Assembly: GCF_001894805.1 (NCBI RefSeq)
Contig: NZ_BCWX01000002.1
Location: 1,240,001 to 1,304,000, forward strand
Length of the DNA stretch: 64,000 bases
Direction: 5' to 3'
Origin: Rhodococcus globerulus NBRC 14531
Lineage (GTDB): Bacteria; Actinomycetota; Actinomycetes; Mycobacteriales; Mycobacteriaceae
Both the position numbers and the translations under genes were made by a program. Positions 1 through 64,000 of the stretch are shown here, piece after piece (positions within the stretch are counted from its first letter, which is position 1; every line of letters begins with the position of its first letter). The notes beneath the pieces were generated by a model. It worked only from the letters and a program-made list of their open reading frames with translations. It had not been told where the DNA came from and did no database searches.

Positions 1-413
1 AGGTCCACATCCTCCGGACCCAATTCCAGTGTGGCGAAGGCAATTTCGATGTCGTCGACGTGATCGATCGACAGGTACACTGCACGCGACTGGCGGTAGT
101 CTTGTGACCACTGCTCGATCGCGTCCCCGATGGTCGGGTCGTACACGACGGGTAACAATTCCGAGAGGTGATCCGCAATCACGCGGTAGTACAAGACTTC
201 GTTGCGCTCGTGGAGCGAATCGAGGTAGATGTACTTCGCGAGATCCGTTGACTGCTTTTGCAACTGTGCGTATGAGCGTCTCGCCTGCTGATCAAGGGTC
301 TCGACCGCTGATGGCAACCGCCCTACCAGGCCAAGTGATGCACGCTCCTCTTGCGTGAATGCAGTTCCCCGGTTCACCGCATCGTCGCGAAGAATCTTCT
401 TTGCTTCATCCAT
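1..413 (-). CDS. NAD-dependent malic enzyme, N-terminal part (runs off the window)
   Basis: Oxidative decarboxylation of malate to pyruvate with reduction of NAD(P), in the cytoplasm. The minus strand reads from ATG at 413 through 137 codons to the window edge with no stop. The N-terminus carries the malic-enzyme pattern: GTAFTQEER, LGLVGRLP, a KYIYLDSLHERNE block and the LLPVVYDPTIGDA block that leads into the active-site region. The start is supported by a GGGGGAG ribosome site at about 415-421. The catalytic Lys and the NAD-binding half lie outside the window, so cofactor preference cannot be read. No associated operon gene is seen upstream. Confidence 0.9.
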   Translation of the reverse strand, partial: MDEAKKILRDDAVNRGTAFTQEERASLGLVGRLPSAVETLDQQARRSYAQLQKQSTDLAKYIYLDSLHERNEVLYYRVIADHLSELLPVVYDPTIGDAIEQWSQDYRQSRAVYLSIDHVDDIEIAFATLELGPEDVD

Positions 414-790
414 GCTCTCCCCCATCCGTCGGGAGGACCGCCAGTGGACCCTTCAGGTGACAGTCCGGCGCCAATGACTGACCTCAATTGGAGTCAAATC
501 TAACCCCGCAGTCGCTGCGCTGCCCACAGGTTGACTGAACTGTCCCGGCTGGCGTATCAGGGTTGCTCGCAGTGTGAACGCCACCTCTTCGGATTCGGCA
601 GCTGACCAATCTGTCTGCGCCTCCATACTGACGATCTGGCCTTACACCTGACAAGGATGGAAGGCCACATCGATGCGTTGATCTGTTGAGACCAAGATCG
701 AATCTGGGACTGTCTCGCCGATCACTGCACCAGAACCGAGCGAATCTGGGACGGATCCGCCCAGCGGGCAGCTGCCGAGTGCTGCTCCGG
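414..790. other. Intergenic stretch, no supported gene
   Basis: About 375 bases between the malic enzyme start and the stop of the leftward small membrane protein. Open frames here have no recognisable protein pattern and lack ribosome sites. It should hold the malic enzyme promoter; I do not see a convincing hexamer pair or a stable hairpin. Confidence 0.5.
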
Positions 791-1195
791 TCATTCGCTT
801 CGTTCATCGAGAGCTGCGTCGACGAGATCCGCAGCGACCTTCAATCCGAGACCCCGATGTTGTTCACGCAACGCCTTGATCGCCGAGATCCGGTCCGTTG
901 TCGATTCGATCGCCGACTCCACATCCAAGAACGGAACATCCTCGGGTGCAACAAACGTGTGATCAGGCTTGGTTCCTCGGGCCAAACGCTTGCGCCACAT
1001 AGCGACGGCATTAACCGCGAAGGAAACGATGCCTCCCACTACGACTACGACGACAACCCAGTTCCACACTGAGGGGTGTTCGGCAGCCTGACCCACGCGG
1101 GAAGGAAGAACAGAGAGGGAGAATCCGATTGTGGCGACCGTAGCTGCCCATCGCTGAACGACCTCACTGTCGAGCAACCGCACGATCTTCGACAC
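791..1195 (-). CDS. Small membrane protein with ribosomal L7/L12 C-terminal-like tail
   Basis: A protein of about 134 residues. Two hydrophobic segments are visible, a short one near the N-terminus and a strong one (WNWVVVVVVVGGIVSFAVNAV), followed by a basic stretch and a soluble tail. The tail ends in RISAIKALREQHRGLGLKVA followed by ADLVDAA, which resembles the helix-turn of the L7/L12 C-terminal domain (IKxVRExTGLGLKEAKDLV). Function is unknown; a membrane-anchored protein-interaction domain is inference. GTG at 1195 is preferred because AAGGGGG lies five bases before it; an upstream in-frame ATG at 1213 is possible (140 residues). Transcribed alone, leftward. Confidence 0.7.
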   Translation of the reverse strand: MSKIVRLLDSEVVQRWAATVATIGFSLSVLPSRVGQAAEHPSVWNWVVVVVVVGGIVSFAVNAVAMWRKRLARGTKPDHTFVAPEDVPFLDVESAIESTTDRISAIKALREQHRGLGLKVAADLVDAALDERSE

Positions 1196-2018
1196 TTCAT
1201 CCCCCTTGGTCATCCCCGCACAACATCAACGAAGTGTCTCAACACTAAGTGCCTCAGGAAGAAACGATTAATGGACGCAGTGGCTTCGAAAGGAACACCG
1301 ATCAATTCCCGGACTCCAGGTTCAGCAGTCAGACAGGGGAACGACTCGGTGATCACGCTTTCGCCGAGCGTGCAGTCGTCTTCTGAAACCGACAACATGC
1401 CTTGGGGATATTTCAGCAGATCTGTGCGATTTAGTGTCCGACAAAGATGTGTCGACGGGTAGACCGGATCCACCGATCGCGACGAACTCTAGCCGTGTCG
1501 GCTGTCGAGGACACGACCCTGTCGCCGCGAGAGAATCTCCGCCGCCGCGACACTTCGTACCAAAGCATCTGCGGACGCACGTGATCGATCCACGCCAATT
1601 CTTCTGTCCTGCAACGAAAATCTGGTCGGTCGGTCGACTAAATTTGAACCTCGAAACAGTCGATTCCGCGCCATTTCTCACCCTCAACGGGCACATTTCG
1701 GGCCATTGAAGACCGTCATCGTTATGACATACATCACATTTCAGGTTGATTCTGTAACGCTTTGCGGGCCCGAATAACGGCGATCGACCTGCAATAACAC
1801 CTTCTGATGCACATACGTTGCACAAACAGGCACCGACACGCCTACCCGTGACCAATCCGTGATAGTCCCCTACCTTGGAGTGAGCCCAAGCAGCCGGGCA
1901 TTACCGGATCGCCACCGCCAGCCCCACCCCGTGATTCGGATTCGACAACATCCCTTTGTGGTGGGAGCTGAGACGGTCACCGTCCTCCGCTGGCGGAAAT
2001 TGAAAGGAATTCATTTAC
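1196..2018. other. Long intergenic region upstream of the Rpf gene
   Basis: About 820 bases between divergent genes. Open frames on both strands have no recognisable pattern and poor starts. Such a long leader is common upstream of actinobacterial rpf genes, some of which carry a c-di-AMP (ydaO-type) riboswitch, but I could not find the conserved riboswitch core here. A small hairpin (CACGCT/AGCGTG) sits near 1354-1371. Nothing else can be supported. Confidence 0.4.
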
Positions 2019-2351
2019 ATGAAGAACAACACTGTTACTCGCGTCCTTGCTTCCGTCGCTACCGCCGGCGCGCTCACTGCCGGAGTCTTCGGCCTGAGCA
2101 CCGGCACCGCATCTGCTGCCGGCCACGACTGGTCGGGCGTCGCAGAATGCGAATCGTCGGGCAACTGGGGCGCGAACACCGGCAATGGCTACTACGGCGG
2201 ACTCCAGTTCAGTCAGAGCACGTGGCAGGCCTACGGCGGCTCGGGCAGTGCACACACCGCCAGCCAGGCAGAACAGGAACGTGTCGCGGAAAACGTCCTC
2301 GCAGGTCAGGGTGCCGGCGCATGGCCGGTGTGCGGACAGTACCTGCGCTGA
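2019..2351 (+). CDS. Resuscitation-promoting factor (Rpf), short secreted form
   Basis: Secreted muralytic transglycosylase-like protein that cleaves peptidoglycan and promotes regrowth of dormant actinobacteria. The 110-residue product has a signal peptide (KNNTVTR, hydrophobic core, ASA-A cleavage near residue 33-34) followed directly by one Rpf domain: HDWSGVAECESSGNW, GYYGGLQFSQSTW and a terminal WPVCGQYL. Glu45 matches the family catalytic Glu; Cys44 and the C-terminal Cys would form the conserved disulphide. There is no LysM, G5 or DUF348 domain, so it resembles the small RpfC/D/E types. Ribosome site AAAGGAA near 2001. A strong hairpin follows the stop. Confidence 0.95.
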   Translation: MKNNTVTRVLASVATAGALTAGVFGLSTGTASAAGHDWSGVAECESSGNWGANTGNGYYGGLQFSQSTWQAYGGSGSAHTASQAEQERVAENVLAGQGAGAWPVCGQYLR

Positions 2352-2378
2352 TCCCCACCCCTTACGTATTGCGTCGCT

Positions 2379-2412
2379 GCCCGGTGACCGTCGAATCCGA
2401 CGGTCACCGGGC
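2379..2412 (+). terminator. Terminator hairpin after rpf
   Basis: Perfect 15-bp stem (GCCCGGTGACCGTCG at 2379-2393 with its complement at 2398-2412), 4-base loop AATC, then AGTTTCGTTCT. It starts 28 bases after the Rpf stop. Confidence 0.8.
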
Positions 2413-2530
2413 AGTTTCGTTCTACCGACATCTCGTCTCGGGAGAGTCGCAAGTGATATTCAGCGTCGTGGCGCGTCGACACTGTCCGATTGCCGACGGG
2501 TCACCGACTGCGTCGACGGAGCAATTCAAC

Positions 2531-2560
2531 GCACGCTAGAATCACTTAGCGTGCGCTAGA
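2531..2560. promoter_or_regulatory. Dyad upstream of acyl-CoA dehydrogenase, possible operator
   Basis: GCACGCTA (2531-2538) and TAGCGTGC (2547-2554) form an inverted repeat with an 8-base spacer, and CGCTAGA is directly repeated at 2534 and 2554. It lies about 200 bases before the acyl-CoA dehydrogenase start. The A/T-ending arms and lack of a T run make an operator more likely than a terminator; the binding protein is unknown. Confidence 0.4.
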
Positions 2561-2763
2561 TAGGGTGGCCGTGACTGGATGAGATTCATGGCCGACCCCA
2601 GGTAAGGATGTGCCGATCAGTCGGCCCGAACTTTAAACGGGGGTTCGGTTTGCCGTCCGTACCACCTTGTTCGAGTTACCTTCCGCTACAACGCAATCAC
2701 CCGGCCCAGGCCGGGTTTCAGAAACACCCTACGTGTCAACACCGAGACTGAGGCAGATACCCG

Positions 2764-3921
2764 ATGCAACGCAAGCACTACGAAGCCGATCATGAGGACT
2801 ACCGCGCAACCGTCCGCGAATTCCTGGCCCGTGAGATCGAACCTCACTACGCGAGGTGGGAAGAGGATCGGCTCATCGACCGCAGTGCGTGGCTCGCCGC
2901 CGGCGCGTCCGGCATCCTCGGCCTCAGTGTTCCCGAAGAGTACGGCGGTGCGGGCGTCACCGACTATCGGTTCCGGAATGTTGTTTTCGAGGAGATCGCC
3001 CGCACGGCCACTACATCGTTCGGCTCCGGGTTGAGCGTGCACGACGACATCGTCATCCCGTACGTCCTGCATCTGGGCACGGAAGAGCAGAAGGCCCGCT
3101 GGCTGCCCCGGATGGCGAGTGGTGAGGTGATCGGCGCAATCGCGATGACCGAACCCGGCGCTGGGTCGGATCTGCAAGGAGTTCGGACTTCTGCGGTACG
3201 GGACGGCGACGAGTGGGTGATCAACGGCCAGAAGACGTTCATTACCAATGGGATCCACTCCGATTTTGTGATCGTCGTGTGCCGGACCGACCCCGAGGCG
3301 GGGTCGAGGGGCTTCTCTCTGATTGCCGTTGAACGTGACACTCCCGGATTCACCCGCGGGCGCAAGCTCCACAAGGTCGGACTGGCTGCTCAGGACACTG
3401 CAGAACTGGTCTTCGAGAACGTGCGCGTTCGCGCCGACAACCTGCTCGGTACCGAAGGAAAGGGATTCCTTCATCTGATGGAGAACCTGCCGCTCGAGCG
3501 GATCTCCATTGCAGTGTCTGCAATCGTGGCTGCCCGCGCTGCCTACGAGTGGACCAAGAACTACGTGTTCGAGCGAAAGGCATTCGGAAAGCCGATCGGC
3601 GATCTGCAGAACACCCGGTTTGCCCTTGCGGAGATGCGCACGGAGATCGAGGTCACCGAATCGCACATCGACCGCGCCGTTCTCGCACTGAATGCCGGTG
3701 AGCTCACGGCAGTGGACGCGTCGATGAGCAAGTGGTGGGCGACCGAACTTCAGAAGCGTGTTGTCGACCGCTGCGTGCAGTTGCATGGTGGGTACGGGTA
3801 CATGATGGAGTACCCGATCGGCCGCGCCTACGTCGACTCCAGGATCCAGACCATCTACGGCGGCACTACCGAGATCATGAAGGAAATCATCGGCCGGGAC
3901 ATCGCCGCAGAGTTTCGGTGA
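2764..3921 (+). CDS. Acyl-CoA dehydrogenase (FadE family)
   Basis: FAD-dependent alpha,beta-dehydrogenation of an acyl-CoA, the first step of beta-oxidation, in the cytoplasm. At 385 residues it is the usual length. The N-terminal helical domain (LGLSVPEEYGGAG near 60), the middle FAD/substrate loop (AMTEPGAGSDLQGV and WVINGQKTFITNG) and the C-terminal signature (LHGGYGYMMEYPIGRAYVDS, IYGGTTEIMKEIIGRDI) are all present; the Glu in GGTTEI is at the usual catalytic-base position. Monocistronic by context, with a dyad upstream and a hairpin downstream. Substrate chain length cannot be read. Confidence 0.93.
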   Translation: MQRKHYEADHEDYRATVREFLAREIEPHYARWEEDRLIDRSAWLAAGASGILGLSVPEEYGGAGVTDYRFRNVVFEEIARTATTSFGSGLSVHDDIVIPYVLHLGTEEQKARWLPRMASGEVIGAIAMTEPGAGSDLQGVRTSAVRDGDEWVINGQKTFITNGIHSDFVIVVCRTDPEAGSRGFSLIAVERDTPGFTRGRKLHKVGLAAQDTAELVFENVRVRADNLLGTEGKGFLHLMENLPLERISIAVSAIVAARAAYEWTKNYVFERKAFGKPIGDLQNTRFALAEMRTEIEVTESHIDRAVLALNAGELTAVDASMSKWWATELQKRVVDRCVQLHGGYGYMMEYPIGRAYVDSRIQTIYGGTTEIMKEIIGRDIAAEFR

Positions 3922-3975
3922 CACCTTGTCCCGCAACGAGATCGACTGATGCGCACGACGCTCACGTGACCACGG

Positions 3976-4013
3976 ATCGATCCTCACGGTGAATCCACAC
4001 CGTGAGGATCGAT
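3976..4013. terminator. Bidirectional terminator between convergent genes
   Basis: A 16-bp perfect stem (ATCGATCCTCACGGTG and complement) with a 6-base loop AATCCA lies between the acyl-CoA dehydrogenase stop and the stop of the leftward TetR gene, so it can serve both. Confidence 0.75.
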
Positions 4014-4034
4014 GCGCGAGGGCTATGTGGAGGG

Positions 4035-4676
4035 CTATGTGGAGGCAACGTCGAGGCCGAGCGCCCCGATGCACATCTGATCGAGGGTATCGAGCAAGAT
4101 CTCCTCATCTGCTTCGTCGCCCTGAACGAGCCACAAATACAGCGTGTGGTCGACCATCGCGGACATGGCGCGGGCAGCCATCACCGGATCGAGTGACTCA
4201 CGAACGTGGCCTTGGTCCTGCCACCGAGCGATTGCACGGGATGTTCGCTCGATCAGTTGTCGACGATGCTCGTGCCGAAGTGCGCGAAATTCGGCATTGA
4301 AGGTCGCGACCTGCTCGACGATGGCCATCAACTTCGCGTTTCTGCGATATGCCTGGTAGTACAACCGGTTGGTTGCGATGAGCCTGGCGGTCGGCGACAG
4401 GTCGGAGTCGAGAGGTTCACGGCGGTGTACGTCCTCGAAGAGCCGGATGCTCAGCTCCTGGAACACATCGTCTTTCGACTCGAAGTACCGGTAGAACGTC
4501 CCGTAGGAGACGGAGGCTTCCTGGACTATCTGCTCGACTCGAGTGTCGAGAAACCCGACCTCCTCGAAGACCTTGCGCGCTGCATCGAGCAAACCGTCGC
4601 GCGTCTTTCGACCCCGCGCGGTCAGGGTGTCAGCGGGTGGCGGTACGGAAGGTGTACTGGCAGATGACTTGCTCAC
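4035..4676 (-). CDS. TetR-family transcriptional regulator
   Basis: One-component repressor of about 213 residues. The N-terminal helix-turn-helix is clear: LLDAARKVFEEVGFLDTRV, IVQEASVSYGTFYRYFESKD; the rest is a ligand-binding helical domain with no obvious family signature. GTG at 4676 is chosen because a TTGACA-N17-GACACT promoter ends seven bases before it, predicting a leaderless mRNA; no ribosome site precedes it. A perfect palindrome covers the -35. It is the last gene of the leftward SnoaL/dehydrogenase/phosphotransferase run but also has this own promoter. Autorepression and control of the divergent unit at 7.8 kb are inferred from the shared palindrome. Confidence 0.88.
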   Translation of the reverse strand: MSKSSASTPSVPPPADTLTARGRKTRDGLLDAARKVFEEVGFLDTRVEQIVQEASVSYGTFYRYFESKDDVFQELSIRLFEDVHRREPLDSDLSPTARLIATNRLYYQAYRRNAKLMAIVEQVATFNAEFRALRHEHRRQLIERTSRAIARWQDQGHVRESLDPVMAARAMSAMVDHTLYLWLVQGDEADEEILLDTLDQMCIGALGLDVAST

Positions 4677-4683
4677 CCTCGTG

Positions 4684-4719
4684 AGTGTCCAATAAACTGA
4701 CATGACTGTCAAGTCATGT
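4684..4719 (-). promoter_or_regulatory. tetR promoter with palindromic operator
   Basis: ACATGACTGTCAAGTCATGT (4700-4719) has perfect 8-base arms. On the minus strand it contains TTGACA (4712-4707), followed after 17 bases by GACACT (4689-4684), ending seven bases before the GTG of tetR. The operator therefore masks the -35. A near-identical site lies at 7870-7887. Confidence 0.7.
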
Positions 4720-4794
4720 TCCCTCGGTGGACACACCCGCTCGACCCCTCCAGCGTAGCCACGTAGCACTGGAGGGGGTGAGCCTGGTCCGGGA

Positions 4795-6171
4795 TCAGGT
4801 CTGCGACGGACGGAGCACGTGGCGGGGGTTCGCCACCCGCAGCCGAGTGAGCACGGCAGTCGAGATCAACTGGCGGACGGCAGTATCCGCGTACGAGACG
4901 GCGCCGGTACGAATTCGATCGGCAAGATCTGCTTCCGATGTGCAATCGAGTGCTGCAAGCAATTCCGTCACCTCGCCTGTGCGATCTCCGGCACTGAGCT
5001 CCCGTCCCGCTATCCCCAGCAGGTTGACGCAGATGCGGAGCAGGTACCGCTCCCGTTCATGCGCCCCGTCAAGCACTGGGGCGACATCATCGCGAAGAGT
5101 GCCGGTGACGAGTTCGAGAATTTCCGACAAGCTCGGACGGTCGTGCACCGATGGCGCCGTGTCGTCCGGAGGCGATTCGATGTTGTCGAGCAGACCGAGA
5201 ATCAGGAGCAGGTCGTACTCCGACTCACACACTCGCCGCCCGATCGCGGCCAGTTCGATCGAGTTCTCGGCGCCGCTCAGATGCCTCTGCGACTGAAACT
5301 GACTCAGCACCAACCACCGCAGCGTGCCGTACGCCTCCCACCAGTGCAGTTCAGCTTCGGACGGCCGGATTCCCGCGGCGCGTTCATAACCGTCGAGCAA
5401 CTGTTCGCGCGTACCGATGCCCGCAACCGGCGGCTCCGCGCCGAACCGCCACGCACGCACGCAGAGCCAGCCGAGGTCTTCGATCGGATCACCCAGATGG
5501 GCGAGTTCCCAGTCCAGCACGCCGCGGATTCCCCCGCCGTCGACAAGCACGTTCCCGAGTCGAAAGTCGCCGTGTACCAGAGCATTCGGGCGCCTGGCAG
5601 GCCTATTCTCCCGAAGCCAGCGCAGTCCGACCTCAACGGCTGGGCGAGGTTGTTCCAAATCCCGGTACACGGCCTCGATCGCGTCCAGCGGGTCGCCGGC
5701 GTCGAGCATCCCGAGAGTGCCGGTGTCCGCACGGTGAATTTGTCCGAGCACGTAACCCATGTCCTCAGCGAGATGAGACCGCACCTCGTCGAACTCGGAA
5801 TCCCGCTGCAATTTCCGCGGGATCGACTCACCGACGATCATGTCCATCACCAGATACGGAGCATCGATGCCCGGTGCCGTGTCCCCTGATGCGAGGACGG
5901 TGGGAACCGGAACCCCGACGGCGGAGGCCGCCCGCAGGCATGCCACCTCTGCCCGCATCCGGTCTGCGTCGCCGTGCCCGGGTGGGTCCCGGCGCAGCAC
6001 TACGTCCTGCGATTGACCATCTACGCCCCGAACGTCGACCGCCCAGATCTGACGGCTCGCACCGCCGGTCAACTGTCGGGGTTCCCCGACAGTGATCTCG
6101 TCGCCGAAGGAGTCGCTCAGTGCGACGCGGATTCCGTCACCAAGGCTGCTGGCGGCATGAGTCACAGCCAT
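4795..6171 (-). CDS. Phosphotransferase-family protein (APH/choline-kinase fold) with C-terminal DUF6285-like domain
   Basis: Kinase-like protein of 458 residues that frequently accompanies acyl-CoA dehydrogenases in actinobacteria; the substrate is not established. The APH core shows a glycine loop region (LTGGASRQIWAV near 35), the catalytic loop VHGDFRLGNVLVD (near 195) and the metal-binding DWELAHLGDP (near 215). Residues beyond about 340 (SLSEILELVTGTLRDDVAPV, then LLRICVNLLGIAGREL) look like the DUF6285 domain often fused to this family. Its start overlaps the end of the upstream acyl-CoA dehydrogenase by 10 bases, so the two are translationally coupled and probably act together, plausibly in the ACAD10/11-like oxidation of hydroxyacyl-CoA (inference from family pairing). 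Confidence 0.85.
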   Translation of the reverse strand: MAVTHAASSLGDGIRVALSDSFGDEITVGEPRQLTGGASRQIWAVDVRGVDGQSQDVVLRRDPPGHGDADRMRAEVACLRAASAVGVPVPTVLASGDTAPGIDAPYLVMDMIVGESIPRKLQRDSEFDEVRSHLAEDMGYVLGQIHRADTGTLGMLDAGDPLDAIEAVYRDLEQPRPAVEVGLRWLRENRPARRPNALVHGDFRLGNVLVDGGGIRGVLDWELAHLGDPIEDLGWLCVRAWRFGAEPPVAGIGTREQLLDGYERAAGIRPSEAELHWWEAYGTLRWLVLSQFQSQRHLSGAENSIELAAIGRRVCESEYDLLLILGLLDNIESPPDDTAPSVHDRPSLSEILELVTGTLRDDVAPVLDGAHERERYLLRICVNLLGIAGRELSAGDRTGEVTELLAALDCTSEADLADRIRTGAVSYADTAVRQLISTAVLTRLRVANPRHVLRPSQT

Positions 6172-7346
6172 GGCGCTGCGCCTGGATCGCGCAGCAGTCG
6201 ACGTGCGGTCGACATGCGGTGCACCTCGTCCGGACCGTCGTAGACGCGCGCGTAACGTGCTTGTCGGTACATCCGTTCGAGCGGTGTGTCGGAGGTCAGT
6301 CCGAGTGCGCCATGCACCTGGATCGCGCGATCGACGACGTCGTGCAGCATCCGAGCACCCCAGAACTTCACCAAGCCGATCTGGATGCGAGCATCCTCGC
6401 CGGCATCCATCACACGGGCCGCGTCGAGGGTCATCAGGCGGGCTGCGTGTATCTGCGCTGCGGATTCCGCGATGTACCGGTGAATTTCGCCCTTCTCGGC
6501 GAGCAATGACCCGTGTACGTAGCGGGTGTTCGCGCGCTCACACATCAATTCGAATGCGCGCTGCGCCTGGCCGAGCCAGCGCATGCAGTGGAAGATCCGG
6601 CCGGGGCCCAGTCGGTCCTGAGCGACGACAAAGCCCTTACCCCGTTCGCCGAGGAGGTTGGCCGACGGAACGCGGACATCGGTGAGACGAACCTCGTAGT
6701 GGTCGCTGGGATCGTGCCCCATGGTCGGTATCGAGCGGACGATCTCGAATCCTGGCGTGTCGGTCGGCACGATGATCGCGCTGATCCGGGAATGCCGCGG
6801 CGTCGAATCCGGCTCGGTTCGAGCGAATACCGAGCAGTACCCCGCATCTGCCACCCCGGTGGTGAACCACTTGTGCCCGTTGATGACCCACGTGTCGCCG
6901 TCGAGTTCCGCGCGAGTCTCGATCAGCGTGGGATCGGAGCCAGCCGTGTCCGGTTCGGTCAAACCGACCGACGGCAGGAACTCCCCCGCGACGATCGGCG
7001 GGATCCATCGCTGCTTTTGTTCTTCGGTTCCATGCTTGTGCAGCATCAGAGTGTCCTGCATCGACACCGAGCCGACTGCCAGCTGGCCGAATTCGGATCT
7101 GCCGATGACTTCGTTGAGGAACACGAAGTCGAGGAAAGGAACTCCCCCACCGCCGACGTCTGCCGGGTGCCCGAGCGCCCACAGGTCCAGTTCCTTTGCG
7201 CGCGAGCGCAGTTGCCCGAGTGTTTTGTGTGCAACCTCGTCCTCTTTCGCGAGGACGGGTTCTGCGGGGATCACCTCGTCGTCGATGAATGCGCGCAACC
7301 GAGTGCGCAGTTCGGCGATATCGCCTTCGGGTTGGTTCACAGTCAT
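6162..7346 (-). CDS. Acyl-CoA dehydrogenase
   Basis: FAD-dependent acyl-CoA dehydrogenase of 394 residues. Visible motifs: PADVGGGGVPFLDFVF near 60, VGLTEPDTAGSDPTLIETRA and WVINGHKWFTTGV in the FAD/substrate middle domain, and IQVHGALGLTSDTPLERMYRQ with VYDGPDEVHR at the C-terminus. The GPDEVH ending and length match the FadE type paired with APH-like phosphotransferases. The ATG at 7346 has an AAGGAGG ribosome site; a longer in-frame extension to 7583 runs over the SnoaL gene and is rejected. It overlaps the SnoaL stop by 4 bases and the phosphotransferase start by 10, forming one leftward operon. Confidence 0.93.
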   Translation of the reverse strand: MTVNQPEGDIAELRTRLRAFIDDEVIPAEPVLAKEDEVAHKTLGQLRSRAKELDLWALGHPADVGGGGVPFLDFVFLNEVIGRSEFGQLAVGSVSMQDTLMLHKHGTEEQKQRWIPPIVAGEFLPSVGLTEPDTAGSDPTLIETRAELDGDTWVINGHKWFTTGVADAGYCSVFARTEPDSTPRHSRISAIIVPTDTPGFEIVRSIPTMGHDPSDHYEVRLTDVRVPSANLLGERGKGFVVAQDRLGPGRIFHCMRWLGQAQRAFELMCERANTRYVHGSLLAEKGEIHRYIAESAAQIHAARLMTLDAARVMDAGEDARIQIGLVKFWGARMLHDVVDRAIQVHGALGLTSDTPLERMYRQARYARVYDGPDEVHRMSTARRLLRDPGAAPWL

Positions 7347-7729
7347 GGGTGCCTCCTTGTGGCAGCAGCGAGTTGCAGGGGCCGGGTGGCGGCCGAGTCG
7401 ACGTACTCGTCGATCCGAGAGATCCGCCCATTCTCGACGCGGACGAACAGACTGGCCGGCACCTCGAGGGGGCCGTGTCCGGGGAGGGTGCCGCGTACGA
7501 CGTGCTGTTGCGCGAATCCGTCTGGCAGTACGTAGCGTCGGACGTCCTCGTAGCGAAAGTCTGCGAGAGTGCGGGAGAGCCACCGCAACGTGCGGAGGTT
7601 CTCCTCGACGGTCTGCTCCTGTCCGTCGTCGTTGTGCCAGATGCGCGCGTCCGGCGCATACAGTTCGGTGAGTGTCGCTTCATCGCCACCGGAGACTGCG
7701 GCGAAGAACCGATCTGCGAAGTCTTTCAT
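7343..7729 (-). CDS. SnoaL-like / nuclear transport factor 2-fold protein
   Basis: Small alpha+beta-barrel protein of 128 residues. Pattern: DFADRFFAAVSGGDEATLTE, YAPDARIWHNDDG and a C-terminal NGRISRIDEYVDS, the typical SnoaL ending. Such proteins act as ring-closing cyclases, isomerases or binding proteins; the role here is unknown. It is a paralogue of the proteins at 22044 and 23146, sharing the IWHN and DGF-QQH/RQH blocks. Start at 7729 (AGGAGA upstream) is preferred; an in-frame ATG at 7765 would extend it by 12 residues. First full gene of the leftward operon whose promoter carries the TetR-type palindrome. Confidence 0.85.
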   Translation of the reverse strand: MKDFADRFFAAVSGGDEATLTELYAPDARIWHNDDGQEQTVEENLRTLRWLSRTLADFRYEDVRRYVLPDGFAQQHVVRGTLPGHGPLEVPASLFVRVENGRISRIDEYVDSAATRPLQLAAATRRHP

Positions 7730-7754
7730 GCGAAAATGATTCTCCTCGAGGCAG

Positions 7755-7847
7755 TTACAACACACAAGCCATAACCGGGACGGAGAAATCCGTACGGTCC
7801 CCCACCTCGCCCGCCCTGAGTGAGGTGTTGACAGATGACTTACTCAT
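7755..7847 (-). CDS. Possible 30-residue leader peptide, or relic of a tetR start
   Basis: Minus-strand ATG at 7847 opens MSKSSVNTSLRAGEV and stops at 7755, 25 bases before the SnoaL ATG. The first residues match the start of the TetR protein at 4676 (V-SKSS-x-x-T), and the DNA around it matches the tetR promoter. It lies seven bases after a TTGACA-N17-GATAGT promoter, so a leaderless transcript would begin on this ATG. I read it as a duplicated 5' end of tetR that may now be a translated leader; no function is claimed. Confidence 0.35.
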   Translation of the reverse strand: MSKSSVNTSLRAGEVGDRTDFSVPVMACVL

Positions 7848-7853
7848 GGACAA

Positions 7854-7887
7854 ACTATCCAAGAACATGACATGACTGTCAAGTCAC
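7854..7887 (-). promoter_or_regulatory. Promoter and TetR-type operator of the SnoaL operon
   Basis: ACATGACTGTCAAGTCAC (7870-7887) repeats 17 of 18 bases of the tetR palindrome. On the minus strand TTGACA (7882-7877) and GATAGT (7859-7854) are 17 bases apart, a good sigma-A-type promoter. The site also lies just upstream of the rightward VOC gene, so one operator could control both directions. Confidence 0.65.
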
Positions 7888-7930
7888 TTTATGGTCCCGC
7901 TCTCACCGATTCACCCCAGAAAGGCCCGCA

Positions 7931-8497
7931 ATGACCGTCACCAATCCGAAGTTCGAATTCCGCGGAATCAACCATCTCGCGCTTGTGTGCTCGGACATGC
8001 AGCGCACCGTCGACTTCTACTCGGGAACTCTGGGTATGCCGCTGGTCAAGACGCTCGATCTTCCCGGCAACCTCGGACAGCATTTCTTCTTCGATTGTGG
8101 AAACGGCGACACGCTGGCGTTCTTCTGGCTGGCGGATGCACCCGACGCAGTTCCCGGAATCTCCGCCCCCGCCGGACTGCCTGACCGGGACGAGCTCGTC
8201 AGCGCTGTCGGGTCGATGAATCACGTCGCGTTTGCCGTCCCACCGGAGAAGTTCGACGAGTACCGCAAGCGGCTCAAGGCCGACGGCGTGCCACTGAGCA
8301 TCACGCTCAACCACGACGACAGCCCGGAGGGTGCGTCGCGAGAGATCCATGAAGGCACCTTCGTCCGGTCATTCTATTTCCAGGACCCCGATGGTGTACT
8401 TCTCGAATTCGCTTGCTGGACCAAGGAATTCACCGAATCTGACGTCGCACACACGCCGAAGACTGCCGCAGACCGCAACGTTCCCAGCGCTTCCTGA
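7931..8497 (+). CDS. VOC-family protein (glyoxalase/extradiol dioxygenase fold)
   Basis: A vicinal-oxygen-chelate protein of 188 residues. Two beta-alpha-beta-beta-beta modules are visible: FRGINHLALVCSDMQRTVDF with YSGTLGMPLVKTLDL, and MNHVAFAVPPEKFDEYRKRL with SFYFQDPDGVLLEFACWTKE. Likely metal ligands are His in NHLAL, His in MNHVAF and Glu in LLEFACW. The reaction is unknown (dioxygenase, lyase and isomerase activities occur in this fold). First gene of a rightward run with the CMD-like and ABM proteins. Clear paralogue of the protein at 22580 (shared LALVC-DM-RTVDFY, GSMNHV, KFDEY, DPDG-LLEFA). Confidence 0.88.
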   Translation: MTVTNPKFEFRGINHLALVCSDMQRTVDFYSGTLGMPLVKTLDLPGNLGQHFFFDCGNGDTLAFFWLADAPDAVPGISAPAGLPDRDELVSAVGSMNHVAFAVPPEKFDEYRKRLKADGVPLSITLNHDDSPEGASREIHEGTFVRSFYFQDPDGVLLEFACWTKEFTESDVAHTPKTAADRNVPSAS

Positions 8498-8518
8498 TCA
8501 TCCCGAAAGGATCCACTC

Positions 8519-9157
8519 ATGCCCCGCCTTCGTGAAATCCCCCGCGCCGAGGTCACCGACGAGAAGATCCTCTTCTTCTACGACCGCCTGTTCGGCGCCG
8601 ACAAAGACCCCGCGGTCGATCACGGCACCATCCACGCCACCCCAGGCGACTGGTGGACCGTCTTCGCCCAATCCCCCGACGTCTTCCGCCACGCGGTACG
8701 AGGATTTGCCCTGTATCGCAACGCAGACCTCGACCCGCTCCTGCGCGAACTAGGTCAGGCCCGCGCCGGATACGCACGGGGCAGCCAGTTCGTCTTCTCT
8801 CAGCACTGCAAGCAGATGCGCTCACTCGGCATGACCGAAGAGAAAATCGCGGCCCTACCCCACTGGCAGATCAGCGACCTGTTCACCGACATCGAACGCG
8901 CCGTCCTCGCCTACACCGACGGACTCGTCTACGACGGCGGCCGCGTACCCGACGAGGTCTTTGCCGTCCTCAAGGCGCACCTGTCCGACAAACAAATCAT
9001 GGAACTGACGTACATCACCTGCATGTACGACATGCACGCCACCATCTGCCGGGCTCTGAAACTCGAATTCGACGACCGCCCCGAACTCATCGAAGAAGTC
9101 CGAATACCCGAGGGCGTCGTAGTCGCCGACCTCTCTGCCGACCTTGCCGGAGAATGA
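8519..9157 (+). CDS. Carboxymuconolactone-decarboxylase-like protein lacking CxxC
   Basis: All-helical CMD/AhpD-like protein of 212 residues. The core is LLRELGQARAGYARGSQFVF followed by SQHCKQMRSLGMTEEKIAAL, with a second helical block SDKQIMELTYITCMYDMHAT. The His of the usual CxxCxxxH motif is present (His96), but the two Cys positions are Ser89 and Val92, so thiol peroxidase or disulphide reductase activity is not expected. That leaves a lyase, decarboxylase or binding role (inference). It follows the VOC gene by 21 bases with an AAAGGATC ribosome site, in one operon. Confidence 0.85.
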   Translation: MPRLREIPRAEVTDEKILFFYDRLFGADKDPAVDHGTIHATPGDWWTVFAQSPDVFRHAVRGFALYRNADLDPLLRELGQARAGYARGSQFVFSQHCKQMRSLGMTEEKIAALPHWQISDLFTDIERAVLAYTDGLVYDGGRVPDEVFAVLKAHLSDKQIMELTYITCMYDMHATICRALKLEFDDRPELIEEVRIPEGVVVADLSADLAGE

Positions 9158-9201
9158 CCCGCTAGTCTTCATCAAGGACATCTACTAGGTAAGGACTGAA
9201 C

Positions 9202-9498
9202 ATGGAACTTGTTGCCATCCTGGAACTTTCATTCAAGCCGGATTCCCTCGACTCCGCACGTACGGTGATGACGCGAGTGCTCGAGGAAACGCGAGCATTC
9301 CCCGGTTGCATTTCCGTGAAGACAGTCGTCGACAGCAAGAATCCCACCACGTGGCGATTTATCGAAACCTGGGAATCGGCCGATCATGACGCCGAGTACC
9401 GCAAGTTCCGTGCCGGCGATGGAGCGATCACTGATCTCGGCCCGCTGCTCGCAGGTGCACCGTCATTGACGACGGGAACCGTCGACCCGCAGGTGTGA
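9202..9498 (+). CDS. ABM (antibiotic biosynthesis monooxygenase) domain protein
   Basis: A 98-residue ferredoxin-fold protein with the ABM pattern: VAILELSFKPDSLDSARTVM, FPGCISVKTVVDS, and WRFIETWESADHDAEYRKF. Relatives oxidise small aromatic rings without cofactor or act as dimeric cyclases; the substrate here is unknown. It lies 44 bases after the CMD-like gene, has an AAGGA ribosome site, and is followed by a very strong hairpin, so it is the last gene of the VOC operon. Confidence 0.85.
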   Translation: MELVAILELSFKPDSLDSARTVMTRVLEETRAFPGCISVKTVVDSKNPTTWRFIETWESADHDAEYRKFRAGDGAITDLGPLLAGAPSLTTGTVDPQV

Positions 9499-9525
9499 TC
9501 GAAACTCGGGCTCAGATTGCCGGAG

Positions 9526-9569
9526 GACGAGGGTCTCCGGTCGTGAAATCACGACCGGAGACCCTCGTC
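9526..9569 (+). terminator. Terminator after the VOC/CMD/ABM operon
   Basis: Perfect 20-bp stem (9526-9545 with 9550-9569) and a 4-base loop AAAT, 28 bases after the ABM stop. There is no clear T run, but stem strength and position fit an actinobacterial L-shaped terminator. Confidence 0.75.
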
Positions 9570-9651
9570 GTCGTGCGGCGACCCGTTAGCAATCATGACG
9601 GTCCCCCTGATTTGATGTAGCTGAAGCCGGTACGACCAGGGAGCGCATCAC

Positions 9652-10284
9652 GTGCAGTTGAGCAAGGGACAGAATGCGCCACTCGATCAGGCCGACATCA
9701 CTGTGCACTGCTCATGGCGCCAAAGCCCGACGATCGACGCCGACTTGTCAGCACTCCTGCTCACCTCCGACGGGAAGGTGCGTGGTGACTTCGATTTCGT
9801 GTTCTACAACCAGGCCGAGTCGCGAGACGATTCCACCCACCACGTCGGCAAACGAAGTGGGGGAACTTCCGTCGAGGATTGCATCACCGTGGACCTGCAC
9901 CGCCTCGATCCGGAGATCGAGCGCATCGCGATCGTCCTCAGTCTCGATGCGGCGGCGCCGGCAACCCTCGCCGACATCGGACAGGCCGACATCGCCGTCT
10001 ACGACGCAGTCGGCAGCGCACTGGCCGCGTTCACCATCGACGACTGGAGAAGCGAAACCGCCGCTGTCACCGTCGAAATCTATCGCCGTGACCACCGCTG
10101 GAAGGTCCGTGCGGTCGGTCAGGGCTATCACGACGGGCTCGCCGGTTTGGCTCGCGATTTCGGTGTCACCGTCGATGACAACATCGACGCCCAAACCTCG
10201 CAGCCCGCCGCCGCACCGGTAGTCAACGGCCCGCCGCCCATCGACTGGTCCAACCCACCGGTCCCTGCCGGATACGAACTGTAG
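9652..10284 (+). CDS. TerD-family protein
   Basis: Calcium-binding beta-sandwich protein of the tellurite-resistance/stress family, 210 residues. Pattern: LSKGQNAPL at the start, IDADLSALLLTSDGKVRGDF, DFVFYNQ, ERIAIVLSLDA and WKVRAVGQGYHDGLAGLARDFGV at the end of the domain, then a Pro-rich tail. The acidic DADLSALLL and DDSTHH positions are the expected calcium-ligand region. Start is GTG at 9652. It lies 9 bases before the DUF4236 gene; TerD proteins often sit with membrane-stress genes. Confidence 0.88.
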   Translation: MQLSKGQNAPLDQADITVHCSWRQSPTIDADLSALLLTSDGKVRGDFDFVFYNQAESRDDSTHHVGKRSGGTSVEDCITVDLHRLDPEIERIAIVLSLDAAAPATLADIGQADIAVYDAVGSALAAFTIDDWRSETAAVTVEIYRRDHRWKVRAVGQGYHDGLAGLARDFGVTVDDNIDAQTSQPAAAPVVNGPPPIDWSNPPVPAGYEL

Positions 10285-10293
10285 GAGCCGATC

Positions 10294-11358
10294 ATGGGTT
10301 TCAGATTCCGCAAAAGCATCCAGATCGTCCCCGGTGTCCGCGTCAATGTCAGTCGCAGCGGCATCGGCTACTCCGCAGGCGTCAAGGGCGCCCGAATCAC
10401 CAAGCACGCCAACGGCCGCGTCAGCCGCACCCTGTCGGTGCCAGGTACTGGGCTCTCGCATCAATCGACGGTCGGCGGCAACAGATCTCGATCGACAAGT
10501 ACGTCGACCGCACCCCGCCGCCGAACCCCTACTGTCGCGGCAGCTCCGGTTCCCCAGCTCCCACCCGTACCGCCCCTACCACCGATGCCGCCTCCGCATG
10601 CACCGGCCTGGGAGCGCGAACTGTTCCAGATCCTGCACTCTCGGACACCAGCCGACTACGTCGGCGTTGCCCAACGCCACAAGCACGTAGCCCCGAACAT
10701 ACGGATCCTCGCCGCAGCATTGGAAGGGTTGCTGCACTTCGAATTCGCCGACACCAACCCTGCCGCCGCCCAACGAGCGCGTTCGCTACTCGGGTGGGTC
10801 GTCGCCCAACATGTCGACCTGTCCGCGGATCCGTTCGCGCAGCGATACCTCGCCGAACGCAGGTGGCCGGTACAGATCGTCCACGGCGTCACAGCTGCCC
10901 TGCGCATCAGTGACGACGTACTTATCCTCGCCGCCGCCGAACTGCACCAAAGTGCTGGCGACCTCCCCGCTGCGATCTGGACCGTCGAATACGCGACCCC
11001 CACAGCCCACGCAGCACTTTCGTTGGCGGACCTCTACAGTTCCGCCGACCGGCACCAGGACGTCGTCGATCTGACCAACGGCGTCACCAACGAAGACGAC
11101 GCCACCGCACTGCTGTTCGCGCTGCGCGGGCGAGCATTCGCACAACTCGGATACAACGAGGCCGCACGCGAAAGCTTCAAGGAAGCACTGCGGGTGCGCT
11201 CCCGCGCTTCCGAAGTACGGCACCGTGCGCTGCTCGAACGAGCGCAAGTCGATCTCTCCCAGAATCGGAAAGCCGCCGCGCGCAAGAGCATCGAGAGAGT
11301 TCTCGCCGAAGATCCCACCTACCCGGGCCTGCAGGAAGCGCTCGCAGCGCTGCCCTAG
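10294..11358 (+). CDS. DUF4236 protein with TPR-like C-terminus
   Basis: A 354-residue protein. Residues 1-58 match DUF4236 (MGFRFRKSIQIVPGVRVNVS, RSGIGYSAGVKGARI, SVPGTGLS). A low-complexity Ser/Thr/Pro linker (about 60-105, with PPVPPLPPMPPPHAPAW) follows, then an alpha-helical region with TPR-like spacing (ALSLADLYSSADRHQDVVDL, LFALRGRAFAQLGYNEAARE, SFKEALRVRS). Function unknown; probably scaffolding. Operon with terD at 9-base spacing, ending at a hairpin. Confidence 0.85.
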   Translation: MGFRFRKSIQIVPGVRVNVSRSGIGYSAGVKGARITKHANGRVSRTLSVPGTGLSHQSTVGGNRSRSTSTSTAPRRRTPTVAAAPVPQLPPVPPLPPMPPPHAPAWERELFQILHSRTPADYVGVAQRHKHVAPNIRILAAALEGLLHFEFADTNPAAAQRARSLLGWVVAQHVDLSADPFAQRYLAERRWPVQIVHGVTAALRISDDVLILAAAELHQSAGDLPAAIWTVEYATPTAHAALSLADLYSSADRHQDVVDLTNGVTNEDDATALLFALRGRAFAQLGYNEAARESFKEALRVRSRASEVRHRALLERAQVDLSQNRKAAARKSIERVLAEDPTYPGLQEALAALP

Positions 11359-11375
11359 CCGGATGGACTGATACA

Positions 11376-11411
11376 GGGTGGGCCTCGAGCGATTACGCTC
11401 GAGGCCCACCC
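11376..11411. terminator. Bidirectional terminator
   Basis: Perfect 16-bp stem (11376-11391 with 11396-11411), loop ATTA, midway between the stop of the DUF4236 gene and the stop of the leftward CoA-transferase. Confidence 0.8.
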
Positions 11412-11442
11412 ACACGTCTACGACATAGACGAGAACTTCATG

Positions 11443-12657
11443 TCAGCTGCGCGCCTGAACAGCGGTACCAGCCGACTGCAAGTCGGCCCATTCGCCGTCA
11501 TCGATACCGGCCAGTGCGGCGAGAACTTCGCGGGTATGTTCGCCCAAACCCGGCCCGGGCTCGGGAGTTGCAGTCTGTGACCGGGAAAACTTGGGTACAA
11601 CGCCTGCGGCGGGAACTGCAACACCGAACTGGTTGACGAGGCGGACTACCATCTCTCGCGCGGCATAGTGCGGATCGGAGAGCATGTCCGGGGCCGTGTA
11701 GATCCGGCCGGCCGGAACTCCGCTGTCTTCCATGGTCTTCAACAACACATCGCCGCTCATCGTCGATGTCCAAGCACCGATGATTTCGTCGATCTCGGCC
11801 ATGTTCTCGCCTCGCGGCCCGTGTTCCGCGAACTTCGGATCATCGGCCAACTCGGCGCGGTCCATTGCAGTGCAAAGCCTGCGGAAAACGGTGTCGGCAT
11901 TGGCGGCGATGATCACCTCGGCTCCGTCCGACGTGGGATACACATTCGACGGTGCAACGCGCGGCAGAACCGATCCGGTGCGTCCACGGGTGATGCCACC
12001 GATTTCATGGTCAGCCATTGTCGATTCCATCAGGGCAGCCACTGCCTCGTAGATCGCTACGTCCACTTCCTGACCTCGGCCACTGACCGAGCGCTCGTGG
12101 ACTGCGGCAAGGGTCCCGATCACCGCGAACAGTGCCGCCAACGAGTCGCCGAGGCTAATGCCCACACGGGTCGGGGGTAGTCCGGGATTGCCCGTCGTAT
12201 GGCGGATTCCGCCCATCGCTTCACCGACGCTGCCGAAACCGGCGTCCGTCGAGCGTGGCCCGTTCTGACCGAACCCCGAGACGTGAACAAGGATGATGCG
12301 TGAGTTGATTTCCGCGAGTGACTGGTAGTCCATCCCCCACTTCGCAAGCGTGCCCGGCCTGAAGTTCTCGAGGACGATGTCGGCCTCGGCGACCAGTTTG
12401 CGCACCAACTCGCGACCGTCGGGCTGACGGAGGTCGATTGCAACCGACTTCTTGTTCCGCGCAATCGAAGGCCACCACAGGCTTTCGCCTTCCATCGTGA
12501 CACCCCACCGCCGCATCGAGTCGCCGGACCCGGGCGCTTCGATCTTGAGTACCTCAGCCCCGTAGTCCCCCATGAGTTGCCCGGCAAAGGGACCGGCGAT
12601 GAAGTTTCCCAGTTCGAGCACGCGCAGGCCGCTGAGCGGCCCGGAAGTTGTAGTCAT
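11443..12657 (-). CDS. CaiB/BaiF (class III) CoA-transferase
   Basis: Transfers CoA between acyl-CoA and a free carboxylate through an aspartyl-CoA intermediate. The 404-residue product carries GLRVLELGNFIAGPFAGQLM, ADIVLENFRPGTLAKWG and a GISLGDSLAALFAV block holding the catalytic Asp; C-terminal DVLLKTMEDSGVPAGRIYT is typical. Substrate pair unknown. ATG at 12657 has no ribosome site but lies seven bases after a TACAAT -10 hexamer, suggesting a leaderless mRNA; the alternative ATG at 12672 would lie inside that promoter. Divergent from the GntR regulator; the GntR-type operator overlaps the -10. Likely works with the HMG-CoA-lyase-like enzyme and ligase nearby. Confidence 0.93.
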   Translation of the reverse strand: MTTTSGPLSGLRVLELGNFIAGPFAGQLMGDYGAEVLKIEAPGSGDSMRRWGVTMEGESLWWPSIARNKKSVAIDLRQPDGRELVRKLVAEADIVLENFRPGTLAKWGMDYQSLAEINSRIILVHVSGFGQNGPRSTDAGFGSVGEAMGGIRHTTGNPGLPPTRVGISLGDSLAALFAVIGTLAAVHERSVSGRGQEVDVAIYEAVAALMESTMADHEIGGITRGRTGSVLPRVAPSNVYPTSDGAEVIIAANADTVFRRLCTAMDRAELADDPKFAEHGPRGENMAEIDEIIGAWTSTMSGDVLLKTMEDSGVPAGRIYTAPDMLSDPHYAAREMVVRLVNQFGVAVPAAGVVPKFSRSQTATPEPGPGLGEHTREVLAALAGIDDGEWADLQSAGTAVQARS

Positions 12658-12661
12658 GGCA

Positions 12662-12727
12662 AAATTGTACACAATCTACGACATTCAATCGATAATCTGC
12701 CCGGAACTCGCCATTCCTGCATACAAA
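12662..12727. promoter_or_regulatory. Paired operator block between CoA-transferase and GntR genes
   Basis: AAATTGTACACAATC (12662-12676) contains the palindrome ATTGTACACAAT and the TACAAT -10 of the CoA-transferase on the minus strand. A second element, CTGCATACAAA, lies at 12717-12727. Both elements recur with the same 55-base offset at 34917-34982. The TTGT-N2-ACAA core fits the usual GntR/FCD operator form; that the adjacent GntR binds it is inference. Confidence 0.65.
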
Positions 12728-12790
12728 AATCGTATTGTCGACGGGATAGGCTTTGCTGTGCATCAACCCCACATACAACGAAGAGGCACC

Positions 12791-13564
12791 GTGGCAACCA
12801 CACCGCAGGCACCGGGTCAGGCCGCCTACTCTCAAATCCGCCAGGCAATCGTCGAAGGACGCTACAAGCCCGGCCAGCGCCTGATCGAACAGCGGATCGC
12901 CGAGCAGTTCTCGCTGTCCCGCACACCTGTCCGCGAGGCACTTCGCAGACTCGAAGCCGAAGGGCTTGTGCTCAGCGAGCCAAACCGGGGAGCCATCGTG
13001 CGAACCCTGTCGATGGAAGATGTGTCTGACTTGTACGGACTTCGCGCCCGCCTCGAGGCATACGCCGCTGAATTGGCGGCCGAGCGCATCGACCCTGCCA
13101 CTCAGAAGATTCTCGACGCGGGCATCGAGGATTTTGCACTCGCACTGACACTCACTTCGGTCGACGCCGTTGAACGGGTTCGGGCGGTGGATACGGCAAA
13201 CAGCCAAATCCACCGGGCCATCATGGCCGCGGCAAAGCATGAGCGGCTAAGCCGCCTGCTTGAACGAACCACTGACGTTCCGTTGGTTTTTCAGGCGTTC
13301 CGCCAATACGATCGCGCCCAGACCGAGCGGTCACATTTGTTCCATCAGCTCATACGCGACGCGATTGTCGCCGGCGATGGCCCCCGGGCGTCCGCCTTGA
13401 TGCACGAACACGTCCTCCAGGGGCGCGACGTACTTCTCGCCCACCTCGCAGCAACCAGTAGTGACGAGGTGGACGAGCTGTTCGGCGTCTCAGCCTGGGA
13501 AACCGCCGGCCCGGGCGAGCTGGCCGGGAACCTGAGCGCCGAGTACCCCGCCGAGCCAGTCTGA
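12791..13564 (+). CDS. GntR-family regulator (FCD subfamily)
   Basis: A 257-residue repressor. N-terminal winged helix: AYSQIRQAIVEGRYKPGQRL, IAEQFSLSRTPVREALRRLE, AEGLVLSEPNRGAIV. The C-terminal all-helical FCD domain (LYGLRARLEAYAAELAA; IHRAIMAAAKHERL; HEHVLQGRDVLLAHL) usually binds a carboxylate ligand with a metal. GTG at 12791 with AAGAGG upstream is preferred; GTG at 12758 is possible. Its 3' end overlaps the convergent HMG-CoA-lyase-like gene by 75 bases. Related operator sites precede the CoA-transferase, lyase and ligase genes, so it probably controls that island. Confidence 0.92.
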   Translation: MATTPQAPGQAAYSQIRQAIVEGRYKPGQRLIEQRIAEQFSLSRTPVREALRRLEAEGLVLSEPNRGAIVRTLSMEDVSDLYGLRARLEAYAAELAAERIDPATQKILDAGIEDFALALTLTSVDAVERVRAVDTANSQIHRAIMAAAKHERLSRLLERTTDVPLVFQAFRQYDRAQTERSHLFHQLIRDAIVAGDGPRASALMHEHVLQGRDVLLAHLAATSSDEVDELFGVSAWETAGPGELAGNLSAEYPAEPV

Positions 13565-14374
13565 CGCCTCGATCAACTCGGGCAGCAGAGCGCCCGTGGC
13601 AATACCACTGCGATCGAGGAGATAAACCAGATCCTCGGTCGCAATGTTGCCGGTGGCGTCCGGCGCGAAGGGGCATCCGCCAATCCCGCCGATCGAGGAA
13701 TCCAGCACCGTCACCCCCGAGTCGATAGCTGCGACAGCGTTGGCATATCCGGTGTTGCGAGTGTTGTGAAAATGGGCGCGCAACCGAATTCCGCGCGCGA
13801 TCGCCGCGGTCTCTGCAAACAGTCGGGCGACTTGGGCGGGTACACCCACCCCGATCGTGTCGGCCAACGCGATCTCGTCCACTCCCAAGTCAGCCATCTG
13901 CTCGACCAGGGCAAGAACTGCAGATTCGGAAACTTCACCCTCGAACGGACAACCGAATGCGGTTGCGATGGTGACCGATACCCCAACACCGGCGATGCGG
14001 GCATCGTCGACAAGATCGCGCACAATATGCACCGAGTCCGCGACCGACATTCGTTGATTGCGCTCACTGAAAGTCTCCGACGCCACCACGACGCAGTTCA
14101 CCTCGTTCACGCCCGCAGCCACGGCACGATCAAAGCCACGGCGATTGAGTACAAGGCCGCTGTACGAGACATCGGCACGACGCGGCACTCCTGCCATGAC
14201 AGCCTCCGCGTCGGCCATCTGCGGTATAGCAGCCGGATGCACAAAGCTGGTGGCCTCGATGCGCCGCAGACCGGAAGCGATGGCGCGCTCGATCAGCGCA
14301 ATCTTGTCCGCAGTCGAAACGTGCACGGCCTCGTTCTGCAGCCCGTCGCGCGGGCTCACCTCCACGATCTCCAC
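13490..14374 (-). CDS. Hydroxymethylglutaryl-CoA lyase-like enzyme
   Basis: TIM-barrel aldol-cleavage enzyme of the HMG-CoA lyase family (294 residues, normal length). Key blocks: EVSPRDGLQNE at the start (metal-binding Asp), ATSFVHPAAIPQMAD, ALADTIGVGVPAQV, RAHFHNTRNTGYANAVAAID (metal His pair) and the catalytic-Cys loop GGIGGCPFAPDATGN. All are intact, so a metal-dependent lyase acting on a 3-hydroxy-3-methyl-acyl-CoA is expected; paired with a class III CoA-transferase the substrate may differ from HMG-CoA. GTG at 14374 (AAAGGG upstream) gives the family start; the frame extends to 14452 without support. Convergent with gntR; preceded by a TTGTATACAA site. Confidence 0.92.
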   Translation of the reverse strand: MEIVEVSPRDGLQNEAVHVSTADKIALIERAIASGLRRIEATSFVHPAAIPQMADAEAVMAGVPRRADVSYSGLVLNRRGFDRAVAAGVNEVNCVVVASETFSERNQRMSVADSVHIVRDLVDDARIAGVGVSVTIATAFGCPFEGEVSESAVLALVEQMADLGVDEIALADTIGVGVPAQVARLFAETAAIARGIRLRAHFHNTRNTGYANAVAAIDSGVTVLDSSIGGIGGCPFAPDATGNIATEDLVYLLDRSGIATGALLPELIEASDWLGGVLGAQVPGQLARAGGFPG

Positions 14375-14430
14375 GGCAAATCCCTTTCGTCTGAACACTG
14401 CTCGGCAAAAATCTGCACCGACCCCGATTA

Positions 14431-14440
14431 TTGTATACAA
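14431..14440. promoter_or_regulatory. GntR-type palindrome before the HMG-CoA-lyase-like gene
   Basis: TTGTATACAA is a perfect 10-base palindrome 57 bases upstream of the lyase start, of the same TTGT-N2-ACAA form as the site at 12662. Confidence 0.5.
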
Positions 14441-14671
14441 ACAAGTGTCCACGACCGCGAGGTAACGGATCGGGACCTGACCGGAACGTCATCCACAAGC
14501 AATCCGTCGTGGCTGACAGTCGCGGCAATGCACTTGCGCGGCTATGTCTTTTCAAGTGTCGGACCTCGGGAATCATCGCTCAAGTCGCCCCTCGCTCAAC
14601 TTGTCGACTATCGGACAGCTTGATTCGACCGCATGGTGCACATACTTGTGATCTGTGGCACTCTTGAGTTA

Positions 14672-14686
14672 GATTGTGTGCAATTC
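14672..14686. promoter_or_regulatory. GntR-type site before the acyl-CoA ligase
   Basis: GATTGTGTGCAATTC matches the reverse complement of the 12662 site at 13 of 15 positions and lies 36 bases before the ligase ATG, where it would overlap the promoter. Confidence 0.5.
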
Positions 14687-14721
14687 CTGGCCGCTTGGCC
14701 TCGTTTCGACTGGAGCCCCAC

Positions 14722-16257
14722 ATGCTGTACAGCGATCTTCTACGGCGGAACGCCGCTCGCTTTCCCCACAAGACTGCACTCGCGATGGATGACGGATCCG
14801 ATAGCCGGACCTATGGCGAGCTCCACCAGCGCGCCCTGCGCCTGGCGAACGGTTTGAGCGGCCTCGCAGCCCCTGGCGATCGAGTTGCGCTGCTGTCCGA
14901 AAACAATCTCGAGTACATCGAGGCCTACTACGGCGTCCCGACTGCAGGCATGGTCCTGACTCTGCTCAACTACCGCCTGCACCCAAAAGAGTGGGTCTGG
15001 ATCCTCAACGACTCCGGGGCCCGTGTGCTGATGGTGGAGTCGAAGTATCTCGAGGTAATTGCCGACTATCGATCCGAGCTCACGAGCGTCGAGCACATTA
15101 TCGTGATCGGCGCCCCCGCCACAGGCTTCACGGCCTACGAGAACGTCCTCCGGTCCGCGTCGACCATTGCCCCGCAATTGCAGATCAGCGAAGACGACGA
15201 TGCGTGGATCCTGTACACAAGTGGAACAACGGGTAAGCCCAAGGGGGCCCGGCTGAGCCATCGCAACCTCAACACCGCGTTGATCCAGTCGGCGATCGAA
15301 TACGACCCGAAGCCCGAAACCTGCTTCCTCAACGCCATGCCCCTGTGCCACATCGCGGGCTACCTGACCCCGCTGCACCAGTTCCGTGGCGGCTCGGTGG
15401 TGATGATGTCGGGCTGGGACCCGGAGCGATGGATGCAGTTGGTGCAGGACAACCGCGTCACCAGTGGCGGATTCGCTCCGACCATGATGCAAATGCTGCT
15501 CACACACCCGAAGATCAACGACTACGACCTGAGCAGCCTGGAGTGGATGGGTTACGGGGCGTCGAAGATCCCGGCAGATGTGTTGCGCCAGACCATCGAC
15601 CGGTTCGGGCCCGTCGTCTACGCGGGCATGGGCATGACAGAACTCGGCGGCAATATGCTCACGCTCGACAAGGCTGCACACATCAGGGCAGCTCATGGGG
15701 AAGAGCACCTGCTCGATGCCGTCGGCAAGCCGATGTCCCTCGTCGATGTCCGTGTCGTCGATCCACTCGGAAACGACTGCCCCACAGGCACGATCGGTGA
15801 GATCGTCGTCAAGGGCGACCAGGTAACCAGGGGCTACTTCGGTAATCCCGAGGCGAACGCGCAGACATTCGAGGGCGGCTGGTTCCACACCGGCGACCTC
15901 GCCCGTCAGGACGACGAGGGGTTCCTCTACATCGTCGATCGAGCCAAGGACATGATCATCTCCGGCGGTGAGAACGTGTACTCGAGCGAGGTCGAGAACG
16001 CGATCTACACCAACCCCGATGTGCTCGGGGCCGCGGTCATCGGAACTCCCGACGACAAGTGGGGCGAAGTTGTCACTGCCGTCGTTGTCCGCAAGCCCGG
16101 CACCACGCTGACCGAAGACGACGTAGTCAGCAGCTGCCGCTCGCAACTCGCTGCATTCAAGCAGCCCCGCAAGGTCATCTTCATCGACGAAATGCCGCAA
16201 ACCGTCAGCGGCAAGATCCGCAAGAACGTCCTGCGCGATCAGTTCGCATCCAACTGA
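14722..16257 (+). CDS. AMP-dependent acyl-CoA synthetase/ligase
   Basis: Activates a carboxylic acid to its CoA thioester via an acyl-adenylate. The 511-residue protein has the P-loop ILYTSGTTGKPKGARLSHRN, the A5 motif AGMGMTELGG, the hinge and A8 block IVDRAKDMIISGGENVYSSE and the A10 lysine motif QTVSGKIRKNVLRD. This is the medium/long-chain or aromatic FadD-like type. ATG at 14722 with GGAG upstream is preferred over an earlier in-frame ATG at 14674 that would lie on the operator. Operon with the SMP-30 gene 56 bases downstream. Substrate not readable. Confidence 0.93.
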   Translation: MLYSDLLRRNAARFPHKTALAMDDGSDSRTYGELHQRALRLANGLSGLAAPGDRVALLSENNLEYIEAYYGVPTAGMVLTLLNYRLHPKEWVWILNDSGARVLMVESKYLEVIADYRSELTSVEHIIVIGAPATGFTAYENVLRSASTIAPQLQISEDDDAWILYTSGTTGKPKGARLSHRNLNTALIQSAIEYDPKPETCFLNAMPLCHIAGYLTPLHQFRGGSVVMMSGWDPERWMQLVQDNRVTSGGFAPTMMQMLLTHPKINDYDLSSLEWMGYGASKIPADVLRQTIDRFGPVVYAGMGMTELGGNMLTLDKAAHIRAAHGEEHLLDAVGKPMSLVDVRVVDPLGNDCPTGTIGEIVVKGDQVTRGYFGNPEANAQTFEGGWFHTGDLARQDDEGFLYIVDRAKDMIISGGENVYSSEVENAIYTNPDVLGAAVIGTPDDKWGEVVTAVVVRKPGTTLTEDDVVSSCRSQLAAFKQPRKVIFIDEMPQTVSGKIRKNVLRDQFASN

Positions 16258-16313
16258 CGCCAACACGCCAGCAGTACAACAACTCCCGCAATACACGAAC
16301 CGAGGAGCACCCG

Positions 16314-17252
16314 ATGTCTTTCACAGTTGTCACCACCGGACTGAAATTTCCGGAGGGCCCGGTTGCACTGCCGAACGGCGACGCACTAGTCGTCGAGATT
16401 CACCGCGGAACACTCACACGAGTAACCCCGGACGGCACCAACACTGTGGTCGCGGAGGTCGGCGGCGGCCCCAACGGCACCGCTATCGGCCCAGACGGCC
16501 GCGCATACATCGCCAACTGCGGAGGGATGATCGCCACAGAGGCGTACGGATACGTCTTCGCCGGCGGCACCCCCGAGAACTACACCGGCGGCAGCATTCA
16601 AGCTGTCGATCTCGAAACCGGCGAGATCGAGACCCTGTACACCGAGTGCGACGGCATCCCGCTCCGTGGTCCCAACGACATCGTCTTCGACGCGCACGGT
16701 GGCTTCTACTTCACGGACCACGGCAAGAGCAACGACCGAGGCAACGATCACGGCCGCCTCTTCTACGGCACGAGCGACGGTTCGTCGATCCGCCTCGTTG
16801 CTTCAGAAATGCATGGCCCCAACGGAATCGGCCTCTCCCCCGACGGCACACGCCTCTACGTCAGTGAGACGTTCACCGCGCGGGTCTGGTGGTGGGACGT
16901 TACCGCTCCCGGCGAGATCGTCGGTGGCCGTACGCTCGCCGGCTCTGGCGGGGGCAACTTCCTCTGGGGATCACCCGACTTCCGTTACTTCGACTCACTG
17001 GGCGTCGAAGCCAACGGCAACATTTGCGTCGCATCGCTGGCTACGCCCGGCATTTGTGTGATCAGTCCGGACGGCGAGTTGATCGAGTTCCTCAGCATCG
17101 ACACCGACGGCGACCCGGGCATCACCAACATCTGCTGGGGCGGTGACGACATGCGCACGGCATTCGTCACCGCGTCGAGTACCGGAAAACTGCTCCGATT
17201 CGACTGGCCCCGAGCTGGTCTGGTTCTCAACAACCAGGCTTCACTGGTCTGA
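16314..17252 (+). CDS. SMP-30/gluconolactonase/LRE-family protein
   Basis: Six-bladed beta-propeller hydrolase, probably a lactonase, of 312 residues. N-terminal FPEGPVALPNGDALVVEIHR carries the metal-binding Glu; GPNDIVFDAHGGFYFTDHG, MHGPNGIGLSPDGTRLYVSE and DSLGVEANGNICVA carry the conserved Asn and Asp ligands. ATG at 16314 has GAGGAG ten bases upstream. In this context it would open a cyclic ester intermediate made in the CoA-thioester island; that is inference. It is followed immediately by a convergent small gene. Confidence 0.9.
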   Translation: MSFTVVTTGLKFPEGPVALPNGDALVVEIHRGTLTRVTPDGTNTVVAEVGGGPNGTAIGPDGRAYIANCGGMIATEAYGYVFAGGTPENYTGGSIQAVDLETGEIETLYTECDGIPLRGPNDIVFDAHGGFYFTDHGKSNDRGNDHGRLFYGTSDGSSIRLVASEMHGPNGIGLSPDGTRLYVSETFTARVWWWDVTAPGEIVGGRTLAGSGGGNFLWGSPDFRYFDSLGVEANGNICVASLATPGICVISPDGELIEFLSIDTDGDPGITNICWGGDDMRTAFVTASSTGKLLRFDWPRAGLVLNNQASLV

Positions 17253-17263
17253 CGGTCGCACCG

Positions 17264-17629
17264 TCACCACCAATCGCGGCGGCGACGAGGCGTGGAGATG
17301 TCGTCGAATGCGGCGGCGTCTCCGATCCGCCAACGCCGCAGATCAGCCGAGATTCGAGATGCCGCGTTGCGCCGTTCCCGCTGGAGATCATTTCGGCGGC
17401 CGGCACTGTCGTAGCAGAGTGAACAGGAGCAGATCCGGATTCCGGTGTATGCGAATGTCCAATAGCAAGTGCCCGGCGACCGCGGCGACCAATCGGATGA
17501 AGGGGTAGGCGGCAGATCGCAGATTCCATCGCGGTGATCGTGGGCGGGTTCGACACCCAACTCACGGCGAGTGATGCGAACCCACAGCGGTGCGTGTGAA
17601 TCAGTTCGGGACAAGGCAGCGCCTTTCAC
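17264..17629 (-). CDS. Hypothetical small Cys/His-rich protein
   Basis: A 121-residue frame that starts with GTG and converges on the SMP-30 gene 11 bases away. It has features suggesting a real protein: HAPLWVRITRRELGVEPAHD and HRDGICDLPP, then a Cys-rich core (CYWTFAYTGIRICSCSLCYD) and an Arg-rich tail. The CDLP, ICSC and LC cysteines with HDH could bind a metal. Codon use is GC-rich and even. I recall similar short actinobacterial proteins with a HAPLW...HDHR...CDLP layout, but cannot confirm it. No ribosome site is obvious. Function unknown. Confidence 0.45.
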   Translation of the reverse strand: MKGAALSRTDSHAPLWVRITRRELGVEPAHDHRDGICDLPPTPSSDWSPRSPGTCYWTFAYTGIRICSCSLCYDSAGRRNDLQRERRNAASRISADLRRWRIGDAAAFDDISTPRRRRDWW

Positions 17630-17822
17630 GTTCGTGCGCCCCGACCGCTACCCCCGGATGAGGACGGATCGGGGCGACGGTTGGTGCTCCGCGCCCACCG
17701 CCCGCCGTACCATGCACGCTCGCCTGAATTGAGTCATGTCACCGATCTTGTCATAGCCCCCCGACAGCCGCGGTCTCAGTAGAACTCGGTGTGCAGGACC
17801 TCGATGTGTGCCCGAACCACGG

Positions 17823-17854
17823 AAGACCTGCGGTCGAATATGACCGCAGGTCTT
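17823..17854 (-). terminator. Terminator of the racemase-like gene
   Basis: Perfect 13-bp stem (AAGACCTGCGGTC with its complement), 6-base loop, about 100 bases after the leftward stop at 17956. The 17630-17955 gap otherwise shows no supported gene. Confidence 0.65.
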
Positions 17855-17955
17855 TGGCGTCGTCGGGATTGTCTAGTTCGTATGGGATGGAAGTCGGTGC
17901 GGGCAATTCGCCTGGGTCCGCTGCGAGGAGAGCCGCGTCGAATTCGGGTTCCGCC

Positions 17956-18813
17956 CTACACTTCGGCGGGCACGTTTGCCGGCAGGTCACACGACGCGGT
18001 GCCATCGTCGTGAAGGACACACACGGGGCAGTCTTCCTGCTCTGCCCCGAGCGAGAGGTCCGCAGCCTGCACCATCTCGGCGAAGAGATCCGCTCGCTCC
18101 GACAGTGACACCCGTGGGTCCCGTGCCGGGCGCAAGCCGAGCGCGATCATCGTCTCGAGTTGCCGGTAGCCGGCCGTGGTCGGGTCCACGATGGCGACAC
18201 TCGAGCGGGCAGCGAGGATTTCGGCGACCGGGCTCATGCAGTTGCAGCCCAGGATGACCGACTTGGCGCCGTCCTTCACCGCAAGCTCGATTTCGGCAAG
18301 GATGCGCTCGATCATGTGCTCGCGCCCGGCCTTCATCTGGGTGAGGAAGTTGTCTTCCTCGGCCAGAGTGCTCTGCTCGGCGTGTGTCGAGACGTAACGT
18401 ACCGAGATGCACTGCCGCCCAATGGGATTATCACGAAGGAGGCGATCGTAAACGAAGTCCATCGTTTCCGGCCAGATCGTGACGATGCTGAACTTTTCGC
18501 CGAGCGCCGCTGCTACCAGGAGACTGGCCTCGCCGCTGCCGACCACCGGAATATCGGTGGTCGCGCGTACTGCAGCCAGACCGTAGTCCGGTACGCCGCC
18601 GATCAGCACGCCGTCGTACCCGTTGCGAGCGGCCCGCATCGCGGCCTCCCCGTAGGCGACATCGGAGAGCAGTAGGTCTGCTGCGTCAACGGGGGTTACC
18701 CGGATTTCCGTCTGCACCAAGTCGACGGCGTAGCCGGGCGCGATCAGATGCTCGGGGACCGGACTCGACTGCTGACTGGTCTTCAACTCCACGTAGGCAA
18801 TCCGCTTGGTCAA
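17956..18813 (-). CDS. Asp/Glu/hydantoin racemase-superfamily protein
   Basis: A 285-residue member of the two-domain racemase fold, which includes Asp/Glu and hydantoin racemases, maleate isomerase and arylmalonate decarboxylase. The C-terminal half keeps the second active-site motif VILGCNCMSPVAEIL (Cys190), but the first motif position (GGVPDYGL, residues 72-79) has no Cys. Loss of one of the two Cys is incompatible with a standard two-base racemase and fits a decarboxylase- or isomerase-like reaction (inference). A Cys-containing tail (EDCPVCVLHDDGTASCDLP) is unusual. Monocistronic, with a palindrome at 18886 upstream. Confidence 0.85.
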   Translation of the reverse strand: MTKRIAYVELKTSQQSSPVPEHLIAPGYAVDLVQTEIRVTPVDAADLLLSDVAYGEAAMRAARNGYDGVLIGGVPDYGLAAVRATTDIPVVGSGEASLLVAAALGEKFSIVTIWPETMDFVYDRLLRDNPIGRQCISVRYVSTHAEQSTLAEEDNFLTQMKAGREHMIERILAEIELAVKDGAKSVILGCNCMSPVAEILAARSSVAIVDPTTAGYRQLETMIALGLRPARDPRVSLSERADLFAEMVQAADLSLGAEQEDCPVCVLHDDGTASCDLPANVPAEV

Positions 18814-18885
18814 CTGACGCTCCTTGATTCATGGGTGATGTGAGGCACTACCGGCGACTCGTGTGACGAGGCTATCAGAAAGCAT

Positions 18886-18900
18886 TTCTACTGTGAAGAA
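18886..18900. promoter_or_regulatory. Degenerate TTCTG-N5-CAGAA-type site
   Basis: TTCTACTGTGAAGAA, 73 bases upstream of the racemase-like gene, has TTCT/AGAA arms in the same 15-base layout as the sites at 20813 and 43573 but differs at the inner arm base. Confidence 0.3.
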
Positions 18901-18958
18901 TAGACTCCGACATTCCAGAACAGCGAAAAAGATTGCGTAACAGACAGATACAACAAAG

Positions 18959-18989
18959 CCCGGGCAGTGCGAAAATCGCACTGCCCGGG
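18959..18989 (-). terminator. Terminator of the FadD gene at 19002
   Basis: Perfect 14-bp stem (CCCGGGCAGTGCGA with complement), 3-base loop, 12 bases after the leftward stop; on the minus strand it is followed by CTTTGTTG. Confidence 0.8.
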
Positions 18990-19001
18990 TTTCAACAGCG
19001 T

Positions 19002-20660
19002 CTAGACGCTCCGATAGAGGTCACCGTGCTGAACGCGCATAACCTTCTTGTCCAGCTTGCCGACACTGGTCCGTGGGAGTTGGTCGACGTACAGGATCGT
19101 GTCGGGAAGTTGCCACTTGGCGAATGCGCCTTCGAGCAGCGCGTGGACCTCGCCCAGCGCGACGTCCTCACCGTCGGTGGTCACCATGATGACGACTGGA
19201 CGTTCCTGCCATTTCGGATGCTCGACACCGATCACTGCGGCCTCGGCGACCCGGGGGTGGGCAATGATTGCGTTTTCCATATCGATCGACGAAATCCATT
19301 CGCCGCCACTCTTGATGACATCTTTGAGCCGGTCCGCTAGCTTGAGGTAGCCGTTTTCATCGATAGTCCCGATGTCGCCGCTTCGCCAATAACCGTCCAG
19401 GAATCGGTCGGCGTCGTCATCAAGCTTGTGGTATCGCGCGGTGATCCACGGTCCCCGCAGCAGGACCTCGCCCTGACTGTTGCCGTCGTGCGGCAAGTCG
19501 TTGTCTTCGGGATCGACGATTCGCACATCGACACCCCCCGCGGGAAGACCCTGATAGCGCTTGATGTTCCACCATTCGTCTTCCGTGACCTTGCCCTGCA
19601 AGGTGACCTTACGGCCGTAGTTCACGAAAGCCATCGGGGCAGTCTCGGTAGCCCCGTATGCATGAATAAAGTCGGCACCGGTCAAGTCGTAGAACCCGCG
19701 CATGAGTGTGAGCGCCGGCTCGGTAGCGCCGGACAGCAGACGGGTCCGGCTGAAGTCCGGTTTGACATCAAGCGTCTTGATGTAGTCGAGCATCGGCTGG
19801 AAGATCGCCGGCGCACCGTTCGCGACGGTCACACCTTCGGCGATCATCACGTCCGCCAGCATGTCTGTGTCCCCTGCCGAATAGCGTCCGGGGAGAACAA
19901 TTTTGGCTGCGACGTAGACGGCGGACTGCGGCAGACCCCAGGACTGGCTGTGGAACATCGGCGTGATCAGCATGACCGCGTCAGCGGCGCTCATCCCGTA
20001 GGACGAGGCCTGCGTCAGAGTGTGTAGGTAGATCGCTCGATGCGAGTAGTAGACGCCCTTTGGCCGACCGGTGGTCCCGGTCGTGTAGCAGGCGCTGTAG
20101 GCGGAGCTCTCGTCGATCATCGGCCAGTCGATCTCCGGCGACGCAGTCGCTACCAGGTCTTCGAAATGGCGCACATTCGTCAACGTGGTGACAACCTCTG
20201 CGAGAGGCTTGTCGGACATCACCACCCAGGTAATCTCCGGCGCGAACGGTGCCACCGACTCCGCGACGCTCAGCAGACTCTCGTCAACCAGGACGACGGA
20301 CGCGCCGCCGTGCGTCGCGACGTAACCCACATCTTCGGGAGCCAGGCGCAGGTTCATCTGCAGCATCACCGCTCCGGTGCCAGGAATGGCCCAGTAAAGC
20401 TCGAAGTGCCGCTTGGTGTTCCAGTCCAGGATCCCCACCACATCGCCGGGTGCTACACCCAGATTGGTCAGGGCGTTCGCAATCCGCTTGATACGCGCAT
20501 AGGCGTCGGCGTACGTGTAGCGATCCCATCCGCCGTCGCCGGTGCGGTAGACGATCTCCCGCTCAGGATAGTTACGTGCCGAGTGGCGGATCAGCGTAGT
20601 CGTGTTGAGCTGATACGAGTCGTCATTCGTCGACGGGTGTCCCTTGACAATTGTGGTCAT
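19002..20660 (-). CDS. Long-chain acyl-CoA synthetase (FadD family)
   Basis: AMP-forming acyl-CoA ligase of 552 residues, typical for the long/medium-chain family. Motifs: P-loop SACYTTGTTGRPKGVYYSHR, A5 IHAYGATETAP, A8 LADRLKDVIKSGGEWISSID and C-terminal RTSVGKLDKKVMR with the catalytic Lys. The ISSID form after SGGEW is characteristic of the medium/long-chain branch. ATG at 20660 has a GAGGAG ribosome site. It is alone between a hairpin and the operator-like palindrome at 20813. Confidence 0.93.
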   Translation of the reverse strand: MTTIVKGHPSTNDDSYQLNTTTLIRHSARNYPEREIVYRTGDGGWDRYTYADAYARIKRIANALTNLGVAPGDVVGILDWNTKRHFELYWAIPGTGAVMLQMNLRLAPEDVGYVATHGGASVVLVDESLLSVAESVAPFAPEITWVVMSDKPLAEVVTTLTNVRHFEDLVATASPEIDWPMIDESSAYSACYTTGTTGRPKGVYYSHRAIYLHTLTQASSYGMSAADAVMLITPMFHSQSWGLPQSAVYVAAKIVLPGRYSAGDTDMLADVMIAEGVTVANGAPAIFQPMLDYIKTLDVKPDFSRTRLLSGATEPALTLMRGFYDLTGADFIHAYGATETAPMAFVNYGRKVTLQGKVTEDEWWNIKRYQGLPAGGVDVRIVDPEDNDLPHDGNSQGEVLLRGPWITARYHKLDDDADRFLDGYWRSGDIGTIDENGYLKLADRLKDVIKSGGEWISSIDMENAIIAHPRVAEAAVIGVEHPKWQERPVVIMVTTDGEDVALGEVHALLEGAFAKWQLPDTILYVDQLPRTSVGKLDKKVMRVQHGDLYRSV

Positions 20661-20812
20661 TATTCACTCCTCGGGTCCAGTGCTAGTGCGGGCGACCTAG
20701 GAGGGTCCGGATGCTGACTCCATGCGCGAACCGCATCCCGGGTTGTCGTGAGCCCTGAACGTGCCGCCTGGACTTGATATTTGGTGAGGCTTAACGCCCA
20801 TCAGTTGCATTA

Positions 20813-20827
20813 TTCTGCAATGCAGAA
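20813..20827. promoter_or_regulatory. Palindrome TTCTG-N5-CAGAA upstream of FadD
   Basis: TTCTGCAATGCAGAA is a perfect 15-base palindrome 153 bases before the FadD start. The same TTCTG-N5-CAGAA layout recurs at the Rieske dioxygenase promoter (43573). The rest of 20661-20940 holds no supported gene. Confidence 0.5.
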
Positions 20828-20940
20828 GCTCTCTCTGCACCTAGAATTGCATAGCCCAAGTGCGTTAGTCAAGGAATGAGCCCGAAACCTGAAGCGGCTA
20901 CGACACTCTCAACCATCTCGTCAGGTGGCGAGCGAATGCG

Positions 20941-21780
20941 TCATCGAGCACCGGTAGATCTTGCATCAACCATGGCCAGTGCAAGATCGGCGTACTCCCT
21001 CGCGATTTCGACCGGCGACGGGCTGATCCCCGGTTGGTACCAATCCGCAACGGCAACGCACATCGTGACGATCGCTGTGGCGGTTGACGTCGCCGGGACG
21101 GTTCCGGCTCGCCCCGCATCACGGCACGCCTCCACGGCCGACTGGACGATCTCCCGAACTTGCCGTCGTAACTGCAGATGCATCAACCTGCCAGGCTCGT
21201 CGAGCGAACGGAGTTCTGTGGACGCGAGCACGGCCGAGGCCTGTCGGTGGGTGTGGAACAGGATTACGCACTCGACAAGATTGGCCACACGCTGATCAGG
21301 CGATTCTGCTTCGGCATCTGCAGCCACGCATCGACTTATGAGCTCTGCCATCGCGCTCTGCAGCAGTTCGGTGAGCAGAGCATCCTTGCTTTCCACGTGG
21401 TAGTAGACGCCAGCCATCGACAAGCCACACCGGTCGGCAATCATCCTGACTGTCGCAGCGTGGTAGCCCACTTCCACAAAGACATCCAGCGCCGCCCGAA
21501 AGACCGGGGTGAGGTCCAACCGTTCAAAGTCTCGCCAGTCCTCGAACCGCGGTCCGGTGGGCTCAGGTGGACGCAGATCAAGCTCTACCCCGAGCGCCTT
21601 CGCGAGTGCCTCCAGACGCTCCGCACCCGGCAGGCTCTTCCCGTTCTCGAACTCGCTCAGCGAGGACGCACTCATGCCTATTTGTTGAGCTAGCTGACGG
21701 AGCCCGACCTTGCGCTCGATTCTCGCCGCGCGCATCCTGGCTCCGAGCCCGTCTCCAACGATTCGTCCCGCCTGCACCAT
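20941..21780 (-). CDS. Fusion regulator: XRE-type HTH plus TetR-type HTH
   Basis: A 279-residue regulator with two DNA-binding domains. Residues about 12-62 form a Cro/C1 (XRE) helix-turn-helix (MRAARIERKVGLRQLAQQIG, MSASSLSEFENGKSLPGAER). After a linker, about 88-140 is a TetR helix-turn-helix (FRAALDVFVEVGYHAATVRM, IADRCGLSMAGVYYHVESKD), followed by a TetR ligand domain. ATG at 21780 is chosen; the frame is open to 21813. It is divergent from the SnoaL gene at 22044, and the block at 21906 between them recurs at 22485 and 34651, so it is the leading candidate to bind those sites (inference). Confidence 0.88.
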   Translation of the reverse strand: MVQAGRIVGDGLGARMRAARIERKVGLRQLAQQIGMSASSLSEFENGKSLPGAERLEALAKALGVELDLRPPEPTGPRFEDWRDFERLDLTPVFRAALDVFVEVGYHAATVRMIADRCGLSMAGVYYHVESKDALLTELLQSAMAELISRCVAADAEAESPDQRVANLVECVILFHTHRQASAVLASTELRSLDEPGRLMHLQLRRQVREIVQSAVEACRDAGRAGTVPATSTATAIVTMCVAVADWYQPGISPSPVEIAREYADLALAMVDARSTGAR

Positions 21781-21905
21781 GAGTACCACGCTATCCCGCC
21801 GACACTCGACCACCTGGTTGGACGGCCGTTATGGCGGACGACGATCTGTCATGACATGGAGATAGAACCACTGTCGCACGCATCCGTCAGCTGACGTTCG
21901 AAATT

Positions 21906-21950
21906 TAGCGATCGGTAGATCTTGACGAACCGAACAGCTGGTAATACGGT
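21906..21950 (+). promoter_or_regulatory. Promoter and operator of the SnoaL gene at 22044
   Basis: TAGCGATCGGTAGAT (21906-21920) is followed by TTGACG (21922-21927), 17 bases, and TACGGT (21945-21950). The whole block is nearly repeated at 22485-22529, and the first element at 34651-34665. CGATCG is the centre of the imperfect palindrome. Confidence 0.65.
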
Positions 21951-22043
21951 CCTCCTGGGACGCATAAGCGATGTACGTCACAGTCCCCCTTCCCCTGTTC
22001 GTAAGTTCGACGCCTTCCGTGGCGTCCAGTCAGGAGCACCGCA

Positions 22044-22412
22044 ATGAGCGACATCCTCGAGTTCGCAGACCGGTTCTTCAACGCCGTCGAGGGTGGTGAC
22101 ATCGACGCGGTGGCCGGCTTCTATCGCGACGACGTGACCGTCTGGCACAACTTCGACAACCTCGACCAATCCCGGGACGACAACCTCGCAACCCTCGCCG
22201 GAATCTCCGGCCGCTACGACGCTTTTGCCTATGTGGACGTCCGCCACACCGCCGTCGAAGACGGATTTCTCCGCCAACACGTCATCAAAGCGACTGTCGG
22301 CAAGAAGACCGTCAATGTCCCCGCGGTCCTACGCGTGTACGTCGATGGCGGGCAGATCCACCGCATCGAGGAGTACTTCGACCGTGGCCAGCTTGACGTC
22401 GTCTTCAGCTGA
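22044..22412 (+). CDS. SnoaL-like protein
   Basis: A 122-residue NTF2-fold protein: ILEFADRFFNAVEGGDIDAV, YRDDVTVWHNFDNLDQSRDD, DGFLRQHVIKATVGKKTVNV and the terminal QIHRIEEYFDRGQLD. Relatives are cyclases, dehydratases and isomerases of small cyclic compounds; the reaction is unknown. Paralogue of the protein encoded at 23146 (shared FLRQHVI-AT-G-KTVNVP and RIEEY) and, more distantly, at 7343. It has its own promoter copy and a weak AGGAGC ribosome site. Confidence 0.87.
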   Translation: MSDILEFADRFFNAVEGGDIDAVAGFYRDDVTVWHNFDNLDQSRDDNLATLAGISGRYDAFAYVDVRHTAVEDGFLRQHVIKATVGKKTVNVPAVLRVYVDGGQIHRIEEYFDRGQLDVVFS

Positions 22413-22484
22413 TGCGAACCGCGACAAGGCCTTCGAAGGAATATCACGCAACCATTGATCACGATCGGCCATCTGTTCGTCATC

Positions 22485-22529
22485 TAGCGATCGATAGATC
22501 TTGACGAACCGAACACTTGGGAATACTGT
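22485..22529 (+). promoter_or_regulatory. Second copy of the SnoaL-type promoter/operator
   Basis: TAGCGATCGATAGAT (22485-22499), TTGACG (22501-22506), 17 bases, TACTGT (22524-22529). It matches the 21906 block over about 46 bases with roughly six differences and drives the VOC/SnoaL pair. Confidence 0.65.
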
Positions 22530-22579
22530 CGAATCGAGGCAGCGGCGCGATGCGCGTCACAAAGCAAAGAGAGTGTGAA

Positions 22580-23149
22580 ATGACAAATACAGAATTTGAA
22601 CTCGGCGGCGTATGTCACTTGGCGCTGGTGTGCCAGGACATGGAGCGCACCGTCGACTTTTACACCAACGTCCTGGGCATGAAGCTGTCCATGACGCTCT
22701 CCCTGCCTGGTGGTGGCCAGCACTTCTTCTTCGACATGGGCGGCGGCCAGTTCATCGCGTTCTTCTGGTTCGCCGATGCCGCCCCCCACGCTCCCGGCAT
22801 CGCGGCGCCCGCGGCCATTCCCGGCATCGGCAAGGAAATCGCGTCGGCGCACGGCTCGATGAATCACGTCTCGTTCAAGATCCCGCTCGACAAGTTCGAC
22901 GAGTACAAGGCCAAGCTCGAAGCAAAGGGCGTCCAGACCGGACCGATGCTCAACCACGACATGTCCGAGCGTGGGATCAGTTTCGGAGAGAGCGACTCGA
23001 CCTTCGTGCGGTCGATCTATTTCTTCGACCCGGACGGGATCTTGCTCGAATTCGCGGCCTGGACTCGCGAATTGCGCGAGGACGACGTCAAGCACGCGCC
23101 CCGGACCGCCGACGGCGGCCTCGGCACCCCGGTTGGCGCCGCCAAATGA
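22580..23149 (+). CDS. VOC-family protein
   Basis: A 189-residue glyoxalase/extradiol-dioxygenase-fold protein with two modules: VCHLALVCQDMERTVDFYTN with LGMKLSMTLSL, and MNHVSFKIPLDKFDEYKAKL with SIYFFDPDGILLEFAAWTRE. His in CHLAL, His in MNHVSF and Glu in LLEFAAW are the expected metal ligands. Close paralogue of the protein at 7931. ATG at 22580 is chosen; an upstream in-frame start at 22517 lies inside the promoter. Its stop overlaps the start of the next SnoaL gene (ATGA), so the two are coupled. Confidence 0.88.
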   Translation: MTNTEFELGGVCHLALVCQDMERTVDFYTNVLGMKLSMTLSLPGGGQHFFFDMGGGQFIAFFWFADAAPHAPGIAAPAAIPGIGKEIASAHGSMNHVSFKIPLDKFDEYKAKLEAKGVQTGPMLNHDMSERGISFGESDSTFVRSIYFFDPDGILLEFAAWTRELREDDVKHAPRTADGGLGTPVGAAK

Positions 23150-23514
23150 GCGAGATGCTCGATCTCGCCGACAAGATGTTCGGAGCCCTGGTTCTCGGCA
23201 ATGTCGCCGTCCTCGACAAGATCTATCACACGGACGTGAAAATCTGGCACAACTGGGACAGCGCCGAGCAGTCCCGTGAGGACAATCTGCGCATCCTCTC
23301 CGGCATTCCCACCCGCTACGACGAGTTCCACTATGACAACCCGCGCTGCACTGTCCTCGAGGACGGCTTCCTGCGTCAGCACGTCATCCGGGCGACTATC
23401 GGGGACAAGACCGTCAACGTCCCCACGATCTTCCGGGTATTTGTCGACAGCGGAAAGGTTCGCCGTATCGAGGAGTATTTGGACGCAGGCCAACTCCGCA
23501 AGGTCTTTGCCTGA
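23146..23514 (+). CDS. SnoaL-like protein
   Basis: A 122-residue NTF2-fold protein overlapping the VOC stop by 4 bases. Pattern: MLDLADKMFGALVLGNVAVL, VKIWHNWDSAEQSREDNLRI, EDGFLRQHVIRATIGDKTVN, KVRRIEEYLDAGQL. It is a tandem paralogue of the gene at 22044. Coupling to the VOC gene suggests the two act on consecutive intermediates, or form a complex; the substrate is unknown. A strong hairpin follows 14 bases after the stop. Confidence 0.87.
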   Translation: MSEMLDLADKMFGALVLGNVAVLDKIYHTDVKIWHNWDSAEQSREDNLRILSGIPTRYDEFHYDNPRCTVLEDGFLRQHVIRATIGDKTVNVPTIFRVFVDSGKVRRIEEYLDAGQLRKVFA

Positions 23515-23520
23515 AAAGAA

Positions 23521-23645
23521 CGTGATCACACGAAACAGCCCCGCCGATCCAATCCCCTCGGCGGGGCTGTTTCGTGTCCGGCCTTGCTGCGCAGGAAGAT
23601 TCATTCGGTACCGAGATCACAAAAAGACCGCTGCGACCCCTCCAG
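23521..23645. repeat. Diverged direct repeat, copy 1, carrying an iclR 3' relic
   Basis: Matches 25468-25592 through TGATCACA-CGAAA, the AGCCCCGCCGAT hairpin, CTTGCTGCGCAGGAAGATTC and GATCACA-AAGA-CGCTGC. On the minus strand 23645-23622 ends in codons for VAAVFL and a stop, against VAAFFL and stop for the real IclR gene, so this copy contains the tail of a lost iclR gene. Confidence 0.6.
23529..23576 (+). terminator. Terminator of the VOC/SnoaL operon
   Basis: Perfect 19-bp stem (23529-23547 with 23558-23576) and 10-base loop. Part of a longer block repeated at 25468-25592. Confidence 0.8.
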
Positions 23646-23661
23646 CTCCCCATTTTTCTCT

Positions 23662-23680
23662 CAGAAAGAACTTACTTCTG
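23662..23680. promoter_or_regulatory. Operator-like dyad upstream of the substrate-binding protein
   Basis: CAGAAAGAACTTACTTCTG (inverted CAGAA/TTCTG arms) followed by CTAA. GAACTTACTTCTGCTAA also occurs before the MFS gene at 35549-35565. Confidence 0.55.
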
Positions 23681-23797
23681 CTAAGTTCGACGTGATGTGA
23701 GTCTCCCTTGGGGTTCGTCGGGGCCGACGGCATCCAATTCCCAGCCTCAGCGTGAACGCGCAGTCAGGTCTGTAGACACACCCTCCGAAGGATGGCA

Positions 23798-25405
23798 ATG
23801 AAGCGAATAACTTATCGGCGGACGCTTACCGCCTTGGCCCTCATTTCGACTTGCGGGCTCCTAGCCGCCGGATGCGCGTCCTCCGCCGGCTCATCGGATG
23901 GCACTGGCGCGCCAAAGCTCGTGAGGGCTGGGGTGATTGGCGAGCAGTCGGATGAGGGACGCGCTATGGAAAGTGCGACTTTGACTTATGCATCGCATTC
24001 GCTGACCAATACCCTTGACCCGATCAAGGGCAGGACGTCTGCCTGGCTCGGAGGTACGGAAATGGCTGCCATTTACGACGTCCTGGTGCGATGGGATCCA
24101 GAATCCGCAGAAATTGTGCCTCAGCTAGCCGAGTCGATCACAGAGGCTCCCGATCGACTCTCCTGGACCGTCAGACTTCGTGACGGGGTCACGTTCAGCA
24201 ATGGCGACACTCTGGACGCGTCGGCCGTTATTGCCAGCACCAATCGTATGACCGAGGGCAATGCCACGAACAGCGATCAGTTCCGGGCGAACGTGCGGTC
24301 TGTCGAGGCGCCCGACCCCAGTACCGTGACGTATAACCTGAAGAATCCGTGGAGTGACTTCCCGACCCTCCTGACCTCAGGTTTCGGCATGATTACCCAC
24401 TCCGACTCGTTCAGAGACGGGAAATTTGTCGAACCGATCGGAGCTGGTCCATTCACTGTTGAGTCCGTCAATCCCGGATTTGAACTCGTTCTTGCGCCAC
24501 GCGAAGACTATTGGGGCGGGAAGCCGCGAATTGGCGAACTCAAGTTTGTAGACCTTCAAGGCGAGCAGCCGATGGTCGACGCGCTCAAGGCTGGTGAGGT
24601 GCAGATGGCGTATCTGAGGGGAGGCGAGGCCATCGACACGATGCGGGCCGATTTCCCCGGTTACTACGAGCCGGTAAGCATGGTCGACAACGGACTTCTC
24701 AATATCAGGGAAGGTCGTGCGGCGCACGATATCCGGGTCCGACAGGCAATTGCGAAAGCGATCGACCCCACCGTGATCAATGAACGGTCCAGGAAGGGCC
24801 TGAACTCGCCGGGACTCGAGATGTTCCAGGAGTGGTCCACTATGCATGGGTCGATCCCGGGTCCTACTCCGGACATCGAGGCCGCTCGCAAGCTCGTCGA
24901 TGAGGCAAAAGCAGACGGATACGATGGAAAACTGACGTTCGCCGCGCTGTCAGATCCAGCATCGACCGACCTGGCGTTGGCGATGCAGTCGCTGCTCCAC
25001 AATGTCGGCTTCGAAGTCGAAATCCAGCCCAATGCAACAAAGAACGACATCGCCAAAGTTTTTTATGTCACCCATGACTTCGACGTGAGCGTCGCCGGCA
25101 CAGCGGTGCCCGACTCCGCCCCGCTCCTGCGCCTTCAAGGCCTGCTCACGACTGGATCCAGTCAAAACGTCAGTGGCTACAGCAATCCCACTATGGACGA
25201 AGTCATCTTTCAGATTCAAACTGCCGGCACAGAAGACGAGCGCCGGGCTGGATTCGAGAAGATGCAGACGATCCTCAACGAGGATGTGCCGATCCTGCCT
25301 TTGGGTTCGGGCGCAAACTTCATTACCTGGGCACCTAACGTCCACGACGCAAAGTCGGGCATGGATGGATTGACGCTCTTCGACAAGGTCTGGATCTCGG
25401 ACTAG
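23798..25405 (+). CDS. ABC transporter substrate-binding lipoprotein, family 5 (peptide/nickel type)
   Basis: Extracytoplasmic solute receptor of 535 residues. An N-terminal lipoprotein signal with lipobox LLAAGC is followed by the SBP_bac_5 pattern: LDPIKGRTSAWLGG, VPQLAESITEAPDRLSWTVR, LRDGVTFSNGDTLDASAV, GAGPFTVESVNPG, VRQAIAKAIDP, and a C-terminal VPILPLGSGANFITWAPNV. ATG at 23798 is preferred (GAAGG six bases upstream) over ATG at 23792. No permease or ATPase gene of this family lies nearby, so it is an orphan receptor. It sits between two ~125-base direct repeats and has an operator-like dyad upstream. Confidence 0.9.
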   Translation: MKRITYRRTLTALALISTCGLLAAGCASSAGSSDGTGAPKLVRAGVIGEQSDEGRAMESATLTYASHSLTNTLDPIKGRTSAWLGGTEMAAIYDVLVRWDPESAEIVPQLAESITEAPDRLSWTVRLRDGVTFSNGDTLDASAVIASTNRMTEGNATNSDQFRANVRSVEAPDPSTVTYNLKNPWSDFPTLLTSGFGMITHSDSFRDGKFVEPIGAGPFTVESVNPGFELVLAPREDYWGGKPRIGELKFVDLQGEQPMVDALKAGEVQMAYLRGGEAIDTMRADFPGYYEPVSMVDNGLLNIREGRAAHDIRVRQAIAKAIDPTVINERSRKGLNSPGLEMFQEWSTMHGSIPGPTPDIEAARKLVDEAKADGYDGKLTFAALSDPASTDLALAMQSLLHNVGFEVEIQPNATKNDIAKVFYVTHDFDVSVAGTAVPDSAPLLRLQGLLTTGSSQNVSGYSNPTMDEVIFQIQTAGTEDERRAGFEKMQTILNEDVPILPLGSGANFITWAPNVHDAKSGMDGLTLFDKVWISD

Positions 25406-25467
25406 GCCGTAACCTTTCGCGGCCCTGTCACCTTTGCCGAAAAGCAAAGTGGCAGGGCCGGGTTGGT

Positions 25468-25592
25468 CATGATCACAAGAAATAGCCCCGCCGATCGATT
25501 GGATCGGCGGGGCTGCACTCCTTGGTCTACCTTGCTGCGCAGGAAGATTCGCTCCGTGCAGTGATCACAGGAAGAACGCTGCAACCTCGTCT
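25468..25592. repeat. Diverged direct repeat, copy 2 (intact iclR 3' end)
   Basis: Partner of 23521-23645. Here the block is in its natural place: last codons of iclR, intergenic spacer and terminator. The two copies bracket the orphan substrate-binding gene. Confidence 0.6.
25485..25515 (-). terminator. Terminator of the liv/IclR operon
   Basis: Stem AGCCCCGCCGATC (25485-25497) with complement 25503-25515, 5-base loop; 50 bases beyond the iclR stop, and also downstream of the convergent substrate-binding gene. Confidence 0.75.
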
Positions 25593-26344
25593 ACTGCTTG
25601 GGCCAGGGCGGCGGCGATCTCTTCACGGGTCACGTCGGACATCCGGCTCTTGGGCGTGGACACGTTCAACGTGTAGCGCGCCCCGCCGTACTCGCCGAGC
25701 GAGACCGACACCGACGTAACTTCATCCTCGGACTCTTCGTTGCTAGTGGCAAACCCGACCCGGCGGACCTCCGCGAGTTGGCGCAGAAGCGCCGACCGCT
25801 TGGTAATCGAGTGTGACGTAAGGCCCTTCAGCTTCTCATCGGGGTACAGCTCGCGCACCGCACGGTCATCGAGCGTAGCGAGCAGCGCTTTGCCGGACGA
25901 TGTGCAGTGCGCCGGCATGGTCATCCCCATGCGGGACCCCACGCGCACCGCTCGCGCACTCTCGACCGAGTCCACAAAGGTCACCGTGTTCCCGTCGAGG
26001 CGGGCCAGATGGACCGTCTCACCCAGGCTGGCCGAAAGCCGTTCGAGCACTGGATGTACACGGGCCCTGACGTCTGTTTGGCGCAGGACCGCGAACGCGA
26101 TCGTCGTCAGGGCGGGGCCCGGTTCGTAAGCCCGTGAACCCTCGACCTGACGGACGAATCCGCGGTACTGAAGCATCGCCAGCAGTCGGTGCGCGGTCGA
26201 CGAGGCAACCGAAAGGTACTCGCTCACCTCGGTCAGCCGGATACTGCGACGCTCGCCCAGCAGCAGCAGGATTCGCAGGGCGTTGTCGACAGACTCGATC
26301 GGGTACTGCGGTCGGTTCGCAGTTGTATCTTCCTTTGCGGTCAC
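25565..26344 (-). CDS. IclR-family transcriptional regulator
   Basis: A 259-residue regulator. N-terminal winged helix: SVDNALRILLLLGERRSIRL, VSEYLSVASSTAHRLLAMLQ, YRGFVRQVEGSRAYEPG. C-terminal effector (GAF-like) domain: RLSASLGETVHLARLDGNTV, GMTMPAHCTSSGKALLATL, VSVSLGEYGGARYTLNVS. GTG at 26344 overlaps the ligase stop (GTGA); the upstream extension is out of family and rejected. Last gene of the leftward transport/catabolic operon, so likely the pathway-specific regulator; IclR proteins of aromatic pathways often activate in response to the pathway acid (family knowledge). Confidence 0.93.
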   Translation of the reverse strand: MTAKEDTTANRPQYPIESVDNALRILLLLGERRSIRLTEVSEYLSVASSTAHRLLAMLQYRGFVRQVEGSRAYEPGPALTTIAFAVLRQTDVRARVHPVLERLSASLGETVHLARLDGNTVTFVDSVESARAVRVGSRMGMTMPAHCTSSGKALLATLDDRAVRELYPDEKLKGLTSHSITKRSALLRQLAEVRRVGFATSNEESEDEVTSVSVSLGEYGGARYTLNVSTPKSRMSDVTREEIAAALAQAVDEVAAFFL

Positions 26345-27924
26345 GCAGGTAGCGTAACGGCAGGAGCGCGCAGAACATTCTTGGTGACCTTGCCGGACGC
26401 GTTTCGCGGCAGCATATCGACCAGCACGAGGCTGGTCGGAAGCTTGTAGCGCGCCAACCTCTCCCCTGCCCAGGCGCGCAGCGACTCGATGGTCAACTCC
26501 GCCGCACCCGGTTTCAGTGCGACCACCGCGACCGGGGTCTCGCCCCATGTTTCGTGAACCTGGCCGATCACTGCAACCTCGGCGATGCCCGGGTGACCGG
26601 CCAGCGCATTCTCTACCTCGGCGCAATATATGTTCTCGCCGCCGGAGATGATCATGTCCTTCGCACGATCTACGACGTAGATGAAGCCCTCGGCGTCCTT
26701 GCGTACCAGGTCACCGGAGTGAAACCAGCCTCCGGCGAAGGCCTGCGCCGTTGCCTCCGGGTTGTTCCAGTACTCGGTCATCAGTCCCGGCCCACGGTAG
26801 ACGATCTCGCCGACCTCACCGGGTTGCACATCCACCATGTTTTCGTCGACTATGCGTGCCCAGACACCGGGTACCGGGCGTCCGACGGAACCCAACTTAC
26901 GGCGAGAATCCTTGGCCTCGAGCACACACGTCACCGGGGACATCTCGGTCTGCCCGAACAGCGCAATGCTCGACGCACCGGGAAGCACCTCGCTCATCTT
27001 GCGAAGCAGCGAATCGGTGGCAGGCGCTGCGCCCCAGGAACTGACGCGAAGCCGAGACAGATCGCGCGGCGACCGCTCCTGCTCGTCGCAGACCGCCTGC
27101 CACTGAGTCGGTACGAGGAATGTCGAAGTGACCTGCTCGCATTCGACGACGTCGAGGAGTGCCCCCGCGTTGAACGAGACACTCGGAAGGACAACCATGG
27201 TGGCGCCCATCAGAATCGCCGGCGCCACCAGGCCAAGAGTCCCGATGTGGAACAGCGGTGCGGCGCACAGGCTTACCTCGTCGTACATCTCGAACCGGAA
27301 CGCCATCACGTTCGTGGCCGACTGCGCCGCCAAGTTGCGATGCGTCAGCACGGCGCCCTTGGGCCGTCCGGTGGTTCCCGACGTGTACATGAGCAGCGCT
27401 GGTTCGCACTCGTCGATCGTCGCGACCAGTCCGCCCGAACCGGAATGTGCGAGGAGAACGTCGTAGGCCGATGCGCCGTCAGAGCCCTCGCTGCCGACCT
27501 GGAAGACCTGAACCGGACCCGCGGCCTGCGCGACCGCAGCGATCCCGGTGGCGCTTGCCTGCTCGTCCACGAAAAGAACGACGGCTCCGCTGTTGTCGAG
27601 CGTGAACGCCACCTCGCCGACGCTCAGCCGGAAGTTGATCGGCACGGCGATAGCGCCGATCCGGTTGGCGGCGATCATGATCTCGATGTACTCGGCCTGG
27701 TTGCCCATCAGCAAAGCAACGCGGTCCCCGTGCGCCACGCCGCGCTCGGCGAGGGCGGCGGAGACGGAATCCACTCGCTGCTGAAGATCTGCCCAGGTAA
27801 TCCGGCGGTCGCCGAAGACGACGGCCGTCTGTTCACCGCGCTCAAATGCATGCCGCGCGACCTGACTGACCCAGTGCTGCTGGCGGGCACGCGTCAGGTC
27901 ATCCATGTCCACGCTCGTATTCAC
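26341..27924 (-). CDS. AMP-dependent acyl/aryl-CoA ligase
   Basis: Forms a CoA thioester from a carboxylate, 527 residues. Motifs: ALLMYTSGTTGRPKGAVLTH, IALFGQTEMSPVTC, YVVDRAKDMIISGGENIYCA and the A10 lysine block LPRNASGKVTKNVLR. GTG at 27924 overlaps the hydrolase stop (GTGA); ATG at 27906 is an alternative. Together with the upstream hydrolase it fits ester cleavage followed by CoA activation of the released acid (inference). Substrate not readable. Confidence 0.92.
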   Translation of the reverse strand: MNTSVDMDDLTRARQQHWVSQVARHAFERGEQTAVVFGDRRITWADLQQRVDSVSAALAERGVAHGDRVALLMGNQAEYIEIMIAANRIGAIAVPINFRLSVGEVAFTLDNSGAVVLFVDEQASATGIAAVAQAAGPVQVFQVGSEGSDGASAYDVLLAHSGSGGLVATIDECEPALLMYTSGTTGRPKGAVLTHRNLAAQSATNVMAFRFEMYDEVSLCAAPLFHIGTLGLVAPAILMGATMVVLPSVSFNAGALLDVVECEQVTSTFLVPTQWQAVCDEQERSPRDLSRLRVSSWGAAPATDSLLRKMSEVLPGASSIALFGQTEMSPVTCVLEAKDSRRKLGSVGRPVPGVWARIVDENMVDVQPGEVGEIVYRGPGLMTEYWNNPEATAQAFAGGWFHSGDLVRKDAEGFIYVVDRAKDMIISGGENIYCAEVENALAGHPGIAEVAVIGQVHETWGETPVAVVALKPGAAELTIESLRAWAGERLARYKLPTSLVLVDMLPRNASGKVTKNVLRAPAVTLPA

Positions 27925-29063
27925 CACTGCGCCTTGGGGAAACGGTCCGCAATCCACTCGCACATCACATCGGCAACGGCGGCGCGGGCCCCGGGCTCCT
28001 GGAAATAGTGATCACCGGGCAGGTCCTTGCGCGACTTGTCCTCGCTCGCGAGGGCATTGAACAGCGCGTCCGCGTCGCTCGGGAACACACCCGAGTCCCC
28101 GTCAGGGTTGATGACAAGCGAAGGCACCGTGATTTTCTCCATGTGCATTTCCGCACGGCACTGCGATTCTTCGAGACTCCACATGTGTAGCCAATTCCGC
28201 AGCGTGCTCCCGGCACCGATGCCGCGGTCCTCGCGGTTGGCTACCGAAGTCGGGCCGCGGTAGCACTCGCCTGCCGGCCGACTGCTGGGCTCGAGCGTCG
28301 CGTCCACCATCCGGGGGTCAGCCCACGTACGCGGGACTCCGAAGTGCCGGTCGTTGTAACCCGCGGCGGTAATCCGAGCCAGCTCTTCCTGCGCCCATGC
28401 GGTGATCCGGTGGTTGCGGGCAACCTGCGCAGCGCGGTACCGCTCGATGAATTCCGCGGAGTACGGCGGACCGTTCTCGGGGTTGAACAGATCAAGTTCG
28501 GGGTCGGTCAGAGTCGGGTCGTTTTCGTCGACGACTGCTGCGTCCAGCCACGCGGTCAGCACGTCGGGCCGACCGCCGTGCGCGGCGAGGGAGATGTAGG
28601 CAGCTCCGGGGATGAGGTCGTTAATTCCGACTGCGGGTTCCATGTCGCGGGCGGGACGGATGCACGGCGAGGTCGCTTGCGCCTGGTAGGCCGCCATCAG
28701 CGAGCCGCCTCCGGAATTGCCGAGCAGGATAACCTGATCCACACCTGCGTGCTCCTCGAGCCAGCGCACACCCACACCGATGTCGACCAAAGCCTGGTCG
28801 AGATTGAACAGCTCCTCGTAACCGCGGTAGCGAGTATTCCAACCCAGGAATCCAATACCTCGCGCAGCCATGAACTCGGCGATGTAATGCTCCGAGAAAT
28901 CAATCTGGTAATGCGTAGCGATCATTGCGATGCGCGGCTTCTTACCGGCCGGCGTGTAGTAAATGCCCTGACACGGGTAGCCGCCGGCACCCGCGCGCTT
29001 AGCGCCTGGTGACTCGCTGCTGACAAATTCCTTGTGGACGGTCGGGCTGGTGGTGCCGGTCAT
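27921..29063 (-). CDS. Alpha/beta hydrolase
   Basis: A 380-residue serine hydrolase-like protein. The nucleophile elbow ILLGNSGGGSLMAAYQAQ (GxSxG) is clear; PSLVINPDGDSGVFPSDADA and GDHYFQEPG supply the expected late Asp and His. ATHYQIDFSEHYIAEFMAAR and FLGWNTRYRG precede the elbow as in large cap-bearing esterases. No signal peptide. Role inferred: hydrolysis of an ester or a C-C bond in the imported compound. Next gene overlaps by 4 bases. Confidence 0.88.
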   Translation of the reverse strand: MTGTTSPTVHKEFVSSESPGAKRAGAGGYPCQGIYYTPAGKKPRIAMIATHYQIDFSEHYIAEFMAARGIGFLGWNTRYRGYEELFNLDQALVDIGVGVRWLEEHAGVDQVILLGNSGGGSLMAAYQAQATSPCIRPARDMEPAVGINDLIPGAAYISLAAHGGRPDVLTAWLDAAVVDENDPTLTDPELDLFNPENGPPYSAEFIERYRAAQVARNHRITAWAQEELARITAAGYNDRHFGVPRTWADPRMVDATLEPSSRPAGECYRGPTSVANREDRGIGAGSTLRNWLHMWSLEESQCRAEMHMEKITVPSLVINPDGDSGVFPSDADALFNALASEDKSRKDLPGDHYFQEPGARAAVADVMCEWIADRFPKAQW

Positions 29064-29065
29064 GG

Positions 29066-29641
29066 TTAGACAACCTCGTATTCGTTGAGACTTGCGTATT
29101 TCTTCAGGTGCGTGAACATCAACTCGACCCGCTCGAGGACGATGGGATCCGTCAATCTGCCTTGCTCGTCAAAGTGATTGGGGGCAAAGCTGAGGAGAAT
29201 CTCCGGCCCGGGCAACACTGGGGACCGGGAGAAGACGAAGGTGTGACGCAGTTCGAATTGGCTGCGCGCTGTGCCGAGGCGGCCAGGCGTCGCGCCCATC
29301 AGCGCCACCGGCTTACGCTCGAGCACCGAGCGTCCGAGTGGAAGTGAGAGCCAGTCGAGTGCGTTCTTCAGAACACCAGGGATGCCGCCGTTGTATTCGG
29401 GTGTCGCGATGAGCAGGGCATCAGCGGCTTCGACCTCGGCGCGCAGAGCATGGACGCTGTTCGCCTCGTTACCGAAATCGTCTTCGTTGAGCATCGGGAT
29501 CTCGCCCAGCAGCTTCGTGATCCGCACCTCGACGTCGACCGGCGCCATTGCCGCCGTCGCCTCGAGAAGTTTGCGATTCCACGAGTCTGCGCGGAGACTG
29601 CCTGCAATCGCGCAGATTACAAATTTTCCGTCTTTCATCAT
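29066..29641 (-). CDS. NADPH-dependent FMN reductase-family protein
   Basis: A 191-residue flavodoxin-fold quinone or FMN reductase. GSLRADSWNRKLL is the FMN phosphate loop, and ATPEYNGGIPGVLKNALDWL is the family signature. It may supply reduced flavin to a monooxygenase or reduce a quinone intermediate. Starts ATGATG at 29641, overlapping the LivG stop; ends two bases before the hydrolase start. No flavin monooxygenase is found in this operon, so the partner is unknown. Confidence 0.9.
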   Translation of the reverse strand: MMKDGKFVICAIAGSLRADSWNRKLLEATAAMAPVDVEVRITKLLGEIPMLNEDDFGNEANSVHALRAEVEAADALLIATPEYNGGIPGVLKNALDWLSLPLGRSVLERKPVALMGATPGRLGTARSQFELRHTFVFSRSPVLPGPEILLSFAPNHFDEQGRLTDPIVLERVELMFTHLKKYASLNEYEVV

Positions 29642-30414
29642 GCAGCTCCCAGATAGGCCGCGACGACAGCGTCGTCGCGGATAACGTCGGCGGGCTTGCC
29701 GAGGGCGATTCGTTGACCGAAGTTGAGAACACAGACGCGGTTCGAGATGCCCATGACCATCTTCATGTCGTGCTCGACGAGCAAAATGGCAACGCCGAGA
29801 TCTCGGTTCACCTGCACAATGGTCTCCGTCATCTCGGCGGACTCGTCGTGATTCATGCCGGCGACGGGCTCGTCGAGCATGATCAGCCGCGGTTCCATCG
29901 CTAGTGCCCGCGCCAACTCGATTCGCTTCTGCGTGCCGTGCGGTAGTGATCCGACAGGGGTGTCTGCCAGGTGCTCGATGTTCATCAGCGCAGCGACCTC
30001 GCGAACCTTTTCCACCGCGGCCTTCTCCTCCCGCGCTGCGCGGCCCAGCCACAGCATGTTCTCCAAGGCTCCCGCGCGCATCGCGTTGTGCCGCGAAAGC
30101 AAGAGGTTGTCCAGCACCGTCATCGCGGGAAAGACCTCCACGTTCTGGAAGGTCCGGGCGATGCCCTTTTTCGCGATCTTGTGAGCCGGCAAGCCCAGGA
30201 TTTCGGCTCCCGCGAAGCGCACGGAACCGGACTGTGGTGCGTAGACACCGGAGATGCAGTTGAACAGCGAGGACTTGCCCGCACCGTTCGGGCCGATGAC
30301 GGAGAACAGCTCGCCCTCAGCGATCGAAAAGCTCACGCCGTCAATGGCTTTTACCCCGGCGAAGCTCAGGGCCAGATCGTTGATCTCCAACAGATCGGCA
30401 CGCGGATCAGACAT
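29638..30414 (-). CDS. Branched-chain amino acid-type ABC transporter ATPase (LivG-like)
   Basis: Cytoplasmic ATPase of a HAAT-family importer, 258 residues. Walker A GPNGAGKSSLFNCISG, the signature region LPHGTQKRIELARALA, Walker B LIMLDEPVAGMNHDESAE and the switch His in LLVEHDMKMVMG are intact. The long variable region before the signature is typical of LivG. Overlaps LivF by 8 bases. In this operon the cargo is probably an aromatic or alicyclic acid, not an amino acid (inference from neighbours). Confidence 0.93.
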   Translation of the reverse strand: MSDPRADLLEINDLALSFAGVKAIDGVSFSIAEGELFSVIGPNGAGKSSLFNCISGVYAPQSGSVRFAGAEILGLPAHKIAKKGIARTFQNVEVFPAMTVLDNLLLSRHNAMRAGALENMLWLGRAAREEKAAVEKVREVAALMNIEHLADTPVGSLPHGTQKRIELARALAMEPRLIMLDEPVAGMNHDESAEMTETIVQVNRDLGVAILLVEHDMKMVMGISNRVCVLNFGQRIALGKPADVIRDDAVVAAYLGAA

Positions 30415-31210
30415 GCTGGATCACCCCTTCGGTATCGATTCCCGTGGCCTGTGCCGGCGGCTCAGCTGCGCCCACTGCCGAAGCACCCAGGTACAGCTCT
30501 GCGATTTCTGCGTCGCCGCGCAGGTCCTCCGCCTTGCCCTCCTTGACGACGCGGCCACCTTCGAGGACATATCCGTACTGCGCAATTGCCATTGCCATGG
30601 CCGCGTTCTGTTCCACCAACAGGATGGATGTCCCTTCCTTGTTGATGTCGACGATCACGTCTCGGACATCAGCAACGATTTTCGGTGCCAGGCCGAGGCT
30701 CGGCTCGTCGAGAAGAAGCACCTTCGGCTGGGACATCATCGCCCGACCGATCGCGAGCATCTGCTGCTCTCCGCCCGAGAGGTAACCGGCTTTGCGCTGC
30801 ATCAGGTCACCCAGACGCGGGAAGTGGTGCAGCACCCGCTCACGCGCTTCGAGTTCCTGGGCCTTGCGATAGCGACGGACAAAAGCGCCGCTCGCGAGAT
30901 TCTCGGCAACGGTGAGTCCAGGGAACACCTGCCGACCCTCGAGGGCCTGCGCGAGGCCGAGTTTCACGCGCTTCGACGAGCGCTCGTTGGTGACGTCGTT
31001 GCCCAGCAGTTCGACCCTGCCCGAGGCAACGGTGCCGCCGTGCACGCCGAGCAGACCCGACACCGCCCGCATCAGCGTCGACTTGCCCGCACCGTTCGGC
31101 CCGAGGAGGCTGACGATCTGGCCTTGGGGAACCGTCAGGCTCACGTCCTCGAGCGCCAGCGAGGCTGCGCCGTAGCGGACACTGAGGCTGTCGATGACCA
31201 GCGAGTTCAT
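30407..31210 (-). CDS. Branched-chain amino acid-type ABC transporter ATPase (LivF-like)
   Basis: Second ATPase of the importer, 267 residues. Walker A LLGPNGAGKSTLMRAVSGLL, signature YLSGGEQQMLAIGRAMM, Walker B KVLLLDEPSLGLAPKIV, and LLVEQNAAMAMAIAQYGYVL are intact and characteristic of LivF. Starts 4 bases inside the end of the LivM gene. Forms a heterodimer with the LivG-like protein. Confidence 0.93.
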   Translation of the reverse strand: MNSLVIDSLSVRYGAASLALEDVSLTVPQGQIVSLLGPNGAGKSTLMRAVSGLLGVHGGTVASGRVELLGNDVTNERSSKRVKLGLAQALEGRQVFPGLTVAENLASGAFVRRYRKAQELEARERVLHHFPRLGDLMQRKAGYLSGGEQQMLAIGRAMMSQPKVLLLDEPSLGLAPKIVADVRDVIVDINKEGTSILLVEQNAAMAMAIAQYGYVLEGGRVVKEGKAEDLRGDAEIAELYLGASAVGAAEPPAQATGIDTEGVIQHV

Positions 31211-32331
31211 TTGCTACCTCCGGAGATTCGGGCTCGGATCCAGTCGATGGGCCGCTTGAAGAGCGCGAGCAATCCTTTGGGCTCGAAGATGAGGACCAGC
31301 ACGATCACAAGGCCGTACAAGAACTGTGAGAGCAGAGGCGCGGTAACGCCGCCGTCGGCGCTCGCGTCCTTCGAGACAAACGGAAGGTACGGCGACAGCA
31401 CATTCACCATCTCAGGCATCGCCTTGATGAAGAATGCGCCGAGGATCGCGCCCGCGACCGTGCCCATACCACCGATGACAACCATCGCGATGAAGTCGAC
31501 GGAGACCATCATCGTCCACTGACTCGGCGTGAAGTAGCCCATGTAGGACACGAGCAGCGCACCGGAGACACCGGCGAACGCCGAAGAGATGACAAAGGCC
31601 ACGACCTTGGTTCTGGTCACAGGTATGCCGGCAACGCCCGCCGCGATGTCCCGGTCACGGACCGCCATGAAGGCGCGACCTAGGCGCGAACGCTTGAGGT
31701 TCCACGTCAGCACAGTGACGATGAGCAGCACTGCCAGGGCGAAATACCACCACGCCTGGAACGAGGTCAGGATCTCCTCGCCTCCCGACGACCAGTAGCC
31801 GTCCAGCAGGTCTTGCCCGTTGATCTCCACCGCAGGGGCCGTCCGACCATTGACTCCGCCGCTCAGGCTGGTCCAGGTTTCCCAGACATAGGTGCCGATG
31901 AAAATCAGGGCCAACGTCGCAACCGCCAGGTAGAGCCCGCGGATTCGGACTGCCGCCGGAGCGACCACCCCACCGGCGAGTCCGGCAACTACAGCGGCTG
32001 CGGGCAACCACACCCAGACTGGGAGTCCCTCGTCGACTCCGAGCCAGGCCGAGGTGTAAGCGCCGATCGCCATGAATACCGCGTGGCCCATCGAGATCTG
32101 ACCGGCAAATCCGGTGATGACCTGCATGCCGAGTGCGCCGACCGCCGCGATCAGCGCAAAGATTCCCACGCCCATCCAGAGATCGGACTGCACCACCCAC
32201 GGCACAACGAGCATCGCCACTACCCACACGGCAACCCACACCCGCGTGCTTCGCTTCTTGGTCCGCACGACTTCGGAGGGAACACCTGCGGTGTCGTCGT
32301 CGATGGGTGCGGGTTCGAGAGTTGTTGTCAT
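31207..32331 (-). CDS. Branched-chain amino acid-type ABC transporter permease (LivM-like)
   Basis: Inner-membrane permease of 374 residues. After a hydrophilic N-terminus (about 30 residues) there are multiple membrane segments; GFAGQISMGHAVFMAIGAYT and VFISSAFAGVSGALLVSYMG-type blocks, GGMGTVAGAILGAFFIKAMP and FEPKGLLALF near the end match LivM. Lies 3 bases after the LivH gene. Confidence 0.92.
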   Translation of the reverse strand: MTTTLEPAPIDDDTAGVPSEVVRTKKRSTRVWVAVWVVAMLVVPWVVQSDLWMGVGIFALIAAVGALGMQVITGFAGQISMGHAVFMAIGAYTSAWLGVDEGLPVWVWLPAAAVVAGLAGGVVAPAAVRIRGLYLAVATLALIFIGTYVWETWTSLSGGVNGRTAPAVEINGQDLLDGYWSSGGEEILTSFQAWWYFALAVLLIVTVLTWNLKRSRLGRAFMAVRDRDIAAGVAGIPVTRTKVVAFVISSAFAGVSGALLVSYMGYFTPSQWTMMVSVDFIAMVVIGGMGTVAGAILGAFFIKAMPEMVNVLSPYLPFVSKDASADGGVTAPLLSQFLYGLVIVLVLIFEPKGLLALFKRPIDWIRARISGGSK

Positions 32332-32334
32332 CGG

Positions 32335-33216
32335 TCAGACCCTTTCAATGCTTTTACTGCCGAAGAGTCCGTAGGGCCGGACCACCAGCACGGCAAACAT
32401 GACGATGTAGGGCAAGACCTCATGGAGTCGGCCGCCCCCGATGTCCGACAGGTAGTAAGAACCCATCACCTGAATCAGTCCGACGATCAGGCCGCCGACA
32501 ATCGCACCTACCAGCGAGTCCATTCCGCCGATCACGATCGCGGGAATAGCAAGCAGCGCAACGATACCCAATGCCGGAGACACAACCCGAGGGAACGACG
32601 CCAAGAAGACACCGGCCACCACGGCAAGGAACGCCGCAAGTCCCCACGAGAGTGCGAACATCCGTCGCACATCGATTCCCTGCGCCAGTGCCGCTTCCTG
32701 GTGACTGGCGGTCGCACGAAGCGCCAGACCGTACGGTGTCTTCTGGAAAAAATAGGCCAGCCCCGCGAGAACCACCACGGAGGTGCCGATTGTCGCAATG
32801 CCACTCCACGGCAGCACTACCGAGCCGACAGTCACCGTGCCTGAACCGACAGGACCGGCCGAGCCATGTGTGCCGACGCCCCAGATCATCAAGATCGCCT
32901 GGTGAAGCATGATCGAGATACCCAGCGTCGCGAGAACCACGGTGGTAACAGATTTTCCGACCATGCGGCGCAAGAAGACCGCCTCGATCAGGACCGCGAG
33001 AACCACCATGATGACGACCGCGAAGAGGAACGCCAGCCCCCAGGGCATGAAGGCCATCAAGGCCAGCACCGTGTAGGCGCCTAGCGCCACGATCTCTCCG
33101 TGGGCAAAGTTGAATGTGTGTGAGCCCTTGTACATGATCACGAACCCGAGGGCGATCAGTCCGTAGACCATTCCTAGGGCTATCCCCTGGAAGCCGAGCT
33201 GCAAGAAGAGCGCCAT
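32335..33216 (-). CDS. Branched-chain amino acid-type ABC transporter permease (LivH-like)
   Basis: Inner-membrane permease of 293 residues with about eight hydrophobic segments. GMVYGLIALGFVIMYKGSHT, FNFAHGEIVALGAYT, GLALRATASHQEAALAQGID (cytoplasmic coupling loop) and GGMDSLVGAIVGGLIVGL are the LivH signature. ATG at 33216 with GGGG upstream is preferred over the longer frame to 33267. Second gene of the operon, 93 bases after the binding-protein gene. Confidence 0.92.
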   Translation of the reverse strand: MALFLQLGFQGIALGMVYGLIALGFVIMYKGSHTFNFAHGEIVALGAYTVLALMAFMPWGLAFLFAVVIMVVLAVLIEAVFLRRMVGKSVTTVVLATLGISIMLHQAILMIWGVGTHGSAGPVGSGTVTVGSVVLPWSGIATIGTSVVVLAGLAYFFQKTPYGLALRATASHQEAALAQGIDVRRMFALSWGLAAFLAVVAGVFLASFPRVVSPALGIVALLAIPAIVIGGMDSLVGAIVGGLIVGLIQVMGSYYLSDIGGGRLHEVLPYIVMFAVLVVRPYGLFGSKSIERV

Positions 33217-33309
33217 AGCCCCTTCTACTCCTTTAGTCGAACAATAATTGTCCTGATGCGCCGCCAAGGCGCCCGCCGCCGTCCTGTAACGGGCGCCGAA
33301 GTGCGTCGA

Positions 33310-34557
33310 TCAGAAACCGTTTGCCTCGCCCCAGGCGCGAGCCTGATCGGTCTCGGCCCAGTCAGTGGTGGGGATCAGCAGACCCTCGGCATTTACGGTG
33401 TTCATCCGGCTCTGGTAGCTGACGATCGAGTCGCCGGTACCGAGGTTGACTGTCGGCAGGATGCCACCGAAGTCGATGTCGAGATCCTGCATCGCGGCCA
33501 GAACACCTTCACGGGTGAGATCCTTGTTCGCGCAGGCCTTTTCCAGCACCGCCGCGGTGGCAGTGCCGCTCAACCAACCGGCAACCTGGAAGTTGCTCGG
33601 CTTCTCGTTCGGCGCGTACTGCGCCAGAGCGGCATTCATGTCCTTGATGCCCTGAACGTCATCGTTCAGCGCTCCGTAGCTCGCCGAAACGTAGAAGTTG
33701 TCGGTCAAGCCGGCCAGCGGCTTTGCCAGCGCGGCGTTCCAGGCGCCCGAGTAACCGATCCACTGCGGCGAATAACCGAGCTGGGCGGACTGTCCCACCA
33801 GCCCCGCGGTCTGGGCCATGGTGTTGGCCAGGATCACGACCGTGGCGCCGGAGTTCTTCAACTCGGTGGCCTGAGCGGTGAAGTCGTTGTCAGCGGGGCT
33901 GTACGTCGGGCTGGCGACGACCTCGACGCCGGGGATCTGTTCCGCGGCAAACTTGACGGAGTCTGCGTATCCCGTGCCGTACTCGTCCGCCGGTGCGACG
34001 ACGGCGACCTTGAGCGGGTTGGTAGCGCTTGCACCCGCCTTCTGCGCGGCCCAGACCAGGCCGTTGATCAGCTCGACCTCGAAGGGCGGGGTGTAGATCG
34101 CGACATCCTCGAGCTTGAGCGCTGCTGTGTTGAGCGATGCCGAGAAGGTCGGCAGGTCGTCTTTCGCGATGCTGTCCTTGACCGCCATCAGCGAGGACGT
34201 GCCGATCAGCTGCGGGATCATCACAACCTTGTTCGCGATGGCGCGATACTGCTGGGTGGTGACCTGAGGGTCGTATTTGGTGTCCATCTTGTGCAGGACG
34301 AGTTGACGCCCGCAGATCCCGCCCGCGGCGTTGACCTGGTCCAGCTTGATTTCCAAGCCGATCGAACCCGAGGTTGCGGGCTGGGCAAGTGGCCCGGAGT
34401 AGTCGGTGAGGATCGCAAGATTGATCTCGCTGTCGCTGACGCCCTTTCCGGTCTTGACCCCATCCGCACTTGCGGAGTCTCCACTGGCCGACCCGCCGCA
34501 AGCAGTCAACGTGAGCATTGTGGCGATTGCGAGGGCTGGAGCAGCTTTCCTCAACAT
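33310..34557 (-). CDS. Branched-chain amino acid-type ABC substrate-binding lipoprotein (LivK-like)
   Basis: Periplasmic/cell-envelope receptor of 415 residues. ATG at 34557 (GAAGGG upstream) gives a lipoprotein signal MLRKAAPALAIATMLTLTAC with the lipobox Cys; the longer frame to 34632 has no signal and is rejected. The Peripla_BP_6 pattern is clear: SEINLAILTDYSGPLAQPAT, GGICGRQLVLHKMDTKYDPQ, VAVVAPADEYGTGYADSVKF, NDFTAQATELKNSGATVVIL. First gene of a nine-gene leftward operon ending with iclR; an operator-like site lies at 34651. Confidence 0.93.
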   Translation of the reverse strand: MLRKAAPALAIATMLTLTACGGSASGDSASADGVKTGKGVSDSEINLAILTDYSGPLAQPATSGSIGLEIKLDQVNAAGGICGRQLVLHKMDTKYDPQVTTQQYRAIANKVVMIPQLIGTSSLMAVKDSIAKDDLPTFSASLNTAALKLEDVAIYTPPFEVELINGLVWAAQKAGASATNPLKVAVVAPADEYGTGYADSVKFAAEQIPGVEVVASPTYSPADNDFTAQATELKNSGATVVILANTMAQTAGLVGQSAQLGYSPQWIGYSGAWNAALAKPLAGLTDNFYVSASYGALNDDVQGIKDMNAALAQYAPNEKPSNFQVAGWLSGTATAAVLEKACANKDLTREGVLAAMQDLDIDFGGILPTVNLGTGDSIVSYQSRMNTVNAEGLLIPTTDWAETDQARAWGEANGF

Positions 34558-34639
34558 CTTCAGTACGTCCCTTCGGGGTTGTGACCTGACCCACATTGAA
34601 ACTGTGGTCCTGAGCATTGAACAGGCATACATGGCGTCG

Positions 34640-34665
34640 AGTCAAGGGCAATCTATCGATCGCTA
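34640..34665 (-). promoter_or_regulatory. Operator/promoter element of the liv operon
   Basis: On the minus strand TAGCGATCGATAGAT (34665-34651) is identical to the element at 22485-22499. TTGACT (34645-34640) follows five bases later; a good -10 is not evident. Confidence 0.5.
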
Positions 34666-34916
34666 AGCCAGAAACGCAATCTCTTAAGCTGCGCTAATAG
34701 TAGAAACTTTCTCTCTGCAGAGACATGTTCTGCCGAACACGCAGGTACGGCACGCGGAATGAACGAGGTCGGACCGGCGCCGAAGCCGAGCCAGTTTCGG
34801 CGATTGACGAGAAAAAATACCCGAGGTGACGTCCGTCCAATCGCCCGCGAGGCCCATGAAACAGGCCATGCATCGACCAAGACCATAACGAGGTACATCC
34901 AGGCCTCCGCTCGGTC

Positions 34917-34982
34917 AAATTGTACACAATCAGCCGAAATTTCTCGATACTGATTGCAATAATTCGCTTTTCTGCATACAAA
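34917..34982. promoter_or_regulatory. Copy of the GntR-type paired operator block
   Basis: AAATTGTACACAATC (34917-34931) is identical to 12662-12676, and CTGCATACAAA (34972-34982) to 12717-12727, both 55 bases apart. The middle shares only TCGATA and scattered bases. No gene starts close to it; the nearest is the liv operon 360 bases to the left. Confidence 0.6.
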
Positions 34983-35543
34983 GACCTGAACCATCGTCAC
35001 GCGGACTGCAGCCCTCGATCGAAGCTGCCCGGACATCGCTATCGACATCGCTGCCACCGGTCGGTCGATACACAGTCGACTTCTGCCCGATCCCGAAACA
35101 TGCACTTCCAACGGCTACCAGCGCGCGCAACGTCCTCAGCGCCCTATCAGTTCCCGAGGCACTAATCCTGTGGTCACCAATCAACACATACCCTCAGAGT
35201 TCGGGAGTTGTTGCATGAGAAGCAATGTCGATGAATTGGTATCGGCACACATCGAGACGGACCGATATTGCAGACGGAGCCATTGTCGGTGGACTTCGCC
35301 ACTGATCATGGCTGGACCCGCGTCGCCGACGAAATCGACCTGCCGATACCGGCGGGTCGATTGTCCGTATCGCAGGAGACTCCGGTCCGGCAAGGCGGTG
35401 ACTCCTCTTGCGTGCGAGGGGATTACTGCCCTTGACGACATCGACGGCGCTGGGTCGATCCAGGTTGCAGGGCGGGATCGACTTCCAGTATCGGGCGACA
35501 ATTGGCGAGCATCCGAACGTCGCAGGTCTTACGCTTCTCTTCC

Positions 35544-35561
35544 CAGAAGAACTTACTTCTG
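35544..35561. promoter_or_regulatory. Operator-like dyad upstream of the MFS gene
   Basis: CAGAAGAACTTACTTCTG has perfect 6-base arms and is followed by CTAAC. It shares GAACTTACTTCTGCTAA with the dyad before the substrate-binding gene at 23662. Confidence 0.55.
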
Positions 35562-35912
35562 CTAACATAATCTCGAGTGATGCGGATCACCCGACGCGAG
35601 TGGGTGTTAATGGCCGGCGGGGACACTTCAAATGGTCCCTGAGGCCCGTTTGGGAGAACTGGCCGATCGCCCGTTAGCGGCCAAGTGAGCCTGCGGCTTT
35701 GGTGGAGTAGCTGTGATTACTCGGTTGATTCTTGAATCGGCCGCTCCTCATGCATTCGACGTTCTCACCAAGTCCAATTCTGACCATGACCCGACACTGC
35801 CTTGCATCCGGAACTGATCCAATTCCGTACCCATGCGGTCGAGCTATTGGCCGATCTACAGCCGAGCGCCGAAGCCTAAAATGTCAAAGCGCCTGTCCAA
35901 AGGAACGTCAAG

Positions 35913-37220
35913 ATGACCACTGATCAAATACCTAACCCTGCCACCGTCAAGGCGGCAGTAAATATTAGAACAGCCTGGGGCATGACTGGACTAGTCGTAT
36001 TCCTTTATGTTGTAAACTTTGCAGATAAAGCAATCCTGGGCATCATTGCGCAACCACTGAAACGTGAATTAGGGCTTACCTCCACGCAGATAGGAATGGT
36101 TGGATCGCTCTTCTTCCTAACTTTTACGATCGGCGGATTCTTGGCCGGTCCGATCAACAAGTACATGACTCTGCGTTGGGGGCTTCTACTCCTGGCAGCT
36201 ATGTGGTCGGTCACTCTATTGCCACTCGTCATATCTGCGAGCATAGTGACACTCATCGCTGGCCGTATGGTGCTGGGCTTCGCCGAAGGGCCTAGTTCTG
36301 CGCTCATGCATACGGCGGCATACTCCTGGCATCCGCCGGCGAAGCGCGGACTGCCCGGGGCACTCCTGATGGGATCGGGGTCAATTGGAAAAATCCTACT
36401 CGCTCCAATCCTGACCGCGATTTCTGTTACCTTCGGCTGGCGATATGCCGTCATCACATTGACAATTCTTGGTCTTGCCTGGTCAGTCTGCTGGGCGATC
36501 GGCTGGAGGGAAGGACCCTTCACAGGTCGGACCCCGAAGACTCCGCACGCCGACCTGGTGAATATGGAGCCAAGCGTTCCCTGGCGAACAATTTTTCTGT
36601 CTCGTACCTTTGTTAGCTGCTGCATCTTGACCATCGTGGTTTATGCGCTGACAACGGTCGTTCTTACTTGGCTTCCGTCATATTTTGAACTCGGCCTCGG
36701 ATACTCGGCAATGCAGGCTGGATCAATGTTCGCGATCCCATCAGTTATCGCACTCATCTTGATGATTGGGTCGAGTGTGACAACTGACCGCGTATTGTTG
36801 CGTGGTGGAAAGTCTCGGACATCGCGGATTATCGTTCCGTGCATCGGAGTGTTCATTGGTGGCACAATCTTGGCCGTGCTACCAATGATTAACGTGCCAA
36901 TCGTCGCAGTGGCTGTTGTATCGGTTGGGTATGCCGCGGTAAGTATGGCATTTCCCCTTCTTAATGCTGCTATCTCAGAAATTTGCCCGCCCCAGCAGAT
37001 TGCCGGCACCATGGGTGTATATCTCGCCGTGATGGCCATCGGCGGACTAATCGCTCCTTACGCAACCGGTGTAATCGTTGATAATGCAGTTAGTCCGGCC
37101 GTAGGGTACGGGCAGTCATTTCAGGCTATAGGAATTCTTGCATTCCTGGCCGCTATCGTGGTACTAATATTCGCTAATCCTGACCGCGACCGCGCAGCAA
37201 TCCGGGGTGATATGCCCTAA
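35913..37220 (+). CDS. MFS transporter (anion:cation symporter-like)
   Basis: Twelve-segment secondary transporter of 435 residues. MTGLVVFLYVVNFADKAILG and LGLTSTQIGMVGSLFFLTF match the N-terminal ACS-family pattern (aromatic acid, glucarate or phthalate permeases); GRMVLGFAEGPSSALMHTAA is the TM4-5 region, and the cytoplasmic loop between TM6 and TM7 follows GWREGPFTGR. Ribosome site AAAGGAA. The gene is clearly richer in A/T and in codons such as ATA, TTA and AGA than its neighbours, suggesting recent acquisition. No enzyme genes share its transcript. Confidence 0.9.
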   Translation: MTTDQIPNPATVKAAVNIRTAWGMTGLVVFLYVVNFADKAILGIIAQPLKRELGLTSTQIGMVGSLFFLTFTIGGFLAGPINKYMTLRWGLLLLAAMWSVTLLPLVISASIVTLIAGRMVLGFAEGPSSALMHTAAYSWHPPAKRGLPGALLMGSGSIGKILLAPILTAISVTFGWRYAVITLTILGLAWSVCWAIGWREGPFTGRTPKTPHADLVNMEPSVPWRTIFLSRTFVSCCILTIVVYALTTVVLTWLPSYFELGLGYSAMQAGSMFAIPSVIALILMIGSSVTTDRVLLRGGKSRTSRIIVPCIGVFIGGTILAVLPMINVPIVAVAVVSVGYAAVSMAFPLLNAAISEICPPQQIAGTMGVYLAVMAIGGLIAPYATGVIVDNAVSPAVGYGQSFQAIGILAFLAAIVVLIFANPDRDRAAIRGDMP

Positions 37221-38282
37221 CATTAGCAATATCTGACCCTTGCCGATTTTAAGCTACTAATCCTAAGTTATCGGAAAGTGGACGTAGCGGCGAGTCGTTT
37301 AGGGCAGTGCCGTCACCAAAAGAAATCTGCTGTCACGTCGGCACAATCTGCGTGGACTTCCGATATCTGATGGTGATTGCACTGACGTCAATCTTTCATG
37401 AGGCGCCTCTGCCGGTCTGATCGGTGAAAGATCAGACCGGCAGAGGCTGACCCGGATATGGGCGTGATCGGTCGCCCATGTGTGCAGTTGAAACGCTGCC
37501 GGATTCCAATACTCCAGCGAGGTAGTCTTCCGCTCATGGCAACAAGTTCGATGTAATTCACATGGAAACCGTTAACGCCTCGAGGCCTTCGAACGTCGAC
37601 GTGATCAGATTGAACCCTCCATCAGGCGCAGACCATTCCGGTCTTCGAAAATCGGGGGTGGAGGAATTTCGACTCCAGCCGGCCATCTGTGCAGGTCTGT
37701 ATCTGCTGACCGAGCGCGGCGACCATGGGGATCCGGCGGATTGTGCTCGGCAGTGGGTTTTCGCCACGACTACATCCGTTCTGCCACGGCGGTGTCAGGC
37801 CGGTTTTTGGCGAATCGGATCAGCGTCGCATTCCGCCGTCGGACATGAGTACATTTCTGGTCGTGGCGCCTGAGAGTTTCGTCAACTTCCTCAGCGACAA
37901 ACCGCCCACCTATTTCGATCAGAAGGCAAGCAGCACTATATTTTTCGGGATGCCGCGTCTGACGTGCGGTTGTTGACCGGTTGACGACAGCAAAGTCATT
38001 CCAGAGGACTTCAGGACAAGGGGGTCATGTACGCCGGGAGTTCAGTCGTCAACTGCTGCCCGCAGTACTCTCGTTCGGGAATCCCCCGCTACTCATGCGG
38101 TGCACCTTGGTCCTCAGTGGTTCAAACATTCGACCCTCGCAACGTCCACGCTCGCCGAACTGACCGCCCGCCTTCGCCACTCCTCCCAGGATTCACCTGG
38201 GCCAAGACCGTCACCGGGACTTTCCTATCCCAGATGCCGCACAAATCGCCCTTTCGGCACCAGTAGTAGCTGCAATCGCCTG
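37221..38282. other. Gene-poor 1.06-kb region
   Basis: Apart from the hairpin, no frame shows a recognisable product. Short frames on the plus strand (for example around 37725-37976 and 38027-38266) have patchy coding-like composition and no ribosome site; they could be decayed gene fragments. No insertion-sequence ends or target duplications were seen. Confidence 0.4.
37406..37446 (+). terminator. Strong hairpin after the MFS gene
   Basis: Perfect 17-bp stem (CCTCTGCCGGTCTGATC with complement), 7-base loop, 186 bases after the MFS stop. No T run follows. Confidence 0.6.
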
Positions 38283-39011
38283 CTACTGAGAGCCGAGCAG
38301 AGAAACCTCGTGGCGCCACGCGGCACCCAGATTGAGACCGGCACCAAGATTCGGCAAGTCGGCCAGATCCTCGGCACCGATCGGTTTCAACGTGCCGCCC
38401 GCCGAGACGATGGACAACGATAGTGACGCGATCGTGTCGACGGAGATTGCGCGAAGAACCGCCTCCTGCACCGAGGTGCCGGTGGACGTGAGTCCGTGTC
38501 CGCGCATGAGGACCACTGGCCGCTCGCCCAGGGAATCAGCGACATCGTCGCCAAGCGCAGAGTTGTGAATCAAAGCGGCCCTGGGGAATACAGGCACTCC
38601 CCCGTGCGCCAGTACGGCCCCGGGGATGTCATAGGCGCCGACAATGGGCAGGATAGTCAGCCCGGCGAGATCGGCTGCCACTACGTTGGCGGGATGCGCG
38701 TGCACCACCGACATGACATCGGGGCGACGCATGAGAATCCGGCTGTGAAGAGGCAGCTCGTACGGCACGGTATAGCCGTCGAGTTCGCCGGGAGCGCCTG
38801 GCTCACCAGTCAATTCGACCAACCGAATATCTTGTGGCGTCGTGTGCGCCAGCCCGCGCTCTTGGGCGCCGCGGCACCGAACCAGCAGCCTGGTCTCGTC
38901 GATCCGGTAGCTGATGTGCCCGAGAATGCCGGGCGCTAATTGACGAGCCGCCAAAACTCGGCAGCCCTCCGCCACCAGATGCCGTAGTTCATCCAATTCC
39001 CCGGACATCAT
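38283..39011 (-). CDS. Class II aldolase/adducin-family protein, possible aromatic-acid decarboxylase
   Basis: Zn-dependent aldolase-fold protein of 242 residues. Metal-site blocks are present: PGILGHISYRI, YELPLHSRILMRRPDVMSVV, HAHPANVVAADL and MRGHGLTSTG. The same family includes 3,4-dihydroxyphthalate 2-decarboxylase (PhtC), which is encoded at the end of actinobacterial phthalate dioxygenase operons; its place as the last gene of a Rieske operon makes a decarboxylase role more likely than an aldolase role (inference). Starts 4 bases inside the end of the ferredoxin reductase gene. Confidence 0.88.
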   Translation of the reverse strand: MMSGELDELRHLVAEGCRVLAARQLAPGILGHISYRIDETRLLVRCRGAQERGLAHTTPQDIRLVELTGEPGAPGELDGYTVPYELPLHSRILMRRPDVMSVVHAHPANVVAADLAGLTILPIVGAYDIPGAVLAHGGVPVFPRAALIHNSALGDDVADSLGERPVVLMRGHGLTSTGTSVQEAVLRAISVDTIASLSLSIVSAGGTLKPIGAEDLADLPNLGAGLNLGAAWRHEVSLLGSQ

Positions 39012-40210
39012 CGCTTCACCGCCGGAGTCGAAAGCTGCGCGTGCACCGCATCGGCGGGTCCGCCGGCAGCGATAGTCCGCCGCAGCTGGACCGACGCCTT
39101 GGGCCAGTTGACGGTAAAACCGCCGCTTGCCCGGCCCTCGGAGTCCTGCCAGATCGCTGCCAAACGTAGCGGGTCGGACTGTTCCACCACTAGCGGGTCT
39201 GCCGCAACGTCACGGGTTCCGAACAACTGAATCTTCCAGTCGTACTGATCGCTCCACACATAGGCCACCGGGTCGTGCGCGAGCAGATCATCCGCGTGAA
39301 CAATGTTGTGGGCCACCGTGTTTGCTTGCTCGACAGCGTTGGTCCAGTGTTCGACCCGCGCCGACGTGCCGAGCCGCGGTTGGTACCACTTCGAAATGTC
39401 ACCGACAGCGTGGATGTTCGCAAAGTCGGGAGTGCGGCCGTATTCGTCACACACGACACCGTCGTCGAGCGTCAGGCCTGACGACTCCAACCACCCGAGT
39501 TCCAGAACCGCACCAATTCCCACCACGACAGCGTCGACGGGAAATTCTGAGCCGTCGGAAAGCGTCGCGCGCAGACTGTCGTCTACGCAGTCGAGTGCGC
39601 TGACGGTGGTGCCGAATTTGGCCTCAACACCATGCGCCCGATGCAGGTCCGACAGGCGTTCTCCCAGTTCAGTGCCGACAATACGGGCCATCGGGACAGG
39701 CGCGGGATCGACAATCGTGACGTCGATGCCCTGCTTGCGCGCGAGTGACGCGACTTCCGCACCGATGAACCCGGCACCGACGACGAGGAGACGGTTCGCG
39801 CCGTGCAGACTCTCGCGCAGCGCGCGAGCGTCGGCAAGAGTGCGAAGTACATGGATACCAGGGCCGCTCCACGGCGAGGGCCGAGCCGCGGCACCGGTAG
39901 CGATCACCAGCTCGTCGTAGTCGAGAACTGTGCCGTCGGCGAGTGCCAGCTGGTTGGCCTGCGCCCGCACTTCGATTGCGACAGCGCCTAACCTGAGCTC
40001 GATGTCGAGCTCTCGTGCCTCCGCCGCGGTGAGCAGTGGCACGTGCGCGTCGCCGTCGAGCGGAACCTTCGACAGCGGCGGCTTGTCGTACGGCAAGTGC
40101 GGCTCGGCCTCGACAACTGTTACCGCCCCGGTGTAGCCCTCATTGCGCAACGCCCGGGCCGTACGGATACCGCCGACCGAGCCGCCGACGACGAGAACCC
40201 CGCCGCTCAC
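39008..40210 (-). CDS. FAD-dependent ferredoxin reductase of the Rieske system
   Basis: NADH:ferredoxin oxidoreductase of 400 residues, first electron carrier of a three-component dioxygenase. FAD-binding GGSVGGIRTARALR at the N-terminus, DELVIATGAAARPSPW, the NADH dinucleotide site LLVVGAGFIGAEVASLARKQ and the second FAD motif ANIHAVGDISKW are all present. GTG at 40210 overlaps the ferredoxin stop (GTGA). The C-terminal domain is the reductase_C type found in BphA4-like proteins. Confidence 0.93.
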   Translation of the reverse strand: MSGGVLVVGGSVGGIRTARALRNEGYTGAVTVVEAEPHLPYDKPPLSKVPLDGDAHVPLLTAAEARELDIELRLGAVAIEVRAQANQLALADGTVLDYDELVIATGAAARPSPWSGPGIHVLRTLADARALRESLHGANRLLVVGAGFIGAEVASLARKQGIDVTIVDPAPVPMARIVGTELGERLSDLHRAHGVEAKFGTTVSALDCVDDSLRATLSDGSEFPVDAVVVGIGAVLELGWLESSGLTLDDGVVCDEYGRTPDFANIHAVGDISKWYQPRLGTSARVEHWTNAVEQANTVAHNIVHADDLLAHDPVAYVWSDQYDWKIQLFGTRDVAADPLVVEQSDPLRLAAIWQDSEGRASGGFTVNWPKASVQLRRTIAAGGPADAVHAQLSTPAVKR

Positions 40211-40404
40211 TCTTCCTCCAGCCAGAGGGCGTTGGCGGGGCAGCTCTTCGCTGCGGTCTCGACGCGCTGGCGGTCGGACTCGTCCACTCGGGTTTTGAGC
40301 AGCACCACGAGGCCGTCGTCGTCCATGTCGTAGACGTCGTCCGCCGCGACCACGCAGTTTGCATAGCCCTGGCACAGTTCGAGGTTCGCTTTGAGGATTG
40401 CCAT
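40207..40404 (-). CDS. Ferredoxin, [3Fe-4S] type
   Basis: Small electron carrier of about 65 residues: LELCQGYANCVVAADDVYDM and a C-terminal SCPANALWL. Three Cys (C-x5-C ... C-P) match a [3Fe-4S] ferredoxin, not a Rieske-type one. ATG at 40404 is chosen (AAGAAGAA upstream); a TTG two codons earlier is possible. Sits between the dehydrogenase and the reductase and should pass electrons from the reductase to the oxygenase. Confidence 0.92.
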   Translation of the reverse strand: MAILKANLELCQGYANCVVAADDVYDMDDDGLVVLLKTRVDESDRQRVETAAKSCPANALWLEEE

Positions 40405-40443
40405 TTCCAAGTTCTTCTTTCGGTAGGTCGCGCGGTGCGACTC

Positions 40444-41226
40444 TTAAACTTTGATGCCCATGCCGCCATCCGAGTGGACGACGCGGCCGGAAATGCCGCG
40501 TGATCGGTCGGAGGCGAGGAAGACGTAGCTCCACGCGTGGTCGATGCCGGAGAGTGCGACGCCCAACGGGTTACGGCCGGCGAGTTCCTTCGCGCGGTCC
40601 GGGCCGTCGAGTCGGTTCTCGGTCAGTCCCAGCGTCGTAAGCCCGCTCAGATCGGTGCCCAGGGTGCCGCCAGGGGCCACGCCGTTGACGCGGATGTCCG
40701 GTGCCAACTCGTACGCGAGGGTGGTGACCAATCCTCGTACGGCGAATTTGGAAGCGACATACAGGGTTCCGCCGCGGCCCGGGTAGTAGGCCGACGTCGA
40801 CTCTGTGAGCACGATCGACCCACCCGACTCACGCAGCGCCGGCGTCGCGGCCTTGACGCTGTGCAGGTGCGACTTGACGTTAATTGCGAACATCTCGTCG
40901 AACGCCTGATCCAGCATGTCGGCGTCGATGCTCTCGAGCTTGCGGTAGAAGTCGAAGACGCCGACGCAGTTCACCAGAATATCCAGGCCGCCAAAGCGAT
41001 CCACGACGGCAGAGACCGCAGCCTCATTCGCGGCAGCCTTGGTGGCGTCGCCCTGCACAACTTCGACCTCGGGGTGCTCGGCCGCAAGTGCCTCACACTT
41101 GGCAGTGTCGAGTTCGAGGACGCCGACCTTGGCGCCCTCGGAGAGGAAGGCGTCGACCACACCGCGCCCGATGCCGGAGCCCGCCCCGACGACAAGCGCA
41201 CGCTTACCGTCGAGCCAGCCGGTCAC
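40444..41226 (-). CDS. Short-chain dehydrogenase, probable cis-dihydrodiol dehydrogenase
   Basis: NAD-dependent SDR of 260 residues. Cofactor loop VVGAGSGIGRGVVDAF, NCVGVFDFYR (NAG region) and the active site LTESTSAYYPGRGGTLYVAS with K in the next position (Ser, YxxxK) are intact. Located between oxygenase and ferredoxin genes, it most likely re-aromatises the cis-dihydrodiol made by the dioxygenase (family and context). GTG at 41226 overlaps the upstream stop (GTGA). Confidence 0.9.
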   Translation of the reverse strand: MTGWLDGKRALVVGAGSGIGRGVVDAFLSEGAKVGVLELDTAKCEALAAEHPEVEVVQGDATKAAANEAAVSAVVDRFGGLDILVNCVGVFDFYRKLESIDADMLDQAFDEMFAINVKSHLHSVKAATPALRESGGSIVLTESTSAYYPGRGGTLYVASKFAVRGLVTTLAYELAPDIRVNGVAPGGTLGTDLSGLTTLGLTENRLDGPDRAKELAGRNPLGVALSGIDHAWSYVFLASDRSRGISGRVVHSDGGMGIKV

Positions 41227-41534
41227 GAGGCGTCCTCGGTGCCGAGGAGCGACTGGAACGGTTTCCCGACCATCGCAGACAGCGTGGTTTCGTTCTGCCA
41301 CGTCAGCGCTTCGAGCTCGAGAGCGTCGAGAGTGATCCACTGGCCGGACTTCGGCGATTCGATGAGCAGCCGAACGCCGTTGCGGGTGTGGACCTTCGAA
41401 ATTCGCATGTCGGCGAACTCATTTGCGACGACGATGGTCTCACCGTCGCGCTGGTCCTGCAGCACACCGAGCCGGGAACTCGCCCGGGCTGCCGCTGCGG
41501 CGTCCTCGGCTTCACCCTCCCATGCGAGCTTCAC
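41223..41534 (-). CDS. Small conserved-looking protein of the dioxygenase operon
   Basis: A 103-residue acidic protein with no domain I can name. It overlaps the beta-subunit stop by 4 bases and the dehydrogenase start by 4, so it is firmly inside the operon. The C-terminal part (RISKVHTRNGVRLLIESPKS, GQWITLDALELEALTWQNET) looks like a small beta-rich fold. It may be an accessory or stability factor for the oxygenase; no catalytic motif is visible. Confidence 0.75.
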   Translation of the reverse strand: MKLAWEGEAEDAAAAARASSRLGVLQDQRDGETIVVANEFADMRISKVHTRNGVRLLIESPKSGQWITLDALELEALTWQNETTLSAMVGKPFQSLLGTEDAS

Positions 41535-42118
41535 AGGAAGACCGCCAAGTTCTGCATGCGCAAAACCGACTCGTCGGCGGCGATGTGCCGACGGGCCAGG
41601 CGCCAGACGTCCTCCTCGAGACGCAGCAGGTCGACGCGACCAACCGAGAGCAGCGAGGGCTCCAGCACGTCACCGCGGCTGCGGAACAACAGGACTGCCG
41701 ACTCGACGACGAGTTCGTTCTCGTTCTCCGTCGCGAAGGTGCGGACGTTGGACAGGTGGTGACGCAGTCGTGAGGGCGGATCCTCTGCCCACGCGTGGCC
41801 CGTGTCGAAACGCGCGACGCGACGGCTCAACGAGTACTTGTCCTCGTCGAAGTGCGCCATGTCCTTGGCCGTGTCATAGCCGGTTCCCAGCGCCGTGGTG
41901 ACGCGGATCGGCATGAAGTAATGGATGTCCTCGGCGAGGGTATCGAGCCAGGCGTCGTAGTCCTGTCGATCGAGAATGTAGGTCTCCTCCACGAGCCAGC
42001 GATTCGCGGTCAGGTGCCGCGGATCGTCGAATGCCAGTGAGGAGCCAACGGCGGTGGTCTTCGACGCGGCCTGACCCAGCGGGGAGCTGGCGGAGTCGAT
42101 GGGGATGTAGGTGCTCAT
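41531..42118 (-). CDS. Aromatic-ring-hydroxylating dioxygenase, beta subunit
   Basis: NTF2-fold small subunit of a Rieske non-heme iron oxygenase, 195 residues. WLVEETYILDRQDYDAWLDT, DIHYFMPIRVT, RRVARFDTGHAWAEDPPSRL, RHHLSNVRTF and VGRVDLLRLEEDVWRLARRH are the family blocks. It packs with the alpha subunit in an alpha3beta3 hexamer. Starts 3 bases after the alpha-subunit stop. Confidence 0.94.
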   Translation of the reverse strand: MSTYIPIDSASSPLGQAASKTTAVGSSLAFDDPRHLTANRWLVEETYILDRQDYDAWLDTLAEDIHYFMPIRVTTALGTGYDTAKDMAHFDEDKYSLSRRVARFDTGHAWAEDPPSRLRHHLSNVRTFATENENELVVESAVLLFRSRGDVLEPSLLSVGRVDLLRLEEDVWRLARRHIAADESVLRMQNLAVFL

Positions 42119-42121
42119 GAG

Positions 42122-43561
42122 TTATACCTCCGCCTTCTCGCTGCTGCACTGCGCTGCCGTGTCACTGCTGCACTCACCATCGACATTGGGAGCACCGACG
42201 TGAATGTTCTCCGTCACCGGCGCCGGCTTCTCCAGATAGTCGGCCCACTCGTTGAGAAGGTGCCGCTGGTTGTATTCGCCGTAGCCGACGTGCGCCACGC
42301 CGGGACCGCAGAACTCGTCCTCCGTCAATGGCTGCACTACCGGGCTGTCGTCGTGCAGCATGCCCATGCGGCCGTTGAGCAGCAGGCGGCGAGCCATCGA
42401 CCCACCGGCAGTGTTGGTCAGAGAAACCCAGTTCTCGACGTCATCCTGCTCGAACATGCCGCTGGAGCCGAAGCACATCAGGTAGGCCTTGTAGGAGAGC
42501 TTCTTGAACTCCTCCGGGGCTTCCTTGTCTACGACGAACCAGGACAGGACCTCGGTCTCGTCGGCGCTGATCGGCTGCCACTGCCGGATGGAGATGAAGG
42601 GCAGGACGTCGTCGCCTTCAGCGACCTTCGGCCAGTTGTGAACCAGGCTGATGTTCGGGAAGACCGAAGCGGCCGAGATCATGAAACCGTCGCGTCCGAT
42701 GACGTCGACCTGCTCCTGGGACCACTGCTCCTTCATGCGCTCGACCATTTCGTCGGGGTAGCCCACGTAGTTCATCTTCTCTTCGAAGGTTCCCGGGGGC
42801 AGCTTGTACGTGGTGCCGCCGCCTTTGCCCGCCCAGTATGTGTTGCCGTCCTTACGCTTTTCCGCCTTCGGCTCGCGAAACAGGCCGATCTCGACGACGC
42901 TCGTGTGGGTCTGCGGCGTGTGGTACATGTCGCCGGCGAAGTTCTCGGCACCGATCTTCCAGTTGGCCTTGACTCGCCAGCGCTGGGGTCCGCGAACCTC
43001 GACGCCGCTCGCGCTCTGCTTGGTGTAGTAGTCGAGGTAGAACTTGAAGTCGCCGAGGAAGTCCTCCAGCGGCTCGGCGTCCGGGTCCATCGACACGAAG
43101 ATCAGCCCGTTGTAGATGCCCAGACTGGGCGCCGGCAGCAGTCGCTGTCCCTTACGCGCGAAGCCCTCCTCGCCGCCGTATGCCTCCTTGTGGAACGGCA
43201 TACCGACGATGCGGCCGTCGTTCTTGTACGACCAGCCGTGGTAGGGGCAACGGAAGTGCGAGGCATTGCCCTGCTCGGCGCGGCACACCTGCATACCGCG
43301 GTGCAGGCACATGTTGAACATCGCGTGGATCTCGCCGGACTGGTCACGGCTGACGATGAACGAATTCTCCATGACGCGGCGCACAACGTAGTCGCCAACC
43401 TGCGGCAATTCCGACTCGTGCGCAACAAACATCCATGCACGGCTGAACAGCCGCTCCTTCTCAGCCTCGAAAACCTCTGCGTCGTTGTAGATGTGCGCAG
43501 GGAGCATGCCTCGTCGGACGTTCGCTATAACGCCATCCGCGTCACGCATGAGAAGCCTCAT
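42122..43561 (-). CDS. Aromatic-ring-hydroxylating dioxygenase, alpha subunit (Rieske)
   Basis: Catalytic large subunit, 479 residues. The Rieske [2Fe-2S] site is CLHRG (Cys85, His87) and CPYHGW (Cys105, His108). The mononuclear iron site is GDMYHTPQTH, with bridging Asp211 and ligands His214 and His219. The length and the group-III-like C-terminal domain fit biphenyl, naphthalene or phthalate dioxygenases. It inserts O2 into an aromatic ring to give a cis-dihydrodiol. First gene of a seven-gene operon. A TTGACA-N17-CAGAAT promoter and a palindrome precede it. The Ser/Cys-rich C-terminal tail is unusual. Substrate cannot be assigned from sequence alone. Confidence 0.95.
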   Translation of the reverse strand: MRLLMRDADGVIANVRRGMLPAHIYNDAEVFEAEKERLFSRAWMFVAHESELPQVGDYVVRRVMENSFIVSRDQSGEIHAMFNMCLHRGMQVCRAEQGNASHFRCPYHGWSYKNDGRIVGMPFHKEAYGGEEGFARKGQRLLPAPSLGIYNGLIFVSMDPDAEPLEDFLGDFKFYLDYYTKQSASGVEVRGPQRWRVKANWKIGAENFAGDMYHTPQTHTSVVEIGLFREPKAEKRKDGNTYWAGKGGGTTYKLPPGTFEEKMNYVGYPDEMVERMKEQWSQEQVDVIGRDGFMISAASVFPNISLVHNWPKVAEGDDVLPFISIRQWQPISADETEVLSWFVVDKEAPEEFKKLSYKAYLMCFGSSGMFEQDDVENWVSLTNTAGGSMARRLLLNGRMGMLHDDSPVVQPLTEDEFCGPGVAHVGYGEYNQRHLLNEWADYLEKPAPVTENIHVGAPNVDGECSSDTAAQCSSEKAEV

Positions 43562-43572
43562 TTCGATAGTTT

Positions 43573-43620
43573 TTCTGATGTACAGAAAGTTATTCTGCGT
43601 TCAGGAAGGAGCGATGTCAA
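43573..43620 (-). promoter_or_regulatory. Promoter and palindrome of the Rieske operon
   Basis: Minus strand TTGACA (43620-43615), 17 bases, CAGAAT (43597-43592). TTCTGATGTACAGAA (43573-43587) is a palindrome over the expected start site, extended to TTTCTG/CAGAAA. A weaker TTCTG...CAGGAA dyad overlaps the -10. Same layout as 20813-20827. The rest of 43562-43835 holds no supported gene. Confidence 0.6.
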
Positions 43621-43835
43621 CCGTCGATTCACCGCACGGTTCGTTCAGCTTCACGGACTCGAATCTCCGCATAGAAGAATTATGGTCTGTTCAGCAGAGG
43701 TAATGTGGTGCCCAAGCAGCACAAATGCACCGGCCAGCCCGGTTGAATGCGAAACCCGTCGCGTCACGTTGTGCAGGTGAGCCTGGACAACTTCAGCCGG
43801 TGTCGGAAGTCGGAAACCGCGCCTGGCCCGGTCGG

Positions 43836-44999
43836 TCAATCCTGGATCGCGAGGGGAAGCTCGGCGTACACGCGCCAGCTGCCGTCCGGGCGTCGACCGG
43901 TCTCGAGAGTTCCCTGCAGAACTGCGACGCGCTCACGCATTCCGACCAAGCCGTTGCCGGAACCACCTGTGAAAGCAGACGTCGCCGTCCCCTTGTCGAT
44001 GACTTCCACCAGGACTGCGGTGTCGGTGCGGCGCACGGTAACTCGCGCTTTCGGACTGTCACCGCCGTGACGCAGCACGTTGGTCAGTGACTCCTGAACG
44101 ATCCGGTGAATACCCAAACTCACGGACGGCGTGATGTCGTCGAGTTCACCTGTCAACTCCAGTCGCACGTTCAAACCCGTCGCGCGCATCATCTCCACGA
44201 CCTTTGCGATGCCGGCGGACCCGTGCTGCGGCATCGCGTCGTTGTTGACTTCGGTGCGCAACAGCGAGACCGTGCGTCGTAGTTCCGCCAGCGCGTCTCG
44301 CCCTGTGCTCGAGATGTTGCCAAGCGCTTTCTTCGCTAGCGCCGGATTCGTGTCGACGGCATAGCTCGCCCCGTCGGCTTGGACGATCATCACGCTCACC
44401 GCGTGGGCAACGACGTCGTGCAATTCGCGCGCGATGCGTGTTCGCTCCGCGGCAACGGCTTCCTCGGCCCGGCGGTCGCGGTCGTATTCGGCCACCTCCA
44501 GACGTGCCGCCACTTCTTCGTCATACGCGCGTCTGGCACTGACAAATTCGGCGCTGATCCAAGCCAGGGCGAACAGCATTGCGGTAACGATGAGATCCAG
44601 GACGATGTCTGTTCGCACCACAAGTATCGCCAGAGTCGAGTCGATGAGGAGAAAGCCGAGGTAAATCGCGGCGGTGCGCCGGTCCACGTACACGACCAGC
44701 GTGTAGAGAGCTACGCCTAGCGCCAGCAATCCGGGATGTTCGACTGATGCATTCCCACTCATCCACATGAGAAAAGTACTGGTGAACGACATCAGGAGGA
44801 TCGCCACCGCAGACACTCGCGGGTACTTACGACGCCAGAGGACGGGAAGGCAGATCAGGAATCCGAGCGCCAGCTGTTGCCAATGTTCCTCGCGCTCAGA
44901 GCCTATGTACGAGACGATCTCCAGGGCAAAGAACAGCAACGCCAACGCGCCGTCGGCGATCATCGGCTTGCCTCGCAGCCACAGGCTGAACCTCCTCAT
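43836..44999 (-). CDS. Sensor histidine kinase (HisKA_3/DesK-like), orphan
   Basis: Membrane sensor kinase of 387 residues. Residues about 15-150 contain four to five hydrophobic segments. The dimerisation/phosphoacceptor helix RIARELHDVVAHAVSVMIVQ places His194 as the phosphorylation site; a HATPase domain follows, with VQESLTNVLRHGGD (N box) and GSGNGLVGMRERVAVL (G box). Kinases of this type are nearly always followed by a NarL-type response regulator; none is present on either side, only a 62-codon TTG-start frame with no receiver motif. Confidence 0.9.
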   Translation of the reverse strand: MRRFSLWLRGKPMIADGALALLFFALEIVSYIGSEREEHWQQLALGFLICLPVLWRRKYPRVSAVAILLMSFTSTFLMWMSGNASVEHPGLLALGVALYTLVVYVDRRTAAIYLGFLLIDSTLAILVVRTDIVLDLIVTAMLFALAWISAEFVSARRAYDEEVAARLEVAEYDRDRRAEEAVAAERTRIARELHDVVAHAVSVMIVQADGASYAVDTNPALAKKALGNISSTGRDALAELRRTVSLLRTEVNNDAMPQHGSAGIAKVVEMMRATGLNVRLELTGELDDITPSVSLGIHRIVQESLTNVLRHGGDSPKARVTVRRTDTAVLVEVIDKGTATSAFTGGSGNGLVGMRERVAVLQGTLETGRRPDGSWRVYAELPLAIQD

Positions 45000-45059
45000 G
45001 CGATCAAGACTCCCACACCGTCACCGCATCACCGCTCACTCTGTGAGAGAGTCACCGCC

Positions 45060-45827
45060 GTGGATATTGCGGACTGGGGCCTGCTCATGACGGCGGCGAC
45101 GGCGGCCGGATGGGTTGATGCCGTTGTCGGCGGCGGCGGGCTGATTCTGCTGCCGGCACTGTTCCTGGTTGCACCCCAGTTGACGCCGCAGGCCGCATTG
45201 GCTACCAACAAGCTCACCGCGTTCACCGGGACCAGCGCTGCGGTGTGGACGTTCTCACGCCGAATTCCGATGCAATGGCGACAGTTGATCCCGGCGGCGA
45301 TCTTGGCCGCGATTACTGCAGCGTGTGGCGCGGCAGCAGTGTCGTTGATCGACAAAAAGTACTTCATTCCGATCGTGATGGTTGTCCTGGTGGCCGTCGC
45401 CGTGTTCGTCACGATGCGTCCGAGCCTGGGTACGACGCTCGCCACGCACCGCCCGACTCAACGCAAGTCGGCTCTGGTGATCTTGCTGTCAGCGGGACTC
45501 ATCGGGCTTTACGACGGTTTACTCGGCCCAGGCACGGGCACGTTCCTGATCATCAGCTTCGCGACGTTCCTCGGAACGGAGTTCGTCCGCAGCGCGGCGA
45601 TGGCCAAGGTCATCAATCTCGGTTCCAATTTCGGCGCTTTGACGTACTTTGCCGTCACCGGCCACGTGTGGTGGAGCTTGGGATTGGCGATGGCCGTGTG
45701 CAATGTTCTCGGCGCGGTCGTCGGTTCGCGTATGGCACTGAGTAAAGGCTCCGGTTTTGTCCGGATCACACTGCTTGTTGTTGTGATTGCCATGGTGATT
45801 CGCCTGGGGTGGCAGCAGTTCGGCTAG
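45060..45827 (+). CDS. TSUP (TauE/SafE) family membrane exporter
   Basis: Membrane protein of 255 residues with about seven to eight hydrophobic segments. Duplicated signature: AGWVDAVVGGGGLILLPALF in the first half and LIGLYDGLLGPGTGTFLIIS in the second, typical of sulfite/sulfonate or related anion transporters. GTG at 45060 (GAGAGA upstream) is preferred. Divergent from the kinase gene by 60 bases; lies 4 bases before tldD. Confidence 0.9.
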   Translation: MDIADWGLLMTAATAAGWVDAVVGGGGLILLPALFLVAPQLTPQAALATNKLTAFTGTSAAVWTFSRRIPMQWRQLIPAAILAAITAACGAAAVSLIDKKYFIPIVMVVLVAVAVFVTMRPSLGTTLATHRPTQRKSALVILLSAGLIGLYDGLLGPGTGTFLIISFATFLGTEFVRSAAMAKVINLGSNFGALTYFAVTGHVWWSLGLAMAVCNVLGAVVGSRMALSKGSGFVRITLLVVVIAMVIRLGWQQFG

Positions 45828-45831
45828 CGTC

Positions 45832-47358
45832 ATGACGGTGACCGTCACCCGAGATGTCGATACAGATTTCCTCGCCCTCCCTCTGAAGGCAGTAGCGGAC
45901 GCCGCGCTGTCCGCAGCGCGCGCCGCCGGAGCCGAGCACGCGGATGTACGTGTGCACCGGTTGCTCACTCAGTCGATCCGGTTGCGCGACGGCAAAGTTC
46001 AATCGGTTTCGGACAGCGACGAAGTGGGTGTGGCTGTCCGCGTGATCGTGGACGGAACCTGGGGGTTTGCCTCCCACGCGGAGGTGTCACCCGCTGTTGC
46101 GTCGTCGTTGGCACGGCAAGCCGTCGAGGTGGCGAGGGCGTTGCGATCACTCAATCGCGATCCGGTGACTCTTGCCGACGAACCGATCTACGCCGACGCC
46201 ACGTGGGTGTCTCCGTACGAGATAGATCCGTTCACCACTCCGACGTCCGACAAGGTCGATCTTCTCCTGGACTACTCGGGCCGACTTCAGGCGTCCGACG
46301 GCGTCGACCACGTCACCGCTGGGGTTCTCCAGGTCAAGGAGCAGACGTTCTACGCCGATATGGCGGGCTCGTCGATCATCCAGCAACGGGTGCGACTGCA
46401 TCCCGAAATCGAGGCAACAGCCGTCGACAAATCAGCGGGCAGCTTCGAGTCGATGCGTACTTTGGCGCCGCCGGTCGCGCGGGGTTGGGAGTATCTCGGC
46501 ACCGGTAGCACGTGGGACTGGGCTGAGGAGCTGGCGCAGATCCCGCAGTGGCTCACCGAGAAGGTCAAGGCGCCGTCGGCCACACCTGGCCCGACAGACC
46601 TCGTGATCGACCCGACCAACCTGTGGCTCACCATTCACGAATCCATCGGGCATGCAACCGAATACGATCGGGCAATCGGATACGAAGCCGCCTATGCCGG
46701 CACCTCCTTCGCGACCCCCGACAAGCTCGGCACACTGAAGTACGGCACCGACATCATGCACGTCACGGCCGACCGCAACGTCGCACACGGACTGGCCAGC
46801 GTCGGCTATGACGACGACGGCGTCGCCGCCCAGCGCTGGGACTTGGTCGCAGACGGCACGCTGGTCGGATATCAACTCGACCGCGCGTTTGCCCCGCGTC
46901 TGGGCCTGGAGCGCTCCAACGGGTGCTCGTACGCCGATTCGCCGCACCACGTTCCCATCCAGCGCATGGCCAACGTTTCCCTCTCCGCCGATCCGGAGAC
47001 CGACACGTCGACGGCCGACTTGATCTCGAGAGTCGAAGACGGCATCTACATCGTCGGAGACAAGTCGTGGTCAATCGACATGCAGCGCTACAACTTCCAG
47101 TTCACGGGTCAGCGGTTCTTCAAAATCCGGGACGGCAAACTCGACGGCCAGGTCCGCGACGTCGCTTACCAGGCCACCACCACCGACTTCTGGGGCTCGA
47201 TGGAAGCTGTAGGCGGAGCGTCGACGTGGAAACTCGGCGGCGCATTCAATTGCGGCAAGGCACAACCCGGGCAGGTCGCCGCTGTCAGTCACGGATGCCC
47301 GTCCGCTTTGTTCCGCGGCGTCAACATCCTCAACACCCGTTCGGAGGCCCAGCAGTGA
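45832..47358 (+). CDS. tldD: TldD-like metalloprotease
   Basis: Larger catalytic member of the TldD/TldE peptidase pair, 508 residues. The zinc motif HESIGH (His269, Glu270, His274) is intact, with a downstream Cys-containing GGASTWKLGGAFNCGKAQPG block that supplies the third ligand. The pair degrades or matures small unfolded peptides in the cytoplasm (family knowledge). Followed by tldE with a GTGA overlap, so the two are translationally coupled. Confidence 0.93.
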   Translation: MTVTVTRDVDTDFLALPLKAVADAALSAARAAGAEHADVRVHRLLTQSIRLRDGKVQSVSDSDEVGVAVRVIVDGTWGFASHAEVSPAVASSLARQAVEVARALRSLNRDPVTLADEPIYADATWVSPYEIDPFTTPTSDKVDLLLDYSGRLQASDGVDHVTAGVLQVKEQTFYADMAGSSIIQQRVRLHPEIEATAVDKSAGSFESMRTLAPPVARGWEYLGTGSTWDWAEELAQIPQWLTEKVKAPSATPGPTDLVIDPTNLWLTIHESIGHATEYDRAIGYEAAYAGTSFATPDKLGTLKYGTDIMHVTADRNVAHGLASVGYDDDGVAAQRWDLVADGTLVGYQLDRAFAPRLGLERSNGCSYADSPHHVPIQRMANVSLSADPETDTSTADLISRVEDGIYIVGDKSWSIDMQRYNFQFTGQRFFKIRDGKLDGQVRDVAYQATTTDFWGSMEAVGGASTWKLGGAFNCGKAQPGQVAAVSHGCPSALFRGVNILNTRSEAQQ

Positions 47359-48716
47359 TCACGGCGCAGCAGGTAGTGGACCGCGCGCTGGCCGCGCGAA
47401 CCGTCGACGAGTCGATCGTCATCGTCACCGACGCCAGCGAAGCGTCGTTGCGGTGGGCCAACAACTCCATGACCACGAACGGTGTCTCACTGTCTCGGAC
47501 CTGGACCGTCATCTCGATCGTTCGGGACGGTGACACCGCCCGTGTCGGGACAGTGAGTTCCAGCAGTGTCGATCCCGCGCAGATCGAGACTGTCGTAAAG
47601 GCAAGCGAGGACGCCGCCCGAAGTGCAACACCCGCCGACGACGCCTCCGACCTTGTACCGGCAGGTCCAGCAGATTCTGAATGGGAATCCGGCCCTGCAC
47701 TGACCGACATCGCTGTCTTCAGCCGCCTTGCTGCCGACCTCTCCGCCGGCTTCGACGGACAGGATCAACTGTTCGGCTTTGCGCATCATCAACTGCACAC
47801 CACGTGGCTCGGAACCTCTACCGGCCTTCGCCGCCGCACCGTTCAGCCCACCGGCTCAGTCGAGATCAACGGCAAACGCGGCGACGCCAGCGCCTGGGTC
47901 GGATCCGGGACGGTCGACTTCAGCGACATCTCCATACCCAATCTTTTGTCCCAGTTGACTACTCGTCTCGACTGGGCAAAAAACTCGGTCGCGTTGCCGG
48001 CTGGACGGTACGAAACAATTCTTCCGCCGTCCGCGGTTGCAGACCTCATGATCTACCTGATGTGGACCATGGAAGGCCGCGGAGCCGAGGAAGGCCACAC
48101 CGCACTGTCGAGGACAGGTGGCACGCGAATCGGGGAAACCCTCGGAACACTGGGATTGACTCTGACCTCGGACCCGGACGCCGACGGCTTGAAATCCGCG
48201 CCGTTCGTGGTGACCACGTCGTCGAGTGAATCCGTCTCGCTCTTCGACAACGGTATGGACATCGATCGTGTCGACTGGATCAAAGACGGCACGATCTCAG
48301 CCCTCGCGTATCCGCGTCATGCTGCCCGCGAATTCGACCGACCGGTTGCCGTGCCAGGTGACAACCTGATCCTCACCGGCGGCGATGACACCGGCATCGA
48401 GGACATGATCGCGAAAACCGAACGCGGTCTCCTCCTCACCACACTCTGGTACATCCGCGAGGTGGATCCGACAACGCTGCTGCTCACCGGGTTGACCCGC
48501 GACGGTGTGTACCTCATCGAGAACGGCACGATCGTCGGCGCGGTCAACAATTTCCGCTTCAACGAAAGCCCGCTGGACCTCCTTCGCCGTGTCACCGAAG
48601 CCGGACGAACCGAGATCACGCTCCCTCGCGAATGGAAAGACTGGTTCACCCGCACCGCCATGCCACCGCTGCGCATTGCCGATTTCCACATGTCGTCGGT
48701 CAGCGCGGCGCAGTAG
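47355..48716 (+). CDS. tldE: TldE/PmbA-like protein
   Basis: Non-catalytic partner of TldD, 453 residues, lacking the HExxxH motif as expected. Blocks include SVALPAGRYETILPPSAVAD, LMIYLMWTMEGRGAEEG, GLLLTTLWYIREVDPTTLLL and VGAVNNFRFNESPLDLLRRV near the end, all typical. GTG at 47355 overlaps the tldD stop; the longer frame upstream is inside tldD and rejected. Confidence 0.92.
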   Translation: MITAQQVVDRALAARTVDESIVIVTDASEASLRWANNSMTTNGVSLSRTWTVISIVRDGDTARVGTVSSSSVDPAQIETVVKASEDAARSATPADDASDLVPAGPADSEWESGPALTDIAVFSRLAADLSAGFDGQDQLFGFAHHQLHTTWLGTSTGLRRRTVQPTGSVEINGKRGDASAWVGSGTVDFSDISIPNLLSQLTTRLDWAKNSVALPAGRYETILPPSAVADLMIYLMWTMEGRGAEEGHTALSRTGGTRIGETLGTLGLTLTSDPDADGLKSAPFVVTTSSSESVSLFDNGMDIDRVDWIKDGTISALAYPRHAAREFDRPVAVPGDNLILTGGDDTGIEDMIAKTERGLLLTTLWYIREVDPTTLLLTGLTRDGVYLIENGTIVGAVNNFRFNESPLDLLRRVTEAGRTEITLPREWKDWFTRTAMPPLRIADFHMSSVSAAQ

Positions 48717-48779
48717 AAACGTTTCCCTCCCACCCACTCTGGGTAGGCCGTCGATAGGACTACACGAAGAAGTTTTGTA

Positions 48780-49010
48780 ATGGAGAAGTACAAGATCACC
48801 CTCCCGGAAGGCACCTCGACAGTTGGGGAATTCGAATCCGACCGGGATGCTATTGCCCACGCAGTGAAGTTGAATCACGGTTGCAGCGACAGTGTTTCGG
48901 TATCGAGGATCGACAACACCGGAAAACTGATACCGACCATGCTGCATTGCGATTCCTCCCCTCAGGCAGAGAATCATCGAAGGTCATCGAATTCCGCGCA
49001 GCACGCGTGA
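48780..49010 (+). CDS. Small hypothetical protein
   Basis: A 76-residue frame starting ATG with a weak GAAGAAG site, 63 bases after tldE. KYKITLPEGTSTVGEFESDR and AIAHAVKLNHGCSDSVSVSR look like a small alpha/beta protein. No family recognised; neighbouring gene on the right converges. Confidence 0.45.
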   Translation: MEKYKITLPEGTSTVGEFESDRDAIAHAVKLNHGCSDSVSVSRIDNTGKLIPTMLHCDSSPQAENHRRSSNSAQHA

Positions 49011-49106
49011 GATTGCCTGATACTGGGTGCCGAGACGCCGGTTACAGATGCACGGCTGTGCCCTTGCCGATAGTGGTGCAGAGTGCGTCGAGGTCGGCGG
49101 GCTGTG

Positions 49107-50597
49107 CTACCCGTCGACTCGGATTACTCCACTGATCGTCCCTTGAAGGTAGTCACCACTCGAATTGATCAGCGCGGACATCTGCAAGGTGTCGTTGACG
49201 ATGGTTCCGGGTAGATCGCGCGACGCAAGCACCTCCCCGGTGTTCGGATCGATCACCGTGAACGCAAAGCCGTCGAGCGGGGTGGTGCTGTCGGATGAAA
49301 GCGGAAGCCCTTGACGAACGACGGTGTACAAATTTCCGTCGGCAGTCGACAGATGCGGCACGGCAGAACTACGAGCGTCGTTGTCCCACACTGTGTGGCA
49401 TCCGGTTCCAGCATTATCGACATCGACTCGCGTCATGCCGCCGACAAACGGTGCACTCGCGGGTACCGCGGGCCCGGCGCCTTCGGGCACCGTCGGGTAG
49501 GGATAGCCGTACGTGCCGGCCACGAACACCGAGTTGCCGATACCAATCGGCGAGTTCTCGCTGCCTGGCCCTGCGGTACTGAGAACTTTTTGACTGCAGA
49601 CCATTTCACCGGTCGCAGCTCGGTAGACCAAGAGATGCACCTGAGTGTCGGCATTGTCGACGATCGTCACGTAGTCGTCTCCGTTTGGGCCGAAATAGGT
49701 TGGCGTGGAACCGGTTCCCCAGCTGAGTTGACCTGGCTTGCGGGCACTGCCACGGTCGTACGGTGCACGCCAATCTATTGTCGGGGTGCCGTCCTGCGCG
49801 GCGCTGAGCTGGTACAGCGCGTGAGTAGTCGCGACGGCGGTGCCGAACGCCGAGGTAGAGATGCTGTTCTGCACTTCCTCGCCGGCCGGCAATTGCAGTG
49901 TGCGGGCGACTCCTCCCCCGTCGACGCTACCGACGCGACCGGCACCAGTCGCAAACCACACGTTGCCTTGCCAGTCCGGTGCGAGGCCGGTGACATTGTC
50001 GCCGTCGGGAATTGACGAGGTCAGATCAACTGATTGGTCGACGAAGAGTCGCCAACCGCCGTTTGGCTTCTGTTCGTGCTGCACCCGCACCAGCATGCGG
50101 TTACCATCCACCGCAACAAGCCGGTTGTCGTTGTCCAGGTACGCATAGACACCGCCGAGCAAGCTGCCTTTCGCAAGTTCAAGTTGCGCAACGGAAGCAG
50201 CAGGTGAGAATGATCCGACTGACGAACCCGCCGATCCGGTGCCGAGCGCCGACGTGTCGATCAGGTGCACCGTCGGAGTCTGGCCGAGGATGCTGGTACA
50301 CAGCGCAAGAACCAATCCATCGGATCCCTCGAGCAGTGTCGGGCATGCTGCAGCCAAGGGAAGCGGATCAACGGTTAATTTCCCGGTGCCCGGACCGCTG
50401 AGTGGTGTCGCATCGGAGGAACCGGCGTCACCGTGCATCGTCGAGGTACCCGCGGGTCCGAGGAACGGGTTGGGAGCGGCGAGTGGACCCCAGGATGTGG
50501 GCTGAGCGGATGCGATGCCACCGCCTGTTGCAATCAGTACCGCGGTCAGAGCTGTCAGAACCAGTCGGCCCCTCGTCCCACTCGGCACCTTCTGCAT
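49107..50597 (-). CDS. Secreted beta-propeller-like protein, unknown function
   Basis: A 496-residue exported protein. ATG at 50597 (GGAGA upstream) starts a signal peptide with a basic N-terminus, TALTAVLIATGGGIASA core and an AQP cleavage region. The mature part shows repeated strand-turn units (YLDNDNRLVAVDGNRMLVRV; LAPDWQGNVWFATGAGRVGS; FAFTVIDPNTGEVLASRDLP), suggesting a quinoprotein/PQQ-like propeller without clear cofactor residues. Four Cys are present. Resembles secreted proteins of unknown function in mycolata. Confidence 0.78.
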   Translation of the reverse strand: MQKVPSGTRGRLVLTALTAVLIATGGGIASAQPTSWGPLAAPNPFLGPAGTSTMHGDAGSSDATPLSGPGTGKLTVDPLPLAAACPTLLEGSDGLVLALCTSILGQTPTVHLIDTSALGTGSAGSSVGSFSPAASVAQLELAKGSLLGGVYAYLDNDNRLVAVDGNRMLVRVQHEQKPNGGWRLFVDQSVDLTSSIPDGDNVTGLAPDWQGNVWFATGAGRVGSVDGGGVARTLQLPAGEEVQNSISTSAFGTAVATTHALYQLSAAQDGTPTIDWRAPYDRGSARKPGQLSWGTGSTPTYFGPNGDDYVTIVDNADTQVHLLVYRAATGEMVCSQKVLSTAGPGSENSPIGIGNSVFVAGTYGYPYPTVPEGAGPAVPASAPFVGGMTRVDVDNAGTGCHTVWDNDARSSAVPHLSTADGNLYTVVRQGLPLSSDSTTPLDGFAFTVIDPNTGEVLASRDLPGTIVNDTLQMSALINSSGDYLQGTISGVIRVDG

Positions 50598-50738
50598 CGC
50601 ATCTCCGTTCCCCGTGGGAGTGTTTTTCGCGGACGACAGACAGAGACCCGCGCTATGTGCGGTTCGAGTCGACCACACATTTGTTTGCGGCCAGGCCTAT
50701 TCCCGAAAAATTGCGACAATTACCCCAAAAGGTTGACG

Positions 50739-51653
50739 TTACGCATATCCGCCCCAACTGGGGGCTTGAGCGATCAGCGATTTCGAGGTCAACAGCCGTG
50801 GTTCGCTGCCGTCTGGGTTCATGACCCAGATACCCACCAGGGTGCGAGGTTCAGCTACCCCGTGCGTGTAGACGATTTTCGAGCCGTCTGGCGAATACAC
50901 GGCTCCGACATCATGTTCCGTCGTAAGTGCGCGAATGTCCTTACCGTCGGCTGTCATCACATATGTCTCGGATTGGTTCTTCCCGCCACGGTTGCTCGAG
51001 AAGACGATCGTCGACCCATCCGGCGAATAGGCGGGATCGGAGTTCCAGTACTGGTCACGCAGCACCGGGAACCATCCGGTGCCGTCAGCCGAAAACCCTG
51101 CAATGTAGCCGTTTTCGTTGAAGATGATCTTCGTTCCGTCCGGGGAGAACGAAGGAAAAGACCTACTCGGGATGCTGCGATCGTCATTCACCTCCGGTGA
51201 GAGTTGTTGCCGATCGGAACCGTCAGCATTGATCAGGCAAATCCCGCCGACGCAGCCGAATACGATTTTCGAACCATCCGGCGAGAAATTGGGGGAACCG
51301 CCGCGGTCGGTCACGGTCGTCTGCTCGGTTCCGTCGACGTTCATCACCGCGATCCCAGATCCGCGGGTGTAAGCAATCTTGCTTCCATCCGGAGCGACAG
51401 CAGGGTCGGACGCGTATTCAGAGTAGTTGTCGTCAGTGATGGTGGTGGTGAGCTGGCGAAGGCCGCTCCCGTCCGGCTTCATCGTGTAAATCGAACCGTC
51501 GCCATCTGCAAAGGCAATGATTTCTGTCGCCACGTCATGTTCGGGTTCAGGGCTGCTACAAGCCGCGACGAAGAACATGGTAAGAGCCGCAACAACGAGG
51601 ACTCTTGATTTGCTCGATCGAAGCCAACCGTAATTTCTGCGAACTCTCATCAT
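50739..51653 (-). CDS. TolB-like WD40/PD40 beta-propeller lipoprotein
   Basis: A 304-residue exported lipoprotein: signal peptide with VLVVAALTMFFVAACSS, so the lipobox Cys is present. At least six PD40 repeats of the form SPDGSKIVF follow (APDGSKIAYTRG, SPDGSKIVFGC, SPDGTKIIFNE, SPDGSTIVFSS, SPDGSKIVYTH), interleaved with 'VMNxDGSExxxLT' units. Likely a protein-binding scaffold at the cell surface. ATG-ATG at 51653/51650, GAGG just upstream. Lies 141 bases before the other propeller gene and could be cotranscribed. Confidence 0.85.
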   Translation of the reverse strand: MMRVRRNYGWLRSSKSRVLVVAALTMFFVAACSSPEPEHDVATEIIAFADGDGSIYTMKPDGSGLRQLTTTITDDNYSEYASDPAVAPDGSKIAYTRGSGIAVMNVDGTEQTTVTDRGGSPNFSPDGSKIVFGCVGGICLINADGSDRQQLSPEVNDDRSIPSRSFPSFSPDGTKIIFNENGYIAGFSADGTGWFPVLRDQYWNSDPAYSPDGSTIVFSSNRGGKNQSETYVMTADGKDIRALTTEHDVGAVYSPDGSKIVYTHGVAEPRTLVGIWVMNPDGSEPRLLTSKSLIAQAPSWGGYA

Positions 51654-51811
51654 CGACCTCAGCTCCCTAACCGTGAGGACCAGGAACCTGGCCAACTATT
51701 ACTGCGAGTGTGCCAGGGCCGACGGGCCCTCAAGTCCCAGACAGCAATGACAACCCGACGATTTCTTGCCGCAGTCACGACGCGCGCAGGGCCAACTGCT
51801 CTAATCAACCA

Positions 51812-52303
51812 ATGACGATCACGGGATTGATAGAGGTCGGGCACCACACGTTTCTCATCTCGGCGGCCGACGCCGATCCCACCGACACCTACACCACCGG
51901 CCAAGTTTTCGACGCCGGCAACCACCTCATCTCCGTTCACACCGGAATCGCCTACGGTCCCGTCAATGTCACACTTGAACTGTTGTCCGGTGAAGACCAC
52001 ATTTTCGAAAACGGTGGACCTTATATCGATCTCGACGCGTGGGACAACATCGAAGAAGTCACCGTGGTGTGCCGCGAACCCATGCTTTTCATCACCTTGG
52101 CAAACGAGATCGTCGAAGAATTCGGGAAGCTCACCTCCCACCGAGGTGCTCGGCACTTCCGCATCGCCACCCGTGGACGAGCATCGCACTGGGACCTCGA
52201 CGTCGACACCCCCACCGAGGACTACCTCATCCAGACCTGGCCCACAGGCGGACCTTCGATGATCCGCGAGATCAAAGCCACCGATGGCGTCTGGAAAGAA
52301 TGA
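51812..52303 (+). CDS. Hypothetical protein
   Basis: A 163-residue protein I do not recognise. It starts MTITGLIEVGHHTFLISAAD and is acidic; GLIEVGHHTFLI, TGQVFDAGNHLISVHTG and FRIATRGRASHWDLDVDTPT suggest a two-lobed beta-rich fold. No signal peptide, membrane segment or catalytic motif. ATG at 51812 is preferred; the open frame begins at 51710. Divergent from the PD40 lipoprotein gene. Confidence 0.7.
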   Translation: MTITGLIEVGHHTFLISAADADPTDTYTTGQVFDAGNHLISVHTGIAYGPVNVTLELLSGEDHIFENGGPYIDLDAWDNIEEVTVVCREPMLFITLANEIVEEFGKLTSHRGARHFRIATRGRASHWDLDVDTPTEDYLIQTWPTGGPSMIREIKATDGVWKE

Positions 52304-52709
52304 GCGCATGCAGATTCGATCGCGGTTCGGCTTGCGCGAACTGAGACCGCTCTATGTTGTTCCGTCGCTGTACACGTCGGACCTCAAACGCAGCACCCAG
52401 ACCGCTCGCCCTACCGGCGACAGTTCGGAATCGAGCTGCTTCTTCTCTCTGCTCTGCGTGAGGCGTATACCCCCCATAGTGGGTTGTGACGTCGCCGAGT
52501 TCGCTCGCCGATTATGCACACGCGCGGATGATCCCGCCTGCGCGTGCACAATTGCCACGCGGCGGTCGACCGGGTGATCTGTACTTTCGAATCGCGCCGG
52601 AAAGCTGTATCCAACGGTGACGGCCTGGATGCTGGACTCGGACCCGGCGCTGCGCCGGTGTCGGTGCCGACAAGATATCCCGTAGTCGACCGGATAGACG
52701 GCGTGGGGA
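52304..52709. other. Intergenic stretch, no supported gene
   Basis: About 400 bases. Short frames have no recognisable product and no ribosome sites. It may carry the upstream part of the decayed gene that follows. Confidence 0.4.
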
Positions 52710-53055
52710 ATGCGCGGATGGGCATCGCTATCGTCTGGACTGAGGGCCGACAACGAGGTCAACGAGCTTCTCGATATCACACGCCGGTTCACTGTGTTGC
52801 GAAACTGCTGCAAGGCGAATTGGGGATACCAAGGCTGCAAGGACAGTGTCCGCCACCAGAGAGTTCCACCTACGCGAGATCGCCCCGGCTACCTATCTAC
52901 TGACCTATCCACTCCAGCAAGACACCAAGCTCACACGCAGGGCAACTATTTGGCAACGGCGCGAACGTGATTGGACGGTCCTCTATCACCACGGAACTCT
53001 CGTCTCCGACCCAACACTGAACGTGGTGATTCATCACCCTCGAGTGGATCAATAG
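52710..53055 (+). pseudogene. Decayed DUF4440/SnoaL-like gene
   Basis: Two frames together resemble a short NTF2-fold (DUF4440) protein. The start is in one frame (LRADNEVNELLDITRRFTVL, near 52737-52800) and the end in another (FHLREIAPATYLLTYPLQQD followed by an ATIWQRRERDWTVLYHHGTL ending, 52861-53020). The DUF4440 middle is missing, so there is a frameshift and probably a deletion. The 3' frame could be read from GTG at 52846 as a 69-residue peptide, but without its other half it would not fold as the family does. Confidence 0.5.
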
Positions 53056-53068
53056 CTAGGCTCACGTT

Positions 53069-53941
53069 ATGACACGACAAGTAAGTGCATGGGGTGGCGC
53101 GCTCTGGCTGAGTCCGCAACATCGCGAGGCAGCACTCGACGCAGCTCGCGAACTCGACGAGTTGGGTTACACGCGGTTGTGGACGTCAGGCGGTTTCGGA
53201 GAAGGCCTGCCTGCCGTGTACGGCGAAGTGCTATCTGCGACAACGCGAATCGGTGTCGCCAGCGGCATTGCCAGCATCTGGCATGCTGACCCCGCCGAAA
53301 CCGCCCAAGCCGTCAGCGCCCTCGAGCGCGACTACCCTGGCCGCTTTCTCCTGGGAGTAGGAACCAGCCACGCACCGATCGTCGATGCGAAGGCGCAGCA
53401 CACCTACACCAAGCCTTACACCCACATGGTCCAGTACCTGGACGCTTTGGACGCCGCACCTGAACCGGTCCCCGCTGGTCGCCGAGTCCTGGCAGCCCTC
53501 GGCCCTCGCATGCTGAAGCTGTCGGCTGCCAGATCGGCCGGAGCACACCCCTACTTCGTCCCGCCAGAACACACAGCGCTTGCCCGCGAGATTCTCGGAG
53601 CCGAGCCACTGCTCGCACCTGAAGTTGCCGTGGTCCTCGAAGAAGACGAAACCGCTGCCCGCGGGATCGCCCGCGAATACATGCGCGGCTACCTGTCGTT
53701 GCCGAACTACTCGGACAACCTCCGCCGTCTGGGGTACACCGACAAGGATTTGTTGGACGGAGGTAGCGACGCTCTGATGGACACGCTGATTCCGTGGGGT
53801 GACCTCGAACGTGTCTGTGCCGGCATCGAAGCGCACTACGAAGCGGGCGCCGACGAAGTAGCAATCCAAGTGCTCACTGCAGACCCGACTTCCTTCCCAG
53901 CGGCAGAATATCGGGATCTTGCCACGGCACTGATCGCCTGA
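53069..53941 (+). CDS. F420-dependent LLM-class oxidoreductase (TIGR03620-like)
   Basis: Luciferase-like TIM-barrel flavin/F420 oxidoreductase of 290 residues. ELDELGYTRLWTSGGFGEGL, TTRIGVASGIASIWHADPAE, LERDYPGRFLLGVGTSHAPI and VLAALGPRMLKLSAARSAGA are typical of the short actinobacterial F420 subfamily. Substrate unknown. Follows the decayed gene by 13 bases. Confidence 0.9.
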   Translation: MTRQVSAWGGALWLSPQHREAALDAARELDELGYTRLWTSGGFGEGLPAVYGEVLSATTRIGVASGIASIWHADPAETAQAVSALERDYPGRFLLGVGTSHAPIVDAKAQHTYTKPYTHMVQYLDALDAAPEPVPAGRRVLAALGPRMLKLSAARSAGAHPYFVPPEHTALAREILGAEPLLAPEVAVVLEEDETAARGIAREYMRGYLSLPNYSDNLRRLGYTDKDLLDGGSDALMDTLIPWGDLERVCAGIEAHYEAGADEVAIQVLTADPTSFPAAEYRDLATALIA

Positions 53942-53948
53942 CAGGCAC

Positions 53949-54503
53949 CTAGAACACTTGCACGAACGTGTACCAATCACCGTCGAATTCCTGGTAGCCG
54001 ATGTCGCCGTCATGTCTGGGAACGCCGAGATACGGCGCCCCGCCCGGCAGGTACGCCAGACCAATCGAATTGATCAGCCCGCCTTCGATGAAGAACAGAC
54101 ACCCGTGCTCAACTGACTCGATCCGCCTGACCTGATACACACCTATTCGACGGTCAGTCGCCGACGTCGAGCATTCCTGGGCCTCGGCAGCCAGTGAGTC
54201 CTTCGACGCCATGAACGCAATTCGCGACGGCACCGACAGCGCTACAAGTGCACATGTGAGGAGAACGAGCGCCGGTGCAATCAAACTCCAGCGCCAGGCT
54301 CGAAATTTGAACCACCCAATCAGGCTGAGTATCAACCACACTGCACCCAGGGCAGCGAGCACGGCCATGGCGAGCGCGAAGTACACATACGAAGCGAGTG
54401 GCACAGCACTCCACAGGGCAACACCACAAGCGCCGGCAACGAGCAGCGCTGTGATCCCGACGAGCACAGTCCACCAAGCCTCAGGGCCCACCGCTTCGCT
54501 CAT
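53949..54503 (-). CDS. Hypothetical membrane protein
   Basis: A 184-residue protein with three hydrophobic segments in the first 100 residues (WWTVLVGITALLVAGACGVA, VYFALAMAVLAALGAVWLIL, WSLIAPALVLLTCALVAL) and an extracytoplasmic C-terminal domain with two Cys (AQECSTSATD, EHGCLFFIEGG) that could form a disulphide. Ends 7 bases from the convergent oxidoreductase. No family recognised. Start at 54503; the frame is open to 54557. Confidence 0.7.
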   Translation of the reverse strand: MSEAVGPEAWWTVLVGITALLVAGACGVALWSAVPLASYVYFALAMAVLAALGAVWLILSLIGWFKFRAWRWSLIAPALVLLTCALVALSVPSRIAFMASKDSLAAEAQECSTSATDRRIGVYQVRRIESVEHGCLFFIEGGLINSIGLAYLPGGAPYLGVPRHDGDIGYQEFDGDWYTFVQVF

Positions 54504-54654
54504 CTGGCGACTCTGGCCATACGACGATGCGCACGGTGCCGAAACAGGACACACCACTCGAGCGCCAGCGGTGTAAAAAGCAATTCCTCGTCACTAACGT
54601 GGAACTCGGAGCGATCACGGCTCGCTCCCCCAGCAGACGCAAAAGGAGGACCAC

Positions 54655-55128
54655 GTGAGCACCATCGAAAGTCGACCCCACGCCACCCAACGACTGTCTG
54701 TCACCGACATAGACCCCGAGGCGTACAAAGGCATGCTGGCCATCGAGAAATATGTCCACGCCGGCGACCTCGAATCGAAAACACTCCATCTCCTGAAAAT
54801 CCGTGCCTCGCAGATCAACGGCTGCGCCTACTGTCTGGACATGCACACAACCGAATCCCGAAAAGACGGCGAGGATCAACGCCGGCTGGACGTATTAGCG
54901 GCCTGGAGAGAAGCGTCGTCGTGGTTCAGCGAGGCCGAGCAGGCCGTGTTGGAATTGACGGAAGAAGTGACGCTCATCGGGAAAGGTGGCGTCTCGGATG
55001 AAGTCTGGGCGCGAGTGAAGGCGTCGTACTCCGAGAATCAGATCATTCGCCTGTTGATGGCAATCTCAGCGATCAACACTTGGAATCGGCTCGCCATCTC
55101 AACCCATCAGGAGCTCGCCCCGCTTTAA
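54655..55128 (+). CDS. AhpD-like carboxymuconolactone-decarboxylase-family protein
   Basis: Thiol-active AhpD-like protein of 157 residues. The redox motif CAYCLDMH (Cys57, Cys60, His64) is intact, with RASQINGCAY before it and a second helix pair (NQIIRLLMAISAINTWNRLA) after it, as in the TIGR00778-type alkylhydroperoxidase-core proteins. Likely reduces peroxides with a thiol partner. GTG at 54655 has a near-perfect AGGAGG site. Ends 128 bases before a bidirectional terminator. Confidence 0.93.
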   Translation: MSTIESRPHATQRLSVTDIDPEAYKGMLAIEKYVHAGDLESKTLHLLKIRASQINGCAYCLDMHTTESRKDGEDQRRLDVLAAWREASSWFSEAEQAVLELTEEVTLIGKGGVSDEVWARVKASYSENQIIRLLMAISAINTWNRLAISTHQELAPL

Positions 55129-55255
55129 CACTATGCGGACAAGGAATAGAACGGGACTGCATTCCGGGATGCAGATAATTTGATGAATAAATAGATTTCG
55201 TATTCAATCAGAGTCGAATACATGGTCGGCGCTGCACGTTCCGCAAACGACAGTT

Positions 55256-55294
55256 GGTGCTGCGTACGCACCCTAATAGGGCGTACGCAGCACC
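55256..55294. terminator. Bidirectional terminator
   Basis: Perfect 14-bp stem (GGTGCTGCGTACGC with complement), 11-base loop, followed on the plus strand by TTTCGT. It lies after the AhpD-like gene and also 14 bases after the stop of the leftward 32-residue frame. Confidence 0.75.
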
Positions 55295-55308
55295 TTTCGT
55301 CACTTACA

Positions 55309-55407
55309 TTATTCCACGGTCTCCGGCGAGTCCGATGAGAATGAATCCACGAATGCGATCAACTTTTGCAGCACTGCCGAGATATCGAAATCTTCCAAAC
55401 TACCCAT
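55309..55407 (-). CDS. Putative 32-residue acidic amphipathic peptide, possible small porin-like peptide
   Basis: Minus-strand ATG at 55407 with a GGAAGGGAAG ribosome site 7 bases upstream; stop TAA at 55309, then a terminator hairpin 14 bases later. The peptide begins MGSLEDFDISAVLQKLIAFV and continues DSFSSDSPETVE. It is acidic, has no signal peptide and can form an amphipathic helix (spaced L, F, I, V). Size and character resemble the PorA/PorH cell-wall channel peptides of Corynebacteriales, but no homology is shown. Too short for normal gene callers. Confidence 0.5.
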   Translation of the reverse strand: MGSLEDFDISAVLQKLIAFVDSFSSDSPETVE

Positions 55408-55839
55408 TTCAATCTTCCCTTCCGTGGTGAGGTTGAATCAATCCTTGCAACACCGAATGTAGATCATGTTTTGTCATCGCGCACAGCATCTCCACCGAAG
55501 AGTCGAAAATACGACAATCAGCAAGACATGGGTTAATTTCGCGTATACAGCCTGCTCAACCGACTGTAATGCGCATATTAATCCCACCTGAAATGCTGGT
55601 GAAAAAATTCAAGCTAATCTTCGGAAAAGTTATCGGAACCCGCGTGGCGAAATATTTTGCACACCAACACGCGATGGCATGCTGCGCATCGCCACTCTCT
55701 CCTGAATATCCGATACCGTGAAGGGAGCCGCATTTCCGAAGGGAGCGAGATTGGTAATCCACGTAGGCACTTCTAGTTTCGACGCGAGCGAAGCCCTCCC
55801 TACCTCGATCCATTCGCCCAGATCACCAGCGCTACTGCC
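55408..55839. other. AT-richer intergenic region upstream of the HAD-GH65 gene
   Basis: About 430 bases, more A/T-rich than the surroundings. It should hold the divergent promoters of the 32-residue peptide gene (ATGACA and TACATT are candidate hexamers on the minus strand near 55460-55485) and of the large phosphorylase gene. No other frame is convincing. Confidence 0.4.
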
Positions 55840-58800
55840 ATGACGATCTGGCGAGCAGATGAAACTCTTCGGGCGTCGATCGTCATCGACGGCAAGGTCT
55901 TGCGAGCCGTCTTGTTCGACATGGACGGTGTGGTCACCGACACCGCGAAAGTTCATCTCGCGGCCTGGCGGCGACTTTTCCACTACCTGACCGAGCGAGG
56001 CGAGGTCGGCGATGTGGAACTCAGCGACAACGACTACCGACGATATATCGACGGCAAAGCACGAGCTCAGGGCCTGCAGTCGTATCTCACGTCGCGCGAT
56101 GTGGTTCTCCCGCTGGGAAATTCGGAAGGCTCCCCGAATGCGGTCACCATCACCGACCTTCTCGGGCGCAAGAATACGTACTTCCTCGAAGAGCTTGGTC
56201 GACACCGTGTCGAAGTGATTGTTCCCACGGTCCGGTGGATTCAGCAGTTGCGCTCGGCCGGCGTCCACACAGCGATTGTCTCGGCAAGCAGAAACGCGAA
56301 GTTCGTACTCGACAGCGCCCACTTGGCAAACCTCTTCGATATCCGCTGTGATGGCATCGACGCCGCAAAGCGCGGCCTTGCAGGGAAACCGAACCCCGAC
56401 ACCTATCTGGAAGCTGCAGCGCGCCTGTCAGTCCCACCATCTGAGTGTGTTGTCATCGAGGACGCGACCGCCGGAATCCGCGCTGCCAATTCCGGCGGCT
56501 TCGGCCTCAGTATCGGACTGGGCCCGGCGGAGAACGTTGCAGACCTGATCGGCAGCGGAGCCGACTTCGTGGTGTCCGACGTCAGCGAAATCGATTACCA
56601 CTTCGTCACCTCTGCCTCGGCAGAGGGCGACAACGACGATGCTGCGTGCGAACTGTGTACCGACGGCGCCGACCCGTCCTGGTCCCTCGAATACCGCGGC
56701 CTCAGCCCCGACACTGCTGGGCTGCGGGAAACACTGTTGACACAGGGGAACGGCTATTTCGCCACCCGCGGAGCGCTCCCGGAATCACATGACGACGGCG
56801 TGCACTACCCCGGCACATACATCGCCGGGTGCTACAACAGATTGACTTCGGAGGCAGCGGGTAGGTCTCGCGACGACGAAAGTGCCGTCAATATTCCGGA
56901 TTGGACGGTATTCACCGTGGCCGGACCCGACGGCCAGTGGCTTGGGAGCGGGTCCCATCTGATCGATCATCACCATGAAGAATTCGATCTACGCTGCGGG
57001 ACGGTTCGGCGTGAGACGACTTTCCGCGACATCACCGGCCGAGTGACCAGAATTCGTCAACAACGATTCGTATCGATGGACGATCCTCACCTCGCAGCAA
57101 TCTGCACGACGATCATCCCCGAGAACTGGGACGGCACTGTCCATGTGCGCTCGGGAATCAATGCAGCCGTGTCCAACAACAACGTCCCGGACTATTCCTT
57201 ACTGGCGAATCACCACCTCACCGTCATTTCCGCAGAAGCGGTTGATCACGAACGTGTTTCGACGACAGTCGAAACGTCGACCTCACATATCCGTGTGTCG
57301 CAGTGTGAACGGTTGAGAGTCCGGTTCGATGACGGGTCGACGCCGCAACACACACGGCGCGTGGACGTCAGCGAAAATTCCGTCGCACAGTTGGTCACAT
57401 ACACGGCAACATCGGGTCAGCCCGTAGTTTTCGAAAAAACCATGTCGCTCTTCACATCTCGTGACCACGCAATAGCGGAACCCGACCATGCTGCACGGGA
57501 ACACGCAATCGATGCGGCCGACCATCGCGAATTGTTCCGCCGGCATTGCATCGCGTGGGAGCTTCTGTGGCACAAATTTGCCATCACTCTGGGCTCCGAT
57601 GTCACAACATCTTTGGCCGCCAACGTCCAGCTCGTTCACGCACTGCAGACCCTGTCCGCGCACACCATCGATCTCGACGTGGGCGTTCCGGCGCGAGGAC
57701 TACACGGCGAGGCCTATCGCGGGCACGTGTTCTGGGACGAATTGTTTGTCACGCCAATCCTTACTCTGCGCCTACCCGAATTGACACGATCATTGCTGCT
57801 GTATCGAAGTCGCCGACTTCGACAGGCAAAGAGCAATGCCGGAAAGACAGGACACGATGGCGCACTGTTCCCCTGGCAGAGCGGTAGCGATGGGCGCGAG
57901 GAAACGCCGACTGCACTGTTCAATCCGCGATCCAAGCGCTGGATGCCCGACAATTCCCGACGTCAGCATCACGTGAACCTCGCCGTCGCATACAACGTAT
58001 GGCACTACTGGCAAACAACCACCGACCTCGAATTTCTCAGGAATCACGCGGTCGAACTTCTAGTCGAAAATGCGCGCTTTTGGATCAGCCGGGCTGACTA
58101 CGACGCCACCGATGACCGATACGACGTCCGGGGCATCATGGGCCCGGACGAATTTCATGACGGCTATCCAGGTCGCCCTGGCGAAGGCATCGACAACAAT
58201 ACGTACGTCAACATCATGACGGAGTGGTCACTGATGCGAGCGCTCGACGCCGTCGAGATTCTCGGCCGCACAAGCCGATCCATCACCGAAGACCTCGAGG
58301 TCACAGAATCCGAGTTGGCGGCCTGGGACAAGATGAGTCGTCGTCTGCGCCTCACCTTCCTTCCGAATGGCCTGCTCGCGCAATTCGAGGGTTTCGATAC
58401 CCTCAAAGAACTGGATTGGGCAGACTACCGATCCCGGTACCTCGATATCGGTCGGCTCGATCTCATCCTCGAAGCTGAAGGCGACTCGACCGTCCACTAC
58501 AAGGCATCCAAGCAAGCAGACTTACTCATGCTGCTGTATGTATTTTCCGCGGAGGAACTGACCGATCTGATCGCACGGTTGGGTTACCACTTCGATCCGT
58601 CGTCGATTCCGTCCATGATCGATTACTATCTGTCCCGCACCACGCACGGATCGACTCTCAGCCGAATCGCGCACACCTGGGTGCTCGTCCGCGGTAATCG
58701 TTCGCAATCATGGGACATGCTTCGCAGCGCGCTCGCGTCGGATCTCTCGGACTCCCAGCATGGCCGTACGCGAGAGGGCATTCACCTCGCTGCGATGGCG

Positions 58801-59064
58801 GGCGCGATCGATATTCTCGAACGCTGTTACACCGGCCTCGACTTCCGTGACGATGTTGTGTGGTTGCATCCGCAATTGCCGATCGAACTGAGCGAACTTG
58901 CCTTCACGATCTACTACCGTGGCCATCGATTGCAGATCCAATGCACACATTCTTCAGTGACCGTATCGTCGGAGACGAAAGATGCTGCACCGATCGAACT
59001 TTCGATCGACGGCAGCAGTCACATAGTATTACCAGGATCGTCCGTAACCGTTTCCGCCCAGTAA
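55840..59064 (+). CDS. Fused beta-phosphoglucomutase (HAD) and GH65 disaccharide phosphorylase
   Basis: A 1074-residue two-domain enzyme. Residues about 20-250 form a HAD-type beta-phosphoglucomutase: VLFDMDGVVTDTAKVH (Asp27 nucleophile, Asp29), KPNPDTYLEAAARL and VIEDATAGIRAA. From about 270 a GH65 phosphorylase follows: N-terminal beta-sandwich, then HGEAYRGHVFWDELFVTPIL and GIMGPDEFHDGYPGRPGEGI with the general acid Glu771. The phosphorylase would cleave an alpha-linked glucose disaccharide (trehalose, maltose or kojibiose) with inverting phosphorolysis to beta-glucose-1-phosphate, which the mutase converts to glucose-6-phosphate. The same pair is separate neighbours in mycobacteria. ATG at 55840 lacks a strong ribosome site. 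Confidence 0.92.
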   Translation: MTIWRADETLRASIVIDGKVLRAVLFDMDGVVTDTAKVHLAAWRRLFHYLTERGEVGDVELSDNDYRRYIDGKARAQGLQSYLTSRDVVLPLGNSEGSPNAVTITDLLGRKNTYFLEELGRHRVEVIVPTVRWIQQLRSAGVHTAIVSASRNAKFVLDSAHLANLFDIRCDGIDAAKRGLAGKPNPDTYLEAAARLSVPPSECVVIEDATAGIRAANSGGFGLSIGLGPAENVADLIGSGADFVVSDVSEIDYHFVTSASAEGDNDDAACELCTDGADPSWSLEYRGLSPDTAGLRETLLTQGNGYFATRGALPESHDDGVHYPGTYIAGCYNRLTSEAAGRSRDDESAVNIPDWTVFTVAGPDGQWLGSGSHLIDHHHEEFDLRCGTVRRETTFRDITGRVTRIRQQRFVSMDDPHLAAICTTIIPENWDGTVHVRSGINAAVSNNNVPDYSLLANHHLTVISAEAVDHERVSTTVETSTSHIRVSQCERLRVRFDDGSTPQHTRRVDVSENSVAQLVTYTATSGQPVVFEKTMSLFTSRDHAIAEPDHAAREHAIDAADHRELFRRHCIAWELLWHKFAITLGSDVTTSLAANVQLVHALQTLSAHTIDLDVGVPARGLHGEAYRGHVFWDELFVTPILTLRLPELTRSLLLYRSRRLRQAKSNAGKTGHDGALFPWQSGSDGREETPTALFNPRSKRWMPDNSRRQHHVNLAVAYNVWHYWQTTTDLEFLRNHAVELLVENARFWISRADYDATDDRYDVRGIMGPDEFHDGYPGRPGEGIDNNTYVNIMTEWSLMRALDAVEILGRTSRSITEDLEVTESELAAWDKMSRRLRLTFLPNGLLAQFEGFDTLKELDWADYRSRYLDIGRLDLILEAEGDSTVHYKASKQADLLMLLYVFSAEELTDLIARLGYHFDPSSIPSMIDYYLSRTTHGSTLSRIAHTWVLVRGNRSQSWDMLRSALASDLSDSQHGRTREGIHLAAMAGAIDILERCYTGLDFRDDVVWLHPQLPIELSELAFTIYYRGHRLQIQCTHSSVTVSSETKDAAPIELSIDGSSHIVLPGSSVTVSAQ

Positions 59065-59077
59065 CTGGAGATCCAAC

Positions 59078-59932
59078 ATGCCTCACACCAACCCGGACGA
59101 TCCAAATTCCGCGTCGACGGGATACAACAACTCATCCTCTACCGCCGGCCAAGTCGCCCAGAACAGCATCTTCGAGCGTATTGCCCGAGCAGGCTTCGTC
59201 GGGAGCGGCATCGTTCACCTGATCATCGGCTACATCGCCATCCGCCTCGCTCTCGGGGGCGGCGGCGGAACCGCAGACCAGTCCGGGGCGATGACAGAAC
59301 TGGCGAACAAGCCGGGTGGCGGCTTGGCGCTCTGGATCGGCGTCGTCGTATTTGCAGCTATGGGCCTGTGGCGGGTGGTTGAAGGTGTACTCGGCAGTTC
59401 GTCCAGGCCCGATGCCAATAAGAAATTGTCGCGGATATTCGATCGAATCAAGGCGTTCTCCCTGGCCGCGGTCTACTTTGCATTTGCGTTCACCGCGTGG
59501 GGTTTTGCACGCGGAATCGGCAAATCCAGCAGCAGCCAGAGCACCGGGATCACCGCGCGTCTGATGCAATCCGGTGTCGGTTCGGTCGCACTCGTTGTCG
59601 GCGCTCTCGTCATTGTCGCGATCGGCGGTTACCACGTGTACAAGGGAGCCAGCCAGAACTTCCTCGACGACCTAGAGGGGCCCACCAGTGATCTGGTTCG
59701 ACGCCTCGGCACGGTTGGGTATATCGCCAAGGGATTGGCCATTGCGGCAGTGGGTGTGCTTGTGATCGTTGCGGTGATCCAATCGGCCCCCGATAAGTCC
59801 TCCGGCCTCGACGGTGCCCTGAAAACCCTCGGCGCCCAACCTTACGGAGTCGCACTCCTGGTGGCCGCGGGACTTGGCATCATCACCTACGGTCTCTACT
59901 CCTTCGCTATGGCCCGATCGGCCAAGATGTGA
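59078..59932 (+). CDS. DUF1206 membrane protein
   Basis: Integral membrane protein of 284 residues, family of unknown function common in actinobacteria. Three repeated units are visible, each beginning with an aromatic/Gly motif and a pair of membrane segments (FERIARAGFVGSGIVHLIIG; KAFSLAAVYFAFAFTAWGFA; RRLGTVGYIAKGLAIAAVGV). The N-terminal 35 residues are polar. It follows the phosphorylase gene by 13 bases (GGAG site), likely cotranscribed. Its TGA abuts the stop of the convergent FadD gene (TGATCA). Confidence 0.9.
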   Translation: MPHTNPDDPNSASTGYNNSSSTAGQVAQNSIFERIARAGFVGSGIVHLIIGYIAIRLALGGGGGTADQSGAMTELANKPGGGLALWIGVVVFAAMGLWRVVEGVLGSSSRPDANKKLSRIFDRIKAFSLAAVYFAFAFTAWGFARGIGKSSSSQSTGITARLMQSGVGSVALVVGALVIVAIGGYHVYKGASQNFLDDLEGPTSDLVRRLGTVGYIAKGLAIAAVGVLVIVAVIQSAPDKSSGLDGALKTLGAQPYGVALLVAAGLGIITYGLYSFAMARSAKM

Positions 59933-61765
59933 TCAACCCACGTTGATGACACCGTCATTCCTGCGTTCTGCGTAGAGTGCTTTGATCGTGTCAGCATACT
60001 TACTCGCGATCGGTGTGCGCCGCAACTTCATCGTCGGCGTCAGTTCATCACCGCCTGGAACCCACGCCGATGGAATAATCGAAAAGCGTTTCACCTGTTC
60101 AACTCTGGATAATTTTGCGTTTCCAGCCCTGACTGCCAGTGTTGCCTCTTCCACGATCTTCGGGTGTGCTGCCAAATCCGCGAGTTGCGCTCCGGGCACC
60201 CCTAGAGCCTCTGCTCGCAGATCAGTGACGTCCGGATCCAGCGTCACCAGCGCGGTGACGTACCTCTGGTTGTTACCGATCGCGACAACTTGAGCGATCA
60301 ACGACGAGGATGCCTTGACAGCATTCTCGATATTGTTGGGCGCCAGGTTCTTTCCCGACGAATTGACGATGAGTTCTTTCTTGCGGTCGACGATGGTCAG
60401 GTTGCCGTTGTCATCGCACTTTCCGATATCGCCAGTCGCCATCCAGCCGTCCGAATCGATTGTTTCAGCGGTCTTCTCGGGCTGATTGCGGTATCCGCGC
60501 ATCACGATCGGTCCTCGTACCAGAACTTCACCGTCAGCTGCGAGTCTGATTTCTACGCCCGTGACGGGTTTACCCACTGTCCCGATCTTCAGATTGTCGG
60601 CTGTGGTCATCGCACCGAGGCCGATAGTTTCCGACATCCCCCAGATCTCGAGCAACGGGATACCCAAGCCGGTGAAGTACTCGAGGATCTCGACAGGAAT
60701 AGCCGCTGCGCCTGTGAAAGCCAACCTGAGCTGATCGAACCCCAACGCGGTCCGCACCTTCGAAAACACCAAGGTGTCGGCGACCCGGTATTGCAGTTGC
60801 GACGCCCGCCCCCGTGGTGTCCCGTTCAGAGTCGCTCTCGCCGCTCGCGCACCCACAGCGAAAGACCACGCCGCCAACTTAGACGTGATCGGGTTTGTTT
60901 CCGCTGCCAGCTTTGCCTCAATTCCGGCCTTGATCTTCATCCAGACCCGTGGGACACCGACGAATGTGGTCGGCCGGACATCGGACAGCGCGGACATCAA
61001 GTCGCGCAGATCTCCGACCGCCGTGATTTGCACACCAAAGATCTGGTTGGCGCCGTGCGTGGAAATCCGATCCGCAATGTGCGCCGACGGCAGGTACGAG
61101 ATCGCCCGGTCCTCGAACCCGAGGTCGAAGCCGGCTATCGCCCTGGCGGCAGCGATTGCGTTGCGCTGCGTGACCTCCACACCTTTAGGGGGACCGGTGG
61201 TGCCCGAGGTGTAGACAAGGGTCACCAAATCGTCCGGTCTCACCGCTCGCCACGACGCCTCGAAATCGAAGTTCGCGGCCGGATTCGATTCGATCTCCGC
61301 CAACTCGAGTGCTCCATCCGCCGGGCCGTCCACGGTGACGATGTGCTCGAATGTCACGCGAGATGCTGCGATCGGCGCCAGGAACACCTGCTCGGTGACG
61401 ACCACCTTGTTGCCCGCATCGGTAAACAGAAATTGGAGTTGTTCTGGCGCGCTGGTGTTGTACACCGAAAACGGAATAGCTCCTAGATGCGTGATTGCAG
61501 TATCAACGAGATTGAATTCCGGCCGGTTGGTGAGCATGAGCCCGACGGTGTCGCCGCGCCGAACGCCTAGTTCGGCCAGTCCACCGGCGATGGCCTCGAC
61601 ACGCCGCGCGTATTCACGCCAGGTCACCTCCTGATGTCCGCCAGGAGTCCGCAACGCGACTTTGTCGGGGTGCATCCGCGCGGTGTGCTGGAACGCCTCT
61701 ACTGCGGTACGCACTTCGTTTCCCGACGGATGGACAAGAACTATGTCATCGGTGCCATCGATCAT
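59933..61765 (-). CDS. Long-chain acyl-CoA synthetase (FadD15-like)
   Basis: AMP-forming long-chain fatty-acid:CoA ligase of 610 residues. Motifs: DDLVTLVYTSGTTGPPKGVE, a PSAHIADRISTHGANQIF block typical of the long FadD type, EIWGMSETIGLGAMT, DGWMATGDIGKCDDNGNLTI and IVDRKKELIVNSSGKNLAPN; the catalytic Lys lies in TPTMKLRR near the C-terminus. ATG at 61765 is chosen (AGGAGA 6 bases upstream); ATG at 61783 is an alternative. Membrane-associated lipid activation; single gene, 44 bases after the aldehyde dehydrogenase stop. Confidence 0.94.
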   Translation of the reverse strand: MIDGTDDIVLVHPSGNEVRTAVEAFQHTARMHPDKVALRTPGGHQEVTWREYARRVEAIAGGLAELGVRRGDTVGLMLTNRPEFNLVDTAITHLGAIPFSVYNTSAPEQLQFLFTDAGNKVVVTEQVFLAPIAASRVTFEHIVTVDGPADGALELAEIESNPAANFDFEASWRAVRPDDLVTLVYTSGTTGPPKGVEVTQRNAIAAARAIAGFDLGFEDRAISYLPSAHIADRISTHGANQIFGVQITAVGDLRDLMSALSDVRPTTFVGVPRVWMKIKAGIEAKLAAETNPITSKLAAWSFAVGARAARATLNGTPRGRASQLQYRVADTLVFSKVRTALGFDQLRLAFTGAAAIPVEILEYFTGLGIPLLEIWGMSETIGLGAMTTADNLKIGTVGKPVTGVEIRLAADGEVLVRGPIVMRGYRNQPEKTAETIDSDGWMATGDIGKCDDNGNLTIVDRKKELIVNSSGKNLAPNNIENAVKASSSLIAQVVAIGNNQRYVTALVTLDPDVTDLRAEALGVPGAQLADLAAHPKIVEEATLAVRAGNAKLSRVEQVKRFSIIPSAWVPGGDELTPTMKLRRTPIASKYADTIKALYAERRNDGVINVG

Positions 61766-61809
61766 CACTTCTCCTGCCGACATCGAAATCGATTGCCGAA
61801 GTCGAGGAT

Positions 61810-63219
61810 TCAGAACAGTCTGCGCATGATCTTCACGGAACGCGCGGAATACGGAGGATAGACGAACTTCAGATCAGGCTTGAATGGCTTGACCAGCACA
61901 GACTTACGATGACTGAACGCTTCAAAGCCCCACTTTCCGTGGTAGGCGCCCATCCCGCTGTCACCGACACCACCGAACGGCAATTGCGGCACCATCGCGT
62001 GCACGGTCACATGATTCACCACTGCCCCACCAGAACTGATCGCATTGACCAGCTTCGTCGCCACGGTTCGCGAACTCGTGAAGTAATACGCAGCAAGTGG
62101 TTTGGGTCGCGCGTTGACGAACGTGATCGCCTCGTCGATCGAATCCACGGCGAGCACAGGAAGAATCGGCCCGAAGATCTCCTCCTGCATCACTGCGTCG
62201 TCAGGATCGGGGTCGATGATCACCGTCGGTTCTATCGTGAGGGCATCACGATCCGATCCACCCCCGAACACGATCCGCCCGGAAGTGTCGGCCAGGCTTG
62301 CAGCGAGCCTGTCGAACTGCCGCTCGTTGACGATCTGCAATCCCTGGCCGTGCTGATCGGCGCGAAACTGCGTGAGAGTGTCGATGATGCGATGCACCAA
62401 TTGTTCGTGGATCGACCGTTCCGCGAGCACATAGTCGGGCGCAAGGCATGTCTGTCCCGAGTTGAACAACTTCGCCCACGCAACGCGTCTGGCTACGACA
62501 TCCATTTCGGCGTCGGCAGCGACGACGACCGGGCTCTTGCCACCAAGTTCGAGCAGTACCGGCGTCAAGTCCGGCGCCGCTCTTGCCAGGATCTTGCGCC
62601 CGATCTCGGTACCGCCCGTGAACAACACCTTGTCAGGGCCTTGGGACAACAGTTCCTGCGTCACCTGTGCATCGCCTTCGACAACCACAACGGCCTCTGG
62701 ATCGACGTACCGCGGCAGCCAATGAGCCAGCAGTGCGGACGTCGCAGGAGCCCCTTCCGACGGTTTGACGATGACTACGTTGCCCGCAGCAAGTGCTGCA
62801 ACAAGTGGGACGAGAGTGAGATAGACGGGATAGTTCCAGGCTCCGATCACCAGCACGACACCGCGCGGCTCGTACTGGACCCAGCCGACTGCCGGCAGTT
62901 GGTTCAGCGGGAGCGGTTGTGGTCGCCGACGCATCCACCAGCGCAGACGTTTTCGCGCGTAGGTCGCCTCTGCCTTGACGAGTGCGACGTCAGCGAGCCA
63001 CGCCTCCATCTCACTGCGTCCGAGATCTGCCGCAAGAGCCGCCGCTATCTCCTGCTCGCGTTCGTCGAGAAATCGTTCGATTCCCTCGATCTGGCCTTTG
63101 CGCCAGTCTGCTTTACGGGTCCGGCCACCTGCATACACTTCCCGAAGCTGAGCCACGATAGGCGCGACATCAGATTCTGCGGACGAACCCTTGGAATGTG
63201 ATTGATTGGTGAGTGTCAT
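61810..63219 (-). CDS. Aldehyde dehydrogenase family protein
   Basis: NAD(P)-dependent oxidation of an aldehyde to the acid, 469 residues. PRGVVLVIGAWNYPVYLTLV, NVVIVKPSEGAPATS, FTGGTEIGRKI, LLELGGKSPVVV (catalytic Glu) and FNSGQTCLAPDYVL (catalytic Cys) are intact. The NxxG/long C-terminal form (PFGGVGDSGMGAYHGKWGFE, FSHRKSVLVK) and the basic tail place it near class 3/fatty aldehyde dehydrogenases. ATG at 63219 is chosen (GGAG upstream); the frame is open to 63339 without support. With the FadD it could funnel fatty aldehydes to acyl-CoA (inference). Confidence 0.94.
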   Translation of the reverse strand: MTLTNQSHSKGSSAESDVAPIVAQLREVYAGGRTRKADWRKGQIEGIERFLDEREQEIAAALAADLGRSEMEAWLADVALVKAEATYARKRLRWWMRRRPQPLPLNQLPAVGWVQYEPRGVVLVIGAWNYPVYLTLVPLVAALAAGNVVIVKPSEGAPATSALLAHWLPRYVDPEAVVVVEGDAQVTQELLSQGPDKVLFTGGTEIGRKILARAAPDLTPVLLELGGKSPVVVAADAEMDVVARRVAWAKLFNSGQTCLAPDYVLAERSIHEQLVHRIIDTLTQFRADQHGQGLQIVNERQFDRLAASLADTSGRIVFGGGSDRDALTIEPTVIIDPDPDDAVMQEEIFGPILPVLAVDSIDEAITFVNARPKPLAAYYFTSSRTVATKLVNAISSGGAVVNHVTVHAMVPQLPFGGVGDSGMGAYHGKWGFEAFSHRKSVLVKPFKPDLKFVYPPYSARSVKIMRRLF

Positions 63220-63463
63220 GGGAAACTCCGTCAGATCGAAGATCTGGACATGCCGATGAGGGAGAGCACCCATTGTGATGGTGCGTCTGTGCTGGTGCGT
63301 CGCACACACCGACATGTCCAGCGTATCGACCCGAGCCACACCATTCGATGGCTAGGAATGGATCTCCACATTCGCTACACTGCGGCACGTTAGCCGTCAG
63401 CTCGATTGATCAGTTCATCCAATCATGTTGTCCACAAACACTATTCATCGAATAGACACCCGA

Positions 63464-63844
63464 CTATGTTTCGGAAATCGCGATTCCGACAGTTCCGGTC
63501 TTGCCGCGACGGAGGAGACTGCCCTTCATGGTGAGCCAGCCGATGATTCCGTAGCGACGAGCAATCGCATCGCGGGCATGATCGGTTCCAGGCCCGTCGA
63601 GGATTTCTGCCTTCGCGGCGACCGGGTCACCCTTGGGGTTTCCGCGAGCATCGCACACTACAACGGTCACGGACGGGTTCCGCCTGATCCGCTTCACCTT
63701 GTAGGAATCGGTCACCGTCCACACCAGCAACCGCTCACCGTCGAGGGCAGCCCATAGCGGCGTTGCGACGGGTGTGCCGTCTTTACGGAATGTGGTGAGC
63801 AGGACGTACTTGGATTCTGTCACTCGCTTGAAGTCTGGGGTCAC
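63464..63844 (-). CDS. PPOX-class F420-dependent oxidoreductase-like protein
   Basis: Split-barrel flavin/F420-binding protein of about 126 residues: ESKYVLLTTFRKDGTPVATP, LWAALDGERLLVWTVTDSYK, VKRIRRNPSVTVVVCDARGN and a C-terminal basic loop. The pattern is the TIGR03666-like actinobacterial subfamily. GTG at 63844 places the start at the family position; an in-frame GTG at 63877 would add 11 residues. Transcribed alone. Beyond it, 63878-64000 shows no gene. Confidence 0.85.
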   Translation of the reverse strand: MTPDFKRVTESKYVLLTTFRKDGTPVATPLWAALDGERLLVWTVTDSYKVKRIRRNPSVTVVVCDARGNPKGDPVAAKAEILDGPGTDHARDAIARRYGIIGWLTMKGSLLRRGKTGTVGIAISET

Positions 63845-64000
63845 CTGTCGAGGATAGGTGCGAATCGTGGTTATCACGCGGCCGGCATTTCAGACACCGT
63901 TCCGCGATCAATCAATATGTCCGGATTGCCGCACTTTAGGGGCTCCAAGCTATGCATGATCCCCAACCGAATTCTCACTCGAGCTATTCTGTCGTTACCT

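Follow-up and report, generated by a model that had tools for sequence, protein, structure and literature searches.

The best PDB sequence match to the regulator described here is Atu1419 of Agrobacterium fabrum (PDB 6z74), an FCD/VanR-group GntR repressor. In the excerpted text of its description (PMC7797058), Atu1419 is a tetrameric repressor of catabolic genes and of itself; it binds ATGTATACAT, covering the −10 box at two targets, and has two sites in its own divergent promoter, for which repression by looping was proposed. A survey of FadR-subfamily sites, again as excerpted (PMC4494728), divided double-site divergons that contain a TF gene into those with a site pair at constant distance (29/100) and an independent class (71/100), the latter being the only class found among control divergons (FadR n = 46). 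The group of the malonate regulator MdcY is among those FadR-subfamily groups whose sites have GT and AC separated by 2 nt (PMC4494728, same excerpt).

We analyzed a window of 64,000 nucleotides from Rhodococcus globerulus NBRC 14531. An FCD-type GntR regulator gene (gntR, 12791–13564, forward strand) lies beside caiB, a family III CoA-transferase gene (11443–12657, reverse strand; Pfam PF02515). Both Pfam domains of the regulator score over cut-off (GntR, PF00392, 71.5 bits; FCD, PF07729, 52 bits). Overall similarity to Atu1419, its closest solved relative, is distant (phmmer E 1.7e-19). Of the seven DNA contacts named for Atu1419, five are the same here, as is each of its four metal ligands. 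R31, E34, R45, T46, and R49 of 6z74 align with R30, E33, R44, T45, and R48 here; of the remaining two Atu1419 contacts, Gly66 is replaced by Asn65, and His9 falls outside the alignment. The metal ligands N137, H141, H192, and H214 of 6z74 align with N137, H141, H185, and H207, which are invariant in 5/5 aligned sequences. Because the AlphaFold2 model of the protein is poor (mean pLDDT 58.5), its oligomeric state is inferred from this distant homologue.

Two short elements that look like GntR/FCD operators lie between caiB and gntR. E1 (AAATTGTACACAATC) occupies 12662–12676 at caiB, and E2 (CTGCATACAAA) occupies 12717–12727 at gntR; both, like the other predicted operators below, are listed without strand. 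They recur ~22 kb away at 34917–34931 and 34972–34982, upstream of a liv operon, with 15/15 and 11/11 identical bases. The original prediction gave these coordinates, letters, and the 55-base start-to-start spacing exactly at both loci, and rightly described the intervening DNA as mostly different: 16 of the 40 bases separating E1 and E2 are identical between copies, and the 100-base flanks agree at 21/100 and 22/100 positions. Each element contains a palindrome, TTGTACACAA in E1 (12665–12674) and CTGCATACAA in E2 (12717–12726), the latter imperfect and asymmetric, with centers 52 bp, or about five helical turns, apart. In the 6,733,699 bases of its own genome, the E1 15-mer occurs twice, both times inside the window, and the composite E1–E2 pattern, derived from the window and allowing a gap of 25–50, finds just the same two places.

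Chance is a poor source of such an arrangement. When the window was simulated 60 times under a first-order Markov model, no run produced two distinct, exactly matching 11-mers that shared a diagonal, lay within 100 bp, and had intervening DNA below 60% identity. In the real window, the same definition also picks out ~8.1–8.4 kb against 22.7–23.0 kb, which resembles a diverged longer repeat. E1 at up to three mismatches has 4 matches (0.51 expected), but single elements with mismatches allowed are less striking since 1 of 100 shuffles also reached 4.

Set against the described systems, the palindromes are predicted to lie over −10 boxes, as at the excerpted Atu1419 targets, and the site spacing is 52 bp here versus 190 bp there (PMC7797058). 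The sites share the 2-nt GT/AC gap of the MdcY group, and the TF gene accompanied by a fixed-distance site pair resembles the constant-distance divergons of the survey; unlike the divergons in its excerpted text, the same pair here also stands at a second place with no adjoining TF gene (PMC4494728). Also unlike Atu1419, the proposed targets would include a liv operon 22 kb away, and the tetramer is itself presumptive here.

Close GntR orthologues (at least 76% identity) were found in 8 of 301 genomes of the family, and the composite block occurs in exactly those eight, with 0 matches to a reversed-pattern control; the pattern was written after viewing the eight gntR and three liv upstream regions, so that their recovery is partly by construction. 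In an order-wide sample of 397 genomes, which partly overlaps the family set, the block appears in one, the window's own. A scan of relatives for the paired sites, as had been suggested, thus yields 11 blocks, eight at caiB–gntR and three upstream of liv, with the 52-bp spacing in 11/11. The absence at orthologous loci that the original prediction had contemplated was not seen: E1 and E2 are present at 8/8 gntR loci, with one base of E1 altered in G046 and two bases of E2 altered in G130. Such conservation is what would be expected of the selected binding sites that had been claimed. The spacing does not grow with intergenic length across orthologues, within a small range of lengths at the gntR locus; E2 lies 62–64 from gntR in 7/8 orthologues and 79 in G171, and the spacing stays at 52. 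Between blocks, spacer identity is 8–21/38 for all pairs except G021–G015 at gntR (34).

G296, with a GntR match at 52% identity, was left out of the orthologue count and lacks the block. At the locus L025, where the match is 47% by tblastn and 55% in the alignment, a single related site lies by caiB. Among the eight orthologues, the gntR match of G171 carries a single TAG, the 243rd codon of its aligned part, and the protein probably terminates 14 codons early. The 231-bp intergenic region had no match when searched against plasmids. As had been proposed, the likeliest protein to bind these sites is the GntR/FCD regulator. Another regulator of equal specificity might occupy the sites, as FadR-subfamily motifs resemble one another in the survey's excerpted text (PMC4494728), but the block and a window-type gntR occur in the same 8/301 genomes, and the block sits within gntR's own promoter region; we regard a different binder as very improbable.

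The promoter calls around E1 and E2 are weak. A −10-like box, TACAAT, overlaps E1 on the caiB side (12664–12669, reverse strand) and is present in 11/11 blocks; by eye, the caiB ATG begins 6 nt beyond it in 7/8 orthologues and 7 nt beyond it in G130, and the caiB message is probably leaderless. A predicted −10 box of gntR, TAGGCT (12747–12752, forward strand), lies 19 nt past E2 in 7/8 orthologues, also by eye. A consensus scan proposed no caiB promoter and preferred a rightward site, TACACA-17-GATAAT (12668–12696; 9/12, 0.1 expected), whose GATAAT is found in only the three Rhodococcus among the eight gntR loci. At the second block, TACAAT again overlaps E1, directed toward liv (34919–34924, reverse strand), identified by the scan and by its 11/11 conservation; the scan match, TCGAGA-17-TACAAT, scores 9/12, and with 0.7 such sites expected in shuffles, the liv promoter call is no better than chance.

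This layout invites another account, in which E1 serves the leftward gene and E2 the rightward gene as independent operators, with the spacing a by-product of compact divergent promoters. E1 over the caiB −10-like box, E2 near the gntR promoter, and near-constant distances to both genes would agree with it, as would the 71/100 double-site TF divergons of the independent class (PMC4494728, as excerpted) and the Dpp/Opp operon of G015, which is intact and flanks the liv block on its E2 side. However, the spacing is 52 bp in 11/11 blocks, and the liv block keeps E2 at that spacing although TAGGCT is absent from the gntR-like place. There, moreover, the E2-side rightward gene lies ~233 bp (window), 646 bp (G015), or 834 bp (G021) away; in the window it is a remnant, and in G021 its frame is broken. 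We therefore consider independent operators unlikely, if still a serious contender, and hold that E1 and E2 quite probably act as a cooperative double operator, used by one FCD-GntR to repress its catabolic genes and the liv transporter.

The second block had been placed, possibly, at the liv operon, and it does lie upstream of it, in 3/3 genomes that carry this operon (liv-A); these three, the window's genome, G021, and G015, are the only carriers among the genomes searched, and both elements are retained in all of them. The first gene encodes a liv-type substrate-binding protein (33310–34560, reverse strand; Pfam PF13458), whose ATG start, chosen by us, lies 357 bp from the block in the window. 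The presumed remainder of the operon (26341–33267, reverse strand) comprises two permeases, two ATPases, an FMN reductase, a hydrolase-like protein, and an acyl-CoA ligase. There is no block upstream of liv-B, the liv duplicate in G015, or upstream of the liv homologue in G105, a genome with no GntR match at E <= 1e-50. An element nearer to liv is retained also where the block is missing, and liv is therefore under a further control layer. A short open frame in the window's liv leader was dropped, having by eye no counterpart in G021.

Beyond the second block, a Dpp/Opp-type ABC ATPase gene persists as a remnant (35184–35477, forward strand); the gene is intact in G015, where the whole Dpp/Opp operon is preserved on the E2 side (L015, 1502–5322); in G021, the frame of this first gene is broken. 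The intact operon raises the prospect that the block controls the divergent transporter and that liv is a bystander. Yet the block is whole in the window, despite the remnant, and in the frame-broken G021; the TACAAT over E1 is directed toward liv; and distances from E2 to the Dpp/Opp gene are long and variable. Such a role for the block appears improbable.

How the second block arose is a separate matter. The original prediction took the divergent intervening DNA to mean that the block was not a copied segment, a conclusion that fails. Orthologous liv spacers from the three Rhodococcus genomes are identical at 15–18/38 positions, and caiB–gntR versus liv spacers in the same genomes at 14–21/38. 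Orthologous spacers have thus drifted equally, a copied block would look just like the observed case, and spacer divergence is no proof that the two blocks arose independently. Between-locus spacer identity averages 17.2/38 versus 9.8 (sd 1.5) for permuted columns (0/20000), with flanks alike at chance level only; in one comparison of this analysis, the interval includes zero. At the sequence level, the pattern is compatible with a module duplicated long ago or with promoter elements common to both loci. Residual spacer similarity would also be expected if the second block were an inert relic left by duplication of the caiB–gntR intergenic segment, but E1 and E2 remain 10/10 in three genomes, whereas the liv spacers are down to 15–18/38. 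Constancy of the elements amid drifting spacers needs selection, and a relic is very improbable. More tentatively, and with more doubt than belief, E1–spacer–E2 may be an evolutionarily mobile unit: a docking site for a GntR tetramer, 62 bp or five turns long, of which a single duplication in the Rhodococcus lineage carried a copy from caiB–gntR to the promoter of liv. We lowered our confidence in both the double-operator and the mobile-block readings because of the rightward promoter-like site and the interval that includes zero.

Two further predicted operators, each conserved in 8/8 genomes, lie in the CoA-gene cluster, and the variants originally noted at 14431 and 14672 are as described. 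O3 (ATTGTATACAAA, 14430–14441) is upstream of an HMG-CoA-lyase-like gene (13490–14452, reverse strand; the longest ORF, with a true start probably more internal) and has a core identical to the 10-bp palindrome core of Atu1419, TGTATACA, as excerpted (PMC7797058). O4 (GATTGTGTGCAATTC, 14672–14686) is upstream of an AMP-binding acyl-CoA ligase gene (14722–16257, forward strand; Pfam PF00501), and still adjoins the ligase in G171 even though the ligase there is ~5 kb from the lyase. An SMP-30/gluconolactonase-like gene follows 3′ of the ligase (16314–17252, forward strand), and no malonate decarboxylase is among the genes annotated here. In G130, a liv-type transporter follows directly downstream of caiB; it is not a liv-A orthologue, as nothing in that genome matches the liv-A binding protein at E <= 1e-30.

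Single sites also occur elsewhere. The strict motif TTGTRYRCAAT is found at four places in the GntR system and five others in the window's genome (G000); with six in G015 and five in G021, off-system matches total 16, and reversed-pattern controls gave 0, 2, and 0 in G000, G015, and G021. Among the 12 of these 16 loci that were compared, four per genome, only L055 (G015) and L056 (G021) are mutually homologous, and they match none of four G000 off-system loci. L058 lies outside any frame that runs for 120 aa or more between stops, and the other off-system loci examined overlap some frame, a crude check with little bearing on function. In the open-access literature, TTGTATACAA together with GntR had no match, and ATTGTATACAA gave just matches that look unrelated.

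In the double-operator reading, the FCD-GntR would bind E1 and E2 as one double site, with two dimers, or possibly a single tetramer like that of Atu1419, on the same DNA face, five turns apart. Protein at E1 would mask the caiB −10 box at the first locus and the liv −10 box at the second. E2 would reinforce this occupancy, either by cooperative contact or by formation of a small loop, and beside gntR it would touch the promoter of that gene as well. When the effector, some organic acid or pathway intermediate, is lacking, caiB, gntR, the lyase, the ligase, and the liv transporter would be repressed; its binding would release GntR and turn on uptake and CoA-dependent breakdown together. The sequence evidence suggests one regulator switching uptake and acid breakdown jointly. 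If the block is indeed mobile, an uptake system would have come under cooperative control by this repressor at a place that has no adjoining regulator gene, a setting for which the excerpted survey reports no constant-distance pairs (PMC4494728). For an uncharacterized FCD-GntR, the analysis would define a small regulon of five promoters, open to testing, and would tie one particular liv-type transporter to a pathway of CoA-transferase, lyase, and ligase. The two natural copies of a fixed-spacing pair may likewise serve as material on whether Atu1419-like proteins need in-phase sites.

The predicted operator pair, E1 (a 15-mer at 12662 and 34917) and E2 (an 11-mer at 12717 and 34972), is real, its letters and positions agreeing exactly at both loci with the original prediction. 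Within E1 lies the palindrome TTGTACACAA; E2 has an imperfect one, CTGCATACAA, and 52 bp separate the two centres. Across the 6.73 Mb genome, E1 occurs twice, both times inside the window; the E1 and E2 composite, searched with the gap left free, has no places beyond the two loci, and none of 60 simulated windows gave a comparable paired exact match. Five more strict single sites lie elsewhere in the genome and may also be relevant. The first block (E1, spacer, and E2) is flanked on the left by the leftward caiB gene, for a family III CoA-transferase, and on the right by the rightward gntR (12791..13564), of the FCD type, followed by an HMG-CoA-lyase-like gene, an acyl-CoA ligase gene, and an SMP-30-like gene. 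The second lies 357 bp upstream of the start of a leftward liv-type ABC gene set. This encodes a binding protein, two permeases, two ATPases, an FMN reductase, a hydrolase-like protein, and an acyl-CoA ligase, and it ends with an IclR gene (25565-26626). To the right of the second block is a Dpp/Opp-type ATPase gene remnant (35184-35477); genome G015 has an intact Dpp/Opp operon at this place, and in G021 (Rhodococcus sp. ARC_M6, one of the eight genomes with a close GntR) the reading frame of the operon's first gene is broken. Farther right, at 38283-41340, apparently lies a phthalate breakdown cluster, with a 3,4-dihydroxyphthalate decarboxylase (NF053537, above cut-off), a reductase, and a short-chain dehydrogenase, whose transporter may be encoded by the MFS gene at 35913. 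Separately, 8084-8400 and 22724-23050 form a diverged repeat, with many 11-mer matches on almost one diagonal.

The GntR has matches at E <= 1e-50 in 9 of 301 family genomes, eight of them with at least 76% identity, and the composite block, in 11 copies, was found in the same eight genomes. Recovery of these copies is partly by construction, the pattern having been designed once the upstream regions of the eight gntR and three liv loci were known; its absence from the remaining 293 genomes is unaffected by this design, and a reversed-pattern control gave no matches in the 301. In an order sample of 397 genomes, partly overlapping the family set, the block was found only in the window's own genome. 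The 52-bp spacing is kept in 11/11 blocks, and the 10-mers differ only by one base of E1 in G046 and two of E2 in G130. The predicted lyase (14430..14441) and ligase (14672..14686) operators are conserved in 8/8 genomes; in G171, where the ligase lies ~5 kb away from the lyase, the predicted operator still adjoins the ligase. G171 also has an additional GATTGTATACAAA site (locus L070, 12177) near the upstream end of a short-chain dehydrogenase ORF adjoining caiB, a possible further regulon member.

The liv binding protein was found in 4/301 family genomes at E <= 1e-80, and the block is present in all three genomes with the liv-A copy. In G015, tandem binding-protein genes (L015 6348-9292) are 87% and 75% identical to that of the window, and only the first has the block, which is absent upstream of the second copy, liv-B, and of the G105 homologue. 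An element nearer to liv (34650-34750; CTCT-TGCAGAG at 34711, followed by TTCTGCC-AAC at 34728) can be made out without the block at liv-B and partly in G105, which implies a second layer of control; the IclR protein may bind it. Genome G130 has a liv-type transporter adjoining caiB on the same strand, some 270 bp downstream, a hint of a GntR-liv link; it is not orthologous to liv-A, since the liv-A binding protein has no match in that genome at E <= 1e-30.

Among the three liv orthologues, E1 and E2 are kept at 10/10 while the spacers are identical at just 15-18/38 positions, which means that the sites are under selection. By the same token, the earlier argument that unlike spacers speak against a copied segment falls, because orthologous spacers have drifted equally far. 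Rhodococcus caiB-gntR and liv spacers agree at 17.2/38 positions vs. 9.8 (sd 1.5) for permuted columns (0/20000); the left (10.3/36) and right (7.3/39) flanks are alike at chance level, reached by 0.26 and 0.97 of permutations, respectively. In likeness to liv, the Rhodococcus gntR spacers lead those of the other five genomes by 4.7 columns (bootstrap 1.4 to 7.9); taken by itself, this favours duplication of the block from one locus to the other within Rhodococcus. However, the spacers of the other five genomes are also above chance against liv (12.5 vs. 9.3), and Rhodococcus gntR-liv likeness exceeds between-genera gntR-gntR likeness by only 3.1 columns, with an interval (-0.4 to 6.7) that includes zero; thus, shared promoter elements account for at least a part of the likeness, and spacer data cannot separate the two readings.

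TACAAT overlaps E1 on the caiB/liv strand in 11/11 blocks and, read by eye, ends 6 or 7 nt ahead of the caiB ATG, which suggests a leaderless message. At liv, a consensus scan independently gives TCGAGA-17-TACAAT at E1, though with 0.7 such sites expected by chance. At the first locus, it proposes no caiB promoter and gives a rightward TACACA-17-GATAAT (12668-12696, 9/12; 0.1 expected); were this the gntR promoter, E1 would cover the -35 region. GATAAT is found there in 3/8 gntR loci, the three Rhodococcus; an alternative -10, TAGGCT, 19 nt past E2, was read by eye in 7/8. Under either reading, the predicted operators either overlap promoter elements or lie directly against them, in keeping with repression.

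Among proteins of solved structure, the closest relative is Atu1419, which is reported to form a tetramer and to have ATGTATACAT operators, of which two cover -10 boxes; looping across 190 bp is proposed for it (PMC7797058). Five of the seven DNA-contact residues named there and 4/4 metal ligands align with identical residues of the window's GntR; Gly66 corresponds to Asn65 in it, and His9 lies beyond the alignment. The predicted structure model of the window GntR is of low confidence. The original assignment of a GntR regulator with a liv target is plausible. PMC4494728 sorts the double sites of FadR-subfamily divergons with a regulator gene into two classes, one of them with constant distance and read as cooperative; the caiB-gntR block fits this class, whereas the liv block would be such an arrangement without an adjoining regulator gene. 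The arrangement is a new, well-conserved instance of a type already known.
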